From NCBI GenBank assembly GCA_947499715.1, contig CANMPL010000006.1, forward strand, positions 186,001 to 250,000: a stretch of DNA of 64,000 bases, written 5' to 3'. A program made the position numbers and the translations under genes. Of the stretch, positions 1 through 64,000 are shown one piece after another; positions within the stretch are counted from its first letter, which is position 1; every line of letters starts with the position of its first letter. The notes beneath the pieces are model-generated. The model saw nothing but the letters and a program-made list of their open reading frames with translations, had not been told where the DNA came from and made no database searches. The stretch comes from an uncultured Paracoccaceae bacterium. GTDB taxonomy: Bacteria > Pseudomonadota > Alphaproteobacteria > Rhodobacterales > Rhodobacteraceae.

Positions 1-42
1 CAGAAACCGCCGCTCCGTTTGGTGGGGTAAGTGTCTTGTCAT
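1..42 (-). CDS. Possible class I fumarase/tartrate dehydratase beta subunit, 5' end only
   Basis: Only the first 14 codons lie inside the window, reading leftward off the edge. The ATG overlaps the stop of the alpha-subunit gene in an ATGA junction, which is how a coupled beta subunit would start. Alpha and beta subunits of class I fumarase/tartrate dehydratase are usually adjacent in this order, so a beta subunit is expected from context. The visible residues (MTRHLPHQTERRFL) do not identify the family by themselves. Confidence 0.4.
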   Translation of the reverse strand, partial: MTRHLPHQTERRFL

Positions 43-995
43 TCCGCGGCCTCCTGTTGTGGGGCCCAGTCCACCGTTTCGCGCCGTTGGTAAGGTGTGA
101 ACCAGTTGGGGTCGGTGCGATGTTCGACGCGGCCGTCGGCATGGATGCGAGCAACGGCGCGGCGGGAGGAGAGGCAAAAGGCGTGGACCGACATGGGCAT
201 CCCGCCGGTGTGGCAATAGCCGACCTCGATATTGCAATCGATCACCATGTTTTTGCCCACAAAACCCATAGCACCCATGCCGATGGAATTGCCAAGCTCT
301 TTGAATTCGTCTTCCATTTCGGCAATGCGCGGGTCGGTATTGCGGCTGCCGACGATGCGCAGGGTTGAGGCGCGTTTGCCAAGCGCCATGCAAGCATCTT
401 TGGACCCGCCCAACCCGATCCCGATAATGGCAGGCTGGCAGGCCAAACCACGTTTGCCAAAGGCCATGAGGCTATCAAGGTAGAATCGTTTGATCCCCTG
501 CACCCCGTCGGAGGGGAAGAGCATCCGGTAATCGGTGCCAAACAGCCCACCTTTGTGCACGGTGATCAGATCGATCCAAGCGCCGTCCGGTTCAAAGCCA
601 TATTCAATCTCGGGCGCGCCGATGCCGACGTTATTGTCGTGGTCCGTACGCCAGAGCGGATGGACGCGGTTGGGGCGCAGTGGCACGCCGTTGGTGGCAT
701 TTGCGGTGGCACGGCGCAGGGCGGTTTCCAACGCGACCATGCCGCCTTCGACCCGTGCGGCGTTTCCCAACTTCACAAACCAGCGCGGCACTCCGGTATC
801 GCCGCACATGGCACGGCGGTCTTCCTTGGCGGCTTGATAATTGTCGAGCATGGCCTTGAGCACGAAGGATGACAGGTCGCCGTCTTCGGTCTTTGCGGCG
901 TGCTGGAGCCCGTCGAGGTAGTCTTGCGGGATCTCGATGGCTGCTTTGTCCATCAGCGTTTCTGCGGTGGATTGGATGAGGGAGATGGGAATCAT
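39..995 (-). CDS. Class I fumarate hydratase / L(+)-tartrate dehydratase alpha subunit-like
   Basis: The 318-residue product matches the alpha region of class I, iron-sulfur-dependent hydro-lyases (fumarase, L-tartrate dehydratase, mesaconase). Visible hallmarks are MCGDTGVPRWFVK near residue 65, GIGLGGSKDACM near residue 195, and GYCHTGGMPMSVHAFC near residue 260. Their cysteines are placed to bind the [4Fe-4S] cluster that holds the substrate hydroxyl. The protein would hydrate fumarate or a substituted fumarate in the cytoplasm together with a beta subunit. It directly follows the flavoprotein gene with a 4-base overlap, so it is coupled to a dicarboxylate oxidoreductase. Substrate choice among fumarate, mesaconate and tartrate cannot be read from the sequence. 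Confidence 0.85.
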   Translation of the reverse strand: MIPISLIQSTAETLMDKAAIEIPQDYLDGLQHAAKTEDGDLSSFVLKAMLDNYQAAKEDRRAMCGDTGVPRWFVKLGNAARVEGGMVALETALRRATANATNGVPLRPNRVHPLWRTDHDNNVGIGAPEIEYGFEPDGAWIDLITVHKGGLFGTDYRMLFPSDGVQGIKRFYLDSLMAFGKRGLACQPAIIGIGLGGSKDACMALGKRASTLRIVGSRNTDPRIAEMEDEFKELGNSIGMGAMGFVGKNMVIDCNIEVGYCHTGGMPMSVHAFCLSSRRAVARIHADGRVEHRTDPNWFTPYQRRETVDWAPQQEAAE

Positions 996-2749
996 GGTGC
1001 GGTTACCAGTGTTTCGGGTTCGCCAACGGGCAAGATGGTTTCGCCGGGGCGCACGATTGTAAATTCGACCGGGTCGCGGGAGACATGAAGGTGACCGTCC
1101 TTGAGTTGGGCGACCGTAAAATCACTTTCCTCCAACGCGCCGGGGTCTGGGAAGTCTTCTCTGTAATGTGCGCCGCGGGAGTTTTCGCGTGCAAGGCCTG
1201 CTTTGGTAATGACCTCAGAGATATCACAAAGCGAGCGCAGGTTCAGCCAGTCGTGCCAAGTCAGGTTGTACGCGAGGTTTTCGCCCGCCACACCGGTTTG
1301 CATCAGCGCGTCCGAGACGGCAGCAATATCTGTCAGGCCCTGGGTCATACCGGATGCGGTGCGGGTGACGCCGACGTTGTCCCACATGCGATCCTGGAGT
1401 TCTATGCGCAGCGGCTGGATTAGGTCAGGTGGTTGGGTCAGCGGATGGATAGCGCGGGCTAATTCTGATGCAAGGGTGTCTTCGTCGGGGTCGCGCAGGG
1501 ACATGCCAGCAAGATCGGCGGCCATGGTGTCGCCCGCAATGCCGCCGTAGACGGTGGAATTTGCGACGCCATTTCCACCCAATCGGTTTGAGCCATGGGC
1601 ACCGCCTGCGTCCTCTCCGGCGACGTAAAGCCCTTTCATCGCGGTGCGCGTGTCCACGTCAACGACAACGCCGCCCATGAAGTAATGGGCTGTTGGCACG
1701 ACCTCGACCTGTCCGCCGGCAAGGTCAAAGCCGCTGTCGGCGCAGCGTTTGACCATGCCCTTGAACTTTTGCGCCACCCAATCGGGACCAAGATGCGCCA
1801 TGGAGATAAAGACGCCCTCTTGGTTGGGATGGTTGTTCTTGCGCATTTCGGCATAGATTCCGCGGCTGACGACATCGCGCGTCGCGCGTTCGCCCTTGGG
1901 ATCGTAGTCAAACATGAAGCGCTGGCCCGCGTGGTTAATCAATTGGCCGCCCGCGCCGCGCAGCCCTTCTTCCAGCACGGTGCCGGTCATGCGCGTGTGG
2001 TCGCCAGCAAGCAAACCGGTTGGGTGAAATTGCACCATTTCCATATCACGCAGTTGAAGCCCCGCACGTAAAGCCATTGCAAGACCATCCATCGTCTTGT
2101 CGCCTGATGGCGTGTGGTATTTGTACATGGTGGGCCCGCCGCCGGTGCCCATTAGGACCGTTTTGGCGCGAACGAAGCGAAACCGCCCGGTGCGCATGTC
2201 GATCATCAACACGCCCGCCAGCGACATGCCGTCCTTGGTCGGGATCAACCCGACGGCGCGATGTTCCTGAAGCGTCTCCACACCACTTGCGAGCACCTTC
2301 TCCATCAGTCGGTTGATGATTTCGATACCGGTGAGGTCGCCCTTGTGCACGGTGCGGTCAGCGGTTTGACCGGCGAAAGCCTTTTGATGCAGTGATCCAT
2401 CGGGGTTGCGGTCAAAAAAGCAACCAACTTCATTCTCTAGTTCGCGGATGCGCACGACGGCCTGCTCACAAAGCCGCCACGCCATGTCTTGGTTGGGCAG
2501 CCATTTGCCGCCCTGAATTGTATCCATAAAGTGCCGCTCGACCGTGTCGCCGCCGCCCAGTGCCACGTTGTAGCCGCCTTGGACCATCCGCGTGCAGCCG
2601 CATTTTCCGATCAGGCCTTTGACCGCGATGGTGATCTTTGTGCCCTCTGGCGCGCCTTGCTTTGCGTGTAGCGCCGCAAAAAGGCCCGCGCCGCCTGAGC
2701 CCAGGATCAGGATATCGGTGTCATAGCGATCAATGTCTGACATCCGCAT
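992..2749 (-). CDS. Fumarate reductase/succinate dehydrogenase-like flavoprotein subunit
   Basis: The 585-residue protein has the full SdhA/FrdA layout. It shows a Rossmann FAD motif GSGGAG at 17-22, QFHPTG, the substrate-loop EEGLRGAGG with the catalytic arginine, PTAHYFMGG, and the FAD/substrate segment GEDAGGAHGSNRLGGNG. The position that carries the covalent-FAD histidine in classical SdhA (SHT-x3-QGG) reads GCT-x3-QGG, so Cys52 replaces histidine. FAD is therefore probably non-covalent. In the known enzymes, loss of that histidine favours fumarate reduction over succinate oxidation; applying this here is inference. Two ATGs (2749 and 2743) could start it. It follows the membrane anchors and the iron-sulfur subunit in one operon. 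Confidence 0.87.
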   Translation of the reverse strand: MRMSDIDRYDTDILILGSGGAGLFAALHAKQGAPEGTKITIAVKGLIGKCGCTRMVQGGYNVALGGGDTVERHFMDTIQGGKWLPNQDMAWRLCEQAVVRIRELENEVGCFFDRNPDGSLHQKAFAGQTADRTVHKGDLTGIEIINRLMEKVLASGVETLQEHRAVGLIPTKDGMSLAGVLMIDMRTGRFRFVRAKTVLMGTGGGPTMYKYHTPSGDKTMDGLAMALRAGLQLRDMEMVQFHPTGLLAGDHTRMTGTVLEEGLRGAGGQLINHAGQRFMFDYDPKGERATRDVVSRGIYAEMRKNNHPNQEGVFISMAHLGPDWVAQKFKGMVKRCADSGFDLAGGQVEVVPTAHYFMGGVVVDVDTRTAMKGLYVAGEDAGGAHGSNRLGGNGVANSTVYGGIAGDTMAADLAGMSLRDPDEDTLASELARAIHPLTQPPDLIQPLRIELQDRMWDNVGVTRTASGMTQGLTDIAAVSDALMQTGVAGENLAYNLTWHDWLNLRSLCDISEVITKAGLARENSRGAHYREDFPDPGALEESDFTVAQLKDGHLHVSRDPVEFTIVRPGETILPVGEPETLVTAP

Positions 2750-2750
2750 A

Positions 2751-3104
2751 TTAAATTGCCTTTAGGAAAAAGAGAGCGGCTACAAAGAACGACAATGCCG
2801 TCGCCAGTGCCGCCATGGTTTTTTGTGAAGGTGACCATGGCAACCACTCTAGGGCCATCAGGCGCAACCCGCCGAACATATGAACCGCCAAGAGAAAGAC
2901 CAACCCGACTTCTGCCAATTTGACCACCGGGGTTTCCGTCAAATGCAGGAAGCCGTCCAATTGGGCAGGTGCCGTGACGGCCATTGCCAGGACCCAGAAA
3001 TGCACAGGCAGGAAAAGCGCCAGACCAAGCCCCGACAAACGGTGCAAAATGTAGGCATTCCACAGCGGATGCGCACGAGAAATGATATTGCGCGCGGTCT
3101 TCAT
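2751..3104 (-). CDS. Membrane anchor subunit (SdhC/FrdC-like) of the dicarboxylate oxidoreductase
   Basis: The 117-residue product begins MKTARNIISRAHPLWN, from an ATG that overlaps the stop of the preceding anchor gene (ATGA). A longer open frame to 3206 exists, but its extra residues are a shadow of the upstream gene. It has about three membrane helices and the anchor signature LHRLSGLGLALFLPVHFWVL. A second histidine-bearing segment, HMFGGLRLMALE, is a candidate heme b or quinone-site ligand. Together with the neighbouring 110-residue protein it would seat the flavoprotein/iron-sulfur pair on the cytoplasmic membrane and exchange electrons with the quinone pool. Confidence 0.8.
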   Translation of the reverse strand: MKTARNIISRAHPLWNAYILHRLSGLGLALFLPVHFWVLAMAVTAPAQLDGFLHLTETPVVKLAEVGLVFLLAVHMFGGLRLMALEWLPWSPSQKTMAALATALSFFVAALFFLKAI

Positions 3105-3433
3105 GCAAAGGTGACGGCCCAAACGGCGCGTCCCCCGAAGGCGAAAAGCCCAAGCCCGGTGAACCACATGAAGCCGTCGAGCAGGACTCCATTTAGTCCA
3201 CCCCATTCATGTGCAATTGCGCGCAATCCGATTGCGCCATGTATGGCGGCTGCGATGACGAAGGTGCCGTAGAACATGAACCACAATGCGGACCCTTGGG
3301 TGCGCCCGAGGATTTCCGCAGCGCTCAGGCCGCCTTGGATGGCGTAAATCATCACCGCGAGGTGCCCCAGGACGAGCGGCGCCATCAAGAGTGCCGAGAT
3401 CCGTTGCAACATATAGAGGCGCAGGTTCAACAT
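3101..3433 (-). CDS. Second small membrane anchor subunit of the dicarboxylate oxidoreductase
   Basis: This 110-residue, three-helix hydrophobic protein starts MLNLRLYMLQRISALLMAP, like SdhC/SdhD-type anchors (an arginine followed by a serine at the start of helix I). Histidines in VLGHLAVMIY and AAAIHGAIGLRAIAHEW could ligate heme b. Its start codon overlaps the last base of the iron-sulfur subunit stop (TGATG), and its own stop overlaps the next anchor start, so the four structural genes are translationally coupled. The family assignment rests on helix pattern and context more than on a unique motif. Confidence 0.75.
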   Translation of the reverse strand: MLNLRLYMLQRISALLMAPLVLGHLAVMIYAIQGGLSAAEILGRTQGSALWFMFYGTFVIAAAIHGAIGLRAIAHEWGGLNGVLLDGFMWFTGLGLFAFGGRAVWAVTFA

Positions 3434-4146
3434 CAGCGCCGCCGTCGCAACAGCGATTTGGCCGTTTCGCGTTTGAGACCTGCGATGGCGGACATCGGGT
3501 CAAGTTCGTTCGGACAATAGGCTGTGCAGGATCCCATCGCGTGGCAGTTGTGGCACCCGTTGCGATCTGAAACGGCATCCAGAATGGTCGCAGCTGCGGT
3601 GTCTTTGGTGTCATTCAGCAACGTCCATGCCCGTTGCAGCGCGGCGGGGCCAAGGTAGTCCGCGCTGCCAGTGACCGTGTCACATGCTGCAAAGCAGACC
3701 GCGCAATTGATGCATTCGATCCCGGCGTTTGCTGTGACGCGCGCAGGGGTTGATGTGTCGACAGGTGCGATAGGGTCATCGCGCGTCCGACTCCCGTGAT
3801 GCACACCTTCCGCGGCGATCCATTTGTCAAAGAATGGGTCCATATCGACCACAAGGTCTTTGATAACGGGCAGATTTCGCAACGGGCCAATTGTGACGGC
3901 ATTCCCCTTGGACACCTTTGAAATATGCGTCCTGCAGGTCCAGCGCGGAACGCCGTTGACCATCATGGCACAGCTGCCGCACATCCCAACGCGGCAGGCG
4001 AACCGGTAGCTAAGCGTGGGATCCGCATTTTGCTGCACCCAACTTACGACATCAAGGACCGTTTGGCTGGCGTGGCTTGGGACCTGAAACGTTTCGTATT
4101 TGTCAGGTCCGCGCTGGATTTTGATGTCAAGTAGATCCGCCGCCAT
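3433..4146 (-). CDS. Iron-sulfur subunit of fumarate reductase/succinate dehydrogenase-like complex
   Basis: The 237-residue product carries the three cluster motifs of SdhB/FrdB. CRVGMCGSC plus a later cysteine (RWTCRTH) bind [2Fe-2S] in the N-terminal plant-ferredoxin domain. CINCAVCFAAC binds [4Fe-4S], and the C-terminal CHNCHAMGSCTAYCP segment fits the remaining cluster. It wires electrons between the flavoprotein and the membrane anchors. It is the first gene of the minus-strand operon (iron-sulfur, anchor, anchor, flavoprotein, hydratase alpha, probably beta). Most proteobacterial sdh operons run CDAB, so this order marks a separate, FrdAB-like lineage rather than the housekeeping complex. 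Confidence 0.87.
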   Translation of the reverse strand: MAADLLDIKIQRGPDKYETFQVPSHASQTVLDVVSWVQQNADPTLSYRFACRVGMCGSCAMMVNGVPRWTCRTHISKVSKGNAVTIGPLRNLPVIKDLVVDMDPFFDKWIAAEGVHHGSRTRDDPIAPVDTSTPARVTANAGIECINCAVCFAACDTVTGSADYLGPAALQRAWTLLNDTKDTAAATILDAVSDRNGCHNCHAMGSCTAYCPNELDPMSAIAGLKRETAKSLLRRRR

Positions 4147-4224
4147 GTCTGCTGACTTCTTTCAAAAAAGGATCAGTTGTGCCACCTTATAACAGACAGC
4201 TATCCTTAATGATTGCTCAAATTT

Positions 4225-4241
4225 CTTACGCGTTGTGTAAG
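4225..4241. promoter_or_regulatory. Short inverted repeat in the divergent frdB/nitroreductase intergenic region
   Basis: CTTAC and GTAAG arms are separated by 7 bases within the 118-base gap between two divergent genes. The arms are short, so this is only a candidate regulator site. No regulator gene lies nearby. Confidence 0.3.
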
Positions 4242-4264
4242 TATGTCTAACAATAGGGTGAGCG

Positions 4265-5104
4265 ATGACCGCTACGACAATGGATCTACACCGCAGTCTT
4301 TCATCGCGTTACAGCGATCCGCCAGCACAAGTTGACGACATTGACGGTACGGATCTGTTGCGGTCCATGGTGGGCCGGGGATCTTGCCGGAGTTTTCAGG
4401 ATGCGCAGGTACCGTCGGAAGTGATTGACTTGCTGTGTGCGACCGCTCTTGCCGCACCCACAAAAAGTGATTTGCAGCAACGGGATATCATCGTTTTGCG
4501 GTCTCCGTCACAACGACAAGCTTTGGCGGATCTGGTGGCGGGGCAGGCATGGGTTGCCGGGGCCCCGATGATGATTGTGTTTTGTGGGAACAATCGCCGC
4601 CAGCGATTGCTGCATGACTGGCGGCAAGTCCCATTCGCGAACGATCACCTTGATGCTTTCTTCAATGCAGCGGTTGATGCCGCGATTGCATTGGGTGCAT
4701 TTGTTACCGCAGCAGAGGCGCTGGGCCTGGGTTGCTGCCCGATCAGTGCCGTCCGCAATGAGGCAGCGGCGGTGTCAGACTTGCTTGGGCTGCCCGACCA
4801 TGTGTTTCCGGTGGCGGGCCTTACTGTTGGGTATCCAAGTGAGCCGATCACGGTGTCAAAGCGGCTGCCTTTGAAAATGACTTGCCACACTGACCGGTAC
4901 CAAGAGGACGGTTTGAAAGAAGCGGTGCGGCAATATGATTTGGATCGGGAAGCGGCGCAGCCTTATCCAGCACAGCGGTTACGCGCAAAATTCCCGGACA
5001 GTCAAAGCTATGGCTGGTCGGAAGATAAGGTCAGGCAATATAGCCAGCCGGAACGAGCCGATTTTGGGGCCTTCGTGCGGTCGAAAGGGTTTGTTCTGGA
5101 TTAA
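4265..5104 (+). CDS. Nitroreductase family FMN oxidoreductase (NfsA/FRP-like)
   Basis: The 279-residue protein has the nitroreductase fold signatures. An N-terminal GRGSCRSFQDAQVP segment corresponds to the FMN-phosphate-binding R-S-x-R/F region. AAPTKSDLQQRDIIVL follows, and EALGLGCCPISAVRN is the conserved loop before the last sheet. The C-terminal extension with KMTCHTDRYQEDG resembles the NfsA/FRP group that uses NADPH. It would reduce nitro compounds, quinones or flavins in the cytoplasm. It is transcribed away from the dicarboxylate oxidoreductase operon and ends 8 bases before the convergent alcohol dehydrogenase. Its physiological substrate is not evident. Confidence 0.8.
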   Translation: MTATTMDLHRSLSSRYSDPPAQVDDIDGTDLLRSMVGRGSCRSFQDAQVPSEVIDLLCATALAAPTKSDLQQRDIIVLRSPSQRQALADLVAGQAWVAGAPMMIVFCGNNRRQRLLHDWRQVPFANDHLDAFFNAAVDAAIALGAFVTAAEALGLGCCPISAVRNEAAAVSDLLGLPDHVFPVAGLTVGYPSEPITVSKRLPLKMTCHTDRYQEDGLKEAVRQYDLDREAAQPYPAQRLRAKFPDSQSYGWSEDKVRQYSQPERADFGAFVRSKGFVLD

Positions 5105-5112
5105 GCGCAGGT

Positions 5113-6147
5113 CTATCCGGAAAGGTCGGTAATCACTGCCGTTCCGGGGGGCGTAGGGCCACACATCGCGCGCAATTCGGTGCTTGCACCCGACAGCGAG
5201 ATCTCTCTTGCGACGATGGGGCTAAGGTCGACGGCACCACGCTCGATCATGTCTAGCAGGGACGGATATTTCCACGCGGGCATCCCGCGTGTGCCAAAAA
5301 AAGCGACCTGCTTCATGTAGATGGCCCGCATGTTCACCTGCATCATGCCGTCGCCTGCGGGCATGCCAACATGAACGTGGCGGCCAAGTGTCGCCAAGCA
5401 TTCCACAGATGCATTGGTGGTTTGTTCAATTCCCAAAGCCTCGATCGAGACTTGCGCGCCACCGCCTGTGATATCCTGAATTGTGGTTGCCGCATCGACA
5501 GAGGCCGCGTTCACCGCGGCATCTGCGCCAAGGGATTTGGCATGTGTCAACTTGTCTTCAACGACATCAACGACCACGACGCGCGCACCAAGCATCTTGG
5601 CAAGAAGCAGCGCGGAAAGCCCGATCCCACCGGTTCCGTGGATGGCAACCCATTCGCCTGCTTTGACATTTGCCCGATCCGTGAGCGCATGCCATGCTGT
5701 TGTGACCCGGCAACCCAAACCAGCCGCAAGTGCGGGCGAAAGCGTTTCCGGCAGGTGGACAAGGTTGTGGTCGAATGGCACAGCCACATATTCCGCATAG
5801 GCACCGGGCGCACCAAATCCCGGGACAATTGCGTTTTTGCACGCATTTGAAACGCCGGTGTTGCATTCCGGGCAGTGGCCACAGCCCAAAATAAACGGCG
5901 CAATCAAGCGGTCACCGATTTTGTGTTGGGCATTTGCGCCAGCGGCGACGACGGTGCCGCAGTATTCATGGCCGAGGATAGAGCCGCTTTGCACCTTGGG
6001 GTGGCCGCCAACCCAGCCATGATAATCCGACCGGCACACGCCACATGCGGCGACTTCGAGCACAACGCCATTATCGGGGCAGGAGGGATCAGCCACCATT
6101 TCAAGTGAAAGATCTTCGTTAAAGTCTCTGACAACTGCGGCGCGCAT
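5113..6147 (-). CDS. Zinc-dependent medium-chain alcohol dehydrogenase
   Basis: The 344-residue product is a medium-chain dehydrogenase. The catalytic zinc is expected at Cys38 region (CGVCRSD) and the GHEYCGTV glutamate/histidine segment. The structural zinc lobe is CGHCPECNTGVSNAC. The Rossmann motif GTGGIGLSA lies near residue 170, and the acidic residue after beta2 (VVVDVVED) suggests NAD preference. It ends almost on top of the convergent nitroreductase gene and has no co-directional partner, so it is probably monocistronic. Its alcohol substrate cannot be deduced. Confidence 0.85.
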   Translation of the reverse strand: MRAAVVRDFNEDLSLEMVADPSCPDNGVVLEVAACGVCRSDYHGWVGGHPKVQSGSILGHEYCGTVVAAGANAQHKIGDRLIAPFILGCGHCPECNTGVSNACKNAIVPGFGAPGAYAEYVAVPFDHNLVHLPETLSPALAAGLGCRVTTAWHALTDRANVKAGEWVAIHGTGGIGLSALLLAKMLGARVVVVDVVEDKLTHAKSLGADAAVNAASVDAATTIQDITGGGAQVSIEALGIEQTTNASVECLATLGRHVHVGMPAGDGMMQVNMRAIYMKQVAFFGTRGMPAWKYPSLLDMIERGAVDLSPIVAREISLSGASTELRAMCGPTPPGTAVITDLSG

Positions 6148-6368
6148 TGTGTTCCCATTTCGCGATTTGAGCGCCGGACTGGCCGACCTTACCTGCGTTC
6201 GTATCCTATTTTTGTGATCGTTCCAAAATGGATTTCTGGCGGTTGTGCGGGTCGTTTGCCCTGCGATGGAATAGCCGGTCTGGCGAAAAAGGGAGTTGTC
6301 ATTGTGGTCAGCTTGTCTGATTGATAGTTAAGTCTACTTACAGCCTGATCTGAGGCTGTTCAGAACTG
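6148..6368. other. Gene-free stretch ahead of the mrp operon
   Basis: These 221 bases separate the divergent alcohol dehydrogenase and mrp operon and should contain both promoters. I see no open frame, tRNA or clear palindrome. A weak GAGG about 14 bases before the GTG of mrpA is the only ribosome-binding signal I can point to. Confidence 0.4.
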
Positions 6369-9245
6369 GTGGGGCTCGCATTGTCACTCTTTATTATCGT
6401 CGCTTTGCCTTTCCTTGGTGCGCTCTTGCCGGGATTGATGAATGCTGCGGGGCGCGCTGCCTGCGCGGGTGTGACGTTTACCGTGTCACTTGCAGCGTTT
6501 GTCGGTCTTTTGACCAATCTGCCGCAGGTTCTGGCAGGAGAGACCGTGACAGCGCGGGTTGATTGGCTGCCAGAGTTGGGTCTGAACTTTACGCTGATGC
6601 TGGATGGGCTTGGATTTTTCTTTGCCTTTCTCATTCTTGGCATCGGTTTGTTGATTATTACCTACGCGCGGCACTACCTAAGCCGCGATGACAATATGGG
6701 TGAGTTTTTCACTTATCTGTTGCTGTTCCAGGGCGCGATGGTCGGGATCGTGTTGAGCGACAACATACTGCTTTTGCTGGTATTTTGGGAGCTGACGTCG
6801 CTTTCATCATTCTTGTTGATCGGCTATTGGAAACATCTGCCTGAGGGCAGGCAGGGCGCACGAATGGCATTGACGGTCACCGGCCTGGGTGGGCTGGCGA
6901 TGATCGGTGGCATGCTGATAATCGGCCAGATCGTTGGCAGCTATGACCTGAGTGTCATTTTGCAAAACCGCGATCTCATTCAGGCAGATCCGATGTATTT
7001 GCCTGCTTTGATTTTGATCTTGCTTGGGTGTTTTACCAAATCAGCGCAGTTTCCATTCCATTTCTGGCTGCCGCACGCGATGGCGGCACCGACGCCTGTG
7101 TCGGCTTATCTTCATTCTGCAACGATGGTCAAAGCTGGCATCTTCCTGATGGCGCGGATGTGGCCGGTGCTGTCGGGCACCCCGGAATGGTTTGTGATCG
7201 TCACGACCGCGGGCCTAATCACGATGGTTTTGGGTGCGGTCATTGCGCTGTTCAAGCATGACCTAAAGGCGCTCTTGGCCTTCTCGACCGTCAGCCACCT
7301 TGGTCTGATCACAATGCTGCTGGGCACGGGTACTGCCTTTGGCGCCTTTGCGGCGGTGTTCCACATCTTGAACCACGCAACATTCAAAGCAGCACTTTTT
7401 ATGTCTGCGGGCATCGTCGACCACGAGGCGCATACCCGTGACATCCGCCGCCTTGGCGGATTGCGCGGGCTGATGCCTGTGACGTTTGTGATCGTTACCA
7501 TTGCGGCGTTTTCCATGGCTGGCATTCCGCTTTTGAACGGTTTTCTGTCGAAAGAAATGATGCTGGAAGAAGCCACACACACGGTGCTTTTCAGCGCGCC
7601 GTGGCTGGTGCCGCTGCTTGCGACCGTCGGGTCGCTCTTTTCGGCGGCATATTGCTTCCGGCTCGTTTGGCATACGTTCCTTGGCCCGGTTCGCGATGAT
7701 TACCCTTCCAAGCCGCATGACCCAAATCCGGGAATGTGGTTGCCGCCCGCGCTTTTGGCGGTGCTCGTGGTTGTGATTGGGGTGGCGCCCTTCCTGGCGG
7801 AGCCATTTGTGAAGATGGTCACCGCTTCGCTTCTTGGTGTCGCGGCAGAAGTGCCTGACAAACATATCAAGATCTGGCACGGGCTTGTGCCTGCGCTTTA
7901 CATGTCCATCGTTGCCGTTGTTGGTGGCTTCTTACTGATGCTGGCGTTTAAGCCGCTTTTGCGGATCTGGGATGCCGCGCCCCGGCCAGAGGCCAAGGTG
8001 ATTTTCGAAAGCATTGTTGAGGCCGCGGCATCGCTTGCAGGAGCGCTGATCCATCGCGTCCACAACGGTGCATTCACGCGGTATGCGGCCATTGGGATTG
8101 TCGTGATGGTGGCTGCGGGATACCACGCATGGTCCACAGGCACTGTTGGCCCTGCCACGCGCGACCTGCAGCCCGCCGGTCCCGTATCAATTGCAGGATG
8201 GGCCATGCTTGTCGCAGCAACAGGTGGGTTGGTTGCGATGCACCGCAACCGGTTCCTTGCGCTGATCCTGATCGGGATCGTCGGCTTGATGGTTTCCATC
8301 GGGTTTGTTTTCCTGAGCGCACCTGACCTTGCGATGACGCAGTTCACCGTCGAAGTCGTCACGATCATTCTGTTGCTGCTTGCGCTGAATTTCCTGCCCA
8401 ACAGGACACCTGTGGAAAGCACCGCCTTGCGGCGTGTGCGTGATGCTGCCGTGGCCGTTGCGGGCGGGTTGGCCACCTTTGGGCTGGCCTATCACTATCT
8501 GCTGCGCGACGCGATTGCGGCACCGATTTCGGAATTCCACCTTGCGAATTCCTACAAAGGTGGCGGCGGCACAAATGTGGTGAACGTGATCCTCGTCGAT
8601 TTTCGTGGCTTTGATACCTATGGCGAGATCATCGTGCTCGGGATCGCGGCCCTGTTGATTTACGCGCTGACCGAGACTTTGCTCGATGGGCCTGTCCGCC
8701 GTCGCTTGCTTAATCGCACTCCTGATCAGCCCCGCGCGGGCGATATGCATCCGATGATGATGGTTGTGGTGACGCGGTTGATCATGCCCGTTGTCCTGAT
8801 GGTTGGTTTCTACATCTTCCTGCGGGGTCACAACGAACCCGGCGGCGGTTTCATCGCCGGATTGATCGTGTCGATTGCCGTTGTGATGCAATACATGGCC
8901 AGCGGTTTCGCTTGGACGTCTGCGCGCCTGCGCTATCCCTATCATGGCGTCATTGGCGCGGGCGTGTTGATTGCGGGCCTTACGGGTATCGGGTCCTGGT
9001 TCGTGACCAAGCCGTTCCTGACGTCTGACTTTACCTATGTCCGTATCCCGCCGTTCCATGAATTTGAGCTGGCGACTGCAGCGCTGTTTGATCTTGGTGT
9101 CTTTCTTGCGGTGGTGGGTGCAGTCATGCTTTCGCTGGAAAGCTTTTCAAGATTGGCAAGGCGCGCCGACACAGAGGATAGCGAACACCCCATGGACATT
9201 GATCCGTCGCGTGAAGAGGCTGCGGCCGAAACGGTGTCATCATGA
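6369..9245 (+). CDS. mrpA: Mrp Na+/H+ antiporter subunit A fused to subunit B
   Basis: The 958-residue membrane protein is related to NuoL and is the largest subunit of the Mrp (Mnh/Pha) cation/proton antiporter. Key charged intramembrane residues are visible: Glu141 in FWELTSLSSFLLIGYW, Lys224 in FTKSAQFPFHFWLPHA, and Lys255 in MVKAGIFLMA. The last 180 or so residues, starting near MHPMMMVVVTRLIMP, form a MnhB domain, so A and B are one polypeptide as in other group 2 (alphaproteobacterial) operons. The start is GTG at 6369; a TTG four codons later is possible. It heads the six-gene operon for sodium or potassium efflux and pH homeostasis. Confidence 0.93.
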   Translation: MGLALSLFIIVALPFLGALLPGLMNAAGRAACAGVTFTVSLAAFVGLLTNLPQVLAGETVTARVDWLPELGLNFTLMLDGLGFFFAFLILGIGLLIITYARHYLSRDDNMGEFFTYLLLFQGAMVGIVLSDNILLLLVFWELTSLSSFLLIGYWKHLPEGRQGARMALTVTGLGGLAMIGGMLIIGQIVGSYDLSVILQNRDLIQADPMYLPALILILLGCFTKSAQFPFHFWLPHAMAAPTPVSAYLHSATMVKAGIFLMARMWPVLSGTPEWFVIVTTAGLITMVLGAVIALFKHDLKALLAFSTVSHLGLITMLLGTGTAFGAFAAVFHILNHATFKAALFMSAGIVDHEAHTRDIRRLGGLRGLMPVTFVIVTIAAFSMAGIPLLNGFLSKEMMLEEATHTVLFSAPWLVPLLATVGSLFSAAYCFRLVWHTFLGPVRDDYPSKPHDPNPGMWLPPALLAVLVVVIGVAPFLAEPFVKMVTASLLGVAAEVPDKHIKIWHGLVPALYMSIVAVVGGFLLMLAFKPLLRIWDAAPRPEAKVIFESIVEAAASLAGALIHRVHNGAFTRYAAIGIVVMVAAGYHAWSTGTVGPATRDLQPAGPVSIAGWAMLVAATGGLVAMHRNRFLALILIGIVGLMVSIGFVFLSAPDLAMTQFTVEVVTIILLLLALNFLPNRTPVESTALRRVRDAAVAVAGGLATFGLAYHYLLRDAIAAPISEFHLANSYKGGGGTNVVNVILVDFRGFDTYGEIIVLGIAALLIYALTETLLDGPVRRRLLNRTPDQPRAGDMHPMMMVVVTRLIMPVVLMVGFYIFLRGHNEPGGGFIAGLIVSIAVVMQYMASGFAWTSARLRYPYHGVIGAGVLIAGLTGIGSWFVTKPFLTSDFTYVRIPPFHEFELATAALFDLGVFLAVVGAVMLSLESFSRLARRADTEDSEHPMDIDPSREEAAAETVSS

Positions 9246-9260
9246 TGGGAGGCTGCTGAA

Positions 9261-9611
9261 ATGGAACTTCTTGTCGCCTCTGCTATTGGTGTTCTGACCG
9301 CCGGTGGGATCTATCTGGTGCTACGCTTGCGGACATTCCCGGTGATTTTGGGGATGTCGCTGCTGACATATGCGGTGAACGTGTTCTTGTTTGGCTCTGG
9401 TCGACTGACAATCGGCGCGCCACCAATTCTGACGGACGATGTAACAAATTATACCGACCCGCTGCCACAAGCGCTGGTGCTGACGGCAATCGTGATCTCA
9501 TTCGGTATGACGGCGGTGGTTGTCATGATTGGTCTTGGGGCCTTCCTTGGATCAGACGATGACCACGTCGACGACCAGCCCGAAGCTGCCAAGGCGGAGG
9601 AGGAGCAATGA
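9261..9611 (+). CDS. mrpC: Mrp antiporter subunit C
   Basis: This 116-residue, three-helix protein is NuoK-like. The family segments GIYLVLRLRTFPVILGMSLLTYAVN and DPLPQALVLTAIVISFGMTA are easily recognised. A strong GGGAGG lies 8 bases before the ATG. It follows the fused A-B gene by 15 bases and overlaps mrpD by 4. In the complex it lies between the A and D antiporter-like modules. Confidence 0.92.
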   Translation: MELLVASAIGVLTAGGIYLVLRLRTFPVILGMSLLTYAVNVFLFGSGRLTIGAPPILTDDVTNYTDPLPQALVLTAIVISFGMTAVVVMIGLGAFLGSDDDHVDDQPEAAKAEEEQ

Positions 9612-11155
9612 CCCATTGGATTGCTGCCCCCATCATTCTGCCTGCGCTGCTTGCACCATTTATCGTTCTGGCGGCCCGTTACCATATTGGCATTCAACGC
9701 GTGTTTTCGGTGGCAGGTATTCTGTCATTGATTGCGATCGCTGCTGGCTTGGCCTGGCAGGTATCGGACGGATCGGTCCAGTACTACCGGATGGGGGATT
9801 GGGCGGCACCTTTTGGGATCGTGTTGGTCGCAGACCGGCTGTCAACGATGATGGTCCTGCTGACATCGGTGCTGGCTCTTTTCGTCTTGCTTTATGCGAT
9901 TGGGTCAAACTGGGACAATCGCGGAAGGCACTTTCACGCGCTTTTCCAGTTTCAGTTGATGGGCATTTTGGGGGCATTCCTGACCGGTGACCTTTTCAAC
10001 CTTTTCGTTTTCTTCGAGGTTCTGCTGATTGCCTCATATGGGTTGATGATACACGCAGGCGGAAACGCGCGTCTGCGGGCAGGCGTGCAATATGTGCTGT
10101 TCAACCTCATCGGCTCGACCCTGTTCCTGTTTGCACTTGGCGCGATTTATGCCGAAACCGGGACCCTCAATATGGCTGACCTGGCAGCGCGGGTTCAGTT
10201 GATTACGCCAGAGGCAACGGTCGGTATCAGGGTCGCGGCGGTCTTGTTGCTGTTGGTTTTTGCTATCAAAGCAGCACTTGTGCCTTTGCATTTCTGGTTG
10301 CCGTCAAGCTATGCCGAAGCACCCGCACCGGTCGCCGCATTGTTTGCGATCATGACGAAGGTTGGGGCTTATGCGATCATCCGTGTCTATACGATGATCT
10401 TCCCGCCCGATTTGGCCGTGACAAGCGGGCTGCATGACGTTTGGCTACTACCGGCAGCGCTAATATCGCTTGCGATTGGCATGTTGGGTGTGTTGGCGGC
10501 GCGGCGGCTGGATCGCCTGGTGGCATTCTCGGTGATTGGGTCGATGGGTATGGTGATGATCGCCATTTCGCTCTTTACGCCTGCGGGTATTGCGGCGGCA
10601 CTTTACTACATCATTCACTCCACGCTGGCCGGTGCGGTCTTGTTCCTCATCTCTGATCTGGTGCGAACCGGGCGCGGCAATGTCGACCTGACGGCTCAGC
10701 CGCCAATGCTGGGCGCAGCCCTTACTGCGGCGATGTTCTTTGCCGGTGCGATTGCCATGGCAGGATTGCCACCATTGTCAGGGTTCCTTGGTAAGTTGCT
10801 GGTCCTCGAGGCGGCTTATGAAAATCCATTGATGGTTTGGATCTGGGTGATCGTGCTGTCCTCGAGCCTCATCAGTATTCTTGGATTTGCCCGTGCAGGT
10901 AGCGTCACTTTCTGGAAGGCGCAAAGCTTAACGCGCGACGATAACGAAGACCCGGCCACGGGCGACATGCCTTCGGCGCTGTCCTATGTGGCGATTGGCG
11001 GGCTTCTTGCACTGCTTGCAGCACATACCGTGTTTGCCGGGCAGGTTCATGGCTACACGACAAAGATGGCCGCGCAGTTGTTCGCCCCCGATGCATATAT
11101 GAGCACCGTGCTAGAGACGCCCGGTAAGCTAAGCAAACCAAAGGAGGATCACTGA
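9608..11155 (+). CDS. mrpD: Mrp antiporter subunit D
   Basis: The 515-residue protein is the second NuoM/N-like antiporter module of the Mrp complex. It carries the FFEVLLIASYGLM glutamate helix, the lysine helix VFAIKAALVPLHFWLPSSYAEAP, and a further lysine in AIMTKVGAYAI. These residues line the proton path in the family. The ATGA overlap with mrpC implies translational coupling. Its C-terminal tail from about residue 450 is a hydrophilic linker plus a last helix. Confidence 0.93.
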   Translation: MTHWIAAPIILPALLAPFIVLAARYHIGIQRVFSVAGILSLIAIAAGLAWQVSDGSVQYYRMGDWAAPFGIVLVADRLSTMMVLLTSVLALFVLLYAIGSNWDNRGRHFHALFQFQLMGILGAFLTGDLFNLFVFFEVLLIASYGLMIHAGGNARLRAGVQYVLFNLIGSTLFLFALGAIYAETGTLNMADLAARVQLITPEATVGIRVAAVLLLLVFAIKAALVPLHFWLPSSYAEAPAPVAALFAIMTKVGAYAIIRVYTMIFPPDLAVTSGLHDVWLLPAALISLAIGMLGVLAARRLDRLVAFSVIGSMGMVMIAISLFTPAGIAAALYYIIHSTLAGAVLFLISDLVRTGRGNVDLTAQPPMLGAALTAAMFFAGAIAMAGLPPLSGFLGKLLVLEAAYENPLMVWIWVIVLSSSLISILGFARAGSVTFWKAQSLTRDDNEDPATGDMPSALSYVAIGGLLALLAAHTVFAGQVHGYTTKMAAQLFAPDAYMSTVLETPGKLSKPKEDH

Positions 11156-11156
11156 C

Positions 11157-11657
11157 ATGGCGCGCGCATTTCGCTGGCTCATCCCACATCCTTTGCTCAC
11201 CCTGATCCTCGCGGTGGTTTGGATCTTGCTGCAAAACCAGGTCAGCGCCGGTATGGTGGTGTTCGGCATAATCCTTGGGGTCCTCATCCCTTGGGGCACA
11301 TCAATCTGGTGGCCCGGGACCCCGCAGGGTGTTCGGATCGGCAAGATGCTGACCTATAGTGTGATTGTGTTGTGGGACATCGTCGTCGCCAACATTCAAG
11401 TTGCCTGGATCGTGCTGACGGTGCCAAACGCAAAGCTTCGGCCCGCATGGATCGTCGTCCCGCTGACGCTGAAACAGCCCGAAGCGATCACAATGCTGGC
11501 GGGGACGATCACGCTGACACCCGGGACGGTTTCCGCGGATTTGTCGGATGAGGGTCACAGCCTCTTGGTCCATGTTCTACACACGGACAATCCTGACGCC
11601 GTCCGGGATGAGATCAATGAACGCTACCAGCGTCGCCTGTTGGAGATCTTCACATGA
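11157..11657 (+). CDS. mrpE: Mrp antiporter subunit E
   Basis: This 166-residue product has two N-terminal membrane helices followed by a small cytoplasmic domain, as in MnhE. Recognisable segments are WDIVVANIQVAWIVL, LTLKQPEAITMLAGTITLTPGTVS and HSLLVHVLHTDNP. It starts 2 bases after mrpD, with GGAGGATCACTGAC supplying the ribosome-binding site, and overlaps mrpF by 4 bases. E is needed for full assembly and activity of Mrp complexes in studied systems. Confidence 0.9.
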   Translation: MARAFRWLIPHPLLTLILAVVWILLQNQVSAGMVVFGIILGVLIPWGTSIWWPGTPQGVRIGKMLTYSVIVLWDIVVANIQVAWIVLTVPNAKLRPAWIVVPLTLKQPEAITMLAGTITLTPGTVSADLSDEGHSLLVHVLHTDNPDAVRDEINERYQRRLLEIFT

Positions 11658-11941
11658 CCGCTGCCATGGATTTTTTGAACATCGCAATGATGGTTGCGAT
11701 GGTGTCGCTGGCTATTGGCCAAGTTCTGTCGATGGTTCGGTTGGTCATGGGGCCAACATCGGGGGACCGTATTCTGGCGCTTGATACGATGGTGATCAAC
11801 GCGATTGGTCTGGTGGTCGTGTTGGGCATCTTCCAGGGCGTCAAAGTCTATTTCGAAGTCACCTTGCTGATCGCTATGCTCGGGTTTGTTTCAACTGTGG
11901 CCTTAACGCGCTTTATCTTGCGGGGGGACATCATCGAATGA
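11654..11941 (+). CDS. mrpF: Mrp antiporter subunit F
   Basis: This 95-residue, three-helix protein has the MnhF signature LVMGPTSGDRILALDTMVINAIG, whose aspartates are conserved. It overlaps both neighbours by 4 bases (ATGA), so E, F and G are translated in a coupled fashion. Confidence 0.92.
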   Translation: MTAAMDFLNIAMMVAMVSLAIGQVLSMVRLVMGPTSGDRILALDTMVINAIGLVVVLGIFQGVKVYFEVTLLIAMLGFVSTVALTRFILRGDIIE

Positions 11942-12318
11942 CATTTGATGCGATTATCATCTATGCCGCCGCTGCCGCGCTGTTCATCGGGTCTGCGTTT
12001 GTTTTGGTCGGGGTGATTGGCTTGCTGAAATTCAACGATCCAATGACCCGCTTGCACGCGCCGACCAAGGTCGGAACGATTGGAATTGGAATGCTGCTTT
12101 TGGCCTCTGTTCTTGTTTCATTGGCTAAAGGTGAACCGTCGATGCACGAATTCCTGATCATGGCATTCTTGTTTGTGACAGCACCCGTATCTGCGCATTT
12201 CATCGCCAAGGTTTGTATTCACAGGCAAGACTGTGTTGCACCTCCATCCCCAAGAGCGGATGACACATGGTCAACGCTAAAGTCGCCGGATCAGGAAACC
12301 GATAATACGACTGCGTGA
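11938..12318 (+). CDS. mrpG: Mrp antiporter subunit G
   Basis: The 126-residue product has three membrane helices with the MnhG hallmark FNDPMTRLHAPTKVGTIGI at about 31-50. The later APVSAHFIAKV segment is also family-typical. The C-terminal 30 residues are hydrophilic and variable. It closes the operon and converges on the Usp gene 37 bases away. Confidence 0.92.
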   Translation: MTFDAIIIYAAAAALFIGSAFVLVGVIGLLKFNDPMTRLHAPTKVGTIGIGMLLLASVLVSLAKGEPSMHEFLIMAFLFVTAPVSAHFIAKVCIHRQDCVAPPSPRADDTWSTLKSPDQETDNTTA

Positions 12319-12322
12319 CCCT

Positions 12323-12349
12323 GGCGGTGCGGGAAACGAATGCGTCGCC
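12323..12349. terminator. Hairpin between convergent mrpG and usp
   Basis: GGCGGTGC (12323-12330) can pair with GCGTCGCC (12342-12349) over 8 base pairs, two of them G-U, with an 11-base loop. It sits in the 37-base gap between convergent genes. There is no clear T-run, so termination is inferred from position only. Confidence 0.35.
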
Positions 12350-12355
12350 GCTTGC

Positions 12356-12781
12356 TTAGGGGGCGTCGCGCAGCACCAGAACAGAGCGCTTGGAGTGCCG
12401 CACAACGCGGGCTGCGTTTGACCCCAATAGGTAATCGCTCAGATCCGGTTGGTGGGCGCCGATGACGATAAGGTCGGCCCCAATGTTATTGGCATGAGCT
12501 ATGACACTGTCATACACCGACCCCATCAAGACCTGCTGGGTGACGGACATGTCCGCTTGTGCAACAACAGCGGCCAATTGTTCTGCAACAGCCCCGCGGG
12601 TTTGATCCTCGAACTTCTCATCAAAATATGACCCCACGATTGCCATTCCAAAGTCGGGTACGACCGTCAGGACATGCAATTCACAGTCCCATCCCGCCGT
12701 GAGGGTCTTTGCCGCCACCAAAAGCTTTTGCGCCTCGTCTTTGATGGCGACATCGATGGGTATCAGTACTTTCTTAAACAT
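12356..12781 (-). CDS. Universal stress protein family (UspA-like), TRAP-associated
   Basis: The 141-residue protein starts MFKKVLIPIDVAI and ends VVRHSKRSVLVLRDAP, the two ends of a Usp alpha/beta fold. The ATP-loop motif is IGAHQPDLSDYLLGSNA, close to G-x2-G-x9-G-S but with Gln at the second glycine. It lies 11 bases behind the TAXI-TRAP permease on the same strand, so it is the last gene of the transporter operon. In the Halomonas TeaABC TRAP system a similar Usp (TeaD) binds ATP and tunes uptake. A like role here is inference. Confidence 0.85.
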   Translation of the reverse strand: MFKKVLIPIDVAIKDEAQKLLVAAKTLTAGWDCELHVLTVVPDFGMAIVGSYFDEKFEDQTRGAVAEQLAAVVAQADMSVTQQVLMGSVYDSVIAHANNIGADLIVIGAHQPDLSDYLLGSNAARVVRHSKRSVLVLRDAP

Positions 12782-12792
12782 CTCGACCCCTC

Positions 12793-15432
12793 CTAAAATG
12801 CAGGTTGTGTGGCGCGGGGCCGCTGAATGACGACGATCATCAACAGCAACAACAACGCCGGGATAAAGAAGATTTCCTTGGGCATCCGCTCGTTTTCGAT
12901 GGCTACGGCCTCAATCTGGGCCGGTGCGTCACCATAGAAATCATAGTCGTTGGCGAGCTGGTCAAAATACGGCGTGCCGGGGAACGGTTCATCCAACGCC
13001 AGAATACCGTCATCCTCAAACACGCTCAGGCCAACCGCATCCAATCTTTCGGCACCCGTTCCCGGTGCCTCAGCCGTATAGACGACAGTGGTGGTGCCGA
13101 CGATCGCGGTATCAAAGTCCGGTGCAGAGATCCGCAGCCGGGCGGTAGAGCCTTCTGGCAATTCCTCAATCGCTGTCAGGGCTGCAGTGCCGGTGGTTTC
13201 GGTATATTTGTCCTGCCATTGATCAAGGAAGAAATCCGGTCGGAACAACATGAACACGATCAGCATCATCACGACGGCTTCCCACTTGCGGGTTTTGGCA
13301 ATGAAATAGCCCTGCGTAACGGCCGCAAAGACGAGCATTGCAATGAGCGAGATGAAGAAGACCATCACCGCCTTGGCCGGTCCCACGTCGATCAACAACA
13401 GGTCTGTGTTGAAGATGAACATGAACGGCAACAACGCCGTGCGGATATCGTAGCTAAAGCCAACGATGCCGGTCTTGATCGGGTCACCCCGGGAAATGGC
13501 TGCCGCGGCATAGGCAGCCAGACCCACTGGCGGCGTGTCATCCGCCAATATCCCGAAGTAAAACACAAAGAGGTGCACAGCGATGAGCGGAACAATCAAA
13601 CCGGACTGCGCGCCGACGCTGACGATCACGGGGGCCATCAGCGAAGAAACGACGATATAGTTCGCCGTTGTTGGCAGACCCATGCCAAGGATCAGCGACA
13701 ACACAGCCACGAGCAATAGCAGGATAATCAGGTTCCCACCGGCGATCGTTTCAATCACCTGACCAATGATCTGGTGTGCGCCTGTCAGACTGATTGTGCC
13801 GACGATGATACCTGCGGCACCGGTTGCGACACCGATCCCAATCATGTTGCGCGCACCACTTTCCAAACCGGCCACGAAGTCTTTGAAGGCCTTGCCAAAA
13901 CTATTGCCCGTCGCGGATTCCGCCAAATGTCGATGGGTCGCCCCGCGCATCATCTGCTTGAGTGGGCGGTGAGTCAGTGCCACGATGATCATCACAATCG
14001 TCGCCCAGAAGGCCGACAGTGTTGGCGAGAGCCGGTCCAGCGTGTCGGTCCGCACCATCAGGTTCCAGACCAGCACGAAAATCGGCAGCGCGTAATAAGC
14101 GCCACCCCAAAAGGTCGGGGTCAGACGAGGTGCTTCAACGGTCTGAGAATTCGGATCATCCGGCACCACATCGGGGTAACGAGAGGCCACAAAAAGCAGG
14201 ACCAGATAGGCTAGGGCCAGAACGACCAAAGCAGGATAGACCGTCGCACCCGGCATCATCGGTTCCAGCATGGCGCGGAAGCCAATGACAAGGAACGTGA
14301 TCGCGGCCATCGCAAGGAAACCTGTCAGGAACAGGATCAGGATCATCGCAATCCCGATGTGACGACCTGGCTTTTTCAGACCCTGCAAGCCCAGCTTCAG
14401 GCTTTCCAAGTGCACGATGTAAAGCAGTGCGATGTAGGAAATCACCGCAGGCAAAAAGGCGTGTTTGACGACCTCGATGTAGGGAATGTTGACGTATTCC
14501 ACCATCAGGAAGGCTGCCGCACCCATCACTGGTGGGGTCAGCTGACCGTTGGTCGAGGATGCCACCTCTACCGCGCCCGCTTTCTCGGGCGAAAAGCCAA
14601 TCCGCTTCATCAGCGGGATAGTGAACGTCCCTGTTGTCACGGTGTTGGCGATGGAGGAACCTGAGATCATGCCTGTCATCATCGACGACAGGACGGCGGC
14701 TTTGGCAGGACCGCCGCGCAATGCACCCAGCAAGGCTATAGCCACCTTGATAAACCAATTGCCGCCGCCCGCTTTTTCCAGCAGGGCGCCGAACAGGACG
14801 AACAGAAAGATCATCGATGTCGAAACCCCTAGGGCGACGCCAAATACGCCCTCGGTCTGCATCCAATAGTGACCCATGGCCTTGCTAAAGGAGGAACCAC
14901 CATAGTTGGTGATATTGCCGATCCATTCCGAATAGCCGCCAAAGAACGCCAGCGCGAGGAACGCGGAGGCGATAATCACCAGTGGCAGCCCAAGCGAGCG
15001 AAAAACAGCAATCATCAGCACCGACATACCGATACCCGACATCACGATGTCAGAGGTGCTCCATAACCCGGGGCGGTCCGCGATCTCAAAGCGGAAGACC
15101 ACCAGATAAAGGCAAGCGGCGGTTCCAAGGATCACCAAAGCCCAGTCGTAAATCGGGATCTTGTTGCGGTGTCCGAACATCGGAAAGGCCAACGTGGCCA
15201 GAACGATGGCGAAGGCAAGGTGCACAAAGCGGGCCTGCGCGACGATATTGGCAAACATCGAAATGCCCGTCGCTTGCGCCAGAACCCCGGGTACCTTTGA
15301 GGCGATATAAAGCTGAAACAACGACCAGAGGATGCAAAGGGTGAAAATCAACTTTGCGGCAAAAGGGCCTGCGTTGCGTGCACCTGTGTCGGCCTCTGCC
15401 ACCATGTCTTCTGCGGATCTCGTCTCGGTCAT
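12793..15432 (-). CDS. TAXI-type TRAP transporter fused permease (4TM+12TM)
   Basis: The 879-residue integral membrane protein combines the small (DctQ-like) and large (DctM-like) TRAP subunits, as usual for TAXI systems. The DctM-like part shows GGPAKAAVLSSMMTGMISGSSIANTVTTG and the later GMGLPTTANYIVVSSLMAPV. A soluble C-terminal stretch (about 735-850) before a last helix resembles the extra domain common in TAXI permeases. I chose the ATG at 15432 (MTETRSAEDM), which is preceded by purine-rich GGGGG/AGG, over the ATG at 15465, which has no ribosome-binding site and abuts the hairpin T-tail. It moves an organic anion with sodium or protons. Confidence 0.88.
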   Translation of the reverse strand: MTETRSAEDMVAEADTGARNAGPFAAKLIFTLCILWSLFQLYIASKVPGVLAQATGISMFANIVAQARFVHLAFAIVLATLAFPMFGHRNKIPIYDWALVILGTAACLYLVVFRFEIADRPGLWSTSDIVMSGIGMSVLMIAVFRSLGLPLVIIASAFLALAFFGGYSEWIGNITNYGGSSFSKAMGHYWMQTEGVFGVALGVSTSMIFLFVLFGALLEKAGGGNWFIKVAIALLGALRGGPAKAAVLSSMMTGMISGSSIANTVTTGTFTIPLMKRIGFSPEKAGAVEVASSTNGQLTPPVMGAAAFLMVEYVNIPYIEVVKHAFLPAVISYIALLYIVHLESLKLGLQGLKKPGRHIGIAMILILFLTGFLAMAAITFLVIGFRAMLEPMMPGATVYPALVVLALAYLVLLFVASRYPDVVPDDPNSQTVEAPRLTPTFWGGAYYALPIFVLVWNLMVRTDTLDRLSPTLSAFWATIVMIIVALTHRPLKQMMRGATHRHLAESATGNSFGKAFKDFVAGLESGARNMIGIGVATGAAGIIVGTISLTGAHQIIGQVIETIAGGNLIILLLLVAVLSLILGMGLPTTANYIVVSSLMAPVIVSVGAQSGLIVPLIAVHLFVFYFGILADDTPPVGLAAYAAAAISRGDPIKTGIVGFSYDIRTALLPFMFIFNTDLLLIDVGPAKAVMVFFISLIAMLVFAAVTQGYFIAKTRKWEAVVMMLIVFMLFRPDFFLDQWQDKYTETTGTAALTAIEELPEGSTARLRISAPDFDTAIVGTTTVVYTAEAPGTGAERLDAVGLSVFEDDGILALDEPFPGTPYFDQLANDYDFYGDAPAQIEAVAIENERMPKEIFFIPALLLLLMIVVIQRPRATQPAF

Positions 15433-15475
15433 CGCCTGGCCCCCATCTGGATATTCATCTGCCATTTTGACAAAA

Positions 15476-15505
15476 ACGCCAGCGCACCGATTGGCGCGCT
15501 GGCGT
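15476..15505 (-). terminator. Hairpin with T-tail between TAXI binding protein and permease genes
   Basis: ACGCCAGCGC (15476-15485) and GCGCTGGCGT (15496-15505) form a perfect 10-bp stem with a 10-base loop. On the transcribed minus strand the 3' arm runs into GTTTTTGTC, the form of an intrinsic terminator. Located 28 bases after the binding-protein stop and before the permease, it probably works as a partial terminator or 3'-end stabiliser, giving more binding protein than permease. Confidence 0.75.
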
Positions 15506-15533
15506 CATTTTCAACACATCGCAAAGATGCCGC

Positions 15534-16505
15534 CTATTCCATCAGGCCAAGCTCTTTGTAGGCGCGCTCTGCACCGGGGTGCAGTGGCGCAGATAGGCCG
15601 TCGCTGATCATCTGGGCCGCATCAAGGTTGGCGAATGCTGGGTGCAGACCCCGGAAATCATCCAGGTTGGCCAGCACGGCCTTTGCGACAACATAGGCCG
15701 TTTCCTCTGGCACATCAGCCGATGTCACAAAGGTCGCGCCCACACCAAAGGTGGTGGTGTCAGTATCCGTGCCCGCATACATGCCAGCCGGAATTGTCGC
15801 CACGCGGTAGTATGGGTTGTCCGCAACCAGCGCATCAATTGGCGCGCCGGTGACAGACACCAGCTTCACGTCACAGGTGCTGGACGCTTCTTTGATCGCA
15901 GCAGCAGGGTGACCGATTGTGTAGATCATCGCGTCGATATTATCGTCGCAGATCTGCTTGGCCATCTCAGAGCCTTTGTACTCGGTCGCGAGCGCAAAGC
16001 TGTCCATGTCCATGCCAAAGGCGTCCATGACGACTTCCATCGTCGCACGCTGACCAGAGCCGGGATTGCCGACGTTCACACGCTTGCCTGCCAGTTCTTC
16101 GAACGAAGAGATTCCGCTGTCTGCCCGCACGATAAGCGTGAAGGGTTCTGGGTGGACAGAGAACATTGCCCGCACTTCTGGGAACGGGTTTTCCTCGAAC
16201 TTGGATGTGCCGTTATAGGCGTGATACTGCCAGTCGGACTGCGCTACACCAAACTCAAGCTCACCAGCTTTGATGGTGTTGATGTTGTACACCGATCCAC
16301 CAGTTGATTCCACCGCGCACCGGATGCCATGCTCTTTGCGATCGCGGTTCACCAGACGGCAAATCGCGCCCCCGGTTGGGTAGTACACGCCGGTGACGCC
16401 ACCTGTACCGATTGAGATGAACTGCTGGTCCTGTGCAGTTGCAGCGCCGGCAAATGCGATGCTGGCCGCAGCAATAATGCTGCTGATTTTAAGGTTTCCC
16501 ATCAT
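15534..16505 (-). CDS. TAXI family TRAP solute-binding protein
   Basis: The 323-residue protein has a Sec signal peptide (MMGNLKISSIIAAASIAFAGAATA, probable cleavage after ATA) and is periplasmic. The TAXI hallmark TGGVTGVYYPTGGAICR follows at about 34-50, and the family segment NVGNPGSGQRATME lies near 150. It delivers substrate to the fused permease encoded next. Substrate is unknown; characterised TAXI proteins bind glutamate or other dicarboxylates. It is divergent from a class III aminotransferase gene, which would fit an amino-acid or oxo-acid substrate, but that is inference. Confidence 0.9.
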   Translation of the reverse strand: MMGNLKISSIIAAASIAFAGAATAQDQQFISIGTGGVTGVYYPTGGAICRLVNRDRKEHGIRCAVESTGGSVYNINTIKAGELEFGVAQSDWQYHAYNGTSKFEENPFPEVRAMFSVHPEPFTLIVRADSGISSFEELAGKRVNVGNPGSGQRATMEVVMDAFGMDMDSFALATEYKGSEMAKQICDDNIDAMIYTIGHPAAAIKEASSTCDVKLVSVTGAPIDALVADNPYYRVATIPAGMYAGTDTDTTTFGVGATFVTSADVPEETAYVVAKAVLANLDDFRGLHPAFANLDAAQMISDGLSAPLHPGAERAYKELGLME

Positions 16506-16673
16506 AACTTTTCTCCCATTAGTTGTTGCGCGCCGCTTGATGTTATCTGCGGATTTGCGACGTTGTTTGTCAGACTACCCGGATTCTTTTTTCATTGTCG
16601 AGGGTTGCTGGTCCAACGCTCCGGGTCAATGTCTGCTCAAACCTGCGCGCAAGCACCGTGTTCTACATTGGGT

Positions 16674-16689
16674 CTCTTCTTAAGAAGAG
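16674..16689. promoter_or_regulatory. 16-bp perfect palindrome upstream of the aminotransferase
   Basis: CTCTTCTTAAGAAGAG is its own reverse complement. It lies 91 bases upstream of the aminotransferase start and about 170 bases upstream of the divergent TAXI binding-protein gene. It is a likely dimeric regulator site. Confidence 0.45.
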
Positions 16690-16704
16690 CTGCGGGATAT
16701 CAGC

Positions 16705-16718
16705 GCAAAACGTTTTGC
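16705..16718. promoter_or_regulatory. 14-bp palindrome with LacI-family-like CG centre
   Basis: GCAAAACGTTTTGC is a perfect palindrome with a central CG, the arrangement typical of LacI/PurR-family operators. It lies 62 bases upstream of the aminotransferase start codon and 15 bases beyond the other palindrome. No LacI-family gene is in the window. Confidence 0.45.
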
Positions 16719-16780
16719 CTTGATCACGCGCCACCTTGCCATCAGGGTCATCACTAGAAATGATGCGAAAGGGTCATGTC

Positions 16781-18106
16781 ATGTCTCATGTCTTTCCCAG
16801 ACAGAATACCGCGCCACCGGTGAAGGCCGTGTCGGCACAGGGCTGCTATATCACCGACGAAAACGGCAAACAGTATCTGGACGGCTCTGGTGGCGCTGCT
16901 GTGTCGTGCCTTGGCCACGGCGATCCGGAAATCATTGCCGCTATTGCGGATCAAACAAAGAAACTGGCTTTTGCGCATACTGGGTTCTTCACCAGCGATC
17001 CGGCAGAGGAATTGGCTGAGCTATTGATCAGTCACGCACCGCGCGGTCTTGACCGGGTCTATTTTGTATCTGGTGGATCAGAAGCGATCGAAGCCGCCTT
17101 GAAGCTTGCGCGACAGTTTCACGTCGAAAACGGAGAGCCGCAGCGCCGCCATATCATTGCGCGTAGGCAAAGCTATCACGGCAACACGCTTGGCGCATTG
17201 GCAACCGGTGGCAATCAATTGAGGCGCGCGCAATTCGAACCAATCCTCACGGATGTGACACATATTGCGCCCTGCTACGCCTACATCGATCAAAGGAATG
17301 ATGAGACCGCCCTTGATTACGGCCAACGCACTGCGCAGGAGCTTGAAGACGAGATCCTGCGCCTAGGGCCTGATGAGGTCATGGCATTTGTTGCCGAACC
17401 TGTCGTTGGTGCGACGCTTGGTGCGGTTCCGGCGGTCGAAGGCTATTTCAGGCGGATCCGTGAGATTTGCGATACCTATGGCGTCTTGTTGATCCTGGAC
17501 GAGGTCATGTGCGGTATGGGCCGGACCGGGCATCTTTTTGCCTGTGATGCCGATGGTGTATCCCCCGATATTCTTTGTATTGCCAAAGGCTTAGGTGCCG
17601 GGTACCAGCCGATTGGTGCGATGCTGTGTTCGCAAGAAATCTATGATGTGATCGGTGCGGGTTCGGGTGCTTTCCAACATGGTCATACCTACATCGGCCA
17701 CCCGGTCGCATGTGCCGCAGGCGTTGCGGTCGTAAACGCTATTCTTGATCGTAAGCTGATTGATGCTGTGAATGTGCGTTCCGCTCAGCTTTTTTCATCC
17801 CTCAATCAGGCGTTTGGACAGAACCCAAACGTCGGTGATATCAGGGGGCGGGGATTGTTCGTCGGGATTGAAATCGTCAATGATCGCGATTCAAAAACCC
17901 CGTTTGATCCGTCACTGAAAATCGCGGCATGCCTCAAGAAGGCGGCATTTGAGGCCGGTTTGATTTGCTATCCGATGAGCGGGACACGTGATGGTCGAAA
18001 CGGAGATCATGTGTTGCTGGCCCCCCCGTTCATTTATTCCCAAGATCATGTTGCAGAGCTGATCGAGAAGCTCGAGTCGGCATTTGCGGCGGTCTTACCG
18101 CGTTAG
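16781..18106 (+). CDS. Class III (omega) aminotransferase
   Basis: The 441-residue PLP enzyme belongs to the class III group (beta-alanine, GABA, taurine and related transaminases). FVSGGSEAIEAALKLAR binds the cofactor phosphate region, LLILDEVMCGMGRTG carries the pyridine-contacting Asp240, and Lys269 in CIAKGLGAGYQPIGAM forms the Schiff base. Several upstream in-frame ATGs exist; I chose 16781 because AAAGGG lies 7 bases before it. The divergent TAXI-TRAP operon shares its upstream region, where two palindromes sit. The amino donor cannot be assigned by eye. Confidence 0.88.
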   Translation: MSHVFPRQNTAPPVKAVSAQGCYITDENGKQYLDGSGGAAVSCLGHGDPEIIAAIADQTKKLAFAHTGFFTSDPAEELAELLISHAPRGLDRVYFVSGGSEAIEAALKLARQFHVENGEPQRRHIIARRQSYHGNTLGALATGGNQLRRAQFEPILTDVTHIAPCYAYIDQRNDETALDYGQRTAQELEDEILRLGPDEVMAFVAEPVVGATLGAVPAVEGYFRRIREICDTYGVLLILDEVMCGMGRTGHLFACDADGVSPDILCIAKGLGAGYQPIGAMLCSQEIYDVIGAGSGAFQHGHTYIGHPVACAAGVAVVNAILDRKLIDAVNVRSAQLFSSLNQAFGQNPNVGDIRGRGLFVGIEIVNDRDSKTPFDPSLKIAACLKKAAFEAGLICYPMSGTRDGRNGDHVLLAPPFIYSQDHVAELIEKLESAFAAVLPR

Positions 18107-18336
18107 GAGTGGCGCCAAGCATTTTGACACGTGGATCGTTAAATGGCCAATCGCACCTGTGCACCGGTTGAGATGAAACCGACCTGATTGTGCCCTGAGA
18201 TAGTTTGGTTAGGGTGTTTGCTGTTCACTGCAATATTTTTTCAATGGCCTAGCGCGGTTTGGGGCCATGAAGGAAAGTGAAAACACAGCGATTGCGGATC
18301 AGATTTTCGCGGCGCCTCATCTAGAAGGAAACACGA
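18107..18336. other. Gene-free stretch before the FAH-family gene
   Basis: The 230 bases contain no convincing gene. An AT-rich run (CAATATTTTTTCAATGG, around 18231-18247) could belong to a promoter for the two downstream genes. GAAGGAAACACGA just before 18337 is the ribosome-binding site. Confidence 0.35.
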
Positions 18337-19179
18337 ATGAAACTCTTGCGATACGGTCCGATTGGTGCTGAAAAACCTGGAATCTTGCGTGAAGACGGCC
18401 AAATCGCAGATTTGTCTGCCCACATCGCCGATTTTCATGGGGCGACTTTGGGTCCAGATGCCCTGTCAGAGATCGCCGCAATTAACTTGGATCGTCTTCC
18501 AATCGTGGACTCGAACGTGCGTCTTGGCGCCTGTGTCGGCGACATCGGTAAGGTCATTTGCATTGGCTTGAATTTCTCTGATCACGCTGCCGAAAGTGGG
18601 ATGGAAGTGCCACCGGAGCCGGTGATCTTTGCAAAAGCGACAAGCGCGGTCTGCGGGCCCAATGATGCGATTGAAATTCCACGTGGTTCGACCGCAACCG
18701 ATTGGGAAGTTGAGCTCGCCGTGGTGATCGGCAGGCATGCGAAATACGTCAGCGAAGCGGAGGCCTTGGAATATGTCGCAGGCTACGCCGTCATGAACGA
18801 CGTCAGCGAACGGGACTTTCAGCTCCATCGATCCGGACAATGGACCAAGGGCAAAAGCTGCGACACCTTTGGCCCGCTTGGTCCATGGCTTGTGACCGCC
18901 GACGAAGTAACTGATCCGCAAGACCTGTCGATGACCCTTTCGGTGAATGGGCACCAGTATCAGAATGGGTCGACCGCAACGATGGTCTACAAAGTCCCAT
19001 TTCTAATCTCATACCTCAGCCAATTCATGTCATTGCATCCTGGCGATGTCATCTCGACCGGGACCCCACCTGGGGTTGGGCAAGGGCAAGACCCCAAAGT
19101 ATTCCTCAAGCCTGGAGACGTCGTCGAACTTGAGGTCGCGGGACTTGGGCGTCAAAAGCAAAACGTCAAGGCCGGATGA
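18337..19179 (+). CDS. Fumarylacetoacetate hydrolase family, probable 2,4-diketo-3-deoxy-L-fuconate/rhamnonate hydrolase
   Basis: The 280-residue protein has the FAH fold. CIGLNFSDHAAESG opens the catalytic domain; Glu124 and Glu126 (DWEVELAVVIG) and Asp155 (AVMNDVSERDFQ) are the expected metal ligands. The stretch RSGQWTKGKSCDTFGPLGPW is typical of the subgroup often annotated ureidoglycolate lyase. That subgroup includes hydrolases splitting 2,4-diketo-3-deoxy-L-fuconate or -rhamnonate to pyruvate and L-lactate. The overlapping SDR gene, which resembles the preceding pathway enzyme, supports this role. Ureidoglycolate lyase or another acylpyruvase remain possible. Confidence 0.8.
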   Translation: MKLLRYGPIGAEKPGILREDGQIADLSAHIADFHGATLGPDALSEIAAINLDRLPIVDSNVRLGACVGDIGKVICIGLNFSDHAAESGMEVPPEPVIFAKATSAVCGPNDAIEIPRGSTATDWEVELAVVIGRHAKYVSEAEALEYVAGYAVMNDVSERDFQLHRSGQWTKGKSCDTFGPLGPWLVTADEVTDPQDLSMTLSVNGHQYQNGSTATMVYKVPFLISYLSQFMSLHPGDVISTGTPPGVGQGQDPKVFLKPGDVVELEVAGLGRQKQNVKAG

Positions 19180-19937
19180 TGGGGCGCTTGGAGGGCAATG
19201 TTGCCGTTGTCACGGCTGCGGGGCAGGGGATTGGCAAGGCAATTGCCGATCGGTTTGCTGCCGAAGGTGCAGTGGTCCACGCCAGCGATATCAACGGGGA
19301 ATTATTGACAAATCCCGGTTTCGCAAGTCGGCAGGTGCTGGATGTCACCGACGGTGAGGCCATCGCAGAATATGCGGAGACCGTGGGCCCAATTAACACA
19401 TTGTGCAATGTTGCGGGCTTTGTGCATCACGGCACAGTATTGCAGGCATCTGATGACGACTGGGACTTTTCTTTTGATCTGAACGTAAAGTCCATGCACC
19501 GCATGATCCGGGCCTTTTTGCCGGGGATGCTGGTGAAGCGTTCTTCGAACGAACAACCGGGTGCCAGCATCATGAATATGTCGTCGGGCGCATCATCACT
19601 AAAGGGCGCCCCCAATCGTTACATCTACGGTGCGACCAAGGCGGCGGTCATCGGATTGACCAAGGCGATTGCCGCTGACTTTGCCTCTGACGGGCTGCGC
19701 TGCAACGCGATTTGCCCTGGAACCGTCGAAAGCCCGTCTTGGCGCGCGCGCGTCGACGCGCTGGGTGACCAAATGGGCAGTGTAGAAGCCGCACATGCTG
19801 ACTTCGTGGCGCGTCAGCCAATGGGGCGCGTGGCAAAAGCCAGCGAGATTGCCGGGTTGGCTGTTTATCTTGCGAGCGACGAATCCGCGTTTGTGACCGG
19901 TTCTTGCTACAAGATCGATGGCGGATGGACGTTGTGA
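19176..19937 (+). CDS. SDR oxidoreductase, probable 2-keto-3-deoxy-L-fuconate dehydrogenase
   Basis: The 253-residue classical SDR shows TAAGQGIG at 13-20 for NAD binding and the catalytic Ser136/Ser137, Tyr151 and Lys155 (YGATK). NVAGFVHHGTVLQ and KGAPNRYIYGATKAAVIGLTKA are shared with 2-keto-3-deoxy-L-fuconate dehydrogenases and with mammalian BDH2. It would oxidise C4 of a 2-keto-3-deoxy-6-deoxysugar acid to the 2,4-diketo acid used by the FAH-family enzyme. Its ATG overlaps that gene's stop (ATGA), so both are made together. Sugar dehydrogenase, lactonase and dehydratase genes of this route are not in the window. Confidence 0.82.
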   Translation: MMGRLEGNVAVVTAAGQGIGKAIADRFAAEGAVVHASDINGELLTNPGFASRQVLDVTDGEAIAEYAETVGPINTLCNVAGFVHHGTVLQASDDDWDFSFDLNVKSMHRMIRAFLPGMLVKRSSNEQPGASIMNMSSGASSLKGAPNRYIYGATKAAVIGLTKAIAADFASDGLRCNAICPGTVESPSWRARVDALGDQMGSVEAAHADFVARQPMGRVAKASEIAGLAVYLASDESAFVTGSCYKIDGGWTL

Positions 19938-20178
19938 TCAAAAGTTGGCTCACCTCATGCCGCCAAGCACCAACTAACCCAGTGCGGCGCGCAACGCAGC
20001 GCCAAGGACGAAATTCTGACCGAGCGCAGCGCAACCTGCTCCAAAACCTCTAGCAATCCCCAACCTCAAATCGCCGAACAACCACGTGCAGCCTTTGGCT
20101 CGAATTGTGCCGGCAAGCGTCTGAATTGACGGCACCTAAGCCGCGCGACCAGAGCTCGTCTGAAATAATGGAGAACGC

Positions 20179-20253
20179 TGGCTGGGGTGGTAGGATTCGA
20201 ACCTACGATACACGGTACCAAAAACCGATGCCTTACCGCTTGGCTACACCCCA
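20179..20253 (-). tRNA. tRNA-Gln (anticodon TTG)
   Basis: On the minus strand the acceptor stem TGGGGTG pairs with CACCCCA, followed by discriminator G and an encoded CCA (75 bases in all). The D-arm GCCAAGCGGTAAGGC, the anticodon loop TTTTGGT with anticodon TTG, and the T-arm GTAGGTTCGAATCCTAC are all intact. The first anticodon-stem pair (position 27-43) is a T-T mismatch. Confidence 0.95.
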
Positions 20254-20316
20254 TCAGCGTGGGGCTAGATACGCCAGAGGTTTGGCCGGTTCAAGCCCCT
20301 GAAACGCGAAAAAATG

Positions 20317-21624
20317 TTATTCTGATGTGCCGTCTGAATCCAACAGATCGTCGCGCTTGGTTTCGGCACGTTCCGCGTCGATCATCTTCTCAAGCGCCTC
20401 GTCATTGCTGGCTGCAACGTCACCCGTTTTTGCGCTGCGTTTTGGTGCGAGATCAGGCGCTTGAGCATCGGTTGCGGTGTCGGTTGTGCTGCCGACCATC
20501 TGGATCCGATAGGTCGTGTCTGGCACGTCGACGCCAGATGCTTCGATCGCGTCCTTCACTTGCCGCAGCGCTTCACCTTTGGCGCGCACCAAGGATGTTT
20601 CGGTTTGGTCAATCCAACCCGTCACGACCAGAAACACAGCACCGTCCCCAATCCGGTCGATCCACACAAGCGGGGCCGGTTCCTGCATGACAAACGGCAA
20701 TCCGATAACCGTCGCCTCGGCCAGATCGCGCACGACCGACAGGTCGGCATCGGAAGACACGCCGATTTCAAACCGCAAACGCCGTTCGGCATTGCGTGAA
20801 AAGTTCACGATGCGGCTCTTGAAGACAGTGCTGTTGGGGATCCGGATGTGATTGCCGTCGTAGCTCAGCAAGATAGTTGCGCGGCTTGTGAGCCGGATGA
20901 CCTTGCCCTCATCACCGTTAATTTCAATGGCGTCATTGGGCCGGAACGGTTGGCGGATCGACAGCATGATAGAGGCGATGAAGTTTTCAACCGTGTCTTT
21001 GACGGCAAAGCCGATCGCAAGCCCGACGATCCCTGCTGCGCCCAAAATCGGTGTTAGCAAGGCGGTCGCATTCATAATATCAAGTGCGACGACCAGCCCC
21101 AAAATCAATGCGGCAAGCCGGATCAGCTGGCGATAGATATCCGCTATGAAATCATTTGGTGCGAGCTTGCGAAACGGCAGCTTTTGGCGCGCAATCAAGA
21201 ACCCGATGACCACAACAACCGCGAATGCCGCAGTAGCAATCAACAGTAGCGGCAGCATCGTGACGGTCTGATCAAACCGGGCGCGAAATCGTTCCATCGC
21301 GGGGTTCAGGCGCGCTGCAACATCTGTCGTCTCGGTGACGGAATTGCGCACGGCAACAACACCTTCGATCCGGTTCACCAAAGGTTCCAATGCGTCAGCT
21401 TCGGCAAGTGATGTCGCCGTCCCACGCAATGTGACAACGCCTTCGTCGACCAAAACGGTCACGTCATCATAATTGCCCAACGCGTCCAGAATCTCTCTGA
21501 TCCGGACGGCCATGTCGGCATCTTGTTGATCGGTGTTGATGGCGGTGATCGTGCCTGTTGCCTCTTGCGCAATCGCAGGCACAGCAAGGGCAATTAGCAG
21601 GGCAATAAGGGCGATGATGCGCAT
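20317..21624 (-). CDS. Mechanosensitive ion channel (MscS family) with N-terminal periplasmic BON domain
   Basis: The 435-residue protein begins with a signal sequence (MRIIALIALLIALAVPAIAQ). A BON-like domain follows at about 35-100 (VRIREILDALGNYDDVTVLVDEGVVTLRGTA), then three membrane helices. The MscS pore helix and beta domain come next: GLAIGFAVKDTVENFIASIMLSIRQPFRPNDAI. The C-terminal 70 residues are acidic and low in complexity. It would gate under membrane tension in the inner membrane, with the BON domain in the periplasm contacting lipid or envelope polymers (inference). It stands between tRNA-Gln and kdsA on the minus strand. Confidence 0.88.
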   Translation of the reverse strand: MRIIALIALLIALAVPAIAQEATGTITAINTDQQDADMAVRIREILDALGNYDDVTVLVDEGVVTLRGTATSLAEADALEPLVNRIEGVVAVRNSVTETTDVAARLNPAMERFRARFDQTVTMLPLLLIATAAFAVVVVIGFLIARQKLPFRKLAPNDFIADIYRQLIRLAALILGLVVALDIMNATALLTPILGAAGIVGLAIGFAVKDTVENFIASIMLSIRQPFRPNDAIEINGDEGKVIRLTSRATILLSYDGNHIRIPNSTVFKSRIVNFSRNAERRLRFEIGVSSDADLSVVRDLAEATVIGLPFVMQEPAPLVWIDRIGDGAVFLVVTGWIDQTETSLVRAKGEALRQVKDAIEASGVDVPDTTYRIQMVGSTTDTATDAQAPDLAPKRSAKTGDVAASNDEALEKMIDAERAETKRDDLLDSDGTSE

Positions 21625-21683
21625 TCAAAACTCGGTCTATTTTGGCCGAGACTAGGGGGAACTGGCCCGCGGGGAAAGCCCTG

Positions 21684-22517
21684 TCAGATCCGCAGCGGGT
21701 CAGCCTTTGCCAAGGCGTCAAAATCCATCAGGCTGCGCACAAGGGCGCGCATTTGCGGCAGCGGGATCATGTTTGGCCCGTCAGAGGGGGCGTTGTCGGG
21801 GTCTTCATGCGTTTCAATAAAGACGGCTGCCACACCCAGTGATACCGCCGCCCGCGCCATGACGGGGGCAAATTCGCGCTGCCCACCCGAAGATCCGCCC
21901 TGGCCCCCCGGTTGCTGCACGGAATGGGTTGCATCCATGACGACAGGATAGCCGGTTTTGGCCATGATCGGCAGGCTGCGCATGTCGGCGACCAATGTGT
22001 TGTAGCCAAAGGATGCGCCGCGTTCGGTCAAGAGAATCCGCGTGTTACCAGTGCTTTCAATCTTGGATACGACGTTAGGCATATCCCAAGGTGCCAGAAA
22101 CTGACCTTTTTTGATGTTGATCACGGCCCCGGTTTCACCAGCCGCCAAAAGCAGATCGGTCTGGCGGCTTAGGAATGCCGGGATCTGCATGATGTCCACA
22201 ACCTCAGCCACTGTGGCGCATTGATCGGGGGCGTGAATGTCGGTCAGCGTCGGGCAACCGATCTGGTCTTTCACGGTCTGCATGACCTTCAGGCCTTCGT
22301 CCATGCCCAAGCCGCGCTTGCCACTCAGCGATGTGCGGTTGGCCTTGTCATAGCTGCCTTTGAACACGAACTGCGCGCCCGCATCGGCGCAGACCTGTGC
22401 CATCTCGGACGCGATCATCAGCGCGTGATCCGTGCTTTCAAGCTGACAGGGGCCGGCAATGACCAAAAGCGGGCGGTCGTTGCTGACCGTCAGCTGACCA
22501 ATATTGACGTCGATCAT
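21684..22517 (-). CDS. kdsA: 3-deoxy-8-phosphooctulonate (KDO-8-P) synthase
   Basis: The 277-residue enzyme condenses arabinose 5-phosphate with phosphoenolpyruvate to KDO-8-P for LPS and KDO-linked capsule. IAGPCQLES (17-25), FKGSYDKANRTS, TDIHAPDQ, RGASFGYNTLVADMR and MDATHSVQQPGG are the family motifs. Cysteine in the GPC motif, rather than the asparagine of the E. coli type, points to the metal-dependent class. It overlaps kpsE by 4 bases on the same strand, linking KDO supply to the capsule-export genes. A second kdsA elsewhere for housekeeping LPS is possible. Confidence 0.93.
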   Translation of the reverse strand: MIDVNIGQLTVSNDRPLLVIAGPCQLESTDHALMIASEMAQVCADAGAQFVFKGSYDKANRTSLSGKRGLGMDEGLKVMQTVKDQIGCPTLTDIHAPDQCATVAEVVDIMQIPAFLSRQTDLLLAAGETGAVINIKKGQFLAPWDMPNVVSKIESTGNTRILLTERGASFGYNTLVADMRSLPIMAKTGYPVVMDATHSVQQPGGQGGSSGGQREFAPVMARAAVSLGVAAVFIETHEDPDNAPSDGPNMIPLPQMRALVRSLMDFDALAKADPLRI

Positions 22518-24106
22518 GATGTAACTTGTTCCCGCAAAATGGATGAGGTGATGGAAAGCATCAGATAGGCCCCCGCAAAGATCAAGAAGGCAAGGATCGT
22601 GTTTTCCAAAGCGCGGGGGTAGGTCGCCTCGTCCGGGGCGACGGGTTCAACCCCAAGTGACAGGTATCGCACTTGCCGGTTCGCCTCGATCTGGGCGGCT
22701 TCCATCTGGGTGAGTGCGGCCTGCACCTGCAATGTCTGGAATTGGTAATTTTCCTCTGCAAGCCGCAGTTCGGTGTTGCGCACGGCAAGTGACGTGCCGC
22801 TGCCAGAGGTGGTCATCTGATTGCGTAGCTCGTCGATCAGGTTGCCGATATTGTCGATCTGGCCGCGCAGGGCGTCGACCTGTGCCTGATTTGGACGTGT
22901 GACGTTCAAGCGCTCTGACAACGATAGCTGCAACTGCTGACGCTGCTGTTCCAACGCAGAGATCTGTGCCGTCAACGCACCCGTCTCACCTGTGACATCA
23001 ATAACCGCGAATTCCTCTTGGATCCGCAGCAGTTCATTCAACGCAGCGGTCCGGCGATCTTCCGCGTTTTGGTAGTTTTCCCGTGCACCCGCCATTGCCG
23101 CGTCTCGGGGTCTTTGGGTCAGCTGGTCAACTTGTTCTTCCGCGTAGCCAATCAGCGCGTTTGAGAAGAGTTGGCTGGTTTGCGGATCAGAGGCGACAAC
23201 CTCCATCCGCAGAATGCCTTCGGTCGGGTCATAGCTGATGTTGACGCGGTCAGAGTAGACCTTGAACGCCGCCTCATTGGTCGCGTCAGCGTCCAGCCTC
23301 TGGATCGGGTCGATCTCTGGATCACTGAAGTGAGATTTGAAGCCGTGTTCTTCATCCAAACGGACCATGGCCGCGCGCGATTCAAGATAAGACTGCACCG
23401 CGATGCTGTCTTGTTGCGTCGCCATAGAGGTCCCTTGGAACAAACCACCAAGCCCGCCCGCTGCCTGACCTGAATCGGCCTGTTGGATCACAAACTCCGA
23501 ATTTGTGGCATACATCGGCGTTGCGATCAGCATGTAGTACCAGCCCACAAGGAAGGTCGGCAGCAGCACAAAAATCGAAAGCCGCATCCCCAAGAGTGCC
23601 AGTTTGCGGCGTCGACGCTTTGCAATGTCGCGCTGAATCGCAAGGATTTCCGCCGCGCGGTTGTCGGGTGGTGCGGCGCGTTCTGTCGAGGGCAGGTTGC
23701 TCGGCTTGTCCGGTACCGTTTGCGGCAATTGAACCCGTTCTTTGGAACTGACCTGCCCCTTGGCCGCGCCGGGCGCATCAGTGCCGCCCTTGGGGGCAAC
23801 CAGCTCCAGAATAGTGGACTGCTGGAATGGGTCGATGCCCTTGGCCCGCAATTGGCGCACGGCGTCAAAGTCTGACGTCGCCGCGATCCCGTTCTTTTGT
23901 GCGACCCGCCGCGCCATGCGCAGCTGCCGCCCGGTCAGACCCTCTTGCCGGATTTCATCAATCGACTGCGCCTTTTGTGCCGCCGGGGAAGGGCCGGCGT
24001 CTGCGGCCTTTTGCGGCTTGGGCGGCACGCCGCCTGTGGCCCCACCGTCAGAGGATGTCTCGCCCCGCCTGATGCGGAACTTCTTAGCCTTGGGTTTGGT
24101 AGTCAT
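22514..24106 (-). CDS. kpsE: Capsule polysaccharide export inner-membrane protein (KpsE/CtrB family) with long cytoplasmic N-terminus
   Basis: The 530-residue product has a polysaccharide co-polymerase architecture. One helix lies near 170-195 (MRLSIFVLLPTFLVGWYYMLI), then a large periplasmic part with long coiled coil (ALEQQRQQLQLSLSERLN) and a last helix near 500-520. Family marks are ATPMYATNSEFVIQQ and the C-terminal YPRALENTILAF. Compared with KpsE of about 380 residues it carries some 160 extra N-terminal residues, rich in Pro/Ala/Lys with a helical block (IDEIRQEGLTGRQLRMARRV). The start at 24106 (MTTKPKAKKF) leaves a 23-base overlap with kpsT. It bridges the ABC exporter to the outer-membrane channel. 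Confidence 0.85.
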   Translation of the reverse strand: MTTKPKAKKFRIRRGETSSDGGATGGVPPKPQKAADAGPSPAAQKAQSIDEIRQEGLTGRQLRMARRVAQKNGIAATSDFDAVRQLRAKGIDPFQQSTILELVAPKGGTDAPGAAKGQVSSKERVQLPQTVPDKPSNLPSTERAAPPDNRAAEILAIQRDIAKRRRRKLALLGMRLSIFVLLPTFLVGWYYMLIATPMYATNSEFVIQQADSGQAAGGLGGLFQGTSMATQQDSIAVQSYLESRAAMVRLDEEHGFKSHFSDPEIDPIQRLDADATNEAAFKVYSDRVNISYDPTEGILRMEVVASDPQTSQLFSNALIGYAEEQVDQLTQRPRDAAMAGARENYQNAEDRRTAALNELLRIQEEFAVIDVTGETGALTAQISALEQQRQQLQLSLSERLNVTRPNQAQVDALRGQIDNIGNLIDELRNQMTTSGSGTSLAVRNTELRLAEENYQFQTLQVQAALTQMEAAQIEANRQVRYLSLGVEPVAPDEATYPRALENTILAFLIFAGAYLMLSITSSILREQVTS

Positions 24107-24743
24107 AAAGCTGCTTTGCCTCTTCCAAGCTGTCAAACATCGTCAATCGCCCATCTTTGAGCACCGCCGCCGACCGCGCAAAGCGTTCTAGCGTCTCTGC
24201 TTGGTGGGACACAATGATGACAGTTGTGGTTTCCAGTCGTTCGCGCAGAACTTCGCCTGCTTTGCGGTTGAATTCGACGTCCGTAGTGGACGGCATGCCC
24301 TCGTCGATCAGGTAAATATCAAAATCCAGCGCCAACATCAGCGAAAACGTAAACCGCGCGCGCATCCCTTGGCTGTAGGTGCCAATCGGCATGTCATAAT
24401 ATTCGGCAATGCCACTCATCCAGCGGCTGAACGCTTCGACATAATCGGCGTCCAACCCGTAAAGCTGTGCGATGTAGCGCGCATTTTCGCGCCCGGTATG
24501 GCGGTTTACAACGCCGCCCATGAACCCCAGCGGAAAGGATATGCGGCACCCACGATGAATGGATCCTTCATCCGGCTTTTCCAAACCCGCCATCATATTG
24601 ATCAACGTAGTCTTGCCCGTGCCGTTGGGGGCCAGAATGCCAAGCGAGTTACCCAATTCCACACGAAACGACACGCGATCAAGGATCACCTTGCGCTGGG
24701 TGCCGGTCCAAAAGGACTTGCTGACGTTGAGGAATTCCAACAT
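24084..24743 (-). CDS. kpsT: Capsule polysaccharide ABC exporter ATPase (KpsT family)
   Basis: The 219-residue ATPase shows a Walker A variant GILAPNGTGKTT at 35-46, the KpsT-type signature YSQGMRARF, Walker B DIYLIDEG and the switch histidine VSHQ. It powers export of a KDO-linked group 2-type capsule or similar polysaccharide. It is the first gene of a minus-strand unit kpsT-kpsE-kdsA. The membrane partner kpsM and the kpsCS/kpsD genes are not next to it; nhaA lies upstream instead. Confidence 0.87.
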   Translation of the reverse strand: MLEFLNVSKSFWTGTQRKVILDRVSFRVELGNSLGILAPNGTGKTTLINMMAGLEKPDEGSIHRGCRISFPLGFMGGVVNRHTGRENARYIAQLYGLDADYVEAFSRWMSGIAEYYDMPIGTYSQGMRARFTFSLMLALDFDIYLIDEGMPSTTDVEFNRKAGEVLRERLETTTVIIVSHQAETLERFARSAAVLKDGRLTMFDSLEEAKQLYDYQTQG

Positions 24744-24896
24744 CGGGCCTGTTCATCCGCTCTAGCTTTGCTGCGTTCTTATCGCAGCAATTGGTTAACG
24801 GCATCTCTCAAAGCTGCCTTTCTTGGCACTATGCCGAAAGACGGTGTCCAAAAATAGGCAATTCTTGTGGATCTGAGTGTTGCGCGTCCTTTTCGC

Positions 24897-26180
24897 CTAA
24901 AGGTCCTGCTTGACGACCCGCGCGAGCTTTGCCGCTATGATTGCCATCAGGGCTGCAAAGAAGCTGAACAATGCCCCCATTTTTGCGGCCTTCTGCACGT
25001 TGACAGCCCCAAGCATGGCGTCACGGTCAAACGCGACAGATCCGATAAAGAGCGACACTGTAAATCCAATTGCCGCCACGCAGCCGATCACGATCAAATC
25101 CAAAGTGCGCATACCGCGTGGCAGGCCAAGGCCAAGTGGGTGTGCTGCCAGCCATCCAAAGGTAAAAATCCCCACCGGTTTGCCGATCAAAAGCCCTGCC
25201 AAAACCAACCAGGTAGGTGACCCGATTGAGGTGAATTCGACCCCTGCATTCAGCAGGCCGAAGAAGAACAAGACCACTTCGACCATGGGCTTAAGCCGTT
25301 GTGCTGCGTCATTCAGCAGATCGGTCAGATATTGCTCTGTGTGCGCGAATATCCCAAACGATCGTTCGGCGTGGGGCATCGTGGCAACGATCGGCAATAG
25401 TCCTAACGCCGGGTGAAGGCCCGATTGCTGAAACCCGAACCAGGATAAGGTGCCGGCAATCAGATAGGGCCAAAACGACAGATTGCGCCTTACCCACGTA
25501 GAGGCCGGGCGGGTTTGCACGCCGCGGTCCATCCGTTGGGGCAACCGGTTAAACAGGGCATAAGCACCCAAAGCTGCCGCGAGCGACAGCAAAAGCCAGC
25601 CCGGCGCAAGCGCCCCTGTGGGATAGAAAATAGCCAAGATAATCAGCCCCAGCGCATCATCAGCAATGGCGAGCAGCAGCAGGAACCGGACAGCCGGATG
25701 GCCCGCTCCAAAGATGACGCGCCCGACCAGAAAACTAAACGCGATGTCTGTCGCCGTGGGGATCGCCCAACCATTTGCAACGGCGCTATAGGTCTCTGAC
25801 CCCAGAAAAAAGGCCAGCCCAAGATAAACAGTGACGGGCCCGACCATTCCGCCCAATGTTGCGATAAGCGGTGTTGCGGCTTTTTTGCCGCGCAAGGATC
25901 CTTCTTTCAGGATGATGGCTTCCCAAACCTCCTTGGCGGCCATGGCAAAAAAGAAAGCCATCAAAACATCGTTCACAAGGAATTGCAGCGTCAGCGTCCG
26001 GTGTTCCAGAACACCCGCTGCGTTGTAATGGGCATGGCCAATGATCGCATGATCCCAGATCACAAAATCCACGAATCTATGGTAGGTTTCAGGGTTCGTG
26101 TTGGCCCACAACAAGGCGACAGCCGCGCCGACGATCAACAAAATCGAATAGTTGATCAGAAAACTCCAGACACGATGCAT
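24897..26180 (-). CDS. nhaA: Na+/H+ antiporter NhaA
   Basis: The 427-residue inner-membrane protein has about 12 helices and the NhaA core. NGWAIPTATDIAFSF is followed by LLLLAIADDALGLIILAIFYP, whose paired aspartates correspond to the cation-binding Asp163/Asp164 of E. coli NhaA. The C-terminal half keeps HPALGLLPIVATMPHAERS and IGFTVSLFIGSVAFD. The ATG at 26180 has GGGGAAA before it; the open frame extends further to 26234, without family similarity. It exchanges protons for sodium and complements the Mrp operon 12 kb away. Confidence 0.9.
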   Translation of the reverse strand: MHRVWSFLINYSILLIVGAAVALLWANTNPETYHRFVDFVIWDHAIIGHAHYNAAGVLEHRTLTLQFLVNDVLMAFFFAMAAKEVWEAIILKEGSLRGKKAATPLIATLGGMVGPVTVYLGLAFFLGSETYSAVANGWAIPTATDIAFSFLVGRVIFGAGHPAVRFLLLLAIADDALGLIILAIFYPTGALAPGWLLLSLAAALGAYALFNRLPQRMDRGVQTRPASTWVRRNLSFWPYLIAGTLSWFGFQQSGLHPALGLLPIVATMPHAERSFGIFAHTEQYLTDLLNDAAQRLKPMVEVVLFFFGLLNAGVEFTSIGSPTWLVLAGLLIGKPVGIFTFGWLAAHPLGLGLPRGMRTLDLIVIGCVAAIGFTVSLFIGSVAFDRDAMLGAVNVQKAAKMGALFSFFAALMAIIAAKLARVVKQDL

Positions 26181-26295
26181 TGCATTTCCCCACAGCCTCG
26201 TGATGTGCCTAGCGGAACAAGGATGACGCAGCAACTACAGCGGAAATCGCATCTTGGTCTTTTGGACGCAGGCGTTGATGCCTAAGGTCGCGCGA

Positions 26296-26877
26296 ATGAG
26301 CATCAAAAGAGACATCGAAAACTGTCGTATCTGTGCAGATCGGTTTGCCGCCACTGCGACAGGTCATGCGCCGCGCCCGGTGGCTTGGTTTTCCGGCAAA
26401 GCGCGGATCCTCATCGCAGGGCAGGCTCCCGGTGCGCGCGTGCACGAGGCGGGTATCCCGTTTCACGATCCGTCAGGCGACCGCCTGCGCGATTGGTTGG
26501 GTGTGGATGGCGCGACATTTTACGACACATCCCGCATTGCAATTATCCCCATGGCGTTTTGCTTTCCGGGCTATAACGCAAAGGGTTCGGATTTGCCGCC
26601 GCCCAAAATCTGTGCCGCAACCTGGCGCGCACCGGTGCTGGCCGAACTCGGAACGCCAGACCTGACACTTTTGATCGGTGGCTACGCCCAAAGCTGGCAT
26701 TTGGGTGGGCGCATCAGCGTGACGGACCGGGTTACCGCATGGCGCGACCACGCGCCGCGCGTCTTTCCCTTGCCGCATCCGTCTTGGCGCAATACTGGAT
26801 GGCTCAAACGCAACCCGTGGTTCGAGGCCGAACTCTTGCCGGTGTTGCGCGCGCGGGTGCAAGAGGTGCTGACATGA
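26296..26877 (+). CDS. Uracil-DNA glycosylase superfamily protein with four Fe-S-type cysteines
   Basis: The 193-residue protein has the UDG superfamily motifs LIAGQAPGARVHEAG (39-53) with GIPFHDPSG after it, and a C-terminal PHPSWRN. Cys10, Cys13, Cys89 and Cys106 match the spacing of the [4Fe-4S] cysteines in family 4 enzymes. It may excise uracil or another damaged base, but the GEAPG motif is GQAPG and the C-terminal loop differs, so activity is uncertain. AAGG lies 8 bases before the ATG. It overlaps the next gene by 4 bases and is divergent from nhaA. Confidence 0.78.
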   Translation: MSIKRDIENCRICADRFAATATGHAPRPVAWFSGKARILIAGQAPGARVHEAGIPFHDPSGDRLRDWLGVDGATFYDTSRIAIIPMAFCFPGYNAKGSDLPPPKICAATWRAPVLAELGTPDLTLLIGGYAQSWHLGGRISVTDRVTAWRDHAPRVFPLPHPSWRNTGWLKRNPWFEAELLPVLRARVQEVLT

Positions 26878-27656
26878 CATTGACCGATCTCGATCAGGCT
26901 CACGCCGCCATGCAAGCGGCTCCCGACGATGATGCCGCCCGTTTGCGGTTTCACGAGCGCCTGGCCGACACGGAGCTTTTCCTGTTACTCGCAGGAGAGC
27001 CCTCAGGCGATCAGATCGAACCGGAACTCTTTGAGATTGACGGCAATTCCTTTGCGCTGGTCTTCGACCGCGAAGAACGCTTGTCAGAATTCACCGGCCG
27101 CGTTGTTCCCTATGCCGGTCTGCCGGGGCGAGCGCTTGTTGGGATGCTGCAAGGCCAAGGGATTGGCCTGGCGCTGAACGTGCAGGTCGCACCTTCTGCG
27201 ATGTTGATTTCGTCAGAAGCGGTGGATTGGCTGGTCGAGACGTTGGGCCACGCCCCTCAAGAGGCCGAAGCGCGATTGGTCGAAATCGATGTCCCTCGTG
27301 GCCTGCCCGAGGCGGTCGTGACAGGACTGGACCGCAAGCTCGCCATCGCTGCCGGATTGGCCTCCCATGCCTATTTGGCTGCCGCGACCTATGAGGACGG
27401 TGGCACAGGCCACGTTCTGGCCTTTGTCGATGCCAGACCCGGCGCGGAACAGGCACTTGCCAACGCAGCGGGTGAGGCGCTGCGCTTTTCAGGGATCGAG
27501 GCCGGTGTGATGGACGTGATGTTCGTGGCCACCGCCGATACCATGGCCGAACGTCTGGGCCGCGTTGGACTGCGCTTTGATCTGCCCATGCCAGCAGAGC
27601 GTTTGGCCCCCGCCGCCCCCGGCAGCGATCCCGCCAAACCGCCGAAACTGCGCTAG
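26874..27656 (+). CDS. SseB family protein
   Basis: The 260-residue product has an SseB N-terminal domain: HERLADTELFLLLAGEPSGD followed by FALVFDREERLSEF and VVPYAGLPGRALVGML. A second alpha/beta region with VLAFVDARPGAEQALANAA follows. The true start is the ATG at 26874, which overlaps the stop of the UDG-family gene; a longer open frame upstream is a shadow. SseB-like proteins have no settled enzymatic role. The coupling to a DNA-repair-type gene is the main context. Its stop codon shares a CTAG with the convergent ghrA-like gene. Confidence 0.75.
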   Translation: MTLTDLDQAHAAMQAAPDDDAARLRFHERLADTELFLLLAGEPSGDQIEPELFEIDGNSFALVFDREERLSEFTGRVVPYAGLPGRALVGMLQGQGIGLALNVQVAPSAMLISSEAVDWLVETLGHAPQEAEARLVEIDVPRGLPEAVVTGLDRKLAIAAGLASHAYLAAATYEDGGTGHVLAFVDARPGAEQALANAAGEALRFSGIEAGVMDVMFVATADTMAERLGRVGLRFDLPMPAERLAPAAPGSDPAKPPKLR

Positions 27657-28582
27657 TAGCCCGCCGCGCGATCAACCAGATGCAGGAACGGCTCTCCGGC
27701 TTCGCCGCGCCGGATGTTTTCGGCAATCACCTTGGCGGCCGTTTTGGGCCGTGTTGTTGATGCGATGTGGGGCGTCACGGTCACTTTGGGATCATGCCAA
27801 TAGGGGTTATCGACGGGCAGCGGCTCTTCGCGGAACACATCCAGCGTCGCATGCCCAATCTGCCCGGTATCCAGTGCGGCCAGCAGCGCATCATCATCAA
27901 TCAGCGCGCCGCGCCCTGGGTTCAGCACAATCGCCCCCTGCGGGAGCAGGTCAAGCGTTTCGGCGTTCAGGATGCTTTCTGTCTGATCTGTCAGCGGCAA
28001 AAGCAGCACAAGGATCTGCGCCGTCGCCAACGCCTCTGACAACCCGCTGTCCCCGCTCAGGCACCGCAGGTCCGCGATATCCTTTTGGCTGCGCGACCAG
28101 CCGGTGACCGGAAAACCAAGATGCGCCAGCGCCTGCCCGCAAGCCGCACCCAAAGCACCCAGCCCAAGGATCGTCACAGGCCGGTCAGCGGCCAGCGGTG
28201 GCATCACCGGATCCCATTCGGGATCGGTGGTCCGCAGATGCCGATCCAGATCAAGATGATGGCGCATCGTATGACCCACGACCCATTCGATCATGCCGCG
28301 CGTCAGCCCCTCATCAACCATCCGTGCCAGCGGCTGCGTCAGGGTGGTGTTTGTCACGATATTCTCAACCCCGGCCCACAGACCCAACACAGCTTTGCAT
28401 CTGGTAAACGGGGTAAAATCAGCAACCGGCCCTTTGGGCGTAAAGATGATATAATCAGTCTGATCCGCGCCATGATCACGGCTGAGTGCCACATCCAGCC
28501 CGGCCGCCTCAAAGGCTTCTCTCAATGGGTCCTGATAGTCGGCCCAGTCATTGTCATCGGTTGAGAATAAGACGTTTATCAT
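27653..28582 (-). CDS. ghrA: Glyoxylate/hydroxypyruvate reductase A-like (D-2-hydroxyacid dehydrogenase)
   Basis: The 309-residue NAD(P)-dependent enzyme has the GhrA layout. The Rossmann motif GLGALGAACGQALA lies near 130-143, followed by the helix and catalytic segments LNPGRGALIDDDALLAAL (arginine), TLDVFREEPLPVDNPYW (glutamate) and VTPHIASTT (histidine). It reduces glyoxylate or hydroxypyruvate to glycolate or glycerate. Its ATG overlaps the rodA stop (TAATG), so it is translated as the tail of the cell-shape operon. That location is probably lineage gene order rather than function. Confidence 0.83.
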   Translation of the reverse strand: MINVLFSTDDNDWADYQDPLREAFEAAGLDVALSRDHGADQTDYIIFTPKGPVADFTPFTRCKAVLGLWAGVENIVTNTTLTQPLARMVDEGLTRGMIEWVVGHTMRHHLDLDRHLRTTDPEWDPVMPPLAADRPVTILGLGALGAACGQALAHLGFPVTGWSRSQKDIADLRCLSGDSGLSEALATAQILVLLLPLTDQTESILNAETLDLLPQGAIVLNPGRGALIDDDALLAALDTGQIGHATLDVFREEPLPVDNPYWHDPKVTVTPHIASTTRPKTAAKVIAENIRRGEAGEPFLHLVDRAAGY

Positions 28583-29721
28583 TACCTTGGTTTATGGACA
28601 TGGGCAGATTGCACAAGTCCAAATGCAACCAGCAGGACCAACATGGCGGATCCGCCATAGCTCACCAGCGGCAATGGCACACCGACAACCGGTGCAAGGC
28701 CCGTCACCATTGCCATGTTTACCGCAAAGAACAGGAAAAACGTGGTCGCCACACCCAGCGTCAGCAAGGACGCGAACCGGTCCCGATTGGTGATCGCCGA
28801 GACCACGCAGAACACGATGATCAGGATATATAGCGTCAAAAGCGCCGCAGCCCCGACAAAGCCGAACTCTTCTGCCAGGGTGGTGAAGATAAAGTCGGTG
28901 TGCTTCTCGGGCAGAAAGTTCAACCGACTTTGCGTGCCTTGCATAAACCCGCGCCCTGTCAGGCCGCCGGACCCCAGCGCAATCTTGGCCTGCGTGATGT
29001 GATAGCCCGCGCCAAGCGGGTCATTGGCAGGATCAATAAAGGTGTCGATCCGGCGGAACTGATAATCCTTTAGCAATTGCCAAGTCGTGCCCCGGCTTTC
29101 AAAAACCGCCACGATCCCGCCGACGCCTGCCGCGATCACGGTGGCGAAATAAGCCCAATGCACACCGGCCAAAAACATCACCGTAGACCCACCAAGCAAC
29201 AGCAGGATCGCCGTGCCTAGGTCCGGTTGGCGCAGCACCATATAGGTAGGGATCAGGATAAAGAGCACCGGCAGAAGCACCCAAAACGGACGCGAGGTTT
29301 TGTTGGGCGGCAACCAGTCGTAGTAGGCCGCCAAAAACATCACCAGCGTGATCTTGGTCAGCTCTGAAGGCTGCAGCCGCATAAACCCCAGATCAATCCA
29401 GCGCTGCGCGCCCATACCCACGGCACCAAAAAACTCCACCGCCAGCAGCAGCAAAAGCGACAGCCCAAAGGCCACGCCCGCCACATTGCGCCAAAACCAA
29501 ATCGGCACCATTGCGACGACCAGCATCAGGGCCATGCCAAGGCCAAAGCGTTTGACCTGTGGCTCCATCCAAGGGTTCATCGACCCGCCCGCCACCGAAT
29601 ACAGCATCAAAAATCCAAAGCAGGCCACGGCTGTGATCAGCAGGATCACCGGCCAGTTGAGATAGATCAGCTTGCGAAACCCGGTGGGGACATATTTGGC
29701 GTTATACTCAAGATAGCTCAT
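28582..29721 (-). CDS. rodA: Rod-shape-determining peptidoglycan glycosyltransferase RodA
   Basis: The 379-residue SEDS protein has ten or so helices and the family signatures. GAQRWIDLGFMRLQPSELTKI, RQPDLGTAILLLLGG, the large-loop sequence FLPEKHTDFIFTTLAEEFGF and the C-terminal PLPLVSYGGSAM are all visible. It polymerises glycan strands from lipid II together with PBP2, encoded directly upstream with a 4-base overlap. Confidence 0.95.
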   Translation of the reverse strand: MSYLEYNAKYVPTGFRKLIYLNWPVILLITAVACFGFLMLYSVAGGSMNPWMEPQVKRFGLGMALMLVVAMVPIWFWRNVAGVAFGLSLLLLLAVEFFGAVGMGAQRWIDLGFMRLQPSELTKITLVMFLAAYYDWLPPNKTSRPFWVLLPVLFILIPTYMVLRQPDLGTAILLLLGGSTVMFLAGVHWAYFATVIAAGVGGIVAVFESRGTTWQLLKDYQFRRIDTFIDPANDPLGAGYHITQAKIALGSGGLTGRGFMQGTQSRLNFLPEKHTDFIFTTLAEEFGFVGAAALLTLYILIIVFCVVSAITNRDRFASLLTLGVATTFFLFFAVNMAMVTGLAPVVGVPLPLVSYGGSAMLVLLVAFGLVQSAHVHKPR

Positions 29722-31658
29722 GCGCGATCCTGTGCTTGTTTGACCGACGCCAGCCGCGCATTGATCCGCTCTTGTTGCTCTGCGATCCGGTCCCGATCCG
29801 CGCTTGGATAAGCCTCAAGCGGCGGGTCGCCATCGTAAAGCGCCTGCAGCATGATGTCGCGTGCGATCGGGGCCGCCGCTGTCGAACCGCCGCCGCCGTG
29901 TTCGACGACGACCGCCACCGCAAAGCGCGGGTTCTCAACCGGGGCAAAACTCACGAATAGCGCGTGGTCACGCCGTTCCCACGGCAGATCCGCGTTGCGG
30001 GTGACACCGCGGGCGCGTTCCTCTGCCGTGATCCGCCGGACCTGAGAGGTGCCGGTTTTCCCCGCCATCCGCATCCCATCTGCAATAATCCGTGACCGAT
30101 AGGCTGTGCCGCGTCTGTGGTTGCTGACATCGTTCATCGACTGACGCATCCGTCGCAGGATGTTTTCATTCAGCCCAAGGCTCTCGCCCAGCCCGGTGGG
30201 TTCTTCGATGCCGTCGATTGACTTGACCAATCTTGGCGTCACGATCCGCCCCGTTGCGATGCGAGCCGTCATGATCGCCAATTGCAAGGGCGACGTCAGC
30301 ACATAACCCTGCCCGATAGAGGCGTTGACCGTGTCACCGATCCGCCAATCCTCGCCGCGCACTTCGCGTTTCCACGCTTTGTCCGGGGCAAGCCCGCTTG
30401 CCACCGCCGAGATCGGTAAATCATGTTTGGCACCAAGGCCCAGTTTGCGGGCCATTTCCGCGATCTTGTCGATGCCAACCCTTTGGCAAATCTCGTAATA
30501 ATAGCAGTCGCAAGACTGCTTAAGGCTTTCGTGAAAGTTGATGTTGCCGTGGCCGGCACGTTTCCAGCAATGGAACCGGATGTCCGCGACATCTGTATGG
30601 CCGGGGCAATAAACGGTTTCCTCGGGGCTGATGACGCCTTCTTCCAGCGCGGCCAATGCCGTCACCATCTTGAATGTGGATCCCGGCGGATAGGTGCCTT
30701 GGGCTGCTTTGGCAGCGAGCGGGCGGTAGATGTTTTCGTTCAGGTCGGTCCAGTCCTTGACCGAGATGCCGCGCACGAAAAGGTTGGGATTAAACGCTGG
30801 CGCAGATGCAATCGCCCGCAAATCACCATCCTCAAGGTCTATGACCACCGCCCCCGCGCTTTCACCGTCCATGCGCGCCTGCGCATAGGCTTGCAGGCGC
30901 GCATCCAGCGTCAGTTGGATGTCTTTGCCCGGCGTGCCTTCTTGCCGGTCAAGCTCTCGCATCACGCGGCCAAGGGCGTTGACTTCAATCCGCTTGGTGC
31001 CTGCCGCGCCGCGCAAGCTGTGTTCCAGCTTGTTTTCAACACCTGTCTTGCCGATCTGGAATTTCGGGATCTGCAACAGCGGGTCCTGATCATCGATGCG
31101 GCTCAGGTCGTAGTCGCTCACCGGACCAACATAGCCAACCACATGCGCGATATCTTCGCCCAAGGCATAGTGCCGCGACAAACCAACCTCTGCGGTGATG
31201 CCGGGCAGGGCGGGTGCATTGATATTGATCTTGGCGACATCTTCCCACTTGAGGCGATCCGCAATTGTCACCGGCACAAAAGGAGAGCGCCTGTTCATTT
31301 CCTCAACCGCGCGGTCAAGCGTGTCCTGCGGGATATCCACCAACTGCGTCAACCGTTGCAGCGTCTCTTCCACGTCGCCCGCATCCTCGCGGACCATCAC
31401 AACGCGGTAGTTCTGTTCATTCTCGGCCAGCGGCAGGCCATTGCGATCAAAGATCAAACCGCGTGCGGGCGGGATCAGGCGAATGTTGATGCGGTTTTCC
31501 TCGGCCAGCAGGCGAAACTGGTCAGCCTGTTCAACCTGCATCGACTGCATGCGCCAGCCCAAAACGCCGACGATGCCCAATTGCACGGTGCCCAACAGCA
31601 TCGCGCGACGCGACAAACGGCGTGCGCTTTCCCCTGAATCGCGCTGCGGTTTCTTCAT
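29718..31658 (-). CDS. mrdA: Penicillin-binding protein 2 (peptidoglycan transpeptidase)
   Basis: The 646-residue class B PBP has one N-terminal helix (19-40), a pedestal domain with the RGLIFDRNGLPLAEN motif near 66-80, and a transpeptidase domain. The active-site motifs are STFK (327-330), SCD (382-384) and KTGT (534-537). It cross-links lateral-wall peptidoglycan in the elongasome with RodA and MreBCD. It overlaps both neighbours by 4 bases. Confidence 0.95.
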   Translation of the reverse strand: MKKPQRDSGESARRLSRRAMLLGTVQLGIVGVLGWRMQSMQVEQADQFRLLAEENRINIRLIPPARGLIFDRNGLPLAENEQNYRVVMVREDAGDVEETLQRLTQLVDIPQDTLDRAVEEMNRRSPFVPVTIADRLKWEDVAKININAPALPGITAEVGLSRHYALGEDIAHVVGYVGPVSDYDLSRIDDQDPLLQIPKFQIGKTGVENKLEHSLRGAAGTKRIEVNALGRVMRELDRQEGTPGKDIQLTLDARLQAYAQARMDGESAGAVVIDLEDGDLRAIASAPAFNPNLFVRGISVKDWTDLNENIYRPLAAKAAQGTYPPGSTFKMVTALAALEEGVISPEETVYCPGHTDVADIRFHCWKRAGHGNINFHESLKQSCDCYYYEICQRVGIDKIAEMARKLGLGAKHDLPISAVASGLAPDKAWKREVRGEDWRIGDTVNASIGQGYVLTSPLQLAIMTARIATGRIVTPRLVKSIDGIEEPTGLGESLGLNENILRRMRQSMNDVSNHRRGTAYRSRIIADGMRMAGKTGTSQVRRITAEERARGVTRNADLPWERRDHALFVSFAPVENPRFAVAVVVEHGGGGSTAAAPIARDIMLQALYDGDPPLEAYPSADRDRIAEQQERINARLASVKQAQDRA

Positions 31659-32194
31659 AGCCTGTGCCCCAAGCTGTCCACGGCGCCGGGTGCCGGACGG
31701 GCCACGCCAAACAGATAATGCGCCACGATCACGACCACCGGATAGACCGCAATGGTCATCAGCATCTGGATCAGCGTCAAGCCCAAGGGCGCCTGCGGCA
31801 TCATCACAATCGCGAGCACGGTGCGGTTAATGATCGTGATCGCCACGATCCCGACCGCCACGCTGCCCCATTCCAGCATCAACGGCACATTGCGGATCCG
31901 TGTCGCACGTGCGCGCAGCACTTCTGTCAGGATCAACACCAACGCCGCCCAAAGGCCCGGCGGGCGCTGAAATAGAAGATCCGTCAGCAGATAAAGCACG
32001 GCAATCACGATGAAGGGTGCAAAGTCAGGGCGACGGGCGATCCAGGCCACCGTCACCGCCAACAGCAAATCCGGGGCGGCCCAGCCGCCGGGCTCTAGGT
32101 TGAGCGGCACCAATTGCAAAAAGATCAGCAGCAAGCACAGGCACAAAAACATCGCCCTTCCCAGCCAAAGCGTTGTGGTCGGGGTCTCAGCCAT
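31655..32194 (-). CDS. mreD: Rod-shape-determining protein MreD
   Basis: The 179-residue protein has five to six helices and little sequence signature beyond the MreD pattern (PDLLLAVTVAWIARRPDFAPF, LLTDLLFQRPPGLWAALVL). Position between mreC and mrdA, with overlaps on both sides, makes the assignment safe. Confidence 0.88.
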   Translation of the reverse strand: MAETPTTTLWLGRAMFLCLCLLLIFLQLVPLNLEPGGWAAPDLLLAVTVAWIARRPDFAPFIVIAVLYLLTDLLFQRPPGLWAALVLILTEVLRARATRIRNVPLMLEWGSVAVGIVAITIINRTVLAIVMMPQAPLGLTLIQMLMTIAVYPVVVIVAHYLFGVARPAPGAVDSLGHRL

Positions 32195-33089
32195 CGGTCC
32201 CCTCCGCTACAATCTCTGGCCCCTGTGGCGCGGCATCCGGTGCCAGCAGGCTGCCGGGATCGGTGATGTCTTCGTGTGGCCGCGCGCGCAGCACGCGCAG
32301 AAACTCCAACCGTCCATAATCAGCCGACAACCGGACCCGCAACCGCCGGTCAGACCCCAGCGCCACTTGCCCCACCAGCAGATCAGCCGGGAACACCCCG
32401 CCATCACCAGAGGTTTCAACCCGGTCGCCGGGGCGCACCTGATCGGCATCCTCAATGAACTCGATCGGTGGGTTCAGCGTATTGTCACCGGCCAGAATGG
32501 CCTTTTGGCCCGACGGTTGAATCGTCACCGGAATCCGGCTGGACGTATCGGTCAGCAAAATCACCCGGCTGGTTTCCCGCCCGACGCCGCTGATCCGGCC
32601 CACAAGGCCGATCCCGTCCATCGTGGGCCAGCCATCCACGATCCCGTCGCGCTTGCCCACATTCAACAGCACCGACTGCCGAAACGGCGAACCGCTATCG
32701 GTCACCACAACGCCGGTCACATAGGTCAGCTTGGGATCAAGCCGCACATTATTCAAATCCAACAGCCGTGCGTTTTCCTGCTCCAACTGCAAAGCGGCCT
32801 CTTTCCAGCCCTTCATCTGCTGCAACTCGCGCCGCAGATCGCCATTCTGCGCGGCCAGTGCCTGATAGCTGCGAAAATCGCTGAACAGGTTCGCAATCCC
32901 CGTCACCGGTGCCATCGCCCAGTCAAAGGACGGCACCACCCGGTCGATCACCGCCAGCCGAAACCGTTCAACCCTTGGGCTGTCGATACGCCAGACCAGA
33001 AACATCCCCAGCAACAAAAACACGCACAACCCGACCAGCAATCTGCGGATCGGGCCGACGAAATCTTCGCTGTCGCGGTTCTTGGCCAA
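32187..33089 (-). CDS. mreC: Rod-shape-determining protein MreC
   Basis: The 300-residue protein has an N-terminal helix (about 12-32), a coiled coil near 75-105 (AAQNGDLRRELQQMKGWKEAALQLEQEN) and two beta-domains typical of periplasmic MreC. VVVTDSGSPFRQSVLLNVGKRDG and GLVGRISGVGRETSRVILLTD are family segments. It starts 26 bases after mreB and scaffolds PBP2. Confidence 0.92.
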   Translation of the reverse strand: MAKNRDSEDFVGPIRRLLVGLCVFLLLGMFLVWRIDSPRVERFRLAVIDRVVPSFDWAMAPVTGIANLFSDFRSYQALAAQNGDLRRELQQMKGWKEAALQLEQENARLLDLNNVRLDPKLTYVTGVVVTDSGSPFRQSVLLNVGKRDGIVDGWPTMDGIGLVGRISGVGRETSRVILLTDTSSRIPVTIQPSGQKAILAGDNTLNPPIEFIEDADQVRPGDRVETSGDGGVFPADLLVGQVALGSDRRLRVRLSADYGRLEFLRVLRARPHEDITDPGSLLAPDAAPQGPEIVAEGTDG

Positions 33090-33114
33090 GGGTTTGCCGC
33101 CCTTTCAGGAAACT

Positions 33115-34257
<1,143 letters not shown>

Positions 34258-34346
34258 TCAGGGTTTCAGCGCAAATTTGCCGCTTGCACAAATCGAACAT
34301 TACTGTGGGATTTAGCGTGAGCATACGGGGCACTCTTGCCCTAATC

Positions 34347-34381
34347 GAACAAAGAGGCGGCCCGAGACTGGTCGAACCGCC
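34347..34381 (-). terminator. Probable leuA terminator
   Basis: Reading the minus strand 12 bases after the leuA stop, GGCGG (34381-34377) and CCGCC (34360-34356) form a short GC stem followed by TCTTTGTT. The stem has only 5 certain pairs with a 16-base loop, so efficiency is doubtful. Confidence 0.45.
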
Positions 34382-34393
34382 CAATTCTTCGCT

Positions 34394-35953
34394 CTACTCA
34401 CCGGCGTCCTTGTACGAAACGGCTTTTTCGTCATAGCCCACGCCCGTTTGCTTGCGCCGCACGATCAAGCGGTTGAGCGCGTTGATATAGGCCTTGGCAC
34501 TGGCGACGACAGTATCGGTATCAGCGGACTGGCCGGTCGCAATGCGCCCTTCTTCTTCCATCCGGACGGACACCGTGGCCTGTGCGTCGGTGCCTTCGGT
34601 GACTGCATGCACCTGATAAAGCTGCAAGCGCGCGCCATGTGGGTAGAGTTCTTTCACAGCGCTGAAAGCGGCATCGACCGGGCCGTCACCCGTGGTCTTG
34701 ATCGACTTATCCTCACCGCCAACGCTCAGCGTCATCTCGGCGGTCTGGGGGCCATCGGTGCCACACACGACGGTCAGCGATTTCAGGCGCAAGTGATCGT
34801 CTTCGGCATCATTAGTGCGCATGAGCGCGATCAGATCATCCTCGAACACTTCTTTCTTGCGGTCGGCCAATTCCTTGAATCGAACAAAGACGTCCATCAA
34901 TTCATTGTCGCCCAAGGTAAAGCCAAGCTCTTCCAGTTTGGACCGCAACGCCGCCCGGCCAGAATGCTTGCCCATCACCAATGACGTCTCTGACAGGCCC
35001 ACATCAGCGGGTCGCATGATCTCGAACGTCTCGGCGTTTTTCAGCATCCCATCTTGGTGGATGCCGCTTTCGTGGGCAAAGGCGTTCTTACCGACGATGG
35101 CCTTGTTGAACTGCACCGCAAAGCCCGACACCGTCGCCACGCGGCGCGAGATGTTCATGATCTTGGTGGCGTCGATCTTCGTGTTGTAGGGCATGATGTC
35201 GTTGCGGACTTTCATCGCCATCACGACCTCTTCCAACGCGGTATTGCCCGCCCGTTCGCCAAGGCCGTTGATCGTGCATTCGATCTGGCGCGCGCCCCCT
35301 TCGACTGCAGCCAAAGAGTTCGCCGTCGCCATGCCAAGGTCGTTATGGCAGTGGGTGGCAAAGATCACCTCATCCGCGCCGGGGACCTTTTCGATCAGCA
35401 TTTTGATCAGGTCCGCAGATTCGCGTGGCGCGGTGTAACCCACAGTGTCAGGGATGTTGATCGTGGTGGCACCGGCCTTGATGGCAATCTCAACGGTGCG
35501 GCACAGATAATCCTCTTCCGTGCGGGTCGCGTCCATCGAGGACCATTGCACGTTGTCACACAGATTGCGGGCATGGGTCACGCAGTCGTGGATCCGCTCT
35601 GCCATCTCATCCATTGTCAGGTTCGGGATGGCGCGGTGCAGCGGAGAGGTGCCGATAAAGGTGTGGATGCGCGGGGATTTTGCGTGCTTCACGGCTTCCC
35701 AGCAGCGGTCAATGTCTTTGAAATTCGCCCGGCTCAGGCCACAAATCGTTGAATTGACCGCATTCTTCGCGATCTCTGAAACGGCGTTGAAGTCACCTTC
35801 CGAGGCGATGGGAAACCCGGCCTCGATGATGTCGACGCCCATCTCATCGAGCAGGCTTGCGATCTCCAGCTTTTCGGCGTGGGTCATGGTGGCGCCCGGC
35901 GATTGCTCACCGTCGCGCAAGGTGGTGTCAAAAATTAAAACTTGATTGGTCAT
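34394..35953 (-). CDS. leuA: 2-isopropylmalate synthase
   Basis: The 519-residue enzyme catalyses the first committed step of leucine synthesis, acetyl-CoA plus 2-oxoisovalerate. FDTTLRDGEQSPGATMT starts the TIM barrel, FATHCHNDLGMATANS has the metal-binding His-x-His, and GLGERAGNTALEEVVMA and HESGIHQDGMLKN follow. The C-terminal regulatory domain (about 390-500) is the leucine allosteric site. The gene stands alone behind a leucine-rich leader peptide and hairpin, so transcription or translation is probably controlled by leucyl-tRNA supply. Confidence 0.95.
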   Translation of the reverse strand: MTNQVLIFDTTLRDGEQSPGATMTHAEKLEIASLLDEMGVDIIEAGFPIASEGDFNAVSEIAKNAVNSTICGLSRANFKDIDRCWEAVKHAKSPRIHTFIGTSPLHRAIPNLTMDEMAERIHDCVTHARNLCDNVQWSSMDATRTEEDYLCRTVEIAIKAGATTINIPDTVGYTAPRESADLIKMLIEKVPGADEVIFATHCHNDLGMATANSLAAVEGGARQIECTINGLGERAGNTALEEVVMAMKVRNDIMPYNTKIDATKIMNISRRVATVSGFAVQFNKAIVGKNAFAHESGIHQDGMLKNAETFEIMRPADVGLSETSLVMGKHSGRAALRSKLEELGFTLGDNELMDVFVRFKELADRKKEVFEDDLIALMRTNDAEDDHLRLKSLTVVCGTDGPQTAEMTLSVGGEDKSIKTTGDGPVDAAFSAVKELYPHGARLQLYQVHAVTEGTDAQATVSVRMEEEGRIATGQSADTDTVVASAKAYINALNRLIVRRKQTGVGYDEKAVSYKDAGE

Positions 35954-35990
35954 GTCTGCTATCCTGATGATGTGTCCTGGCGCGGCGTTC

Positions 35991-36026
35991 CCTCTGAGCG
36001 GTCGCGCCGGATGGCACGCTCAGAGG
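35991..36026 (-). promoter_or_regulatory. Leader hairpin of leuA (attenuator-like)
   Basis: CGCTCAGAGG and CCTCTGAGCG arms (36017-36026 and 35991-36000) form a perfect 10-bp stem. Its 5' arm contains the stop codon of the leader peptide. A GGCGCG in the loop can instead pair with CGCGCC just downstream (35979-35984), giving a mutually exclusive fold. There is no T-run, so a simple intrinsic terminator is not apparent; translational or Rho-linked control is as likely. Confidence 0.6.
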
Positions 36027-36094
36027 CGGCTTAGGAGCAGCAGGGCGCGCAGGTCAAGGGACCCGGAAATAGAAATATGTGCGCGCTTCATCAT
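36020..36094 (-). CDS. leuL: leuA leader peptide
   Basis: A 24-codon frame reads MMKRAHISISGSLDLRALLL then LSRL and ends at TGA inside the leuA leader hairpin. Seven of the last twelve codons are leucine, including four in a row, in the last third of the peptide where a stalled ribosome would cover the first hairpin arm. It lies 66 bases upstream of leuA on the same strand. This is the organisation of ribosome-mediated attenuation leaders of branched-chain amino-acid operons. Assignment is from composition and position. Confidence 0.75.
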   Translation of the reverse strand: MMKRAHISISGSLDLRALLLLSRL

Positions 36095-36157
36095 GACGGG
36101 CACTATACTGCCACGATTTCGTTTGAAAACCCTTTATCGCGGTCTAGTTCGCGAAGG

Positions 36158-36802
36158 ATGAAACAAGCATTGGTCATCGGGGCCACCGGCGGGATCGGTG
36201 GGGCGGTATGTAAAGCGCTGGACGCAAAGGGTTTTGCCGTGACAGGTCTGTCGCGCCGCGATGGTCTGGATGTCACGGATCCCGACGCTGTATCGCGTAT
36301 TTTGGGTGGGTTGGACCGGCAGTTTGATCTGATCTTTGTGGCCGTCGGGGTTTTGGGCACACCCGAAAAATCCCTGTCCGCGATCACCGTGGATGAGATG
36401 AAGACGGTCTTTGCGGTGAACACCTTTGGGGTCGCTTTGGTCCTGCGGTATGTGCCGAAATTACTATCAAAAACAGGGCGCTGCGCGGTTTTGTCGGCGC
36501 GGGTCGGGTCGATTGGCGACAACCAGATTGGCGGCTGGCATACTTACCGGGCCAGTAAGGCTGCGCTGAATCAGATCATCCGAGGTACCGCGATCGAGAT
36601 GGGGAGAACCCACCGAGAGGCGGCTGTTGTGGCGCTGCACCCCGGCACGGTTGAAACGGAGTTCACCGCCAAATACGCCGGACGGCACAAGACCGTTTCG
36701 GCCGCAGAATCAGCGGCTAATCTGTTGAAAGTGATTGAAAAAATCTCGCCCGATCAATCAGGGGGCTTCTATGATTATGCCGGTCAGGAGATCGTATGGT
36801 GA
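36158..36802 (+). CDS. SDR family oxidoreductase (C-factor-like) upstream of photolyase
   Basis: The 214-residue short SDR has a GATGGIGGAVCKAL nucleotide-binding turn and the catalytic Tyr in YRASKAALNQI, with LHPGTVETEF after it. It resembles the CsgA/C-factor-like SDRs common next to cryptochrome/photolyase genes. The start MKQALVIGAT at 36158 is preceded by GAAGGATG; a longer frame begins inside the leuL antisense region. It overlaps the photolyase by 7 bases. Substrate unknown. Confidence 0.8.
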   Translation: MKQALVIGATGGIGGAVCKALDAKGFAVTGLSRRDGLDVTDPDAVSRILGGLDRQFDLIFVAVGVLGTPEKSLSAITVDEMKTVFAVNTFGVALVLRYVPKLLSKTGRCAVLSARVGSIGDNQIGGWHTYRASKAALNQIIRGTAIEMGRTHREAAVVALHPGTVETEFTAKYAGRHKTVSAAESAANLLKVIEKISPDQSGGFYDYAGQEIVW

Positions 36803-38322
36803 AGCTGGTTCTGGTGCTGGGCGACCAGCTTTCGCCCGAGATATCATCGCTGAAGGCGGCAGATAAATCAAAAGACGTAGTGGTCATGGCCGAGGTCGGC
36901 GATGAGGCGATTTATGTGCCGCATCACCCCAAAAAAATCGCGTTCATCTTTGCTGCGATGCGGAAGTTTGCGGCGGAGCTAAAGGTTAACGGCTGGCGGG
37001 TTTCCTATACAAAATTTGATGATCCAGAACGGTCAGACACAATATGTGGAGAGCTGCTGCGGTATGCCGGGACATTTTCGGCGGATGAGGTTTTGGCGAC
37101 GGAGCCGGGCGAATGGCGGGTGATTGAGGCGCTGCAATCATGCCCGGTGAAGGTAAATATTCTGCAAGATGATCGGTTCATTGCATCACATGCGGAATTT
37201 GAAACTTGGGCCGAAGGGCGCAAGGCGTTGCGGATGGAGTATTTCTATCGCGAGATGCGCCGCAAAACGGGCCTGATGATGGAGGAGGATCAGCCAGCGG
37301 GCGGGCAATGGAACTTTGACCATGACAACCGCAAAGCGGCCCCTGACGCGGTGCATTATGCCGGGCCGATGCGGTTTGAACCGGATCCCATCACGCAAGA
37401 GGTGCTGGCGCTGGTTGCTGATCGTTTTCCAAACAATTTCGGGCGTTTGGATGACTTCTGGTTTGCGACTGATGCCGCCCAGGCTCGGCAACATCTGGCG
37501 CATTGGGTGAGATATGCAGCGCCGCATTTTGGCGATTTTCAGGACGCGATGCTGCGGGATGAACCGTTTCTGTATCACGGGCTGGTCGGGCTTTATTTGA
37601 ACGCTGGGCTGCTTGACCCGCTGGAGGTGTGTCAAGCGGTTGAAAAGGCTTGGAAAGACGGGGATGTGCCGATCAATGCGGCGGAAGGCTTTATCCGGCA
37701 GATCATCGGTTGGCGGGAATATGTGCGGGGGATCTATTTTCTTGAGGGGCCGAATTACACCGCACGTAACGCATTGAACCATCAGCGGAAATTGCCTGCG
37801 GTCTATTGGGGCGGTGAGACCAAGATGCTGTGTATGGAAAAGGCTGTGGGGCAGACCCGAGATGAGGCCTATGCCCATCACATCCAAAGGCTGATGGTGA
37901 CGGGAAATTTCGCTTTGTTATCAGGTATTTCGCCGCAGGAGGTCCATGAATGGTATCTGGCGGTTTATGCGGATGCCTATGAGTGGGTGGAAGCGCCAAA
38001 CACCATTGGCATGAGCCAGTTTGCCGATAGCGGGATCATTGCCAGCAAGCCTTATGTGTCGAGCGGGAATTACATCAACAAGATGAGCGATTACTGCAAA
38101 TCTTGCCACTACTCCGTGACCGAGAAGACAGGCGAAAAGGCTTGTCCTTTCAATCTGTTATATTGGGATTTCCTGATCCGTCACCGGGAACGGTTCAGCA
38201 AGAATGCGCGGATGGGGAATATTTACCGGACGTGGGACCGGATGGCGGATGCCCGCAAGGAAACCGTGCTGAAAGAGGCGCAGGGACTGCTGGCGTTAAT
38301 GGATGCGGGCGGTGTGATTTGA
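36796..38322 (+). CDS. phrB: Iron-sulfur bacterial cryptochrome/(6-4) photolyase (PhrB-type)
   Basis: The 508-residue protein has the FeS-BCP layout. An N-terminal alpha/beta antenna domain starts LVLVLGDQLSPEISSL and holds a ribolumazine-type chromophore in known members. The helical FAD domain includes NAAEGFIRQIIGWREYVRG, AHHIQRLMVTGNFALL and DAYEWVEAPNTIGMSQ. Cys346, Cys434, Cys437 and Cys450 have the spacing of the [4Fe-4S] ligands in Agrobacterium PhrB, four residues lower throughout. It would repair (6-4) photoproducts using light, or signal as a cryptochrome (CryB-like). It is co-transcribed with the SDR. Confidence 0.88.
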   Translation: MVKLVLVLGDQLSPEISSLKAADKSKDVVVMAEVGDEAIYVPHHPKKIAFIFAAMRKFAAELKVNGWRVSYTKFDDPERSDTICGELLRYAGTFSADEVLATEPGEWRVIEALQSCPVKVNILQDDRFIASHAEFETWAEGRKALRMEYFYREMRRKTGLMMEEDQPAGGQWNFDHDNRKAAPDAVHYAGPMRFEPDPITQEVLALVADRFPNNFGRLDDFWFATDAAQARQHLAHWVRYAAPHFGDFQDAMLRDEPFLYHGLVGLYLNAGLLDPLEVCQAVEKAWKDGDVPINAAEGFIRQIIGWREYVRGIYFLEGPNYTARNALNHQRKLPAVYWGGETKMLCMEKAVGQTRDEAYAHHIQRLMVTGNFALLSGISPQEVHEWYLAVYADAYEWVEAPNTIGMSQFADSGIIASKPYVSSGNYINKMSDYCKSCHYSVTEKTGEKACPFNLLYWDFLIRHRERFSKNARMGNIYRTWDRMADARKETVLKEAQGLLALMDAGGVI

Positions 38323-38737
38323 GGGGGCACACGCCACGCATGCCGAAAACATGCAAAAATCGCGCCATGTGAGTCCAAACCTTGTGTATCAAGGCCATCG
38401 GACCCCCGAATGTAAGACCGTATGATCGGAAGCTCTGCCCTGCAGCCATGCTTCAGGATTCATTTGGCCGGTTTCGGGCCGGTTTGTCCAGAGATTAGCA
38501 AGAACACACAGCGTGAATAGTTGGCCGGATTAACGCGTCTTTTGGTAAAGGGGGCGGCAAGCGGAAGTTCGCTGCAGTTGCAATGTGTTCGGATGGAATT
38601 TTCAAAGCGGACCTATGGCATGTTCAAACGTTTCATATTTTGCGATTACTTGATGTTCCATTGTGTACCTGGCGCGTAGATTTTAGGTCACAATCTCGAT
38701 ACTGCTCGAGAATCTTTTCGACATAAAAATACAGCGT
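38323..38737. other. Gene-free stretch between photolyase and the uronate locus
   Basis: These 415 bases separate the convergent photolyase and uxuB genes. I find no open frame with codon bias, no tRNA and no copy of the GntR-type operator. An inverted repeat GCATG-N7-CATGC (38338-38354) shortly after the photolyase stop could assist termination. The right half is richer in A+T than the genes around it. Confidence 0.4.
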
Positions 38738-40111
38738 TTAAGACCCAAAGCGGTTCACCTCATTGCCAACTCCGTTTTGGAGCAAGCGCGCATAGGCTTG
38801 AGACAAGGGTTCCTCAATTAGTGTAGCAAGGCGGGGATCAAATATCGCCGTTTGTGATACGTGCCGTGCGACAGTCCGAATTGAATCGCACGTATGACAC
38901 CCGCGCAGGATGCTTGCCATAGGATCATCAGCATCTTTTTGGTTCGCGGTCGTCGCGATCCAACCAGCCACGGCCAGCAACAGCGCATCCACGTCGTCAC
39001 CATTTGAAAGCCGGTCGTCAAGCGTGCCGAGCAATCGTTGCGGGAGTTTCTGGCTTCCGTCCATCGCGATTTGGGACAGATGGTGCTGGATGCCGGTGTT
39101 GGCGAAACGGTCCAGCAGCGCGTCTGCGTAGGCGATCAAATTGATGTCTTTGGGCGGCGTCAGTGTCGGGATAATCTCTGCCCGCCAGAGGTGGCGCAGG
39201 TAGGCGGCGATGGATTCATTCGTGACAGCCTCGGAAACGGTTTTGAATCTGGCAAGGGGGCCAAGGTATGCCAGAGCTGAATGGACTCCGTTCAGCATGC
39301 GCAGCTTCATTTGTTCAAACGGGGCGATATCCGGCACGATCTGCGCACCTGCGGCGGCAAGGTCTGGCAGGTCGCCCGTGAATTCATCAGTGATGACCCA
39401 TTGGGTGAAGGGTTCGTGCAGGACAGGGGCACCGTCGGGTTGGCCTGACTGAGCTTCGATTTGGGCAATATCGTTGGGTGTTGTGGCAGGGACGATGCGA
39501 TCGACCATCGTGGACGGAAAGGCCGTGTTTGCGTCGATCCACGCAGCGAGGTCCGGGTCGATTTTCTGGGCAAGTGTGATTGTGACAGCGCGCGCGACGG
39601 CGCCGTTGTCTGGCAGGTTATCGCAGGACAGCACGGTAAACGGTGGTAGGCCCTTGACGCGTCGGGCCTGCAATGCGCGCACGAGCACACCCGGTGCGGA
39701 AACCGGAAGCGGGCTTTCGATATCGGCCAGAATGTCAGGGTGGGTCAGTTTCAGCGCCCCCGTGGCGGGGTCATGGCAGTAGCCTTTTTCGGTGACCGTC
39801 AGGGTGACGAGTGTGACGGCAGGGTCGGCCATAGCGGCAATCACGGCGGTGGGGTCATCGGGGGCGACAAGCACGTCGCGCACGACGTCGATGTCGCGCA
39901 GGTCCATACCATCCGGCGTTAGGGCCGCAGCGGTGTAGCGGTAATCGCGGGCGCGCATGGCATCGCGTACGGCGGGCGAGCGGAGGCTCACGCCAAGAAC
40001 GCCCCAATGGGCGCCTTGGTCATTCAGGTCTTGCAGATAGGCGCAGCCATGGGCGCGAAAGAACGCGCCCAAGCCAAGGTGAACAATCCGAACGGGCGGG
40101 CGTGGGATCAC
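38738..40111 (-). CDS. uxuB: Mannitol dehydrogenase family protein, probable D-mannonate oxidoreductase (fructuronate reductase)
   Basis: The 457-residue polyol/uronate dehydrogenase starts VRIVHLGLGAFFRAHG (NAD site) and has SCDNLPDNGAVAR, VDRIVPATTP and the catalytic KLRMLNGVHSALAYLG. The family reduces D-fructuronate to D-mannonate or related ketoses. Its position as third gene after uxaC and kduI, with an ATGA overlap to kduI, makes fructuronate reductase the best reading. Tagaturonate reductase or a mannitol dehydrogenase cannot be excluded. It is the last gene of that unit. Confidence 0.82.
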   Translation of the reverse strand: MIPRPPVRIVHLGLGAFFRAHGCAYLQDLNDQGAHWGVLGVSLRSPAVRDAMRARDYRYTAAALTPDGMDLRDIDVVRDVLVAPDDPTAVIAAMADPAVTLVTLTVTEKGYCHDPATGALKLTHPDILADIESPLPVSAPGVLVRALQARRVKGLPPFTVLSCDNLPDNGAVARAVTITLAQKIDPDLAAWIDANTAFPSTMVDRIVPATTPNDIAQIEAQSGQPDGAPVLHEPFTQWVITDEFTGDLPDLAAAGAQIVPDIAPFEQMKLRMLNGVHSALAYLGPLARFKTVSEAVTNESIAAYLRHLWRAEIIPTLTPPKDINLIAYADALLDRFANTGIQHHLSQIAMDGSQKLPQRLLGTLDDRLSNGDDVDALLLAVAGWIATTANQKDADDPMASILRGCHTCDSIRTVARHVSQTAIFDPRLATLIEEPLSQAYARLLQNGVGNEVNRFGS

Positions 40112-40935
40112 CGAAGATCGCCCATGGGGATCATGTTCATATCTGTGAAATCAACATTGTCGCCCGCCATCGTCCAGCAGAACGTATAGGACGCCGTGCC
40201 CGCGCCGCAGTGGATCGACCATGGCGGTGAAATCACGACTTCTTCGTTGGCCATGACGAGGTGGCGGGTTTCATCGGGTGCGCCCATGAAATGGAACACA
40301 CGGGCGTCTTCTGGGACGTCGAAATAAAGGTAAGCTTCCATGCGGCGGTCATGGATGTGGGCGGGCATTGTGTTCCACAGGCTGCCCGGCGCGAACTGGG
40401 TGTAGCCCATCAAGAGCTGGCAGGTTTCGCAGACATCAGGGTGCAGGAATTGGATGATGACCCGTTCGTTGGCGGCCTCGCGGCTGCCCAATTCAACGCG
40501 GCGCGCATCGGCCAATTTGATCAGCTTGGTCGGGCAGGTGCGATGGGCGGGCGACGAGGTGATATAGAACCGACCCGCGCCCGAAAACGTCACAGCACCA
40601 CCGCCCATGCCGACATAAAGCAGCTCTCCCGATTCCAGCGTATGCGTGTCGCCGTCCACCTCAACCGTGCCGGTGTCGCCGATGTTCAGGATCCCCATTT
40701 CGCGGCGATCGAGGAAGCCGGGGGTGCCGGTTTCGTCCATGTGACCCAACGTCAGGCTGCTTTTGCCCGGCACGGCGGAGCCAATGATCAGGCGGTCATA
40801 GTGCGAATAGAGCAGGTTGATTTCACCCTCGGCAAACAGCCCGTCTTTGTGGAAATGGTTGCGCAATCCGTCGGTATCGAGCGTCTTGGCGGTGGCCGGA
40901 TCAATGGCATAGCGGGTTTCGGTTTTGAGGGTCAT
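40108..40935 (-). CDS. kduI: 5-dehydro-4-deoxy-D-glucuronate isomerase
   Basis: The 275-residue cupin isomerises 5-keto-4-deoxyuronate (DKI, identical to the alginate product DEH) to 3-deoxy-D-glycero-2,5-hexodiulosonate. Metal ligands His193, His195, Glu200 and His242 sit three positions below those of E. coli KduI. PAHIHDRRMEAYLYFDVPE and the C-terminal DFTDMNMIPMGDLR are diagnostic. It lies between uxaC and uxuB on the minus strand; its partner kduD is 20 kb away in the same locus. Confidence 0.95.
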   Translation of the reverse strand: MTLKTETRYAIDPATAKTLDTDGLRNHFHKDGLFAEGEINLLYSHYDRLIIGSAVPGKSSLTLGHMDETGTPGFLDRREMGILNIGDTGTVEVDGDTHTLESGELLYVGMGGGAVTFSGAGRFYITSSPAHRTCPTKLIKLADARRVELGSREAANERVIIQFLHPDVCETCQLLMGYTQFAPGSLWNTMPAHIHDRRMEAYLYFDVPEDARVFHFMGAPDETRHLVMANEEVVISPPWSIHCGAGTASYTFCWTMAGDNVDFTDMNMIPMGDLR

Positions 40936-40959
40936 TGCGTGTCCTTTGATGAATGAATG

Positions 40960-42366
40960 TCAGAGTTTGTAGGCTTGTTTGGCGAGGCCATAAGAAAGGT
41001 CATGGGCAAGTTCGAAGGCGTCCGCGCGGGCCAGCCGTCCGGATTCCACGAGGGTTGCGAGATAGGCGCAATCCACACGCCGGGCGACGTCGTGGCGGGC
41101 GGGGATGGAACAGAACGCGCGGGTGTCGTCGTTGAAGCCAACGGTGTTGTAGAAGCCTGCAGTTTCGGTCGTGGCCTCGCGAAAGCGGCGCATGCCTTCG
41201 GGGCTGTCGAAAAACCACCACGCGGGGCCGAGTTTTAGCGCGGGATAGACGCCCGCCAGAGGGGCGAGTTCGCGAGCGTAGGTGGCTTCGTCCAGCGTGA
41301 ACATGATCAGCGTCAGATCGGGGTTCAGACCGTGTTTGTTGAGCAAGGGCCCAAGGGCCTGCGTGTAGTCCACGGCCTTGGGGATATCGAAGCCTTTGTC
41401 TGGGCCGAAGGTGGCGAGGATCGTGTCAGAATGGTTGCGGTGTGATCCGGGGTGGAGCTGCATCACAAGGCCGTCTTCAACACTCATCCCCGCCATTTCA
41501 GTGAGCATTTGAGCGCGGAAGAGGGCGCGATCGGCGGGGGTGCCGGTTCCGGTGATGATTTTGTCAAACAGGGCCGTTGCCTCTGCCTGCGAAAGGTCCG
41601 CAGTGATCGGGTCGGCGTGGCCGTGATCGGTGGCCGTGGCGCCGCGTGATTTGAAAAACGCGCGACGGGCGCGGTGGGCGGCGAGGTAGCCCGCCCATGT
41701 TTGCGTGTCTTCGCCCGTTGCTTTGCCCAAGGCGGCGATGTTGGCGGCAAAATCGGGTGTGTCGGGGTCAATCACGGCGTCGGGGCGGTAGGTGGGGATC
41801 ACCCGGCCCGTCCAATCGGATGCCGCGATGGCGCTGTGGTGATCGAGCGGGTCGAGGGCTGCATCCGTCGTGGCCAAGGCTTCGATGTTGAAGCGATCAA
41901 ACAGGGCGCGCGGGCGGTAGGTGGGGTCAGCCAAGCACGCGGCGACGTGATCGTAGATTGTATCGGCGGTGTCCGTGTTCAGCGGGTCGGTGACGCCGAA
42001 GACCTCAGCCAGCGCATGGTCCATCCATAGCTGAGACGGCGTTGCGCGAAACAGGTGATAATTCTCCGCGAACCTGCGCCAAATATTGCGGCTGTCGGTT
42101 TCGGCGGGGCCACTGTCAAGGCGCGCAATGCCGAGATCTTCGAGCGCGATCCCTTGGGAAAACAACATCCGAAACACGTAGTGATCGGGCGTGATGAACA
42201 GTTTGGCGGGGTCGGGGAAGGTGTCGTTGAGCGCAAACCACGCAGGGTCGGCGTGGCCGTGGGGGCTGATAATCGGCAGGCCTGCGATCTCTTCATAAAG
42301 ATCACGCGACAAGGTGCGCGCGGTAGGTTCCAACGGAAACAAGCGGTCGCGGTTAAGTATCGGCAT
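40960..42366 (-). CDS. uxaC: Glucuronate (uronate) isomerase
   Basis: The 468-residue enzyme interconverts D-glucuronate/D-fructuronate and D-galacturonate/D-tagaturonate. LPIISPHGHADPAWFA provides the metal-binding His-x-His, and the family segments FCSIPARHDVARRVDC and AYLATLVESGRL close the protein. GAGGGGGGA sits just ahead of the ATG at 42366; an earlier ATG is out of family register. It is first of three genes (uxaC-kduI-uxuB) behind a promoter whose spacer is a perfect palindrome. Confidence 0.93.
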   Translation of the reverse strand: MPILNRDRLFPLEPTARTLSRDLYEEIAGLPIISPHGHADPAWFALNDTFPDPAKLFITPDHYVFRMLFSQGIALEDLGIARLDSGPAETDSRNIWRRFAENYHLFRATPSQLWMDHALAEVFGVTDPLNTDTADTIYDHVAACLADPTYRPRALFDRFNIEALATTDAALDPLDHHSAIAASDWTGRVIPTYRPDAVIDPDTPDFAANIAALGKATGEDTQTWAGYLAAHRARRAFFKSRGATATDHGHADPITADLSQAEATALFDKIITGTGTPADRALFRAQMLTEMAGMSVEDGLVMQLHPGSHRNHSDTILATFGPDKGFDIPKAVDYTQALGPLLNKHGLNPDLTLIMFTLDEATYARELAPLAGVYPALKLGPAWWFFDSPEGMRRFREATTETAGFYNTVGFNDDTRAFCSIPARHDVARRVDCAYLATLVESGRLARADAFELAHDLSYGLAKQAYKL

Positions 42367-42418
42367 CGCGTCCCCCCTCAGCGCATGACATTGGTGCATC
42401 GCGCGCGCTGCTCCAGAT

Positions 42419-42447
42419 AAGATATTCTAGTATACTAGTTCTGTCAA
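42419..42447 (-). promoter_or_regulatory. uxaC promoter with operator palindrome in the spacer
   Basis: On the minus strand TTGACA (42447-42442) and TATCTT (42424-42419) are separated by exactly 17 bases. The spacer contains CTAGTATACTAG (42427-42438), a perfect 12-bp palindrome. Related motifs occur at two other promoters in the locus, each beside a GntR-family gene, so repression by one or both GntR proteins is the natural reading. Confidence 0.75.
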
Positions 42448-42464
42448 ACGATGAGACGGTGGAT

Positions 42465-42983
42465 TTACGCGGTGCCGCGCACGGGGCGGTCGTTGGTGAT
42501 GTTGAAGATCATCCCGTCGAGGAATTCTTCAAGATCAGGCCGCGCAGCGGGGCCGTTTGAGATATCGACCAACATCAATGTGCCATCAGGGCGCATGGCA
42601 AAGGTGCCCGGTTCGGCGAAGTTTCTGTCGGTCTCTGCGTCTGATAGTGGCACGGTGACATGGAGGCCAAGGGTGCGCATTTGGGCCTCGGTCAGATCGT
42701 AGTAGAGGTCGAAATCCCAGCCGAATTCGTCCATGTCCGCTTGTGCTTTTTCTAGGGGATCGCCAGAGGCGACAACGACATCCATATGTTCTTCCCAATG
42801 GGGCAGCACCGCATTCAGCTTGTTTAGGAACCGTTTGCAGCGCGGGCAGTGTTTGCCGCGGTAGACGAACAGAACGCTCCATCTTTCACGGGGGCCGCCA
42901 ATGGTGATGGGGCTGTCAGACCCGACGTGCGGCAAGGTAAAGGGGGCGACGACGGCGCCAACGGCGGGTTTTGAATGGGGCAT
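42465..42983 (-). CDS. Thioredoxin-fold AhpC/TSA family redoxin
   Basis: The 172-residue protein has a peroxiredoxin-like fold: PAVGAVVAPFTLP at the start, then WSVLFVYRGKHCPRCKRFLNKL with a CxxC (Cys-Pro-Arg-Cys) where thiol peroxidases place the peroxidatic cysteine. GTFAMRPDGTLMLVDISNG is the later strand pair. It may reduce peroxides or disulfides in the cytoplasm; no signal peptide is present. It follows the GntR gene by 28 bases and so shares its transcript. Why a redoxin belongs to a uronate regulon is not clear. Confidence 0.78.
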   Translation of the reverse strand: MPHSKPAVGAVVAPFTLPHVGSDSPITIGGPRERWSVLFVYRGKHCPRCKRFLNKLNAVLPHWEEHMDVVVASGDPLEKAQADMDEFGWDFDLYYDLTEAQMRTLGLHVTVPLSDAETDRNFAEPGTFAMRPDGTLMLVDISNGPAARPDLEEFLDGMIFNITNDRPVRGTA

Positions 42984-43011
42984 CGGATGTCCTGACTTTG
43001 CTGCGACGTGG

Positions 43012-43692
43012 CTATTGAAAATACTCTGTGTGGGTCTCGTGGATGTCGGCAATCGTCGTGTCCAAACGGCTGACGTGCAGGCGCATGGCGGCGCGGGTGG
43101 CGTCCACATCGCGCTGAGAAAGGGCATCAGCGATGCTGCGATGATCGTCCAGAATATCCGCAGCGTTTTCGCTGTCGGCGAGGCTCAGCACACACAACCG
43201 GTCCACCTTGCGCTTGCAGGTCATGATGGCCTCAAACGCTTTGGGTAGGCCGGACAATTCACAGATCATTTTGTGAAACTCGTAGTCGAGGTCATGGAAC
43301 AATCCGCCGTCGCCCGCGGCAATGGCGTCGGCTTGCGCCGTCAGGTTTTTGGCAATGGCCTCTGTGTGCGTCTGATCCCAGACCTGACAGGCGCGCTCCA
43401 ATACCTCCAGCTCAACAGCCAATCGAATGAAGCGGACGTTCTCAATTTCAGGAAGGGAAAATCTGCGCACAACGGTCGCGCGCTGGGGGCGAATTTCGAT
43501 CAGGTCCTGATTGTGCAACCGCCGGAAAGCATCACGGACGGGCTGGCGCGATACGCCAAAACGCGTGGCAATCTCAGCTTCGGAAATCTTGGATCCGGGA
43601 AGAATTGCGAGCGTTGCGATGTCTTCGTAAAGCTTTTCAAAGACCACATCGGCAGTTGATTTTGATCCTGTGATCGCTGTGGAACTTTGCAT
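43012..43692 (-). CDS. GntR family (FadR subfamily) transcriptional regulator, copy 1
   Basis: The 226-residue regulator has an N-terminal winged helix with EAEIATRFGVSRQPVRDAFRRL and a C-terminal FCD ligand domain (DLDYEFHKMICELSG, DDHRSIADALSQRD). Metal/ligand histidines such as those in EFHKM and LHVSRLD are typical of FCD domains that bind small acids. AGGAG precedes the ATG at 43692. The HTH is nearly identical to that of the second GntR at 58.0 kb. It faces the divergent TRAP genes across a region with one operator-like motif, so uronate-responsive control is inferred. Confidence 0.88.
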   Translation of the reverse strand: MQSSTAITGSKSTADVVFEKLYEDIATLAILPGSKISEAEIATRFGVSRQPVRDAFRRLHNQDLIEIRPQRATVVRRFSLPEIENVRFIRLAVELEVLERACQVWDQTHTEAIAKNLTAQADAIAAGDGGLFHDLDYEFHKMICELSGLPKAFEAIMTCKRKVDRLCVLSLADSENAADILDDHRSIADALSQRDVDATRAAMRLHVSRLDTTIADIHETHTEYFQ

Positions 43693-43825
43693 TCTTACTC
43701 CTGTTTGCAGCTCGAAACCGCAGTGGTTCTGCGCCGATCGCCTGCACATCGCATCTGGCTGACCTGATTCTCGGCCCGCTCGAACATGTATTTTACTTCG
43801 CCAATACGAACAAATACCGACTCAC

Positions 43826-43854
43826 TTGACAAGTCTGGGATACTAGTCTCCAAT
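43826..43854 (+). promoter_or_regulatory. TRAP operon promoter with operator-like spacer
   Basis: TTGACA (43826-43831) is followed after 17 bases by TCCAAT (43849-43854, four of six matches to TATAAT). The spacer carries TGGGATACTAGT (43836-43847), with TACTAG at the same distance from the -35 box as in the uxaC promoter. It probably serves dctP and may also affect the divergent GntR gene. Confidence 0.6.
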
Positions 43855-43970
43855 TGGACAAGGCCGCAGGAATCCGTTGGGACTGACGAGGCCCGAAAGG
43901 TGCACACACGAACCCGTGGAGGAGCGGTTGACTGTTCAATCGCGCGCCGAAACTAAACTGGGAGAAGACT

Positions 43971-44954
43971 ATGTATCAGAAAATTTCAAAGACGATCCTG
44001 GGCACCGCCACAGCGTTGGCCCTTGTTGCATCCACTGCCGCTGCCGAAGAGTTGCGCGCCTGGAACATCCACACAGATGGCCACCCGAACACAGCCGCGA
44101 TGGACCGCTTTGCGGAACTGGTGGCCGAAAAAACCGGTGGCGACGTGAACGTTGAAGTATTCCACGGTGGTGTTCTGGGCAGCCAGCCTGACGCGCTTGA
44201 GCAGGTTCAGCTTGGTGCGATTGACGTTGGTAACTTTAACCTTGGTCCAATCGGCCCAATCGTTCAGGAAGCCAACCTTGTGTCTCTGCCGTTCATCTTC
44301 AAAAGCGTGGATCACATGTTCCGCGTGATGGATGGGCCTGCGGGTGAAAAGGTGGCTATGGGGATGGCCAATGCGGGCATCATGCCAATCGGTTGGTTTG
44401 ATGCGGGTGCGCGGTCTTTCTACAACAACACAGGTCCAATCAATTCACCTGACGATGTCGCTGGCATGAAAATCCGTGTGATGAACAACGATCTGTTCAC
44501 AGGCATGGTCAACGCCATGGGCGGCAACGGCACACCAATGGCCTTCGCCGAAGTGTACCAGTCCTTGTCCACCGGTGTTGTGGATGGCGCAGAAAACAAC
44601 CTGCCGTCGTTCCAGTCTGTGGGTCACTTCGAGGTGGCAGGATTCTATTCCCTGTCAGAGCACTTGATCATTCCTGAGTGTATCTGTGTGAACACAGCCC
44701 TGTTCGAAGGTCTGTCCGCCGACAATCAGGCGGCCCTTGTTGCAGCAGCCGAAGAAGCCTCCGTTTACCAGCGTGAGCTGTGGGCAGAGCAGACCCAAGC
44801 CAGCCGTAAAGCGGTTGAAGCGGCCGGTGTTCAGATCAACGAGATTGCCGACAAAGGCCCATTCCAGGTTGCAATGGCACCGGTCTATGCCGACTATCTT
44901 GCTGCCAACCCATCCATGGTTGAGCTGGTAGAATTGGCTCAGTCCACAGAGTAA
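43971..44954 (+). CDS. dctP: TRAP transporter solute-binding protein (DctP family), probable uronate binder
   Basis: The 327-residue protein has a signal peptide (to about ASTAAAEE) and the DctP fold. GMKIRVMNNDLF supplies the conserved arginine that pairs with the ligand carboxylate, and VVDGAENNLPSFQS the usual asparagine segment. It is periplasmic and passes substrate to DctQM encoded next. D-glucuronate or D-galacturonate is suggested by the surrounding uxaC, uxuA, uxuB and GntR genes and by the shared operator motif. It is inferred, not visible in the binding site. GGGAGAAGACT precedes the ATG. Confidence 0.88.
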   Translation: MYQKISKTILGTATALALVASTAAAEELRAWNIHTDGHPNTAAMDRFAELVAEKTGGDVNVEVFHGGVLGSQPDALEQVQLGAIDVGNFNLGPIGPIVQEANLVSLPFIFKSVDHMFRVMDGPAGEKVAMGMANAGIMPIGWFDAGARSFYNNTGPINSPDDVAGMKIRVMNNDLFTGMVNAMGGNGTPMAFAEVYQSLSTGVVDGAENNLPSFQSVGHFEVAGFYSLSEHLIIPECICVNTALFEGLSADNQAALVAAAEEASVYQRELWAEQTQASRKAVEAAGVQINEIADKGPFQVAMAPVYADYLAANPSMVELVELAQSTE

Positions 44955-44974
44955 CATCTGTGAAATACAACACC

Positions 44975-45004
44975 GCGGCGTCCGGCGATTTCGTCGGGCG
45001 CCGC
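44975..45004 (+). other. Strong hairpin between dctP and dctQ
   Basis: GCGGCGTCCGGCG (44975-44987) pairs with CGTCGGGCGCCGC (44992-45004) over 13 base pairs, two of them G-U, with an ATTT loop. No T-run follows. It is probably an mRNA-stabilising or processing structure that raises dctP over dctQM. Confidence 0.65.
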
Positions 45005-45026
45005 GCGTCTCAGGGGGCAGGATGAC

Positions 45027-45554
45027 ATGAGCAGCACACCAGAAAAGCAAACGGGCCTTGGCCCAATCGACAGTCTCTTTCGCGGCGTGGTCGCGGTGTG
45101 TCGCGTGATTACTGGGGTGGCTTTGGTCGTCATGACGCTGCTTCTGGGCTATCAGGTTTTTGGCCGATATGTACTGAACGACACGCCCACGTGGGTCGAC
45201 CCCTTGTCGCTATTGTTGGTGATGTTGATTGCGTTTCTCGGGGCAGGCATCGGTGTTTATGAAAACACCCATTTGTCGGTCGTAATTTTGCGCAAGACGG
45301 TTTCCACAAAAATCAGGTCCGTTCTGGTGGTGTTCACGGATGTCATCATGGCGGTCTTTGGCGGGTTGATGTTCTGGTATGGCTACCAGCTAACTGTGTT
45401 CAAATGGAAATCCCTGATCCCGCTTATCCAATGGCCAGAGGGCCTGCGATCCTTGCCGCTGACAATTTGTGGCGCGATGATTTTAGTTTTTTCCGTGGGC
45501 CATTTGGTCCGCCACCTGATCGGGCGTGACACGCGCACCGACACGATGGAATAG
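45027..45554 (+). CDS. dctQ: TRAP transporter small permease (DctQ family)
   Basis: The 175-residue protein has four helices with the DctQ pattern: LLLGYQVFGRYVLNDTPTWVDPLSLLLVMLIAFLGAG. The tryptophan-containing amphipathic start and the PLTICGAMILVFSVGHLV end are also typical. AGGATGAC precedes the ATG. It forms the membrane complex with DctM. Confidence 0.88.
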   Translation: MSSTPEKQTGLGPIDSLFRGVVAVCRVITGVALVVMTLLLGYQVFGRYVLNDTPTWVDPLSLLLVMLIAFLGAGIGVYENTHLSVVILRKTVSTKIRSVLVVFTDVIMAVFGGLMFWYGYQLTVFKWKSLIPLIQWPEGLRSLPLTICGAMILVFSVGHLVRHLIGRDTRTDTME

Positions 45555-45564
45555 GGCCTGATTG

Positions 45565-46845
45565 ATGGGACTTGCATTACTTTTAGGTGTCTTTGCCTTG
45601 TGTGTCGCTATGGGCGCGCCCGTTGCCTTTGCCTTGGGCATTTCCGCCATCGGCGCTTTCTGGTTCGAAGGTCTGCCCCTGATGGTGGGCTTTCAGCGGA
45701 TCATATCAGGCATCAACGTGTTTTCCCTGTTGGCGATCCCGTTCTTCATTTTCGCCGGAGAACTGATGTTCCACGGCGGCATCGCGATCCGCCTTGTGAA
45801 ATTCGCCCAAGCAGCGGTGGGCGCCGTGCGCGGCGGGCTTGGCATTGTGAACGTGTTGTCGTCGATGCTTTTTGGCGGGATTTCAGGCTCTGCCATTGCG
45901 GATATCTCAGCGCTCGGATCGATCCTGATCCCCGTGATGAAGGACAAAGGCTATGACGCGGATTATGCGGTGAACGTGACGGTGACGTCGTCCATTGCCG
46001 GCATCATCATTCCGCCAAGTCACAATATGATCATCTATGCGATCGCCGCCGGAGGCGCGGTGTCGATTTCCAAACTGTTCCTCGCAGGCGTCGTGCCCGG
46101 CATTCTTATGTGCATCTGCTTGGCGGCCGCCGCCTATATCGTCGCCGTCAAACGCGGATATCAGGCAGAGCAATTCCCTGGTTGGGATGCGCTGTTCTTT
46201 GCCTTCGTGGGCGCGATCCCTGGCTTGCTTACGGCGGTGATTATTGTGGGCGGTGTTTTGTCCGGCGTCTTCACGGTGACTGAATCCGGTGCCTTTGGTG
46301 TGATCTATGCCTTCCTTGTGACGCTGATCGTCTATCGCTCGATCACGTGGGAAAACTTCAAGATCGCAGTGAATTCCTCTGTGAGGACAACGGCGATGGT
46401 GATGATCCTGATCGCTTGCGCCGCTGCGTTCGCCTATATGTTGACCTATTACCGCGTGCCCACAAAGATGGTAACGCTGCTGACCACAATCACCGAAAAC
46501 CCCATCCTGATCCTGCTGATGATCAACGCTGTGTTGTTGTTGCTAGGCATGATCATGGATATGGCCGCGCTGATCCTGATTTGCACGCCGATCTTCCTGC
46601 CGGTGGCCCACGCGCTGGGGATCGACCCCGTACAGTTCGGGATGATCTTGCTGGTCAATCTTGGACTAGGGCTTTGCACGCCGCCCGTGGGGTCCTGTCT
46701 GTTTGTGGGCTGTGCCGTCGGAAAATTACCGATGGAGACCGCGATCCGCACGATCTGGCCGTTTTATCTGGCGATCTTTGTGGCGTTGATGATGATCACA
46801 TTCATCCCCGCGATCTCAATGACACTGCCGAACCTGTTGTTCTAG
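45565..46845 (+). CDS. dctM: TRAP transporter large permease (DctM family)
   Basis: The 426-residue membrane protein has about 12 helices. Family marks are FFIFAGELMFHGGIAIRLVKF, LFGGISGSAIADISALGSILIP and IIIPPSHNMIIYA, with the second-half repeat GMIMDMAALILICTPIFLPVA and LGLCTPPVGSCLFVG. The ATG at 45565 is preferred over the TTG one codon earlier. Its stop shares the tetranucleotide CTAG with the stop of convergent uxuA. Confidence 0.92.
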   Translation: MGLALLLGVFALCVAMGAPVAFALGISAIGAFWFEGLPLMVGFQRIISGINVFSLLAIPFFIFAGELMFHGGIAIRLVKFAQAAVGAVRGGLGIVNVLSSMLFGGISGSAIADISALGSILIPVMKDKGYDADYAVNVTVTSSIAGIIIPPSHNMIIYAIAAGGAVSISKLFLAGVVPGILMCICLAAAAYIVAVKRGYQAEQFPGWDALFFAFVGAIPGLLTAVIIVGGVLSGVFTVTESGAFGVIYAFLVTLIVYRSITWENFKIAVNSSVRTTAMVMILIACAAAFAYMLTYYRVPTKMVTLLTTITENPILILLMINAVLLLLGMIMDMAALILICTPIFLPVAHALGIDPVQFGMILLVNLGLGLCTPPVGSCLFVGCAVGKLPMETAIRTIWPFYLAIFVALMMITFIPAISMTLPNLLF

Positions 46846-47990
46846 GACAGCGCGGCGATGATGCCGCGCAGCTCTGCCAACCCGCGCAAGCGCCCGACAA
46901 GGGTGTAACCGGGTTGGAATGTGCGTTGATCGTCGGTCAGCAGCGCATGGCCATGGTCCGCACGAAACGGCAAATCAACATCGCGTTTGCTTTCGACCTC
47001 AAGCAGTTCGTCAATGACAGCGACGAGGTCCACATCACCGTTCAGATGCGCACTTTCGCTGAACGACCCGTCGGGCTGTTTGGCGAAAGTGCGCAGATGC
47101 ACGAAATGGATGCGATCCCCGAATGCGCGTGTAATGGCAGGGACGTCGTTTGTGGGGTGTGAGCCGAGCGATCCGGTGCACAGCGTCAGCCCATTCGCGG
47201 GTTCGTCGACGGCACCCATAATCCACGCGATATCCTCCGCAGTGGACACGATGCGCGGCAAACCCAGAATATTGCGGGGCGGATCATCAGGATGAATACA
47301 CAGGTTGATGCCAAGATCCGTCGCGGTCGGGATCACTTCCTCCAAAAACCGTTTGAGGTTGGCCCTCAGATCAGTGTGGGTCCGGCCAGCGTAACTGTCG
47401 AGCACGCCGCGTTGCCCCGCGATGTCATAGCGTTCCACAGCCCCAGGCAGGCCCGCCATGATCGTCGCCAATAGCTCTGCACGATCCGCTTCGGTGCTGG
47501 TTTCAAACCACGCCGTGCCGCCGGTTTTTGCGTCACTCGGATAATCTGCCTCAGCCCCATCGCGCCCGAGCATGTGGATTTCAAACGCCGCCATTTTGGC
47601 CGCGTCAAAGTGCAAACAGGTGCCGCCACGCGGGGCAGGGGCGGCGAGGTCCGTGCGAGTCCAATCGAGGATCGGCATGAAGTTGTAGCACACCGTTTTG
47701 ATGCCCTCGGCGGCGAGGTGTTTCAGCGATGTGCGGTAGTTGGCAAAAAGCGGTTCCAGATTGCCCGTGCCGCGCTTGATGTCCTCGTGAACCGGCAGAC
47801 TTTCGACGACATCCCATGTGAGGCCCGCGGCTTCAATCTCAGCGCGGCGCGCGGCAATCGCGTCTTGCGGCCAGACCTCACCATAAGGAATGGCGTGCAA
47901 GGCGCTGACGATGCCCACGGCCTCCGTTTGGGTGAACTCGGTCAATGTAACGGAGTCAAATTCACCGAACCAGCGCCATGTCTCACGCAT
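46842..47990 (-). CDS. uxuA: D-mannonate dehydratase (UxuA family)
   Basis: The 382-residue TIM-barrel enzyme dehydrates D-mannonate to 2-keto-3-deoxy-D-gluconate. TWRWFGEFDSVTLTEFTQT and VVESLPVHEDIKRG start it; NFMPILDWTRTDL, CIHPDDPPRNILGLPRIVST and HLRTFAKQPDGSFSESAHLNGDVD carry metal- and substrate-binding residues. It is the last gene of a run that begins with the ABC importer ATPase at 57.9 kb. A second, unrelated mannonate dehydratase (ManD) is encoded at 62.8 kb. Confidence 0.95.
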   Translation of the reverse strand: MRETWRWFGEFDSVTLTEFTQTEAVGIVSALHAIPYGEVWPQDAIAARRAEIEAAGLTWDVVESLPVHEDIKRGTGNLEPLFANYRTSLKHLAAEGIKTVCYNFMPILDWTRTDLAAPAPRGGTCLHFDAAKMAAFEIHMLGRDGAEADYPSDAKTGGTAWFETSTEADRAELLATIMAGLPGAVERYDIAGQRGVLDSYAGRTHTDLRANLKRFLEEVIPTATDLGINLCIHPDDPPRNILGLPRIVSTAEDIAWIMGAVDEPANGLTLCTGSLGSHPTNDVPAITRAFGDRIHFVHLRTFAKQPDGSFSESAHLNGDVDLVAVIDELLEVESKRDVDLPFRADHGHALLTDDQRTFQPGYTLVGRLRGLAELRGIIAALS

Positions 47991-48005
47991 TTTGGGCGTC
48001 CTTTG

Positions 48006-48914
48006 TTAGGGCAGAGTGTTTGGGTCAATCGCCACCAGCGCGCCACGTTCCTGCACGACAGCCCGTGACTTGGCACAGGCATAGGCGATGCCGTTTGCTA
48101 GCGTGTCGCCAGCGGCGTGGCAGGCGAATATGCCTGCGTTGAAACTATCGCATGCGGCGGTGGAATCGACCATTGTGTCAACGGGGTGCACGGCGACCTC
48201 ACCTGCTTCACCCCCTTGCGCAAACAGCACTGGGTCGGCCCCGTTCTTGACGATGACGGTTGTGGCACCCGCCGCAAGGTAGCGGTCCGCCGTGGCCTTT
48301 GGGGTCGCGTCTTTAAACCAATCAGCTTCGACTTCAAAGGACGGCAGGGCGATCTCGCTGACGGCAGCGCCTTGCATAATCGCATCCAGCATTTCCGCAC
48401 CTGACGCCCAAAGCCGTGGCCGCAAGTTGGGGTCAAAGGGGATTGTTTTGCCCGCGCTGCGTACCTTTTGCAGGGCGGTAAGCAGGGCAGCGCGGCGGTC
48501 GGGTACAAGGATCGCGAGGGTGATGCCGGAGAAATAGATCAGGTCCGCAGACGCCATCGCCGCATCCAACAAGACCGGATCGTCGGCCAGCGTTTTGGCC
48601 GCAGACTCGCCGCGCCAATAGGAAAAGCTGCGCTCGCCATCGCTGAGTGAGATCATGTAAAGGCCGATGGTCTTGCCCGCCGCGACCTGCACGAAGGCAT
48701 CATCAATCCCGCTGTCGCGCACAAACTCGGCCATCTGCGCGGACGTGGCATCATCGCCCACCGCCGTCAGGTAGGACACATGCACATTCGGCGCACAACG
48801 GGCCAGATACCAAGCGGTGTTGAACGTAACGCCTGCAAAGCCCAAGCGGAATTCAACCGCCGTGCCCGTGGGGGACAATTCGCCCATACATTCGCCAATC
48901 GCCAGAACGCGCAT
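48006..48914 (-). CDS. kdgK: 2-keto-3-deoxygluconate kinase (PfkB family)
   Basis: The 302-residue sugar kinase starts VLAIGECMGELSPTG and has YLTAVGDDATSAQMAEFVRDSGI, SGITLAIL and FDPNLRPRLW, all as in KdgK. The anion-hole/catalytic motif reads DSTAACDSFNAGIF. E. coli-type KdgK has AAGD, so a Cys replaces the Gly directly before the catalytic Asp. It would make KDPG for an Eda aldolase, which is not in the window. It sits between the SDR and uxuA in the ten-gene run. Confidence 0.88.
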   Translation of the reverse strand: MRVLAIGECMGELSPTGTAVEFRLGFAGVTFNTAWYLARCAPNVHVSYLTAVGDDATSAQMAEFVRDSGIDDAFVQVAAGKTIGLYMISLSDGERSFSYWRGESAAKTLADDPVLLDAAMASADLIYFSGITLAILVPDRRAALLTALQKVRSAGKTIPFDPNLRPRLWASGAEMLDAIMQGAAVSEIALPSFEVEADWFKDATPKATADRYLAAGATTVIVKNGADPVLFAQGGEAGEVAVHPVDTMVDSTAACDSFNAGIFACHAAGDTLANGIAYACAKSRAVVQERGALVAIDPNTLP

Positions 48915-48926
48915 GGGCAGCCCTTT

Positions 48927-49670
48927 TTAGGAGAACAGCATCCCACCGTTAAGGTCGATATTCGTGCCGGTCATGAACGCACTGTCATCGCACGCCAGAA
49001 ACAGCACGAGGTTGGCGGCGTCATCCACATGGCCTTGGCGTTTCATCGGGGCGTTTGCCTCGAACCCGCGACGGCCTGCATCGGGCGTGTGGATGTTGTG
49101 GAAATCCGTATCGATCATGCCGGGGCAAAGCGCGTTCACGCGGATGTCTGGGCCGACCTCTTTGGCCAATCCGCGCGTGAAGGTCATCACCGCTCCCTTG
49201 GACGTCGCATAGGCCAGTGAACCGGGCCCACCCCCATCGCGCCCGGCTTGGGAGGCGAGGTTGACCACAGCACCAGCCTTGATGTGCTCAAGGCAGGCCT
49301 TCGTCATCATAAACGTGCTGGTCAGGTTCAGCGTCATGACAGTGTTCCAATGGGCGAGATCCATTTCGGCAATCGTCTTGCGTGCAACCAGCCCGCCCGC
49401 GTTGTTGACCAGCACGTCGATGCCGCCAAAGGCCTCCAGCGTGGCGCTGACCAGTTTGTCGACGCCGTCCTGCAAGTTCAAATCGGCCTGAACGGCAATG
49501 GCTTTGCCCCCTGCGGCTTCGATATCTGCGACAACCGCGTCCGCGCCCATTGAGCTTTCGAAGTAGCTGATTGCGACGTTCGCGCCCTCGGATGCGAGTT
49601 TACGTGCGGCGGCAGCACCAATGTCGCGTCCGCCACCTGTGATGATGGCCGTTTTCCCTGCAAGTTTCAT
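48927..49670 (-). CDS. SDR oxidoreductase, candidate DEH (4-deoxy-L-erythro-5-hexoseulose uronate) reductase
   Basis: The 247-residue SDR has TGGGRDIGAAAARKL for cofactor binding, NNAGG, and a catalytic Ser/Tyr/Lys set in NLASQAGRDGGGPGSLAYATSKG. In an alginate-oligosaccharide operon with a PL15-like lyase and KdgF, an SDR next to kdgK is well placed to reduce DEH to 2-keto-3-deoxygluconate, as the Sphingomonas A1 SDR reductases do. The substrate is inferred from context only. An oxidative sugar-acid role is the main alternative. Confidence 0.78.
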   Translation of the reverse strand: MKLAGKTAIITGGGRDIGAAAARKLASEGANVAISYFESSMGADAVVADIEAAGGKAIAVQADLNLQDGVDKLVSATLEAFGGIDVLVNNAGGLVARKTIAEMDLAHWNTVMTLNLTSTFMMTKACLEHIKAGAVVNLASQAGRDGGGPGSLAYATSKGAVMTFTRGLAKEVGPDIRVNALCPGMIDTDFHNIHTPDAGRRGFEANAPMKRQGHVDDAANLVLFLACDDSAFMTGTNIDLNGGMLFS

Positions 49671-49685
49671 GTCAGTCCTTCCGAA

Positions 49686-50570
49686 TTAGCGATTAAGCTT
49701 CATAAAATAGTCAAATATTTCAGGGACATTGCCTTCGCCCATACCGGCGTCCATGGCGGCCTGAAGGTTGTTGGATGTGCCTTCCGCGATTTCCGCGCGC
49801 GTGCCCATATCGGCGGCCATGTGCAAGAAATAGGCGAGGTCTTTGTTGGCGTTGTTGATGGAAAAGCCAAGGTCGCTAATCCCGTCCACGGCGTACTTCT
49901 TACAAAACCCCATAAAGGGCGAATTGGACGGACCAGCAGACATGATGTCGAATAGCTGCGCGCGGTCGACGCCTGCGCGATCAGCGACGGCGAAGGCTTG
50001 GCTCATCGCCGTGACGGTCGTCATGCCCATGAAATTGTTGATCAGTTTGGTTACGTGGCCAGCCCCAAGCGCGCCAAGGTAGAAGACGTTTTCGCCCTGT
50101 TCGTCGAGCACCGGTTTGACCTTGTTGAACGTAGTTTCGTCCCCCGCCGCCATGATGTTGAGCAAGCCGTCCTTGGCGTGCGCAGGGGTGCGCCCGAGGG
50201 GTGCATCAACCATGCCTGCACCTTTGGCGGCTAGATCCACGCCGATTTTGCGGGTGGATTCCGGGATTGAGGTGCCGAAATCAATCAACACCGAGCCGTC
50301 CTTGATCCCCGCCAGAATACCGTCATCGCCATAAACAAGGCTCTCGACCACCTCTGACGTTGTCACGCAGAGCATGATGATGTCGCAGGCCTCGGCCATC
50401 TCTTTCGGCGTGCTTGCCACGCGCGCATTGCCCCGTGCCAGAACCGCATCAAGCACGTCCTGTTTGCGGGCCATCACGACCATCTCATACCCTCGGTTTT
50501 GCAGGTTCTCGACCATATTGCCGCCCATAAGGCCGAGGCCGATAAAGCCGATGGTGGGTTTGGTCATCAT
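49686..50570 (-). CDS. Beta-hydroxyacid dehydrogenase family oxidoreductase (GarR/3-hydroxyisobutyrate dehydrogenase-like)
   Basis: The 294-residue protein has GFIGLGLMGGNMVENL for NAD(P) binding, the substrate loop DAPLGRTPAHAKDG, and the catalytic lysine in GHVTKLINNFMG. The fold is that of tartronate semialdehyde and 3-hydroxyisobutyrate reductases. I recall members of this family also serving as DEH reductases in marine alginate degraders, which fits the operon. A reductase for another aldehyde acid is possible. CCGGAGCATCT precedes the ATG. Confidence 0.83.
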   Translation of the reverse strand: MMTKPTIGFIGLGLMGGNMVENLQNRGYEMVVMARKQDVLDAVLARGNARVASTPKEMAEACDIIMLCVTTSEVVESLVYGDDGILAGIKDGSVLIDFGTSIPESTRKIGVDLAAKGAGMVDAPLGRTPAHAKDGLLNIMAAGDETTFNKVKPVLDEQGENVFYLGALGAGHVTKLINNFMGMTTVTAMSQAFAVADRAGVDRAQLFDIMSAGPSNSPFMGFCKKYAVDGISDLGFSINNANKDLAYFLHMAADMGTRAEIAEGTSNNLQAAMDAGMGEGNVPEIFDYFMKLNR

Positions 50571-50600
50571 AGATGCTCCGGTCTTTGGATCGTTATGAAA

Positions 50601-50933
50601 TTAAAGAAAATCTTCGCGATGCGGAGTGAAAATATCCAGCAACATGCCCGCTTCAAGGCAGGTTGCCCCATGTTCGATGTTGGGTTGTTTGTAAAGGCTG
50701 TCGCCCGCGTTGACGATGCAGGTTTTGTTGCCCACGGTGAATTCAAACTTGCCCGACATCACGTAGGTGATCTGTTCGTGGACGTGGTGGTGCAGGGGGA
50801 CCGTAACGCCCGCCTCAAAATGCACCTCGACGACCATGACATTGTCATTGTGCGCACAAACTTTGCGCGACAGCCCATCTGCGACGAGTTCCAGCTTGAT
50901 ATCCCCAGCGGGGAAGTGGTTCTTGACGGTCAT
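50601..50933 (-). CDS. kdgF: KdgF-like cupin, 4,5-unsaturated uronate linearisation
   Basis: The 110-residue single cupin has metal-ligand candidates in PLHHHVHEQITYVMSG (His48/His50, Gln54) and His88. The C-terminal Asp100-x-Phe102-x3-Arg106 matches the catalytic Asp/Phe/Arg set reported for Yersinia KdgF, two residues lower. KdgF opens the unsaturated monouronate left by polysaccharide lyases to DEH/DKI. It lies between the lyase gene and the dehydrogenase genes, the expected metabolic order. Confidence 0.85.
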   Translation of the reverse strand: MTVKNHFPAGDIKLELVADGLSRKVCAHNDNVMVVEVHFEAGVTVPLHHHVHEQITYVMSGKFEFTVGNKTCIVNAGDSLYKQPNIEHGATCLEAGMLLDIFTPHREDFL

Positions 50934-50943
50934 TATTCGGTCC

Positions 50944-53259
50944 TTACGTATTGGCGAGCTTTTTCATCACCACCTTGAACGTCTGTTCATCGGGGTCAGT
51001 GAAATAGAGATCGGCGTCATAGCCCTGATCGTCCATGAAATTGAAAATCCGTTTCGGCGCGTCGAGCTTGTAGGGCACAAGAAGCGTCGCGATCCGGTGG
51101 CGGGTGGCGGCGGGGTAGTGGGCCGTCAGACAGGTGCTGACGTGCAGGCCCTCGTAGTCCTCTGGGTCCACGTCGGTGAATTCGGTTTTCTGGCTGATCC
51201 TCGGCTTGCCGCCTTCAGACCAGACCACTTGGCCGTAGAACCCTGCCTTGTTTTGGGTGTTACGGAACGACGATTTGCCGAGATCATACGGGTTGTTGGC
51301 GTGCAGAAGCCAATCGATTGTTACGGGTGTTTCGGCGTCAACCTTGTCGATGATGACAAAGTAGGAATTGCGCACAAAATAAATCTCGCGCTCGGCTATG
51401 GTAACTTCGGGTGACAGGCTTTGGTAGGCGGCGGTGGCGTCGCCGTGGATGAACACGTGATCCTCACGTTCTTCCGCCGTAATGATGCGGCCATTGGCCG
51501 CCAGCGCGCGGGCCTTATCCTTTTCGGCATATTGCCCTTTGCCGTTGATCAGAATTGCATTTTTGGATCGCGTTTGGCGGCGCCAGTTGCGGTGCATCGA
51601 CGAATTGAAGGCTACGTAATAGCCCGACTGGATCGCCATATCCTCGCCATAGGCGGCCATGCAAAATGCGTTCTGGTCGCCGTGGCTGTGGCTGACGGAC
51701 CCGAATTTGGACGACTTGAACACGAACTGGATGTGGTTGTCCGGATCATCCATCGCAAGTTGCACGCCGACCCAGCCGATGCCCTTGAAATGGCGCAGGC
51801 CGCCCTTGGGGGGCGTGGCATCGATCACGGGGAAATCGGTCTGGAAGACCATTTCATCGAAATTCGTGTCCCACCAACCCCAATTGTAGAACGCCATTTC
51901 GGTGCCCGGATTGGTTTTCAGGTTCTCGTCGCAATACCACTGATAATCACCCTTGCCCGTGACGCCCGCAAACTGGCGCATGTTCAGCGCGGTTTTGATC
52001 GCGGGTAGATCGCCCAAGGCGCTGTCGTCGCCAAAGCTGGCGCGCCGCGTGTTGGGCGCGTTGCAAAACAGCGGGAAGTCGGCGGTGTTTTGCAGGAAGG
52101 GGCGTTTGTAGATGTCGATGCCTGTGTAGCTTTTCAGGCGGTTGGCCGCGTCGATGAGGTAGGCCATGCCCATCATCCAGTATTGCGCACCTTCGGCCCA
52201 GCCGCCGTCCGCATCGCCCCACGGGGAATAGACGTTGGACAGGAATTCGATGGCGTAGTTCAGCCAGTCGCGGGCTTCGTCGTCTTCATCATCACCCAGC
52301 AGCGCAATGCAGGCTGGCACGATACACAGGGACACAGAGCGCACCGCGTGGCTGTCATAAGGAAACAGGTGGATTTTCGCGTTATCGATCGCGTGCTCGG
52401 CGATGTCGCGGGTGCGTTCCAGCAAGGCCGCGCGCACGGTCGCGCGTTCATCATCCGACAGATCGTCATAAAGCCAGTCATAGCCCCACGCCAAAGCGTT
52501 GCAGACGCGGTAGGCCCATTCATCGGTATAGGCACGGGATGTGACACCCATTGGGTCCCAGCTTGCGGCCTCAAGCAGCCATTCCTTGGCGCGGGCGATC
52601 ATTTTGGCGTCACCTGTGACGCGACCACCGATGGCAAGGTGGCGCACGGCGTACCAATGTTCTTGAAGGTCAATGTAGGTCTGGCGCCACACGGGTGCGG
52701 TGCGTTGGTGGTTAGGGTAGCCTGCGGGTTCTTTCATCACATCGCGGTCCATCCAAGGGAGGACGGATTTTTCGTAAAACGTGGACCATGTGCAGTGATC
52801 GGGATCGGCCTGAACGGTCTTCTTGAAATCGGTAAGCTTGTCAGACGTCATCCAAAGGCGCGGATGGTCTTTGGCGACATGATCCAGTCGGGTCGCGCGG
52901 GCGGGCAGGGGTGTTTCGGGCAGTCCGTCGCTGACGGTGAAACCGCGCGTGCTGCTCCAGCCGCTGCTAGGGGCTTTGCCGTCCCATGTGGCGTAGGACC
53001 AATGGTACTCGCCCGCCGCCATCACCTGATCGGGGGTGAAAAAATTCAAAGGGATGTCTTCGAACACGGTTGTTTTGCCTTTGGGAAAGGCCGGATCGGT
53101 GGAGATGCGCAACACGTAGGATGCGGCATCTTCAATCACAGGCAACCATGTGAAACAGGGCGGGTTTTCGGTGACGTCGGTGTCAGCGGTCGGACTATAT
53201 TGAATAGTCAAACGCCCGGCATTTGGTTCATCAAGCAAAGGCAATGTGGTGGCCGACAT
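50944..53259 (-). CDS. Heparinase II/III-type polysaccharide lyase, PL15-like oligoalginate lyase
   Basis: The 771-residue protein has an N-terminal beta-domain, an alpha/alpha toroid (about 130-470) and a C-terminal beta-sandwich with the heparinase II/III region SSKFGSVSHSHGDQNAF. His304 (PYDSHAVRS), Tyr360 (AEGAQYWMMG) and His524 or His526 align in spacing with His311, Tyr365 and His531 of Agrobacterium Atu3025, a PL15 exolytic alginate lyase of nearly equal length. There is no signal peptide, so it acts in the cytoplasm on imported oligosaccharides. Other uronate-containing oligosaccharides cannot be excluded. It follows the binding-protein gene. Confidence 0.85.
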   Translation of the reverse strand: MSATTLPLLDEPNAGRLTIQYSPTADTDVTENPPCFTWLPVIEDAASYVLRISTDPAFPKGKTTVFEDIPLNFFTPDQVMAAGEYHWSYATWDGKAPSSGWSSTRGFTVSDGLPETPLPARATRLDHVAKDHPRLWMTSDKLTDFKKTVQADPDHCTWSTFYEKSVLPWMDRDVMKEPAGYPNHQRTAPVWRQTYIDLQEHWYAVRHLAIGGRVTGDAKMIARAKEWLLEAASWDPMGVTSRAYTDEWAYRVCNALAWGYDWLYDDLSDDERATVRAALLERTRDIAEHAIDNAKIHLFPYDSHAVRSVSLCIVPACIALLGDDEDDEARDWLNYAIEFLSNVYSPWGDADGGWAEGAQYWMMGMAYLIDAANRLKSYTGIDIYKRPFLQNTADFPLFCNAPNTRRASFGDDSALGDLPAIKTALNMRQFAGVTGKGDYQWYCDENLKTNPGTEMAFYNWGWWDTNFDEMVFQTDFPVIDATPPKGGLRHFKGIGWVGVQLAMDDPDNHIQFVFKSSKFGSVSHSHGDQNAFCMAAYGEDMAIQSGYYVAFNSSMHRNWRRQTRSKNAILINGKGQYAEKDKARALAANGRIITAEEREDHVFIHGDATAAYQSLSPEVTIAEREIYFVRNSYFVIIDKVDAETPVTIDWLLHANNPYDLGKSSFRNTQNKAGFYGQVVWSEGGKPRISQKTEFTDVDPEDYEGLHVSTCLTAHYPAATRHRIATLLVPYKLDAPKRIFNFMDDQGYDADLYFTDPDEQTFKVVMKKLANT

Positions 53260-53298
53260 AGGTCAGAAATCCCGCGGAAAATTGGAAACGTGAAAGCA

Positions 53299-53323
53299 CG
53301 GGGCGTCGCAGAGCGCCGCCCCG
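53299..53323 (-). other. Hairpin between the oligosaccharide-binding protein and lyase genes
   Basis: CGGGGCG (53299-53305) and CGCCCCG (53317-53323) form a 7-bp GC stem, 13 bases after the binding-protein stop on the minus strand. It resembles the hairpins after the other two binding-protein genes in the window and may set transporter stoichiometry. Confidence 0.5.
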
Positions 53324-53336
53324 AACCAGGAGGTAT

Positions 53337-54899
53337 TTAGCCGCCGTACTGACGGTCGTAGGCAGACTGCATCACAGCAAGCAGTTCTTGCATGCCCATC
53401 TCATCGAGGGTGGCGATGTAGTCATCCCAATCGGCCATGACGTCACCGTTGCCCAAGATCCAGCTTTGCTGACGCTCGAGCATGTAGTCACGGATCGTGC
53501 CCCATGTGCGGTCATAGACCTGCTGTTCGTCCGCCGTGAAGGCCACGCCGAGGAAGTCGGGGATCAGCAGTTCAGGCATCGTGTCATAAAGCGCGATACC
53601 TTCGAGGGCGAATTCGTTGCTCCACTGGATTTCGTAGTTGTAATCCTGGAAGTAACCACGGCCCTGAAGCTGTGAACCCACTTGGTACAGCGACCGGTTG
53701 ACCGGGCCCGCATCAAGGAATTCCTGCGTAAAGATCGGCTGGCCGTCGACCATTTCGTACTGCTGACCTTCGACGCCAAAGTTGGCCAAACGACGGCCTT
53801 CTTCGGTGAACCAGAAGTCAAAATACTTGATGGTTTCAACGAGGTGCTCGTTGGTGTGGCCAATGGCCCAACCGTCCGGTTTCACGAGGATACGACGGTG
53901 CTCTTCGATACGACGCCCTGTTGGGGACGCCGGTGGCAAGAAGGCCTCAAAGGCAAACCCTTCGATTTCCGAAGACAGGCGGTTGTAGCCCGATGTGGAC
54001 GCAAACCAGTCGTGTGTGGAGCCGCCAAGGTTTTCAGACAACAGGAAGTCACGCGCAGAAGACCCACGGGTGAAGATTTCTGCATCGATCAGGCCTTCGT
54101 CATACCAACGGGCGAGGTTTGCGATCCCTTCGCGGTAGCCTTCGCCGATGTAACCATGACCGATCTGGCCGTCTTCGATCAGGAAGTCGTGGTAGGTGTC
54201 AGACCCGTGCGCGCGGCCATCCCAAAGGGTTACAAGGCGGATGAGTTCTGGCCACTGGCGGGCAAAGAAGGGGACTTCGTCGGCTTCGCCGTTGCCGTTC
54301 GGGTCTTGTGTTTTGAAGGCACGCAGCACGGCTTCGTACTCGTCAACCGTTTCTGGCATCTCAAGGCCAAGGGCGTCGAGCCAATCTGTACGGATCCAGT
54401 AGGCGCGGCCATATTTGCCGTCGGGCAGATAGGGGATGTAGTACATCTGACCGTCAGATGCCTTAACAGCGGCTTCAATGTCAGGGCGTGTCGCGTAGTA
54501 GGCGGCGATGTTTGGCGCGTGCTCTGCGATCAGATCGTTGAGCGGCACAAACGCGCCTTCAGGGCCGTACTGGTTCACAAAGTCGCGGATCCGGCTGGAC
54601 CCAACAATGTCAGGAATTGTACCGGATGCGAGCATCAGGTTCAGCGCTTCGGTGCGACCTGTGTTTTCGTCTGTGCGCATGTTGGCACCGACGGTGTCAT
54701 TGATCAGGTGGATGCCTGTGAGTTCACGGGCGACCTGTTCCACGGGCCAGCTTTCCTCATAGATCGGATAGCGTGCATGGTTCATCTGGATGGTCAATTC
54801 CAGCGGCTCTTCGGTGATCATCAGATGACCATCCGCGAACGCCGGTGTTGTTATGGCACTCCCCGCGAGCAAGGCCGCCGTTAGGCATAGTTTACGCAT
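53337..54899 (-). CDS. AlgQ-like alginate-oligosaccharide ABC transporter solute-binding protein
   Basis: The 520-residue protein has a signal peptide (cleavage likely after TTPAFA) and is periplasmic. An EF-hand-like loop with Asp199, Asn201, Asn203, Glu205, Asp207 and Glu208 (DPNGNGEADEVP) corresponds to the structural calcium site of Sphingomonas AlgQ1/AlgQ2. The length is also AlgQ-like and longer than most sugar-binding proteins. It lies in the operon after the two permeases. It would capture oligoalginate or a related uronate oligosaccharide; the exact ligand is inferred from the lyase and catabolic genes. Confidence 0.87.
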   Translation of the reverse strand: MRKLCLTAALLAGSAITTPAFADGHLMITEEPLELTIQMNHARYPIYEESWPVEQVARELTGIHLINDTVGANMRTDENTGRTEALNLMLASGTIPDIVGSSRIRDFVNQYGPEGAFVPLNDLIAEHAPNIAAYYATRPDIEAAVKASDGQMYYIPYLPDGKYGRAYWIRTDWLDALGLEMPETVDEYEAVLRAFKTQDPNGNGEADEVPFFARQWPELIRLVTLWDGRAHGSDTYHDFLIEDGQIGHGYIGEGYREGIANLARWYDEGLIDAEIFTRGSSARDFLLSENLGGSTHDWFASTSGYNRLSSEIEGFAFEAFLPPASPTGRRIEEHRRILVKPDGWAIGHTNEHLVETIKYFDFWFTEEGRRLANFGVEGQQYEMVDGQPIFTQEFLDAGPVNRSLYQVGSQLQGRGYFQDYNYEIQWSNEFALEGIALYDTMPELLIPDFLGVAFTADEQQVYDRTWGTIRDYMLERQQSWILGNGDVMADWDDYIATLDEMGMQELLAVMQSAYDRQYGG

Positions 54900-54924
54900 T
54901 TGATTTCCTCCCAGTTGCGTTTCG

Positions 54925-55806
54925 CTATTCTTTCACACCCCCGAGCAGGATGCCTTTCTCAAAGTATTTCTGGATGAACGGGTAGACGATCAGCACGGGG
55001 ATGATCGAACAGACGATGATGGCCGCGGTGACCGTTTCGGCGCTGAATCCGGCGGCCGTTTGCACGATGGCAAATTCATCGTCATCGGACAGGGTTGCGA
55101 TGGTGTGGCGCAAGAACACTTGCAGCGGGATTTTGTCCTCGGATTGCAGCAGGACCATGGCCCAGAAGAACCCGTTCCAGCGCGACACGATGCAGAACAG
55201 CGTGATCGTGGCGATGGCCGGTTTGGACAGAGGCACAAAGACCTTCCACAGCACCTGAAAATCGTTCGCGCCGTCCATGCGGGCGGCTTCCTCGAAACTC
55301 TGCGGGATGGCCTCAAAGAAGTTGCGCAGCAGGATGATGTTGAACGCATTGACCGCAAAGGCGAGGATAATGCCGAACATGCTGTCGAGCAGGTTCAGAT
55401 CGCGCATGTTGAGGAAGAACGGGATGAGCCCTGCGTTGAACCACATGGTAAAGGCGATGAAGAGGTTGAAGAACCGCCGCCCCTTGAGCTGCGGACGCGA
55501 CAGGGCGTAGGCCCCCGGAATGATGAACAGCAACGACATGATCGTGCCGCCGATCGTGTAGATGAAGGTGTTGCGGTAGCTGATCCAGAATTTCGGGTCG
55601 CTTATGATGTAGCCGTAGGCTTCGAGCGTGGCATCAATCGGCGTCAGCACGACCTTCCCCGCTTGCGCGGCAAAACCCGAGCTGAACGACACCGCCGCGA
55701 TGTAGATAAACGGATAGAGTGTTGCGACCGTGAACATCCCAATCAGGATGGACACAACGATGGCGAAGAATTTGTCGCCTTGGGAATAGAGGTTCCATCT
55801 TTGCAT
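54925..55806 (-). CDS. ABC transporter permease (AlgM2/LplC-like)
   Basis: The 293-residue inner-membrane protein has six helices and the coupling EAA loop FEEAARMDGANDFQVLWKVFVPLSKP. The closing sequence FIQKYFEKGILLGGVKE is typical of the carbohydrate-uptake subfamily that includes AlgM2 and LplC. It pairs with the permease encoded 12 bases upstream. Confidence 0.88.
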   Translation of the reverse strand: MQRWNLYSQGDKFFAIVVSILIGMFTVATLYPFIYIAAVSFSSGFAAQAGKVVLTPIDATLEAYGYIISDPKFWISYRNTFIYTIGGTIMSLLFIIPGAYALSRPQLKGRRFFNLFIAFTMWFNAGLIPFFLNMRDLNLLDSMFGIILAFAVNAFNIILLRNFFEAIPQSFEEAARMDGANDFQVLWKVFVPLSKPAIATITLFCIVSRWNGFFWAMVLLQSEDKIPLQVFLRHTIATLSDDDEFAIVQTAAGFSAETVTAAIIVCSIIPVLIVYPFIQKYFEKGILLGGVKE

Positions 55807-55818
55807 TGGCCTACTCCC

Positions 55819-56781
55819 CTACCACAGTGATGTGCGCGAATAGCGGCGCGACAAGGTGTTGGCCGTCATCACCAGAACGAAGGCGACGAAAGCGTTGAAC
55901 AGACCCGCAGCGGCGGCCAGATCGTATTGACCCGATTGCAGACCCTGACGGTAAACCCATGTGTTAACCACATCCGCCGTTTCATAGGTGGCGGGCTGAT
56001 AGAGCAGGATCACGAGTTCGAACGACACTTCCATGACGTTGCCGATGCGGATGATCAGCATGATCAGGATCGTCGGCAGGATCGATGGAATGGTGATTTT
56101 CCACATCATCTGCCAGCGGTTCGCACCATCAACCACAGCACTTTCATAGAGCGACGGGTTGACCCCTGCGATGGCCGCAAGGAACACGATGGAGCCAAAG
56201 CCCGCCTCTTGCCAGATGCCCGTGCCCACAAAGATCGGGCGGAACCAATCCGGCTGGGTGAGGAAGTAAATGGAATCGAGGCCGAACCAGCCCATCACAG
56301 CATTGATCACACCCACTGTGGGCGAGAACGCCGTGATGACGATACCCGCGATAATCACAGACGAGATAAAGTGCGGTAAATAAACGATAGTTTGCGCCGT
56401 TCGCTTATAACTCGCATGGAGGATTTCGTTAAACATCAACGCAAGGATGATCGGGGCAGGGAAGCCAAACAGCAGATTGTAAAAGCTGATCGTGATGGTG
56501 TTCTTCACTGCACGGATGAAGGAATCGTTGGAAAACAGCGTTTGGAAGTGTTCCCAACCCACCCAAGGGCTGTTCGCCACACCTTTGAAGATCGAGTAAT
56601 CCTTGAACGCGATTTGCAGCCCGTACATCGGCTTATAAAGGAAGACGATGAACCAAATGATCGTGGGCAGCAGCATCAGATAAATCTGCCATTCGCGCCG
56701 GAAATGATCATAGAGCCGAACCAAACGCCCGTCGTCTCCGGTGCTGTCAGACTTGGCGGTGATGGGAGTGTCTTTGGCCAT
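55819..56781 (-). CDS. ABC transporter permease (AlgM1/LplB-like)
   Basis: The 320-residue protein has six helices after a cytoplasmic N-terminus. LLPTIIWFIVFLYKPMYGLQIAFKDY opens the first helix region and YESAVVDGANRWQMMWKITIPSILP is the EAA loop that docks the ATPase. It belongs to the LplB/AlgM1 group. It starts 5 bases after the ATPase gene. Confidence 0.88.
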   Translation of the reverse strand: MAKDTPITAKSDSTGDDGRLVRLYDHFRREWQIYLMLLPTIIWFIVFLYKPMYGLQIAFKDYSIFKGVANSPWVGWEHFQTLFSNDSFIRAVKNTITISFYNLLFGFPAPIILALMFNEILHASYKRTAQTIVYLPHFISSVIIAGIVITAFSPTVGVINAVMGWFGLDSIYFLTQPDWFRPIFVGTGIWQEAGFGSIVFLAAIAGVNPSLYESAVVDGANRWQMMWKITIPSILPTILIMLIIRIGNVMEVSFELVILLYQPATYETADVVNTWVYRQGLQSGQYDLAAAAGLFNAFVAFVLVMTANTLSRRYSRTSLW

Positions 56782-56786
56782 CTGCG

Positions 56787-57863
56787 TTACGCTCCGAGGG
56801 TCAACGCTTGGCCGGTTTCGGCGTCAAACAGTTTGACCAGATGGGACGGCACGTGGACTTCGCCAACACCGGACAAATGGCTGATGTCGCCGTTGGTGTC
56901 CGCCTTGAATACCATGGCATTGTCGCCGTGGCGCGCGTGCAGTAACGCCTCGGAGCCCAGCGGTTCCACCAGATCAAGGCTGATGGGCAAGGCGGAGGAG
57001 GGACCCTGCGCAGTGAGGGTCACATGTTCGGGGCGGATGCCCACAATGACGTCGCGGCCCGCGTTCGCAGCACTGGCCCCATCAATCAGAATTTCAGCAT
57101 CCCCGACAGTGGCACCCGTGGCCGTCATCGTGCCTTTCATCTGGTTCATCGGTGGGGAGCCAAGGAAGCTCGCGACAAAGGTATTCGCCGGATTGTTGAA
57201 CAATTCCATCGGCGTGCCGACCTGTTCGATGTTGCCATCGTTCATGACGACAATGCGGTCGGCCAGGGTCATGGCCTCAACCTGATCGTGTGTCACGTAA
57301 ATCGACGTCACCCCAAGGCGGTTGTGCAGGCGCTTGATTTCGGCGCGCATCTGGGTGCGCAGCTTGGCATCGAGGTTGGACAGTGGTTCATCAAACAGGA
57401 ACACCTTCGGGTGGCGTACAATTGCGCGGCCCATGGCGACACGCTGACGCTGCCCGCCGGACAAATCCGCAGGGCGGCGATCCAGGTAGGGCGTCAGGCC
57501 AAGGATTTCTGCGACGTCATCAATGGTGGTTTTGATTTCGGCCTTAGGCATCCTGCGAATGCGCAACCCGAACGCCATATTGTCGGCCACGTTCAGATGC
57601 GGATAAAGCGCGTAGTTCTGGAATACCATCGCAACATCGCGGTCTTTTGGGGCCACGCGGTTTATCCGCCGCCCGTCGATAATAAGGTCACCGCTAGTGA
57701 TTTCCTCGAGCCCCGCAATCATTCGCAGCGTGGTGGATTTCCCGCAGCCCGAGGGCCCCACAAGGACGACGAATTCCTTTTCCTGAACATCAAGGTCGAT
57801 CCCGTGGACGACCTGTAAAGCCCCGTAAGCCTTAACGATTCCGCTTAGATTAACCCCGGACAT
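56787..57863 (-). CDS. ABC transporter ATPase (AlgS/UgpC/MsmK-like)
   Basis: The 358-residue ATPase has Walker [12 protein letters not shown]-loop [11 protein letters not shown], signature [15 protein letters not shown], Walker [15 protein letters not shown] and the switch histidine YVTHDQ. A C-terminal regulatory (TOBE-type) domain follows from about 240 with [18 protein letters not shown] lies just ahead of the ATG at 57863. It is the first gene of the ten-gene minus-strand run and is directly downstream of three operator-like motifs. Confidence 0.92.
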
Positions 57864-57926
57864 CGTCCCCTCCCACATGGTACCTTAAACGGGCAATCTG
57901 GCTCCTTCGAATCGCCCTCTTACGTC

Positions 57927-57971
57927 TGGTATACTAGTCTGTGAACTGCAATACTAGTCTGGTATACTAGT
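57927..57971. promoter_or_regulatory. Three operator-like motifs in the divergent ABC importer/GntR-2 promoter region
   Basis: TGGTATACTAGT occurs at 57927-57938 and 57960-57971, and CAATACTAGT at 57949-57958. Relatives are TGGGATACTAGT at 43836 and CTAGTATACTAG at 42427. The cluster lies between the importer operon and the second GntR gene, so it can control both. On the minus strand TTCACA with a 17-base gap to TAAGAG surrounds the leftmost copy and could be the importer promoter. Confidence 0.75.
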
Positions 57972-58022
57972 TTGCTTTGTGCTAGTCCGATCCCATCTGC
58001 AAATCCGAGGGGGATTTTAACG

Positions 58023-58715
58023 ATGCCACAAACGCTTGCTCAAAATGAACGCCGCACGAGCGTGGATGACGTATTCGACACCCTTCACGAACAGATAGCG
58101 ACGTTGCAGCTAAAGCCCGGTGATCGCATTTCTGAAGCAGAAATTGCTGCGCAGTTTGGGGTATCCCGCCAGCCTGTGCGCGATGCGTTCAGTCGCTTGG
58201 CGAACCTTGATCTGCTGTTGATCCGGCCCCAGCGCGCGACCGAAGTGCGCCGCTTTTCCATGCGCCAGATCGAAAAATCACGCTTCATCCGGTCGGCGAT
58301 TGAAAAAGAAGTTTTGCGACGTGCGGCGGACCTGTGTGATTCGGACGGAGAGGCAAGGTTGAACGCGGCATTGGCCGAACAAGAGGCCGTGATCGAGGCC
58401 AAGAATGTCGAACGCTTCGGCCAGCTCGACTATAAATTTCACGAAATCCTCTGTGGCATTGCGCAGGCGGACTATGCGTTCGAAGTGATCCTTGAAGAAA
58501 AAGCCAAGGTGGATCGTTTGTGCATGCTCGGGATCGAAAAAGAGCAACGTATTCCTGAGCTTCTGGATGATCATCGACAGATTGCAGCGGCGATTGTCGC
58601 CCATGACGCGGACGGCGCGATTGCGGCCGGCGTCAAGCACCTGTCGCGCCTTGATGTGACGATCGAGCGGATCACCGAGACGAACGCAAACTATTTTGAA
58701 AGCGCCGACACCTAA
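58023..58715 (+). CDS. GntR family (FadR subfamily) transcriptional regulator, copy 2
   Basis: The 230-residue protein has an N-terminal HTH with EAEIAAQFGVSRQPVRDAFSRL, followed by IRPQRATEVRRFS and an FCD domain (QLDYKFHEILCG, LLDDHRQIAAAI). GAGGGGGATTTTAACG precedes the ATG at 58023. It is a close paralogue of the regulator at 43.0 kb, most similar in the DNA-binding helix. It starts just beyond three operator-like motifs and heads a unit GntR-MATE-kduD-ABC exporter-manD. Autoregulation and control of the divergent importer are inferred. Confidence 0.88.
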   Translation: MPQTLAQNERRTSVDDVFDTLHEQIATLQLKPGDRISEAEIAAQFGVSRQPVRDAFSRLANLDLLLIRPQRATEVRRFSMRQIEKSRFIRSAIEKEVLRRAADLCDSDGEARLNAALAEQEAVIEAKNVERFGQLDYKFHEILCGIAQADYAFEVILEEKAKVDRLCMLGIEKEQRIPELLDDHRQIAAAIVAHDADGAIAAGVKHLSRLDVTIERITETNANYFESADT

Positions 58716-58773
58716 GGCGAACCGGGCCTGAACGAGGGCGGTTCCTAAGGCGGCGTGGGGATGGAAAAGGTCC

Positions 58774-60147
58774 ATGGCCTTAGCGGCAGATCAAGAAATC
58801 AGCGCGCAAGGCCCTGGCGCGCGGCAGGTGTATTCGCTGGCCTGGCCGATGACGCTCAAGGCGATTTTCCTGCACGGAACGGTGGTGATTGACGGCTTCT
58901 TGCTGTCGTCTTTGGGGGAGGGCGCGCTGGCGGCCATGGGCTTGGCGGCCGCATTGGGCGGGATCGTGCTCGGCGTCATTTTCGCGTTCTCTCACGCCAT
59001 GCAGATCCGCACAGCACAGGCCTTTGGTGGCGGTGACCCTGTGTTTTTGAAGTCAGTTTTGGCGTCTGGATTGGCGGTCAGCTTGTGCATTGGTCTTGCC
59101 GGTGTTGCGTTGATTTTCGCCTTTGGTGGTGCCTTGATTGCCGCGCTAGCACCCACAGCTGAGATCGCAGCACAGGCGCAGACCTATCTTTACATCTTTT
59201 CCATTGTGATCTTGGCTGAAGCCATCGGCCAATGCATCGCCAGTTTCTTCAACGGATGCAGCCGGAGCAAACTCCCGCTCTATGGATATTTGCTCTCTGT
59301 CCCCATCAACGTCACCAGCAGCATTGTCCTGATACATGGGCTTTGGGGGCTGCCTGCGCTGGGCGTCGCGGGGGCGGCCCTTGGCAGCGCGAGTGCGATT
59401 TCCATTCAGACGGTGTTTTGGGCCGCCCTCTTGCTGCGCACAAACGGGCACCTCACGCGCATCAAAGGCTGGCACCGCGATACGTTCGCGCCCACTGTCA
59501 GACGTCACATCGGGTTTTCGTTACCCATCGCCGCCACCTTTGTCAGCGCGACGATGTCCACCCATGTGTGTTCCCTGATCTACGCGAACATGTCGCTCAA
59601 CGGGTTTGCCGCGATGACCTTGATCGCCCCGTGGAACATGCTGGCAGGCCAAGTGGCCATGCAATGGACCCAAGCCACCGGCATTTTGGTGGCGCAGCTG
59701 TTGGGCAAACAGACGCCCGAACCCATGCTTGATCGTTTCCTCGCAAGCGCGTGGCGGGGCGCGTTCGTGGCAGCGGCCATTGTCGCGGCAATCTTTCTGG
59801 CGATGTGCCTGTCGCTTAACCTGATTTACCCCAACCTAGAAACCGAAACCCGCGCCATTCTGTTCGGGTTCCTGCCCATTTTGCTGATCATCCAGTTCCC
59901 CCGCGCCACCAATGCGATCTGCGGCAATACCCTGCGCGCGGCGGGGGACACCGTCTATGTCATGCACATCTTTGTGTGGTCGCAATGGGCCTTCCGCGTG
60001 CCTGCGACGGCGCTTTTCATCCTCTATTTCGACCTCTCCGCCTTTTGGATCCTGTCCCTGTTTTTGTGGGAAGAGGTCCTCAAATTCCCCGCCTTCCACC
60101 GCCGCCTGTGGCGCGGTGATTGGAAGCGGTCCAACGTTGCAACTTGA
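58774..60147 (+). CDS. MATE family efflux transporter
   Basis: The 457-residue protein has about 12 helices in two homologous halves. The first is marked by LAWPMTLKAIFLHGTVVIDGFLLSSLGEGALAAMGLA and the second by GFSLPIAATFVSATMSTHVCSLIYANMSLNGFAAM, which correspond to the repeated MATE N-lobe and C-lobe starts. It would export a cation or drug-like solute using a sodium or proton gradient. AAAAGG precedes the ATG. It lies between a GntR regulator and kduD, so it is probably co-regulated with uronate catabolism; its substrate there is unknown. Confidence 0.85.
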   Translation: MALAADQEISAQGPGARQVYSLAWPMTLKAIFLHGTVVIDGFLLSSLGEGALAAMGLAAALGGIVLGVIFAFSHAMQIRTAQAFGGGDPVFLKSVLASGLAVSLCIGLAGVALIFAFGGALIAALAPTAEIAAQAQTYLYIFSIVILAEAIGQCIASFFNGCSRSKLPLYGYLLSVPINVTSSIVLIHGLWGLPALGVAGAALGSASAISIQTVFWAALLLRTNGHLTRIKGWHRDTFAPTVRRHIGFSLPIAATFVSATMSTHVCSLIYANMSLNGFAAMTLIAPWNMLAGQVAMQWTQATGILVAQLLGKQTPEPMLDRFLASAWRGAFVAAAIVAAIFLAMCLSLNLIYPNLETETRAILFGFLPILLIIQFPRATNAICGNTLRAAGDTVYVMHIFVWSQWAFRVPATALFILYFDLSAFWILSLFLWEEVLKFPAFHRRLWRGDWKRSNVAT

Positions 60148-60164
60148 CCTTTACGGAGCACCAC

Positions 60165-60920
60165 ATGACCCGATTTTCCCTCAACTCCACCCGCGCCTTT
60201 GTCACAGGTGCGAACACCGGCATCGGTCAGGCGATTGCCGTCGATCTGGCTGCGCAAGGGTGCCACGTGATCGCGGTGGGGCGGTCTTCTATGGACGGCA
60301 CATTGGCCAAGGTCGCGGAGGCGGGCGGCAAAGCGGACGGGCTGAAGGCCGACCTGAGCACAGTTGCCGCCGCTCAAGCCGCTTTCACGCAGGCCGAAGA
60401 CCAATTCGGCCCCATCGACACGCTGGTCAACAACGCAGGCATCATCCGCCGCGATGACAGTTTGGAGTTCACCGAAGATGACTGGGACGCCGTGATGGAT
60501 ATCAACCTCAAGGTCGTGTTCTTCTTGTCGCAAGCCTTTGCCAAATCCCGCGTGGCCGCGGGACAGGGCGGCAGCATCATCAATATCGCGTCGCTGTTGT
60601 CGTTTCAGGGCGGCATCCGCGTGCCGTCCTACACCGCGTCCAAAAGCGGGGTCGCGGGGCTGACGAAAACCCTGTCCAACGAATGGTCCGCCCAAGGGAT
60701 CACCATCAATTCTGTCGCGCCCGGGTATGTTGTGAGCAACAACACAACCGATCTGCGCAACGATCCAGACCGCAACAAGGCGATCCTTGATCGCATTCCG
60801 ATGGGCCGCTGGGCAGAGCCCGAAGACATTGCAGGGGCGGTGACGTTCCTTGCGGGGCCCGCGGCGCGTTACGTCACAGGGATCACGTTGCCCGTCGATG
60901 GAGGTTGGCTGGGCCGTTAA
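60165..60920 (+). CDS. kduD: 2-deoxy-D-gluconate 3-dehydrogenase / 2-dehydro-3-deoxy-D-gluconate 5-dehydrogenase
   Basis: The 251-residue SDR has FVTGANTGIGQAIA, LVNNAGIIRRDD, the catalytic region IASLLSFQGGIRVPSYTASKSGV (Tyr, Lys), and NTTDLRNDPDRNKAILDRIPMGRWAEPEDI. These are specific to KduD. It reduces the KduI product (DKII) to 2-keto-3-deoxygluconate. GGAG precedes the ATG at 60165. Its partner kduI lies in the uxaC unit; the two units are probably co-regulated through the shared operator. Confidence 0.9.
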   Translation: MTRFSLNSTRAFVTGANTGIGQAIAVDLAAQGCHVIAVGRSSMDGTLAKVAEAGGKADGLKADLSTVAAAQAAFTQAEDQFGPIDTLVNNAGIIRRDDSLEFTEDDWDAVMDINLKVVFFLSQAFAKSRVAAGQGGSIINIASLLSFQGGIRVPSYTASKSGVAGLTKTLSNEWSAQGITINSVAPGYVVSNNTTDLRNDPDRNKAILDRIPMGRWAEPEDIAGAVTFLAGPAARYVTGITLPVDGGWLGR

Positions 60921-60946
60921 GCCGACGCCTACGAAAGGAGGGCAAC

Positions 60947-62824
60947 GTGTTTAGATTGTATGACCGCGCAACCCGCACGGCGCTCAACCTCGTTGATCCT
61001 TTCGTGCACGGCGATGGCACCCCGCCCGCGACCACCGTTTGGCCCTACCTGCGCAGCCATTTGCGCCCCCTGCGCGTGATCATTCTGCTCAGCCTGTTGA
61101 TGACAGCACTGGCCGCCAGTGTTGAGGTTTGGCTGATCAGTTACGCGGGGCGGCTGATTGACATGCTGGTCGACAGCTCCCCCGCCGCGATCTGGCGGGA
61201 CCATGCTGGTAGCCTGATCTTTGCGGCCCTAATGCTCATTGTGCTACGCCCGTTCATCCAGTTCCTGCGCCACGCGGTGAATGACATTGGCCTTGATTGC
61301 AACGGCGCGAGCCTGTTTCGTTACCGCGCCCACGCGCATCTGACACGGCAATCGGTGGGCTGGTTCCAAGAAGACCTCGCCGGACGCACAGCATCGCGGC
61401 TGGTGTTGATGGGCAACTACGCCACGGCGGTGATTTTCCAGTCGCTCAATGCGGTGGCCTTTGGGGCGGTCTATATGATCGGCATCGTGGTGTTCATGGC
61501 GCAGACGGATGTGCGGCTGGCCATCCCCCTGCTGCTTTGGGCCGTGATTTACGGCGCGCTGATGGTCTGGATTGTGCCGCGCGTCGTGCGTGCGATGGAA
61601 ACGTTTATGGCGTCCAAGTCCGCACTGCTCGGGCAGGTCGTGGATGTGTTTTCCAACTTTGACACCGTCAGCCTGTTCGCCAGCCGCAAAGAAATTGAGG
61701 ACAACCACACAGACGCCTTGCAATTCACCCGCACAAAACTGTTTGAGGCGCGCCAGATTTCGGTAGGCCTGAGAGTCACGACGATCTGGCTCGAAGGGTT
61801 GATCATTGTCGCGTTCGTGGGCTGCGGCGTTTGGTTTTGGTCCCAAGGCATGGCCACTATCGGAATCGTTGGCACGACCATCGCGCTGTCTTTGCGCATC
61901 GCCAACCTCGCCGAATGGGTGATGGACGCGGTGGGCCGCATTTTCGAACAGGTTGGCTCTGTGCGTGAAGCGTTGCAAACTCTCGCCCAGCCGATGGTGA
62001 TCCCCCATGAGCCCGACGCCCCAGATCTGGATTTGCGCGCCGGAGCCATCGAAATACGCAGCGTCGGGCACCACTACGGCAAACAGGATGGCGGGTTGGA
62101 AAGCGTCGATCTTTCGATTGCCGCAGGCGAACGCATTGGGCTGGTTGGCCCATCGGGGGCTGGTAAATCGACGCTGGTGAACCTGATCCTGCGGTTCCAT
62201 GCGCCCGAAACCGGACAAGTGTTGATAGATGGGCAGGACGTGGCCCATGTGACGCCCGACAGCCTGCGCGACAGCATCGGTATGGTCAGCCAGCAGGCCG
62301 CACTTTTGAACCGTCCTGTGCGCGACAACATTGCGCTGGGCCAATCAGACGTATCCCAAGACGCCATCGAACAGGCCGCGCGCAAGGCCCATGCCCATGA
62401 TTTCATTCTCGGCCTTGAAGACAGCAAAGGCCGCCGTGGCTATGACGCCCATGTAGGCGAGCGCGGCGTCAAACTGTCCGGTGGACAACGCCAGCGCGTC
62501 GCCCTTGCGCGGGTGATCCTGAAAGACGCGCCCATCATGATCTTAGACGAAGCCACCAGCGCGCTCGATAGCACCGTTGAGGCCGAAATTCAGTCAGCCT
62601 TGCATGAGGTTATGGAGGGCAAGACTGTCATCGCAATTGCCCACCGTCTGTCCACGATTGCCGAACTGGACCGCATCGTCGTGATGGACGAAGGCCGCAT
62701 CGTGGAGAAGGGCACCCACGATGACTTGCTGGCGCAAAACGGGCTTTATGCGACGTTCTGGGCGCGCCAGTCGGGCGGGATCATCGGCACCGAAGACGGG
62801 AACCAGACAGGAGACATGTCATGA
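60947..62824 (+). CDS. ABC exporter half-transporter (fused membrane and ATPase domains)
   Basis: The 625-residue protein has a six-helix type I exporter domain (about 55-330) and a C-terminal ATPase. ATPase motifs are Walker [27 protein letters not shown], Walker B IMILDEATSALDS and AHRLST. It would act as a homodimer exporting lipid, drug or oligosaccharide. The start is the GTG at 60947 (VFRLYDRATRT), preceded by AGGAGGG. It begins 26 bases after kduD and ends in an ATGA overlap with manD, so translation is coupled to a catabolic gene. No export substrate can be read from the sequence. Confidence 0.87.
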   Translation: MFRLYDRATRTALNLVDPFVHGDGTPPATTVWPYLRSHLRPLRVIILLSLLMTALAASVEVWLISYAGRLIDMLVDSSPAAIWRDHAGSLIFAALMLIVLRPFIQFLRHAVNDIGLDCNGASLFRYRAHAHLTRQSVGWFQEDLAGRTASRLVLMGNYATAVIFQSLNAVAFGAVYMIGIVVFMAQTDVRLAIPLLLWAVIYGALMVWIVPRVVRAMETFMASKSALLGQVVDVFSNFDTVSLFASRKEIEDNHTDALQFTRTKLFEARQISVGLRVTTIWLEGLIIVAFVGCGVWFWSQGMATIGIVGTTIALSLRIANLAEWVMDAVGRIFEQVGSVREALQTLAQPMVIPHEPDAPDLDLRAGAIEIRSVGHHYGKQDGGLESVDLSIAAGERIGLVGPSGAGKSTLVNLILRFHAPETGQVLIDGQDVAHVTPDSLRDSIGMVSQQAALLNRPVRDNIALGQSDVSQDAIEQAARKAHAHDFILGLEDSKGRRGYDAHVGERGVKLSGGQRQRVALARVILKDAPIMILDEATSALDSTVEAEIQSALHEVMEGKTVIAIAHRLSTIAELDRIVVMDEGRIVEKGTHDDLLAQNGLYATFWARQSGGIIGTEDGNQTGDMS

Positions 62825-64000
62825 AAATCACCGATGCAAAGGTCTTTGTCGGCGGGCCGGGAAAAAACTACGTCACCCTGAAAATCATGACCGATCAGGG
62901 CGTCTACGGCCTTGGCGATGCCACGCTCAACAATCGCGAAACCCTGCCTGCCGCCTATCTGCGTGACTATCTGATCCCCAATCTTATCGGCAAAGACCCC
63001 CGCAATTCAGAAGAAATCTGGCAGTTCTTCTATCGCGGCGCCTATTTTCGTGGTGGCCCGATTGCCATGGCCGCCTATGGCGCCATCGACATGGCGCTGT
63101 GGGACATCAAGGGCAAGCTTGCGAACATGCCGCTTTATCAGCTGTTTGGTGGCAAAAGCCGTGACGGCGCGATGGTCTATGCCCATGCAACGGGCGCTGA
63201 TCTGCCTGATCTAATGGACTCAGTCGCGCGCTACGTTGAACAAGGCTACAAAGCCGTGCGCGTGCAATGCGGCGTGCCGGGTATGCCTACCAAAGGCTAC
63301 GCGATCCCCGAGACCAAAGGCGGGCAGGGGGACTTCATCACCGACTTCAGCGGCATCATCCCCAAGACAGAAATCTGGGACACCGACCGCTACATGCGCT
63401 TCATGCCCGATGCTTTGGCCGACGTGCGCGATCGTTTCGGCCCCGACATAAAGATCCTCCATGATGTGCACCACCGCCTGCTGCCGCGCGAGGCAGCGGA
63501 ATTTGCCAAAGCGGTGGAACCGGTCGGCCTTTACTGGCTCGAAGACCCGACCCCAGCCGAGGATCAGAACGCCCTGAAACTCATCCGTCAGCATTCTACC
63601 ACGCCCATAGCTATCGGTGAGGTGTTCAATTCTATCTGGGATTGCAATACACTGATCGAACACGAGTTGATCGATTTCATCCGCATCGCCGTGACCTATG
63701 GCGGGGGCATCACGCCGGTCAAACGTATCGTCGACCTTGCCGGATTGCACCACGTGCGCACCGGCTTTCACGGCGCACCGAGCCATTCGCCCATCTCTAT
63801 GGCCGCGCAGCATCACCTGAACGCATGGGCCCCAAACTTTGGCATTCAGGAATACCTTGTGCTCGGCACACCAGACTGCGACGCCTTGTTCCCATCTGAG
63901 CATGTGATGGAAAACGGAATGGTCAACGTCAGCGATGCGCCCGGCCTTGGTGTTGATTTTGATGAAACCGAAGCGGCAAAATATGAATACGCTGAGGGCA
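62821..64000 (+). CDS. manD: D-mannonate dehydratase, enolase superfamily (ManD), 3' end beyond window
   Basis: The frame runs open for 393 codons to the window edge; the family is about 400 residues, so few codons are missing. It begins MKITDAKVFVGGPGKNYVTL. Asp215, Glu241 and Glu267 (LHDVHHRL, LEDPTP, GEVFNS) are the metal ligands, five residues above those of Novosphingobium ManD, with His217 and His317 (RTGFHGAPSHSP) as catalytic bases. YGAIDMALWDIKGKLANMPL is the enolase-superfamily helix. It converts D-mannonate to 2-keto-3-deoxygluconate. It overlaps the ABC exporter by 4 bases. Confidence 0.92.
   Translation, partial: MKITDAKVFVGGPGKNYVTLKIMTDQGVYGLGDATLNNRETLPAAYLRDYLIPNLIGKDPRNSEEIWQFFYRGAYFRGGPIAMAAYGAIDMALWDIKGKLANMPLYQLFGGKSRDGAMVYAHATGADLPDLMDSVARYVEQGYKAVRVQCGVPGMPTKGYAIPETKGGQGDFITDFSGIIPKTEIWDTDRYMRFMPDALADVRDRFGPDIKILHDVHHRLLPREAAEFAKAVEPVGLYWLEDPTPAEDQNALKLIRQHSTTPIAIGEVFNSIWDCNTLIEHELIDFIRIAVTYGGGITPVKRIVDLAGLHHVRTGFHGAPSHSPISMAAQHHLNAWAPNFGIQEYLVLGTPDCDALFPSEHVMENGMVNVSDAPGLGVDFDETEAAKYEYAEG

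Follow-up and report, generated by a model that had tools for sequence, protein, structure and literature searches.

A conserved near-palindromic candidate operator in three promoter gaps of an alginate and hexuronate locus from an uncultured Paracoccaceae bacterium

We analysed a 64,000-nucleotide stretch of DNA, here called the window, in which two GntR-type regulator genes lie among genes for the uptake and breakdown of alginate oligosaccharides and hexuronates (Table 1). The predicted binding protein of the importer matches AlgQ1 with an E-value of 4.4e-151, and the lyase matches the oligo alginate lyase 3a0o, a structure entry that we take to be Atu3025, at 1051.7 bits. Judged by its predicted products (AlgQ-like protein, permeases, ATPase and 3a0o-like lyase), the locus fits an alginate utilisation locus of the Sphingomonas A1 / Agrobacterium type. 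The earlier note had called it a uronate locus; a hexuronate branch is present, but the locus is mainly an alginate-oligosaccharide system to which that branch is fused. GntR1 and GntR2 are FadR/FCD-subfamily GntR regulators, with GntR HTH and FCD domains at 59.5 and 74.6 bits in GntR1 and 60.2 and 68.4 bits in GntR2, above the curated cut-offs of 27 and 24.3. They share 49% identity, and their SRQPVRDAF and IRPQRAT stretches are identical.

Table 1. Coordinates of genes, promoters and candidate regulatory sites in the window.
Feature	Position	Strand	Remarks
uxaC (glucuronate isomerase), kduI (DEH isomerase), uxuB-like mannitol/fructuronate dehydrogenase	38738..42399	-	
uxaC promoter	42419..42447	-	TTGACA 42447-42442, 17-bp spacer with O1, TATCTT 42424-42419
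Operator O1	42426..42439	-	minus-strand reading ACTAGTATACTAGA; position 6 is T; ahead of uxaC-kduI-uxuB
GntR1	43012..43749	-	GntR HTH + FCD regulator; probable binder of O2
dctP promoter (read by eye)	43826..43854	+	TTGACA 43826-43831, 17-bp spacer with O2, weak -10 TCCAAT 43849-43854
Operator O2	43834..43847	+	TCTGGGATACTAGT; GntR1-type variant (position 6 is G); divergent gntR1/dctP gap
TRAP transporter dctPQM	43971..46845	+	
uxuA, kdgK-like kinase, SDR, HIBADH-like reductase, cupin, PL15-type oligoalginate lyase	within 46842..57878	-	
AlgQ-like binding protein, two permeases, MalK/AlgS-like ATPase	within 46842..57878	-	permeases and ATPase by Pfam
Cupin	50601-50933	-	KdgF-like by position and fold family
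CGATTCG (YGAKTCG)	57908..57914	-	CcrM site GANTC at 57909-57913; 11 nt past O3 towards malK; kept in relatives' malK promoters
Operator O3	57925..57938	+	TCTGGTATACTAGT; malK-proximal
Site O4	57945..57958	+	ACTGCAATACTAGT; weaker, middle; 20 bp from O3, 13 bp from O5
Operator O5	57958..57971	+	TCTGGTATACTAGT; gntR2-proximal; 33 bp from O3
GntR2	58023..58715	+	GntR HTH + FCD regulator; probable binder of O3-O5; start set at ATG 58023, mechanical ORF begins at TTG 57972
MATE transporter, SDR, ABC exporter	58774..62824	+	downstream of gntR2

Sequence reading and pattern search found five sites in three gene gaps, exactly where the earlier note had placed them and all intergenic. CTAGTATACTAG occupies 42427-42438, about 27 bp upstream of uxaC, and TGGGATACTAGT occupies 43836-43847, between the divergent genes gntR1 and dctP and upstream of both, by about 85 and 124 bp respectively. 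The malK/gntR2 gap holds TGGTATACTAGT twice, at 57927-57938 and 57960-57971, together with TGCAATACTAGT at 57947-57958, which includes the CAATACTAGT previously noted at 57949. The three gaps face five gene starts. The operator form, WCTRGNATACTAGT, is a near-palindrome with a GT-N2-AC core; TRGT-AT-ACTA, with a spacing of 2, is intact at O1, O3 and O5, and its left half is imperfect at O2 and O4. The pattern ATACTAGT occurs five times in the window, always at these sites, against 0.12 expected (five or more in 0 of 100 shuffles), while TGGTATACTAGT with up to two mismatches gives six matches at five places (0.47 expected).

The tight motif is scarce elsewhere in the genome. Across the whole genome (G000; 4,017,392 bases), scanned with the reversed word as control, TGGTATACTAGT with at most one mismatch is found at four places, none of them outside the locus (15 for the control), and ATACTAGT at seven, five of them in the locus (74 for the control). 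Many random genomic copies, which would have spoken against an operator, are therefore not what these word scans found. Allowing two mismatches raises the count to 37, mostly scattered, with 310 for the control, so specificity is confined to the tight motif and we claim no distant regulon member from the relaxed scan. The genome's other TNGTATACNA palindromes were left uncounted because none carries CTA/TAG arms on both sides: one (TATGGTATACCATA, C2:340629) adjoins a different GntR/FCD-like gene, one (C2:231638) belongs to a longer inverted repeat, one (C5:186025/186035) is a double palindrome ahead of an apparent isocitrate-dehydrogenase gene, and one (C14:4426) lies within an ORF. Also set aside were a half-site (C1:204993) between apparent TRAP binding-protein and GMC-type oxidoreductase genes, these genes being named by reading their proteins, and a match within an ORF (C6:185894).

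The motif is kept in relatives. Among 27 picked on regulator sequence alone (GntR2, at least 50% identity), 26 carry a site with at most one mismatch, the sole exception being L145, whose best site has two. These relatives hold 57 sites, against 0.5 expected under a first-order Markov model and five for the reversed word; two further loci of the GntR2 search, at 26-27% identity, have none. Several relatives' sites overlap mechanically called ORFs; of 96 sites compared with the tblastn matches to window genes, not one falls within a match. The 48-locus tally counts at least one genome twice, because L123/G120 and L124/G483 each appear to be one genome. The idea of a shared GntR-type operator tying the three gaps together is thus strongly supported by the relatives.

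Motif and regulator also occur together across the family. Exact TRGTATACTAGT is found in 20 of 149 family genomes, the source genome included, and 17 of these 20 have window-gene homologues next to the site; G007, G033 and G053 have no window homologue beside it. A GntR2 homologue (E at most 1e-40) is present somewhere in 16 of the 20 motif genomes, versus 20 of 128 others, and among six genomes of the same genus motif and GntR2 are found together in four, with neither in two. In G084 and G078 the site's neighbour is a UxuA homologue at 47-49%, without a close GntR1 or GntR2 homologue. Upstream of 38 GntR2-type genes, site-to-site spacings of 20 (19 pairs), 33 (11) and 13 (9) stand out; an 8-bp peak (11 pairs) was set aside as self-overlap of palindromic ACTAGT. 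Seven of the 38 have no site at up to three mismatches in the 260 bp upstream; for most of the seven, a site does lie elsewhere in the sequence retrieved. No operator precedes the malK homologue in L135 and L139-L142. Control of uxaC by the present operator appears to be local to the source lineage, many relatives apparently using a sister regulator with ACTAGCATATTAGT.

Two of the gaps contain a readable promoter around the operator. The uxaC promoter matches the consensus at 10 of 12 positions and is the only one found in the scanned region (0.5 expected by shuffling); the dctP promoter was missed by the consensus scan. In relatives, the commonest offset for the start of TTGAC is 15 nt ahead of the operator centre, seen 11 times, with 4 for the next best offset between -60 and +60, and by script the same TTGAC-operator spacer geometry recurs in 13 of the 20 DctP promoters that have a site; 11 of 31 DctP genes examined have no operator. 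In the malK/gntR2 gap the consensus scan returned a single weak promoter-like match, on the minus strand at 58043-58014, upstream of all three sites.

We propose, with a probability of about 0.88, that the sites are operators of two paralogous FadR-subfamily (FCD) GntR repressors encoded in the locus. The neighbouring GntR genes encode the obvious candidate binders, but, judged by sequence, another regulator might bind instead. A repressor dimer would bind WCTRGNATACTAGT. In the uxaC and TRAP promoters the operator fills the 17-bp spacer between TTGACA and -10, so the favoured mechanism there is promoter occlusion, in which bound repressor would block RNA polymerase. The pair of full sites in the malK/gntR2 gap, spaced by 33 bp, would together with the weaker middle one control both directions, including autoregulation of gntR2. 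Release of the repressor would come from an acidic intermediate in the degradation of alginate or uronate, with DEH, KDG and KDPG as examples. GntR2 would probably govern mainly the alginate importer side and GntR1 the TRAP side. The earlier note had put all catabolic and transport genes from 38.7 to 64 kb under these sites; co-directional genes and short gaps make this plausible for 38.7-62.8 kb, where we infer the operon extents, but an ORF at 63220-63903 on the minus strand has no Pfam match and no link to any site.

This arrangement resembles known switches. In E. coli, UxuR and ExuR are also FCD GntR repressors of uronate genes, with the operator core TGGTATACCA; the two regulators here score only 20.8 and 22.4 bits against the NCBIfam Uxu-operon regulator profile (cut-off 442). 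AlgO of Sphingomonas sp. A1 is a GntR-family repressor. Its gene, described as that of a transcriptional regulator (accessible part of PMC8286568), lies in an alginate locus of the AlgQ/AlgM/AlgS type, and the locus here likewise holds regulator genes. AusR of Zobellia galactanivorans, as the accessible parts of two papers have it (PMC8286568, PMC7874173), is a GntR repressor of alginate genes. It binds operators present in one, two or three copies, and products of alginate breakdown release it; by these descriptions its repressor type and multi-copy operators are like those predicted here, and its host is a member of the Bacteroidota. For the FadR subfamily, the accessible parts of a catalogue (PMC4494728) give sites of the form TKGT/ACMA in which GT and AC are separated by 2 or 3 nt, the 2-nt spacing being that of GntR, HpxS, HypR, MdcY, PrpR and UxuR. 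The sites here, most clearly O1, O3 and O5, have the same palindromic TKGT/ACMA form and spacing, and an operator adjoins a regulator gene, as in that subfamily. Shared with the catalogue are the near-palindrome, the GT/AC core, divergon sites beside regulated operons and weaker extra boxes near a main site; unlike those parts of it are the outer arms ACTR/YAGT and the 20/33-bp array (PMC4494728). Literature searches on uronate or alginate GntR regulons of Rhodobacteraceae/Rhodobacterales found no such operator in titles or abstract openings, a search on the exact motif words returned unrelated plant work only, and one on ATACTAGT returned noise.

The single regulon suggested earlier needs revision. 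A shared operator does lie in all three gaps, but with two sister regulators whose operators apparently differ at one base, there are probably two overlapping regulons. We give even odds to a stricter division, in which GntR1 would act on TCTGGGATACTAGT (TRAP/uronate) and GntR2 on TCTGGTATACTAGT (alginate importer) with limited cross-binding. Among DctP promoters with a site at up to one mismatch, position 6 is G in all eight beside GntR1-type regulators and in none of the seven beside GntR2-type regulators (five T, two A), a count that omits one promoter near both types (G) and three without a regulator within 3 kb (G, C, T). For 40 GntR2-type genes, the best upstream site fits the shared pattern to within one mismatch in 31, and 19 of these have T; for 14 GntR1-type genes it does so in 12, one of which has T (p 0.002 versus GntR2-type). 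Of 148 family genomes, five contain exact CTGGGATACTAGT, four of them at the gntR1/dctP gap, and the genus relatives G483, G484 and G486 retain the G. The HTH core is common to the GntR1 and GntR2 groups, and residues 57, 60 and 77 differ between them. Against a strict division, the recognition helix is identical in GntR1 and GntR2, one GntR1-type promoter has T (L041) and two GntR2-type promoters have G, and regulator and adjacent promoter are co-inherited, so shared ancestry could yield the same pattern at position 6.

Other readings of the word fare worse than a GntR operator. NanR-type operators, built of direct TGGTATAW repeats, have similar letters, would suit the multi-copy array at 57.9 kb, and belong to a regulator that weakly matches GntR1 and GntR2 by profile or sequence; we consider them very improbable, given that O1 and O2 are single inverted-repeat sites, that the array is spaced 20/13/33 with repeats that are not contiguous, and that the NanR profile scores only 66.8 and 61.5 bits against a cut-off of 260. 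It is very improbable that the word is instead a promoter element, with TGGTATACT as an extended -10: TG-N-TATACT does resemble one, but the word is near-palindromic, close copies are absent elsewhere in the genome, and its position within the TTGACA to -10 spacer of two promoters would leave only about 7 nt between it and TTGACA. Chance repeats or a small mobile repeat element, as three near copies within 45 bp at 57.9 kb might suggest, can be dismissed almost outright, since orthologous promoters of many genera keep the sites, at the excess over expectation given above, in gaps that have otherwise diverged.

The proposed operator system illustrates a familiar type of switch well; the unexpected part is a DNA-methylation signal beside one promoter. 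GANTC, mostly as the GcrA-type YGATTCG, lies within 30 nt beyond the operator in 26 of 30 operator-bearing malK promoters (2.8 expected), a count that omits the four operator-less malK genes of L139-L142. Once a gapped 70% identity filter has thinned the set, 23 of 27 still hold it, and it is the commonest of 136 comparable words in that stretch. The malK-proximal operator was picked by script, and an alternative pick places L145 at 4 nt. Because the column identities are anchored on GANTC, its four letters are fully conserved by construction, and information comes only from the counts, the middle base and the flanks. YGAKTCG is also present ahead of two of seven GntR1 genes and four of 75 GntR homologues.

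The malK promoters thus carry the conserved YGAKTCG/GANTC of GcrA/CcrM-controlled promoters, and most Rhodobacterales have both ccrM and gcrA (accessible part of PMC4046655). Methylation-dependent GcrA/CcrM promoters of Caulobacter likewise contain TGATTCG or YGAKTCG as an extended GANTC; their targets, in the accessible part of that source, are diverse and include a number of replication and division genes (PMC7987155), whereas the site predicted here stands at a nutrient importer. It is conceivable, if rather doubtful, that the alginate importer promoter of marine Rhodobacteraceae acts as a two-input gate, combining an FCD GntR repressor with a CcrM/GcrA site, YGATTCG, about one helical turn downstream; the GntR protein, when bound, could shield GANTC from methylation, or GcrA could activate only the methylated promoter.

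Taken together, the analysis yields a specific candidate operator that spans genera of a marine family and would serve their use of alginate and hexuronates. Its sister regulators, with predicted operators one or two bases apart and a nearly constant recognition helix, offer a tractable case of divergence between paralogous repressors. If the two-input gate is real, alginate uptake would be coupled to the cell cycle or be epigenetically bistable, and the conserved GANTC of the importer promoter, if functional, would link polysaccharide foraging to the alphaproteobacterial methylation clock.

The earlier note proposed that five shared operator sites tie the uronate locus into one regulon. Direct reading of the DNA and pattern searches confirmed that all five sites exist at the exact positions claimed, and comparison with relatives extended each to a near-palindromic 14-bp word. 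The pattern common to the window sites is WCTRGNATACTAGT, which the middle site of the malK/gntR2 gap fits with one mismatch. Rather than in many random genomic copies, TGGTATACTAGT at up to one mismatch occurs in four places among the genome's 4,017,392 bases, all in the locus, with 15 for the reversed control. ATACTAGT occurs in seven places, five in the locus, with 74 for its reversed control. Elsewhere in the source genome (G000), a perfect palindrome, TATGGTATACCATA, lies between another GntR/FCD-like gene and a further gene (G000:C2:340629; locus L053 around 4629) and is probably an FCD operator that is unrelated to these sites but shares their core. A half-site, ATACTAGT, in the divergent gap between a TRAP binding-protein-like gene and a GMC-type oxidoreductase-like gene (G000:C1:204993; locus L056 around 4993) is a possible weak regulon member.

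Operator sites and methylation-type word in the window
Feature	Position	Reading
Operator, extended by comparison	42426-42439	TCTAGTATACTAGT
Operator, extended by comparison	43834-43847	TCTGGGATACTAGT
Operator, malK/gntR2 gap, extended by comparison	57925-57938	TCTGGTATACTAGT
Middle operator, malK/gntR2 gap, extended by comparison	57945-57958	ACTGCAATACTAGT
Operator, malK/gntR2 gap, extended by comparison	57958-57971	TCTGGTATACTAGT
GANTC, malK promoter	57909-57913	within YGAKTCG word 57908-57914 (-)

Operator and regulator travel together in relatives. Searched motif first, exact TRGTATACTAGT is present in 20 of 149 family genomes, source included, and adjoins homologues of window genes in 17; in the other three (G007, G033, G053) no such homologue adjoins it. 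A GntR2 homologue (E<=1e-40) occurs somewhere in 16 of these 20 genomes versus 20 of 128 others, although that of G007 is distant, on a contig other than the motif's. Searched regulator first, 29 loci were chosen by GntR2 sequence in named genomes. The operator (<=1 mismatch) is present in 26 of the 27 with at least 50% identity, which together hold 57 sites, where a first-order Markov model predicts 0.5 and the reversed word gives 5; the two loci left out (26-27% identity) have no site. Within the genus, motif and regulator occur in the same four of six genomes, and neither in the remaining two. Across 48 loci, none of 96 sites falls within a stretch that a window gene matches in tblastn, and eight lack a window-gene start within 330 bp. 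The regulator is rare outside the family: when 337 genomes of the class, the majority from other families, were searched, three matched, one of them from another family. Exact-word searches, and searches on uronate or alginate GntR regulons of Rhodobacteraceae and Rhodobacterales, did not find the operator sequence in print; the proposed regulation is of the standard FCD-GntR kind.

GntR1 and GntR2 share 49% identity. In a tree of 78 homologues, 40 rows form a GntR2 group, 14 a GntR1 group (98/91) and 24 fall elsewhere; 16 of these 24 make up a set not recovered as a single clade, and 15 of the 16 belong to uxaC loci in other genera. Across 58 of the homologous proteins, SRQPVRDAF and IRPQRAT hardly vary. 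Sites adjoining GntR2-type regulators mostly read ACTGGTATACTAGT and those adjoining GntR1-type regulators ACTRGSATACTAGT; CTGGGATACTAGT without mismatch is present in 5 of 148 genomes, in four of them at the gntR1/dctP gap. At DctP promoters, base 6 is G in 8/8 cases next to GntR1-type versus 0/7 next to GntR2-type regulators (p 0.007 for T against the other bases; about 0.00016, calculated by hand, for G against the others). Base 6 thus seems to follow the resident regulator, with the caveat that gene and promoter are linked and may simply share ancestry. The notion of one shared regulator is right in essence, refined to probably two regulators with slightly different operator dialects.

Sites beside uxaC with a further sister GntR read ACTAGCATATTAGT (six exact), and 14 of 16 uxaC-side sites differ from ACTRGNATAYTAGT at no more than one position, with T at position 10 in 13 of the 14. 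In L091-L113, uxaC loci of other genera, this sister GntR is divergent from uxaC, and its operator ACTAGCATATTAGT seems to overlap the -10. Of 31 uxaC genes, 16 have an adjoining GntR1/2 homologue, and 15 of these are preceded by a site at up to two mismatches; none of the 15 without such a homologue is. CTAGCATATTAGT occurs in 9 of 148 genomes at ten places, eight directly upstream of uxaC. Of the 31 uxaC genes, only the window's has T at position 6 of its site; two genus relatives (G483, G484) carry uxaC in the same region with no site before it, and another genome, G049, has the window's uxaC site about 0.45 kb upstream of kduI. On these three observations, control of uxaC by the window-type operator looks like a local rewiring.

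A motif-blind promoter scan placed the uxaC operator inside the spacer of TTGACA-17-TATCTT (one promoter-like site in the region versus 0.5 expected). By manual reading, the TRAP promoter, too weak for the scan to report, has TTGACA two bases ahead of the operator and TCCAAT 17 bp after TTGACA. When all sites are pooled, the commonest start of TTGAC is 15 nt ahead of the operator centre (11 cases; next offset, 4), and a script found operator-in-spacer geometry at 13 of the 20 site-bearing DctP promoters, with loci L132 and L131 added by eye. Since the operator occupies the spacer, binding of a putative repressor there and of RNA polymerase should be mutually exclusive. Unlike uxaC and TRAP, the malK/gntR2 gap has a pair of full sites separated by 33 bp; a weaker site frequently lies 20 bp from the first of them. 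In front of 38 GntR2-type genes, spacings of 20 (19 pairs), 33 (11) and 13 (9) stand out, and seven of these genes lack a site within the 260 bp used. In the malK/gntR2 gap the scan gave one weak promoter-like match, on the minus strand at 58043-58014, which lies upstream of every operator there, and so did not locate the malK and gntR2 promoters.

Profile and structure-sequence searches identified glucuronate isomerase, KduI, a UxuB-like reductase, UxuA, SDR and HIBADH-like reductases, a TRAP transporter, two permeases and a MalK-like ATPase; a KdgK-like kinase scored below the curated cut-off in the profile search. We infer the roles of the reductases. The binding protein is AlgQ-like (AlgQ1, E 4.4e-151), the oligoalginate lyase matches 3a0o (1051.7 bits, query residues 7-767), and the small cupin between the lyase and reductase genes would be KdgF. 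By these matches, the locus is an alginate-oligosaccharide system joined to a hexuronate branch, both predicted to lead to KDG. The closest TRAP binding proteins are solved structures with glucuronate or galacturonate, and the host, judged from its relatives, belongs to the Rhodobacteraceae/Roseobacteraceae and is probably marine. After gntR2 (58774-62824) lie a MATE-family transporter gene, found beside the importer or after gntR2 in many relatives, and an ABC exporter gene; export of reactive DEH is our guess for the former. An AhpC/TSA redoxin-like ORF between gntR1 and uxaC (42465-43127) overlaps the gntR1 end as called and probably starts later.

Aligned malK promoters carry GATTCG or CGAATC a short distance past the operator. 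Among the 6-mers of the 110 bp directly ahead of malK, only six operator pieces are more enriched than CGAATC (26/34 promoters versus 0.7 expected). YGAKTCG occurs in 25/34 malK promoters, 2/7 upstream of GntR1 genes, 1/33 of dctP, 1/37 of SDR, 0/26 of uxaC, 0/29 of the lyase and 0/28 of the binding protein. GANTC lies within 30 nt beyond the operator in 26 of 30 operator-bearing malK promoters (2.8 expected by shuffling), and in 23 of these the distance is 8-14 nt. After the operator-to-start-codon stretches are filtered at 70% gapped identity, 23/27 still have GANTC. It is the commonest of 136 XXNXX words in the operator-to-malK stretch (median 4). Its middle base is only T or A (16 and 9), the preceding base C or T in 23/25 and the following base G in 19/25, while columns farther away drop to background; the word occurs in both orientations, as a symmetric methylation site should. 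The 64-kb window holds only four YGAKTCG words. A second, directly upstream of the TRAP -35 (43818-43824), is not conserved in the relatives examined.

Passages of one study (PMC7987155) propose that Caulobacter GcrA activates methylated promoters with TGATTCG/YGAKTCG, find no such preference in Brevundimonas, and describe the GcrA regulon as poorly conserved; in them, mere presence of YGAKTCG is no effective proxy, whereas cross-species conservation could be. Part of another (PMC4046655) reports ccrM and gcrA for most Rhodobacterales. The malK GANTC is a candidate footprint of a CcrM/GcrA-type methylation site, and it merits a direct test.
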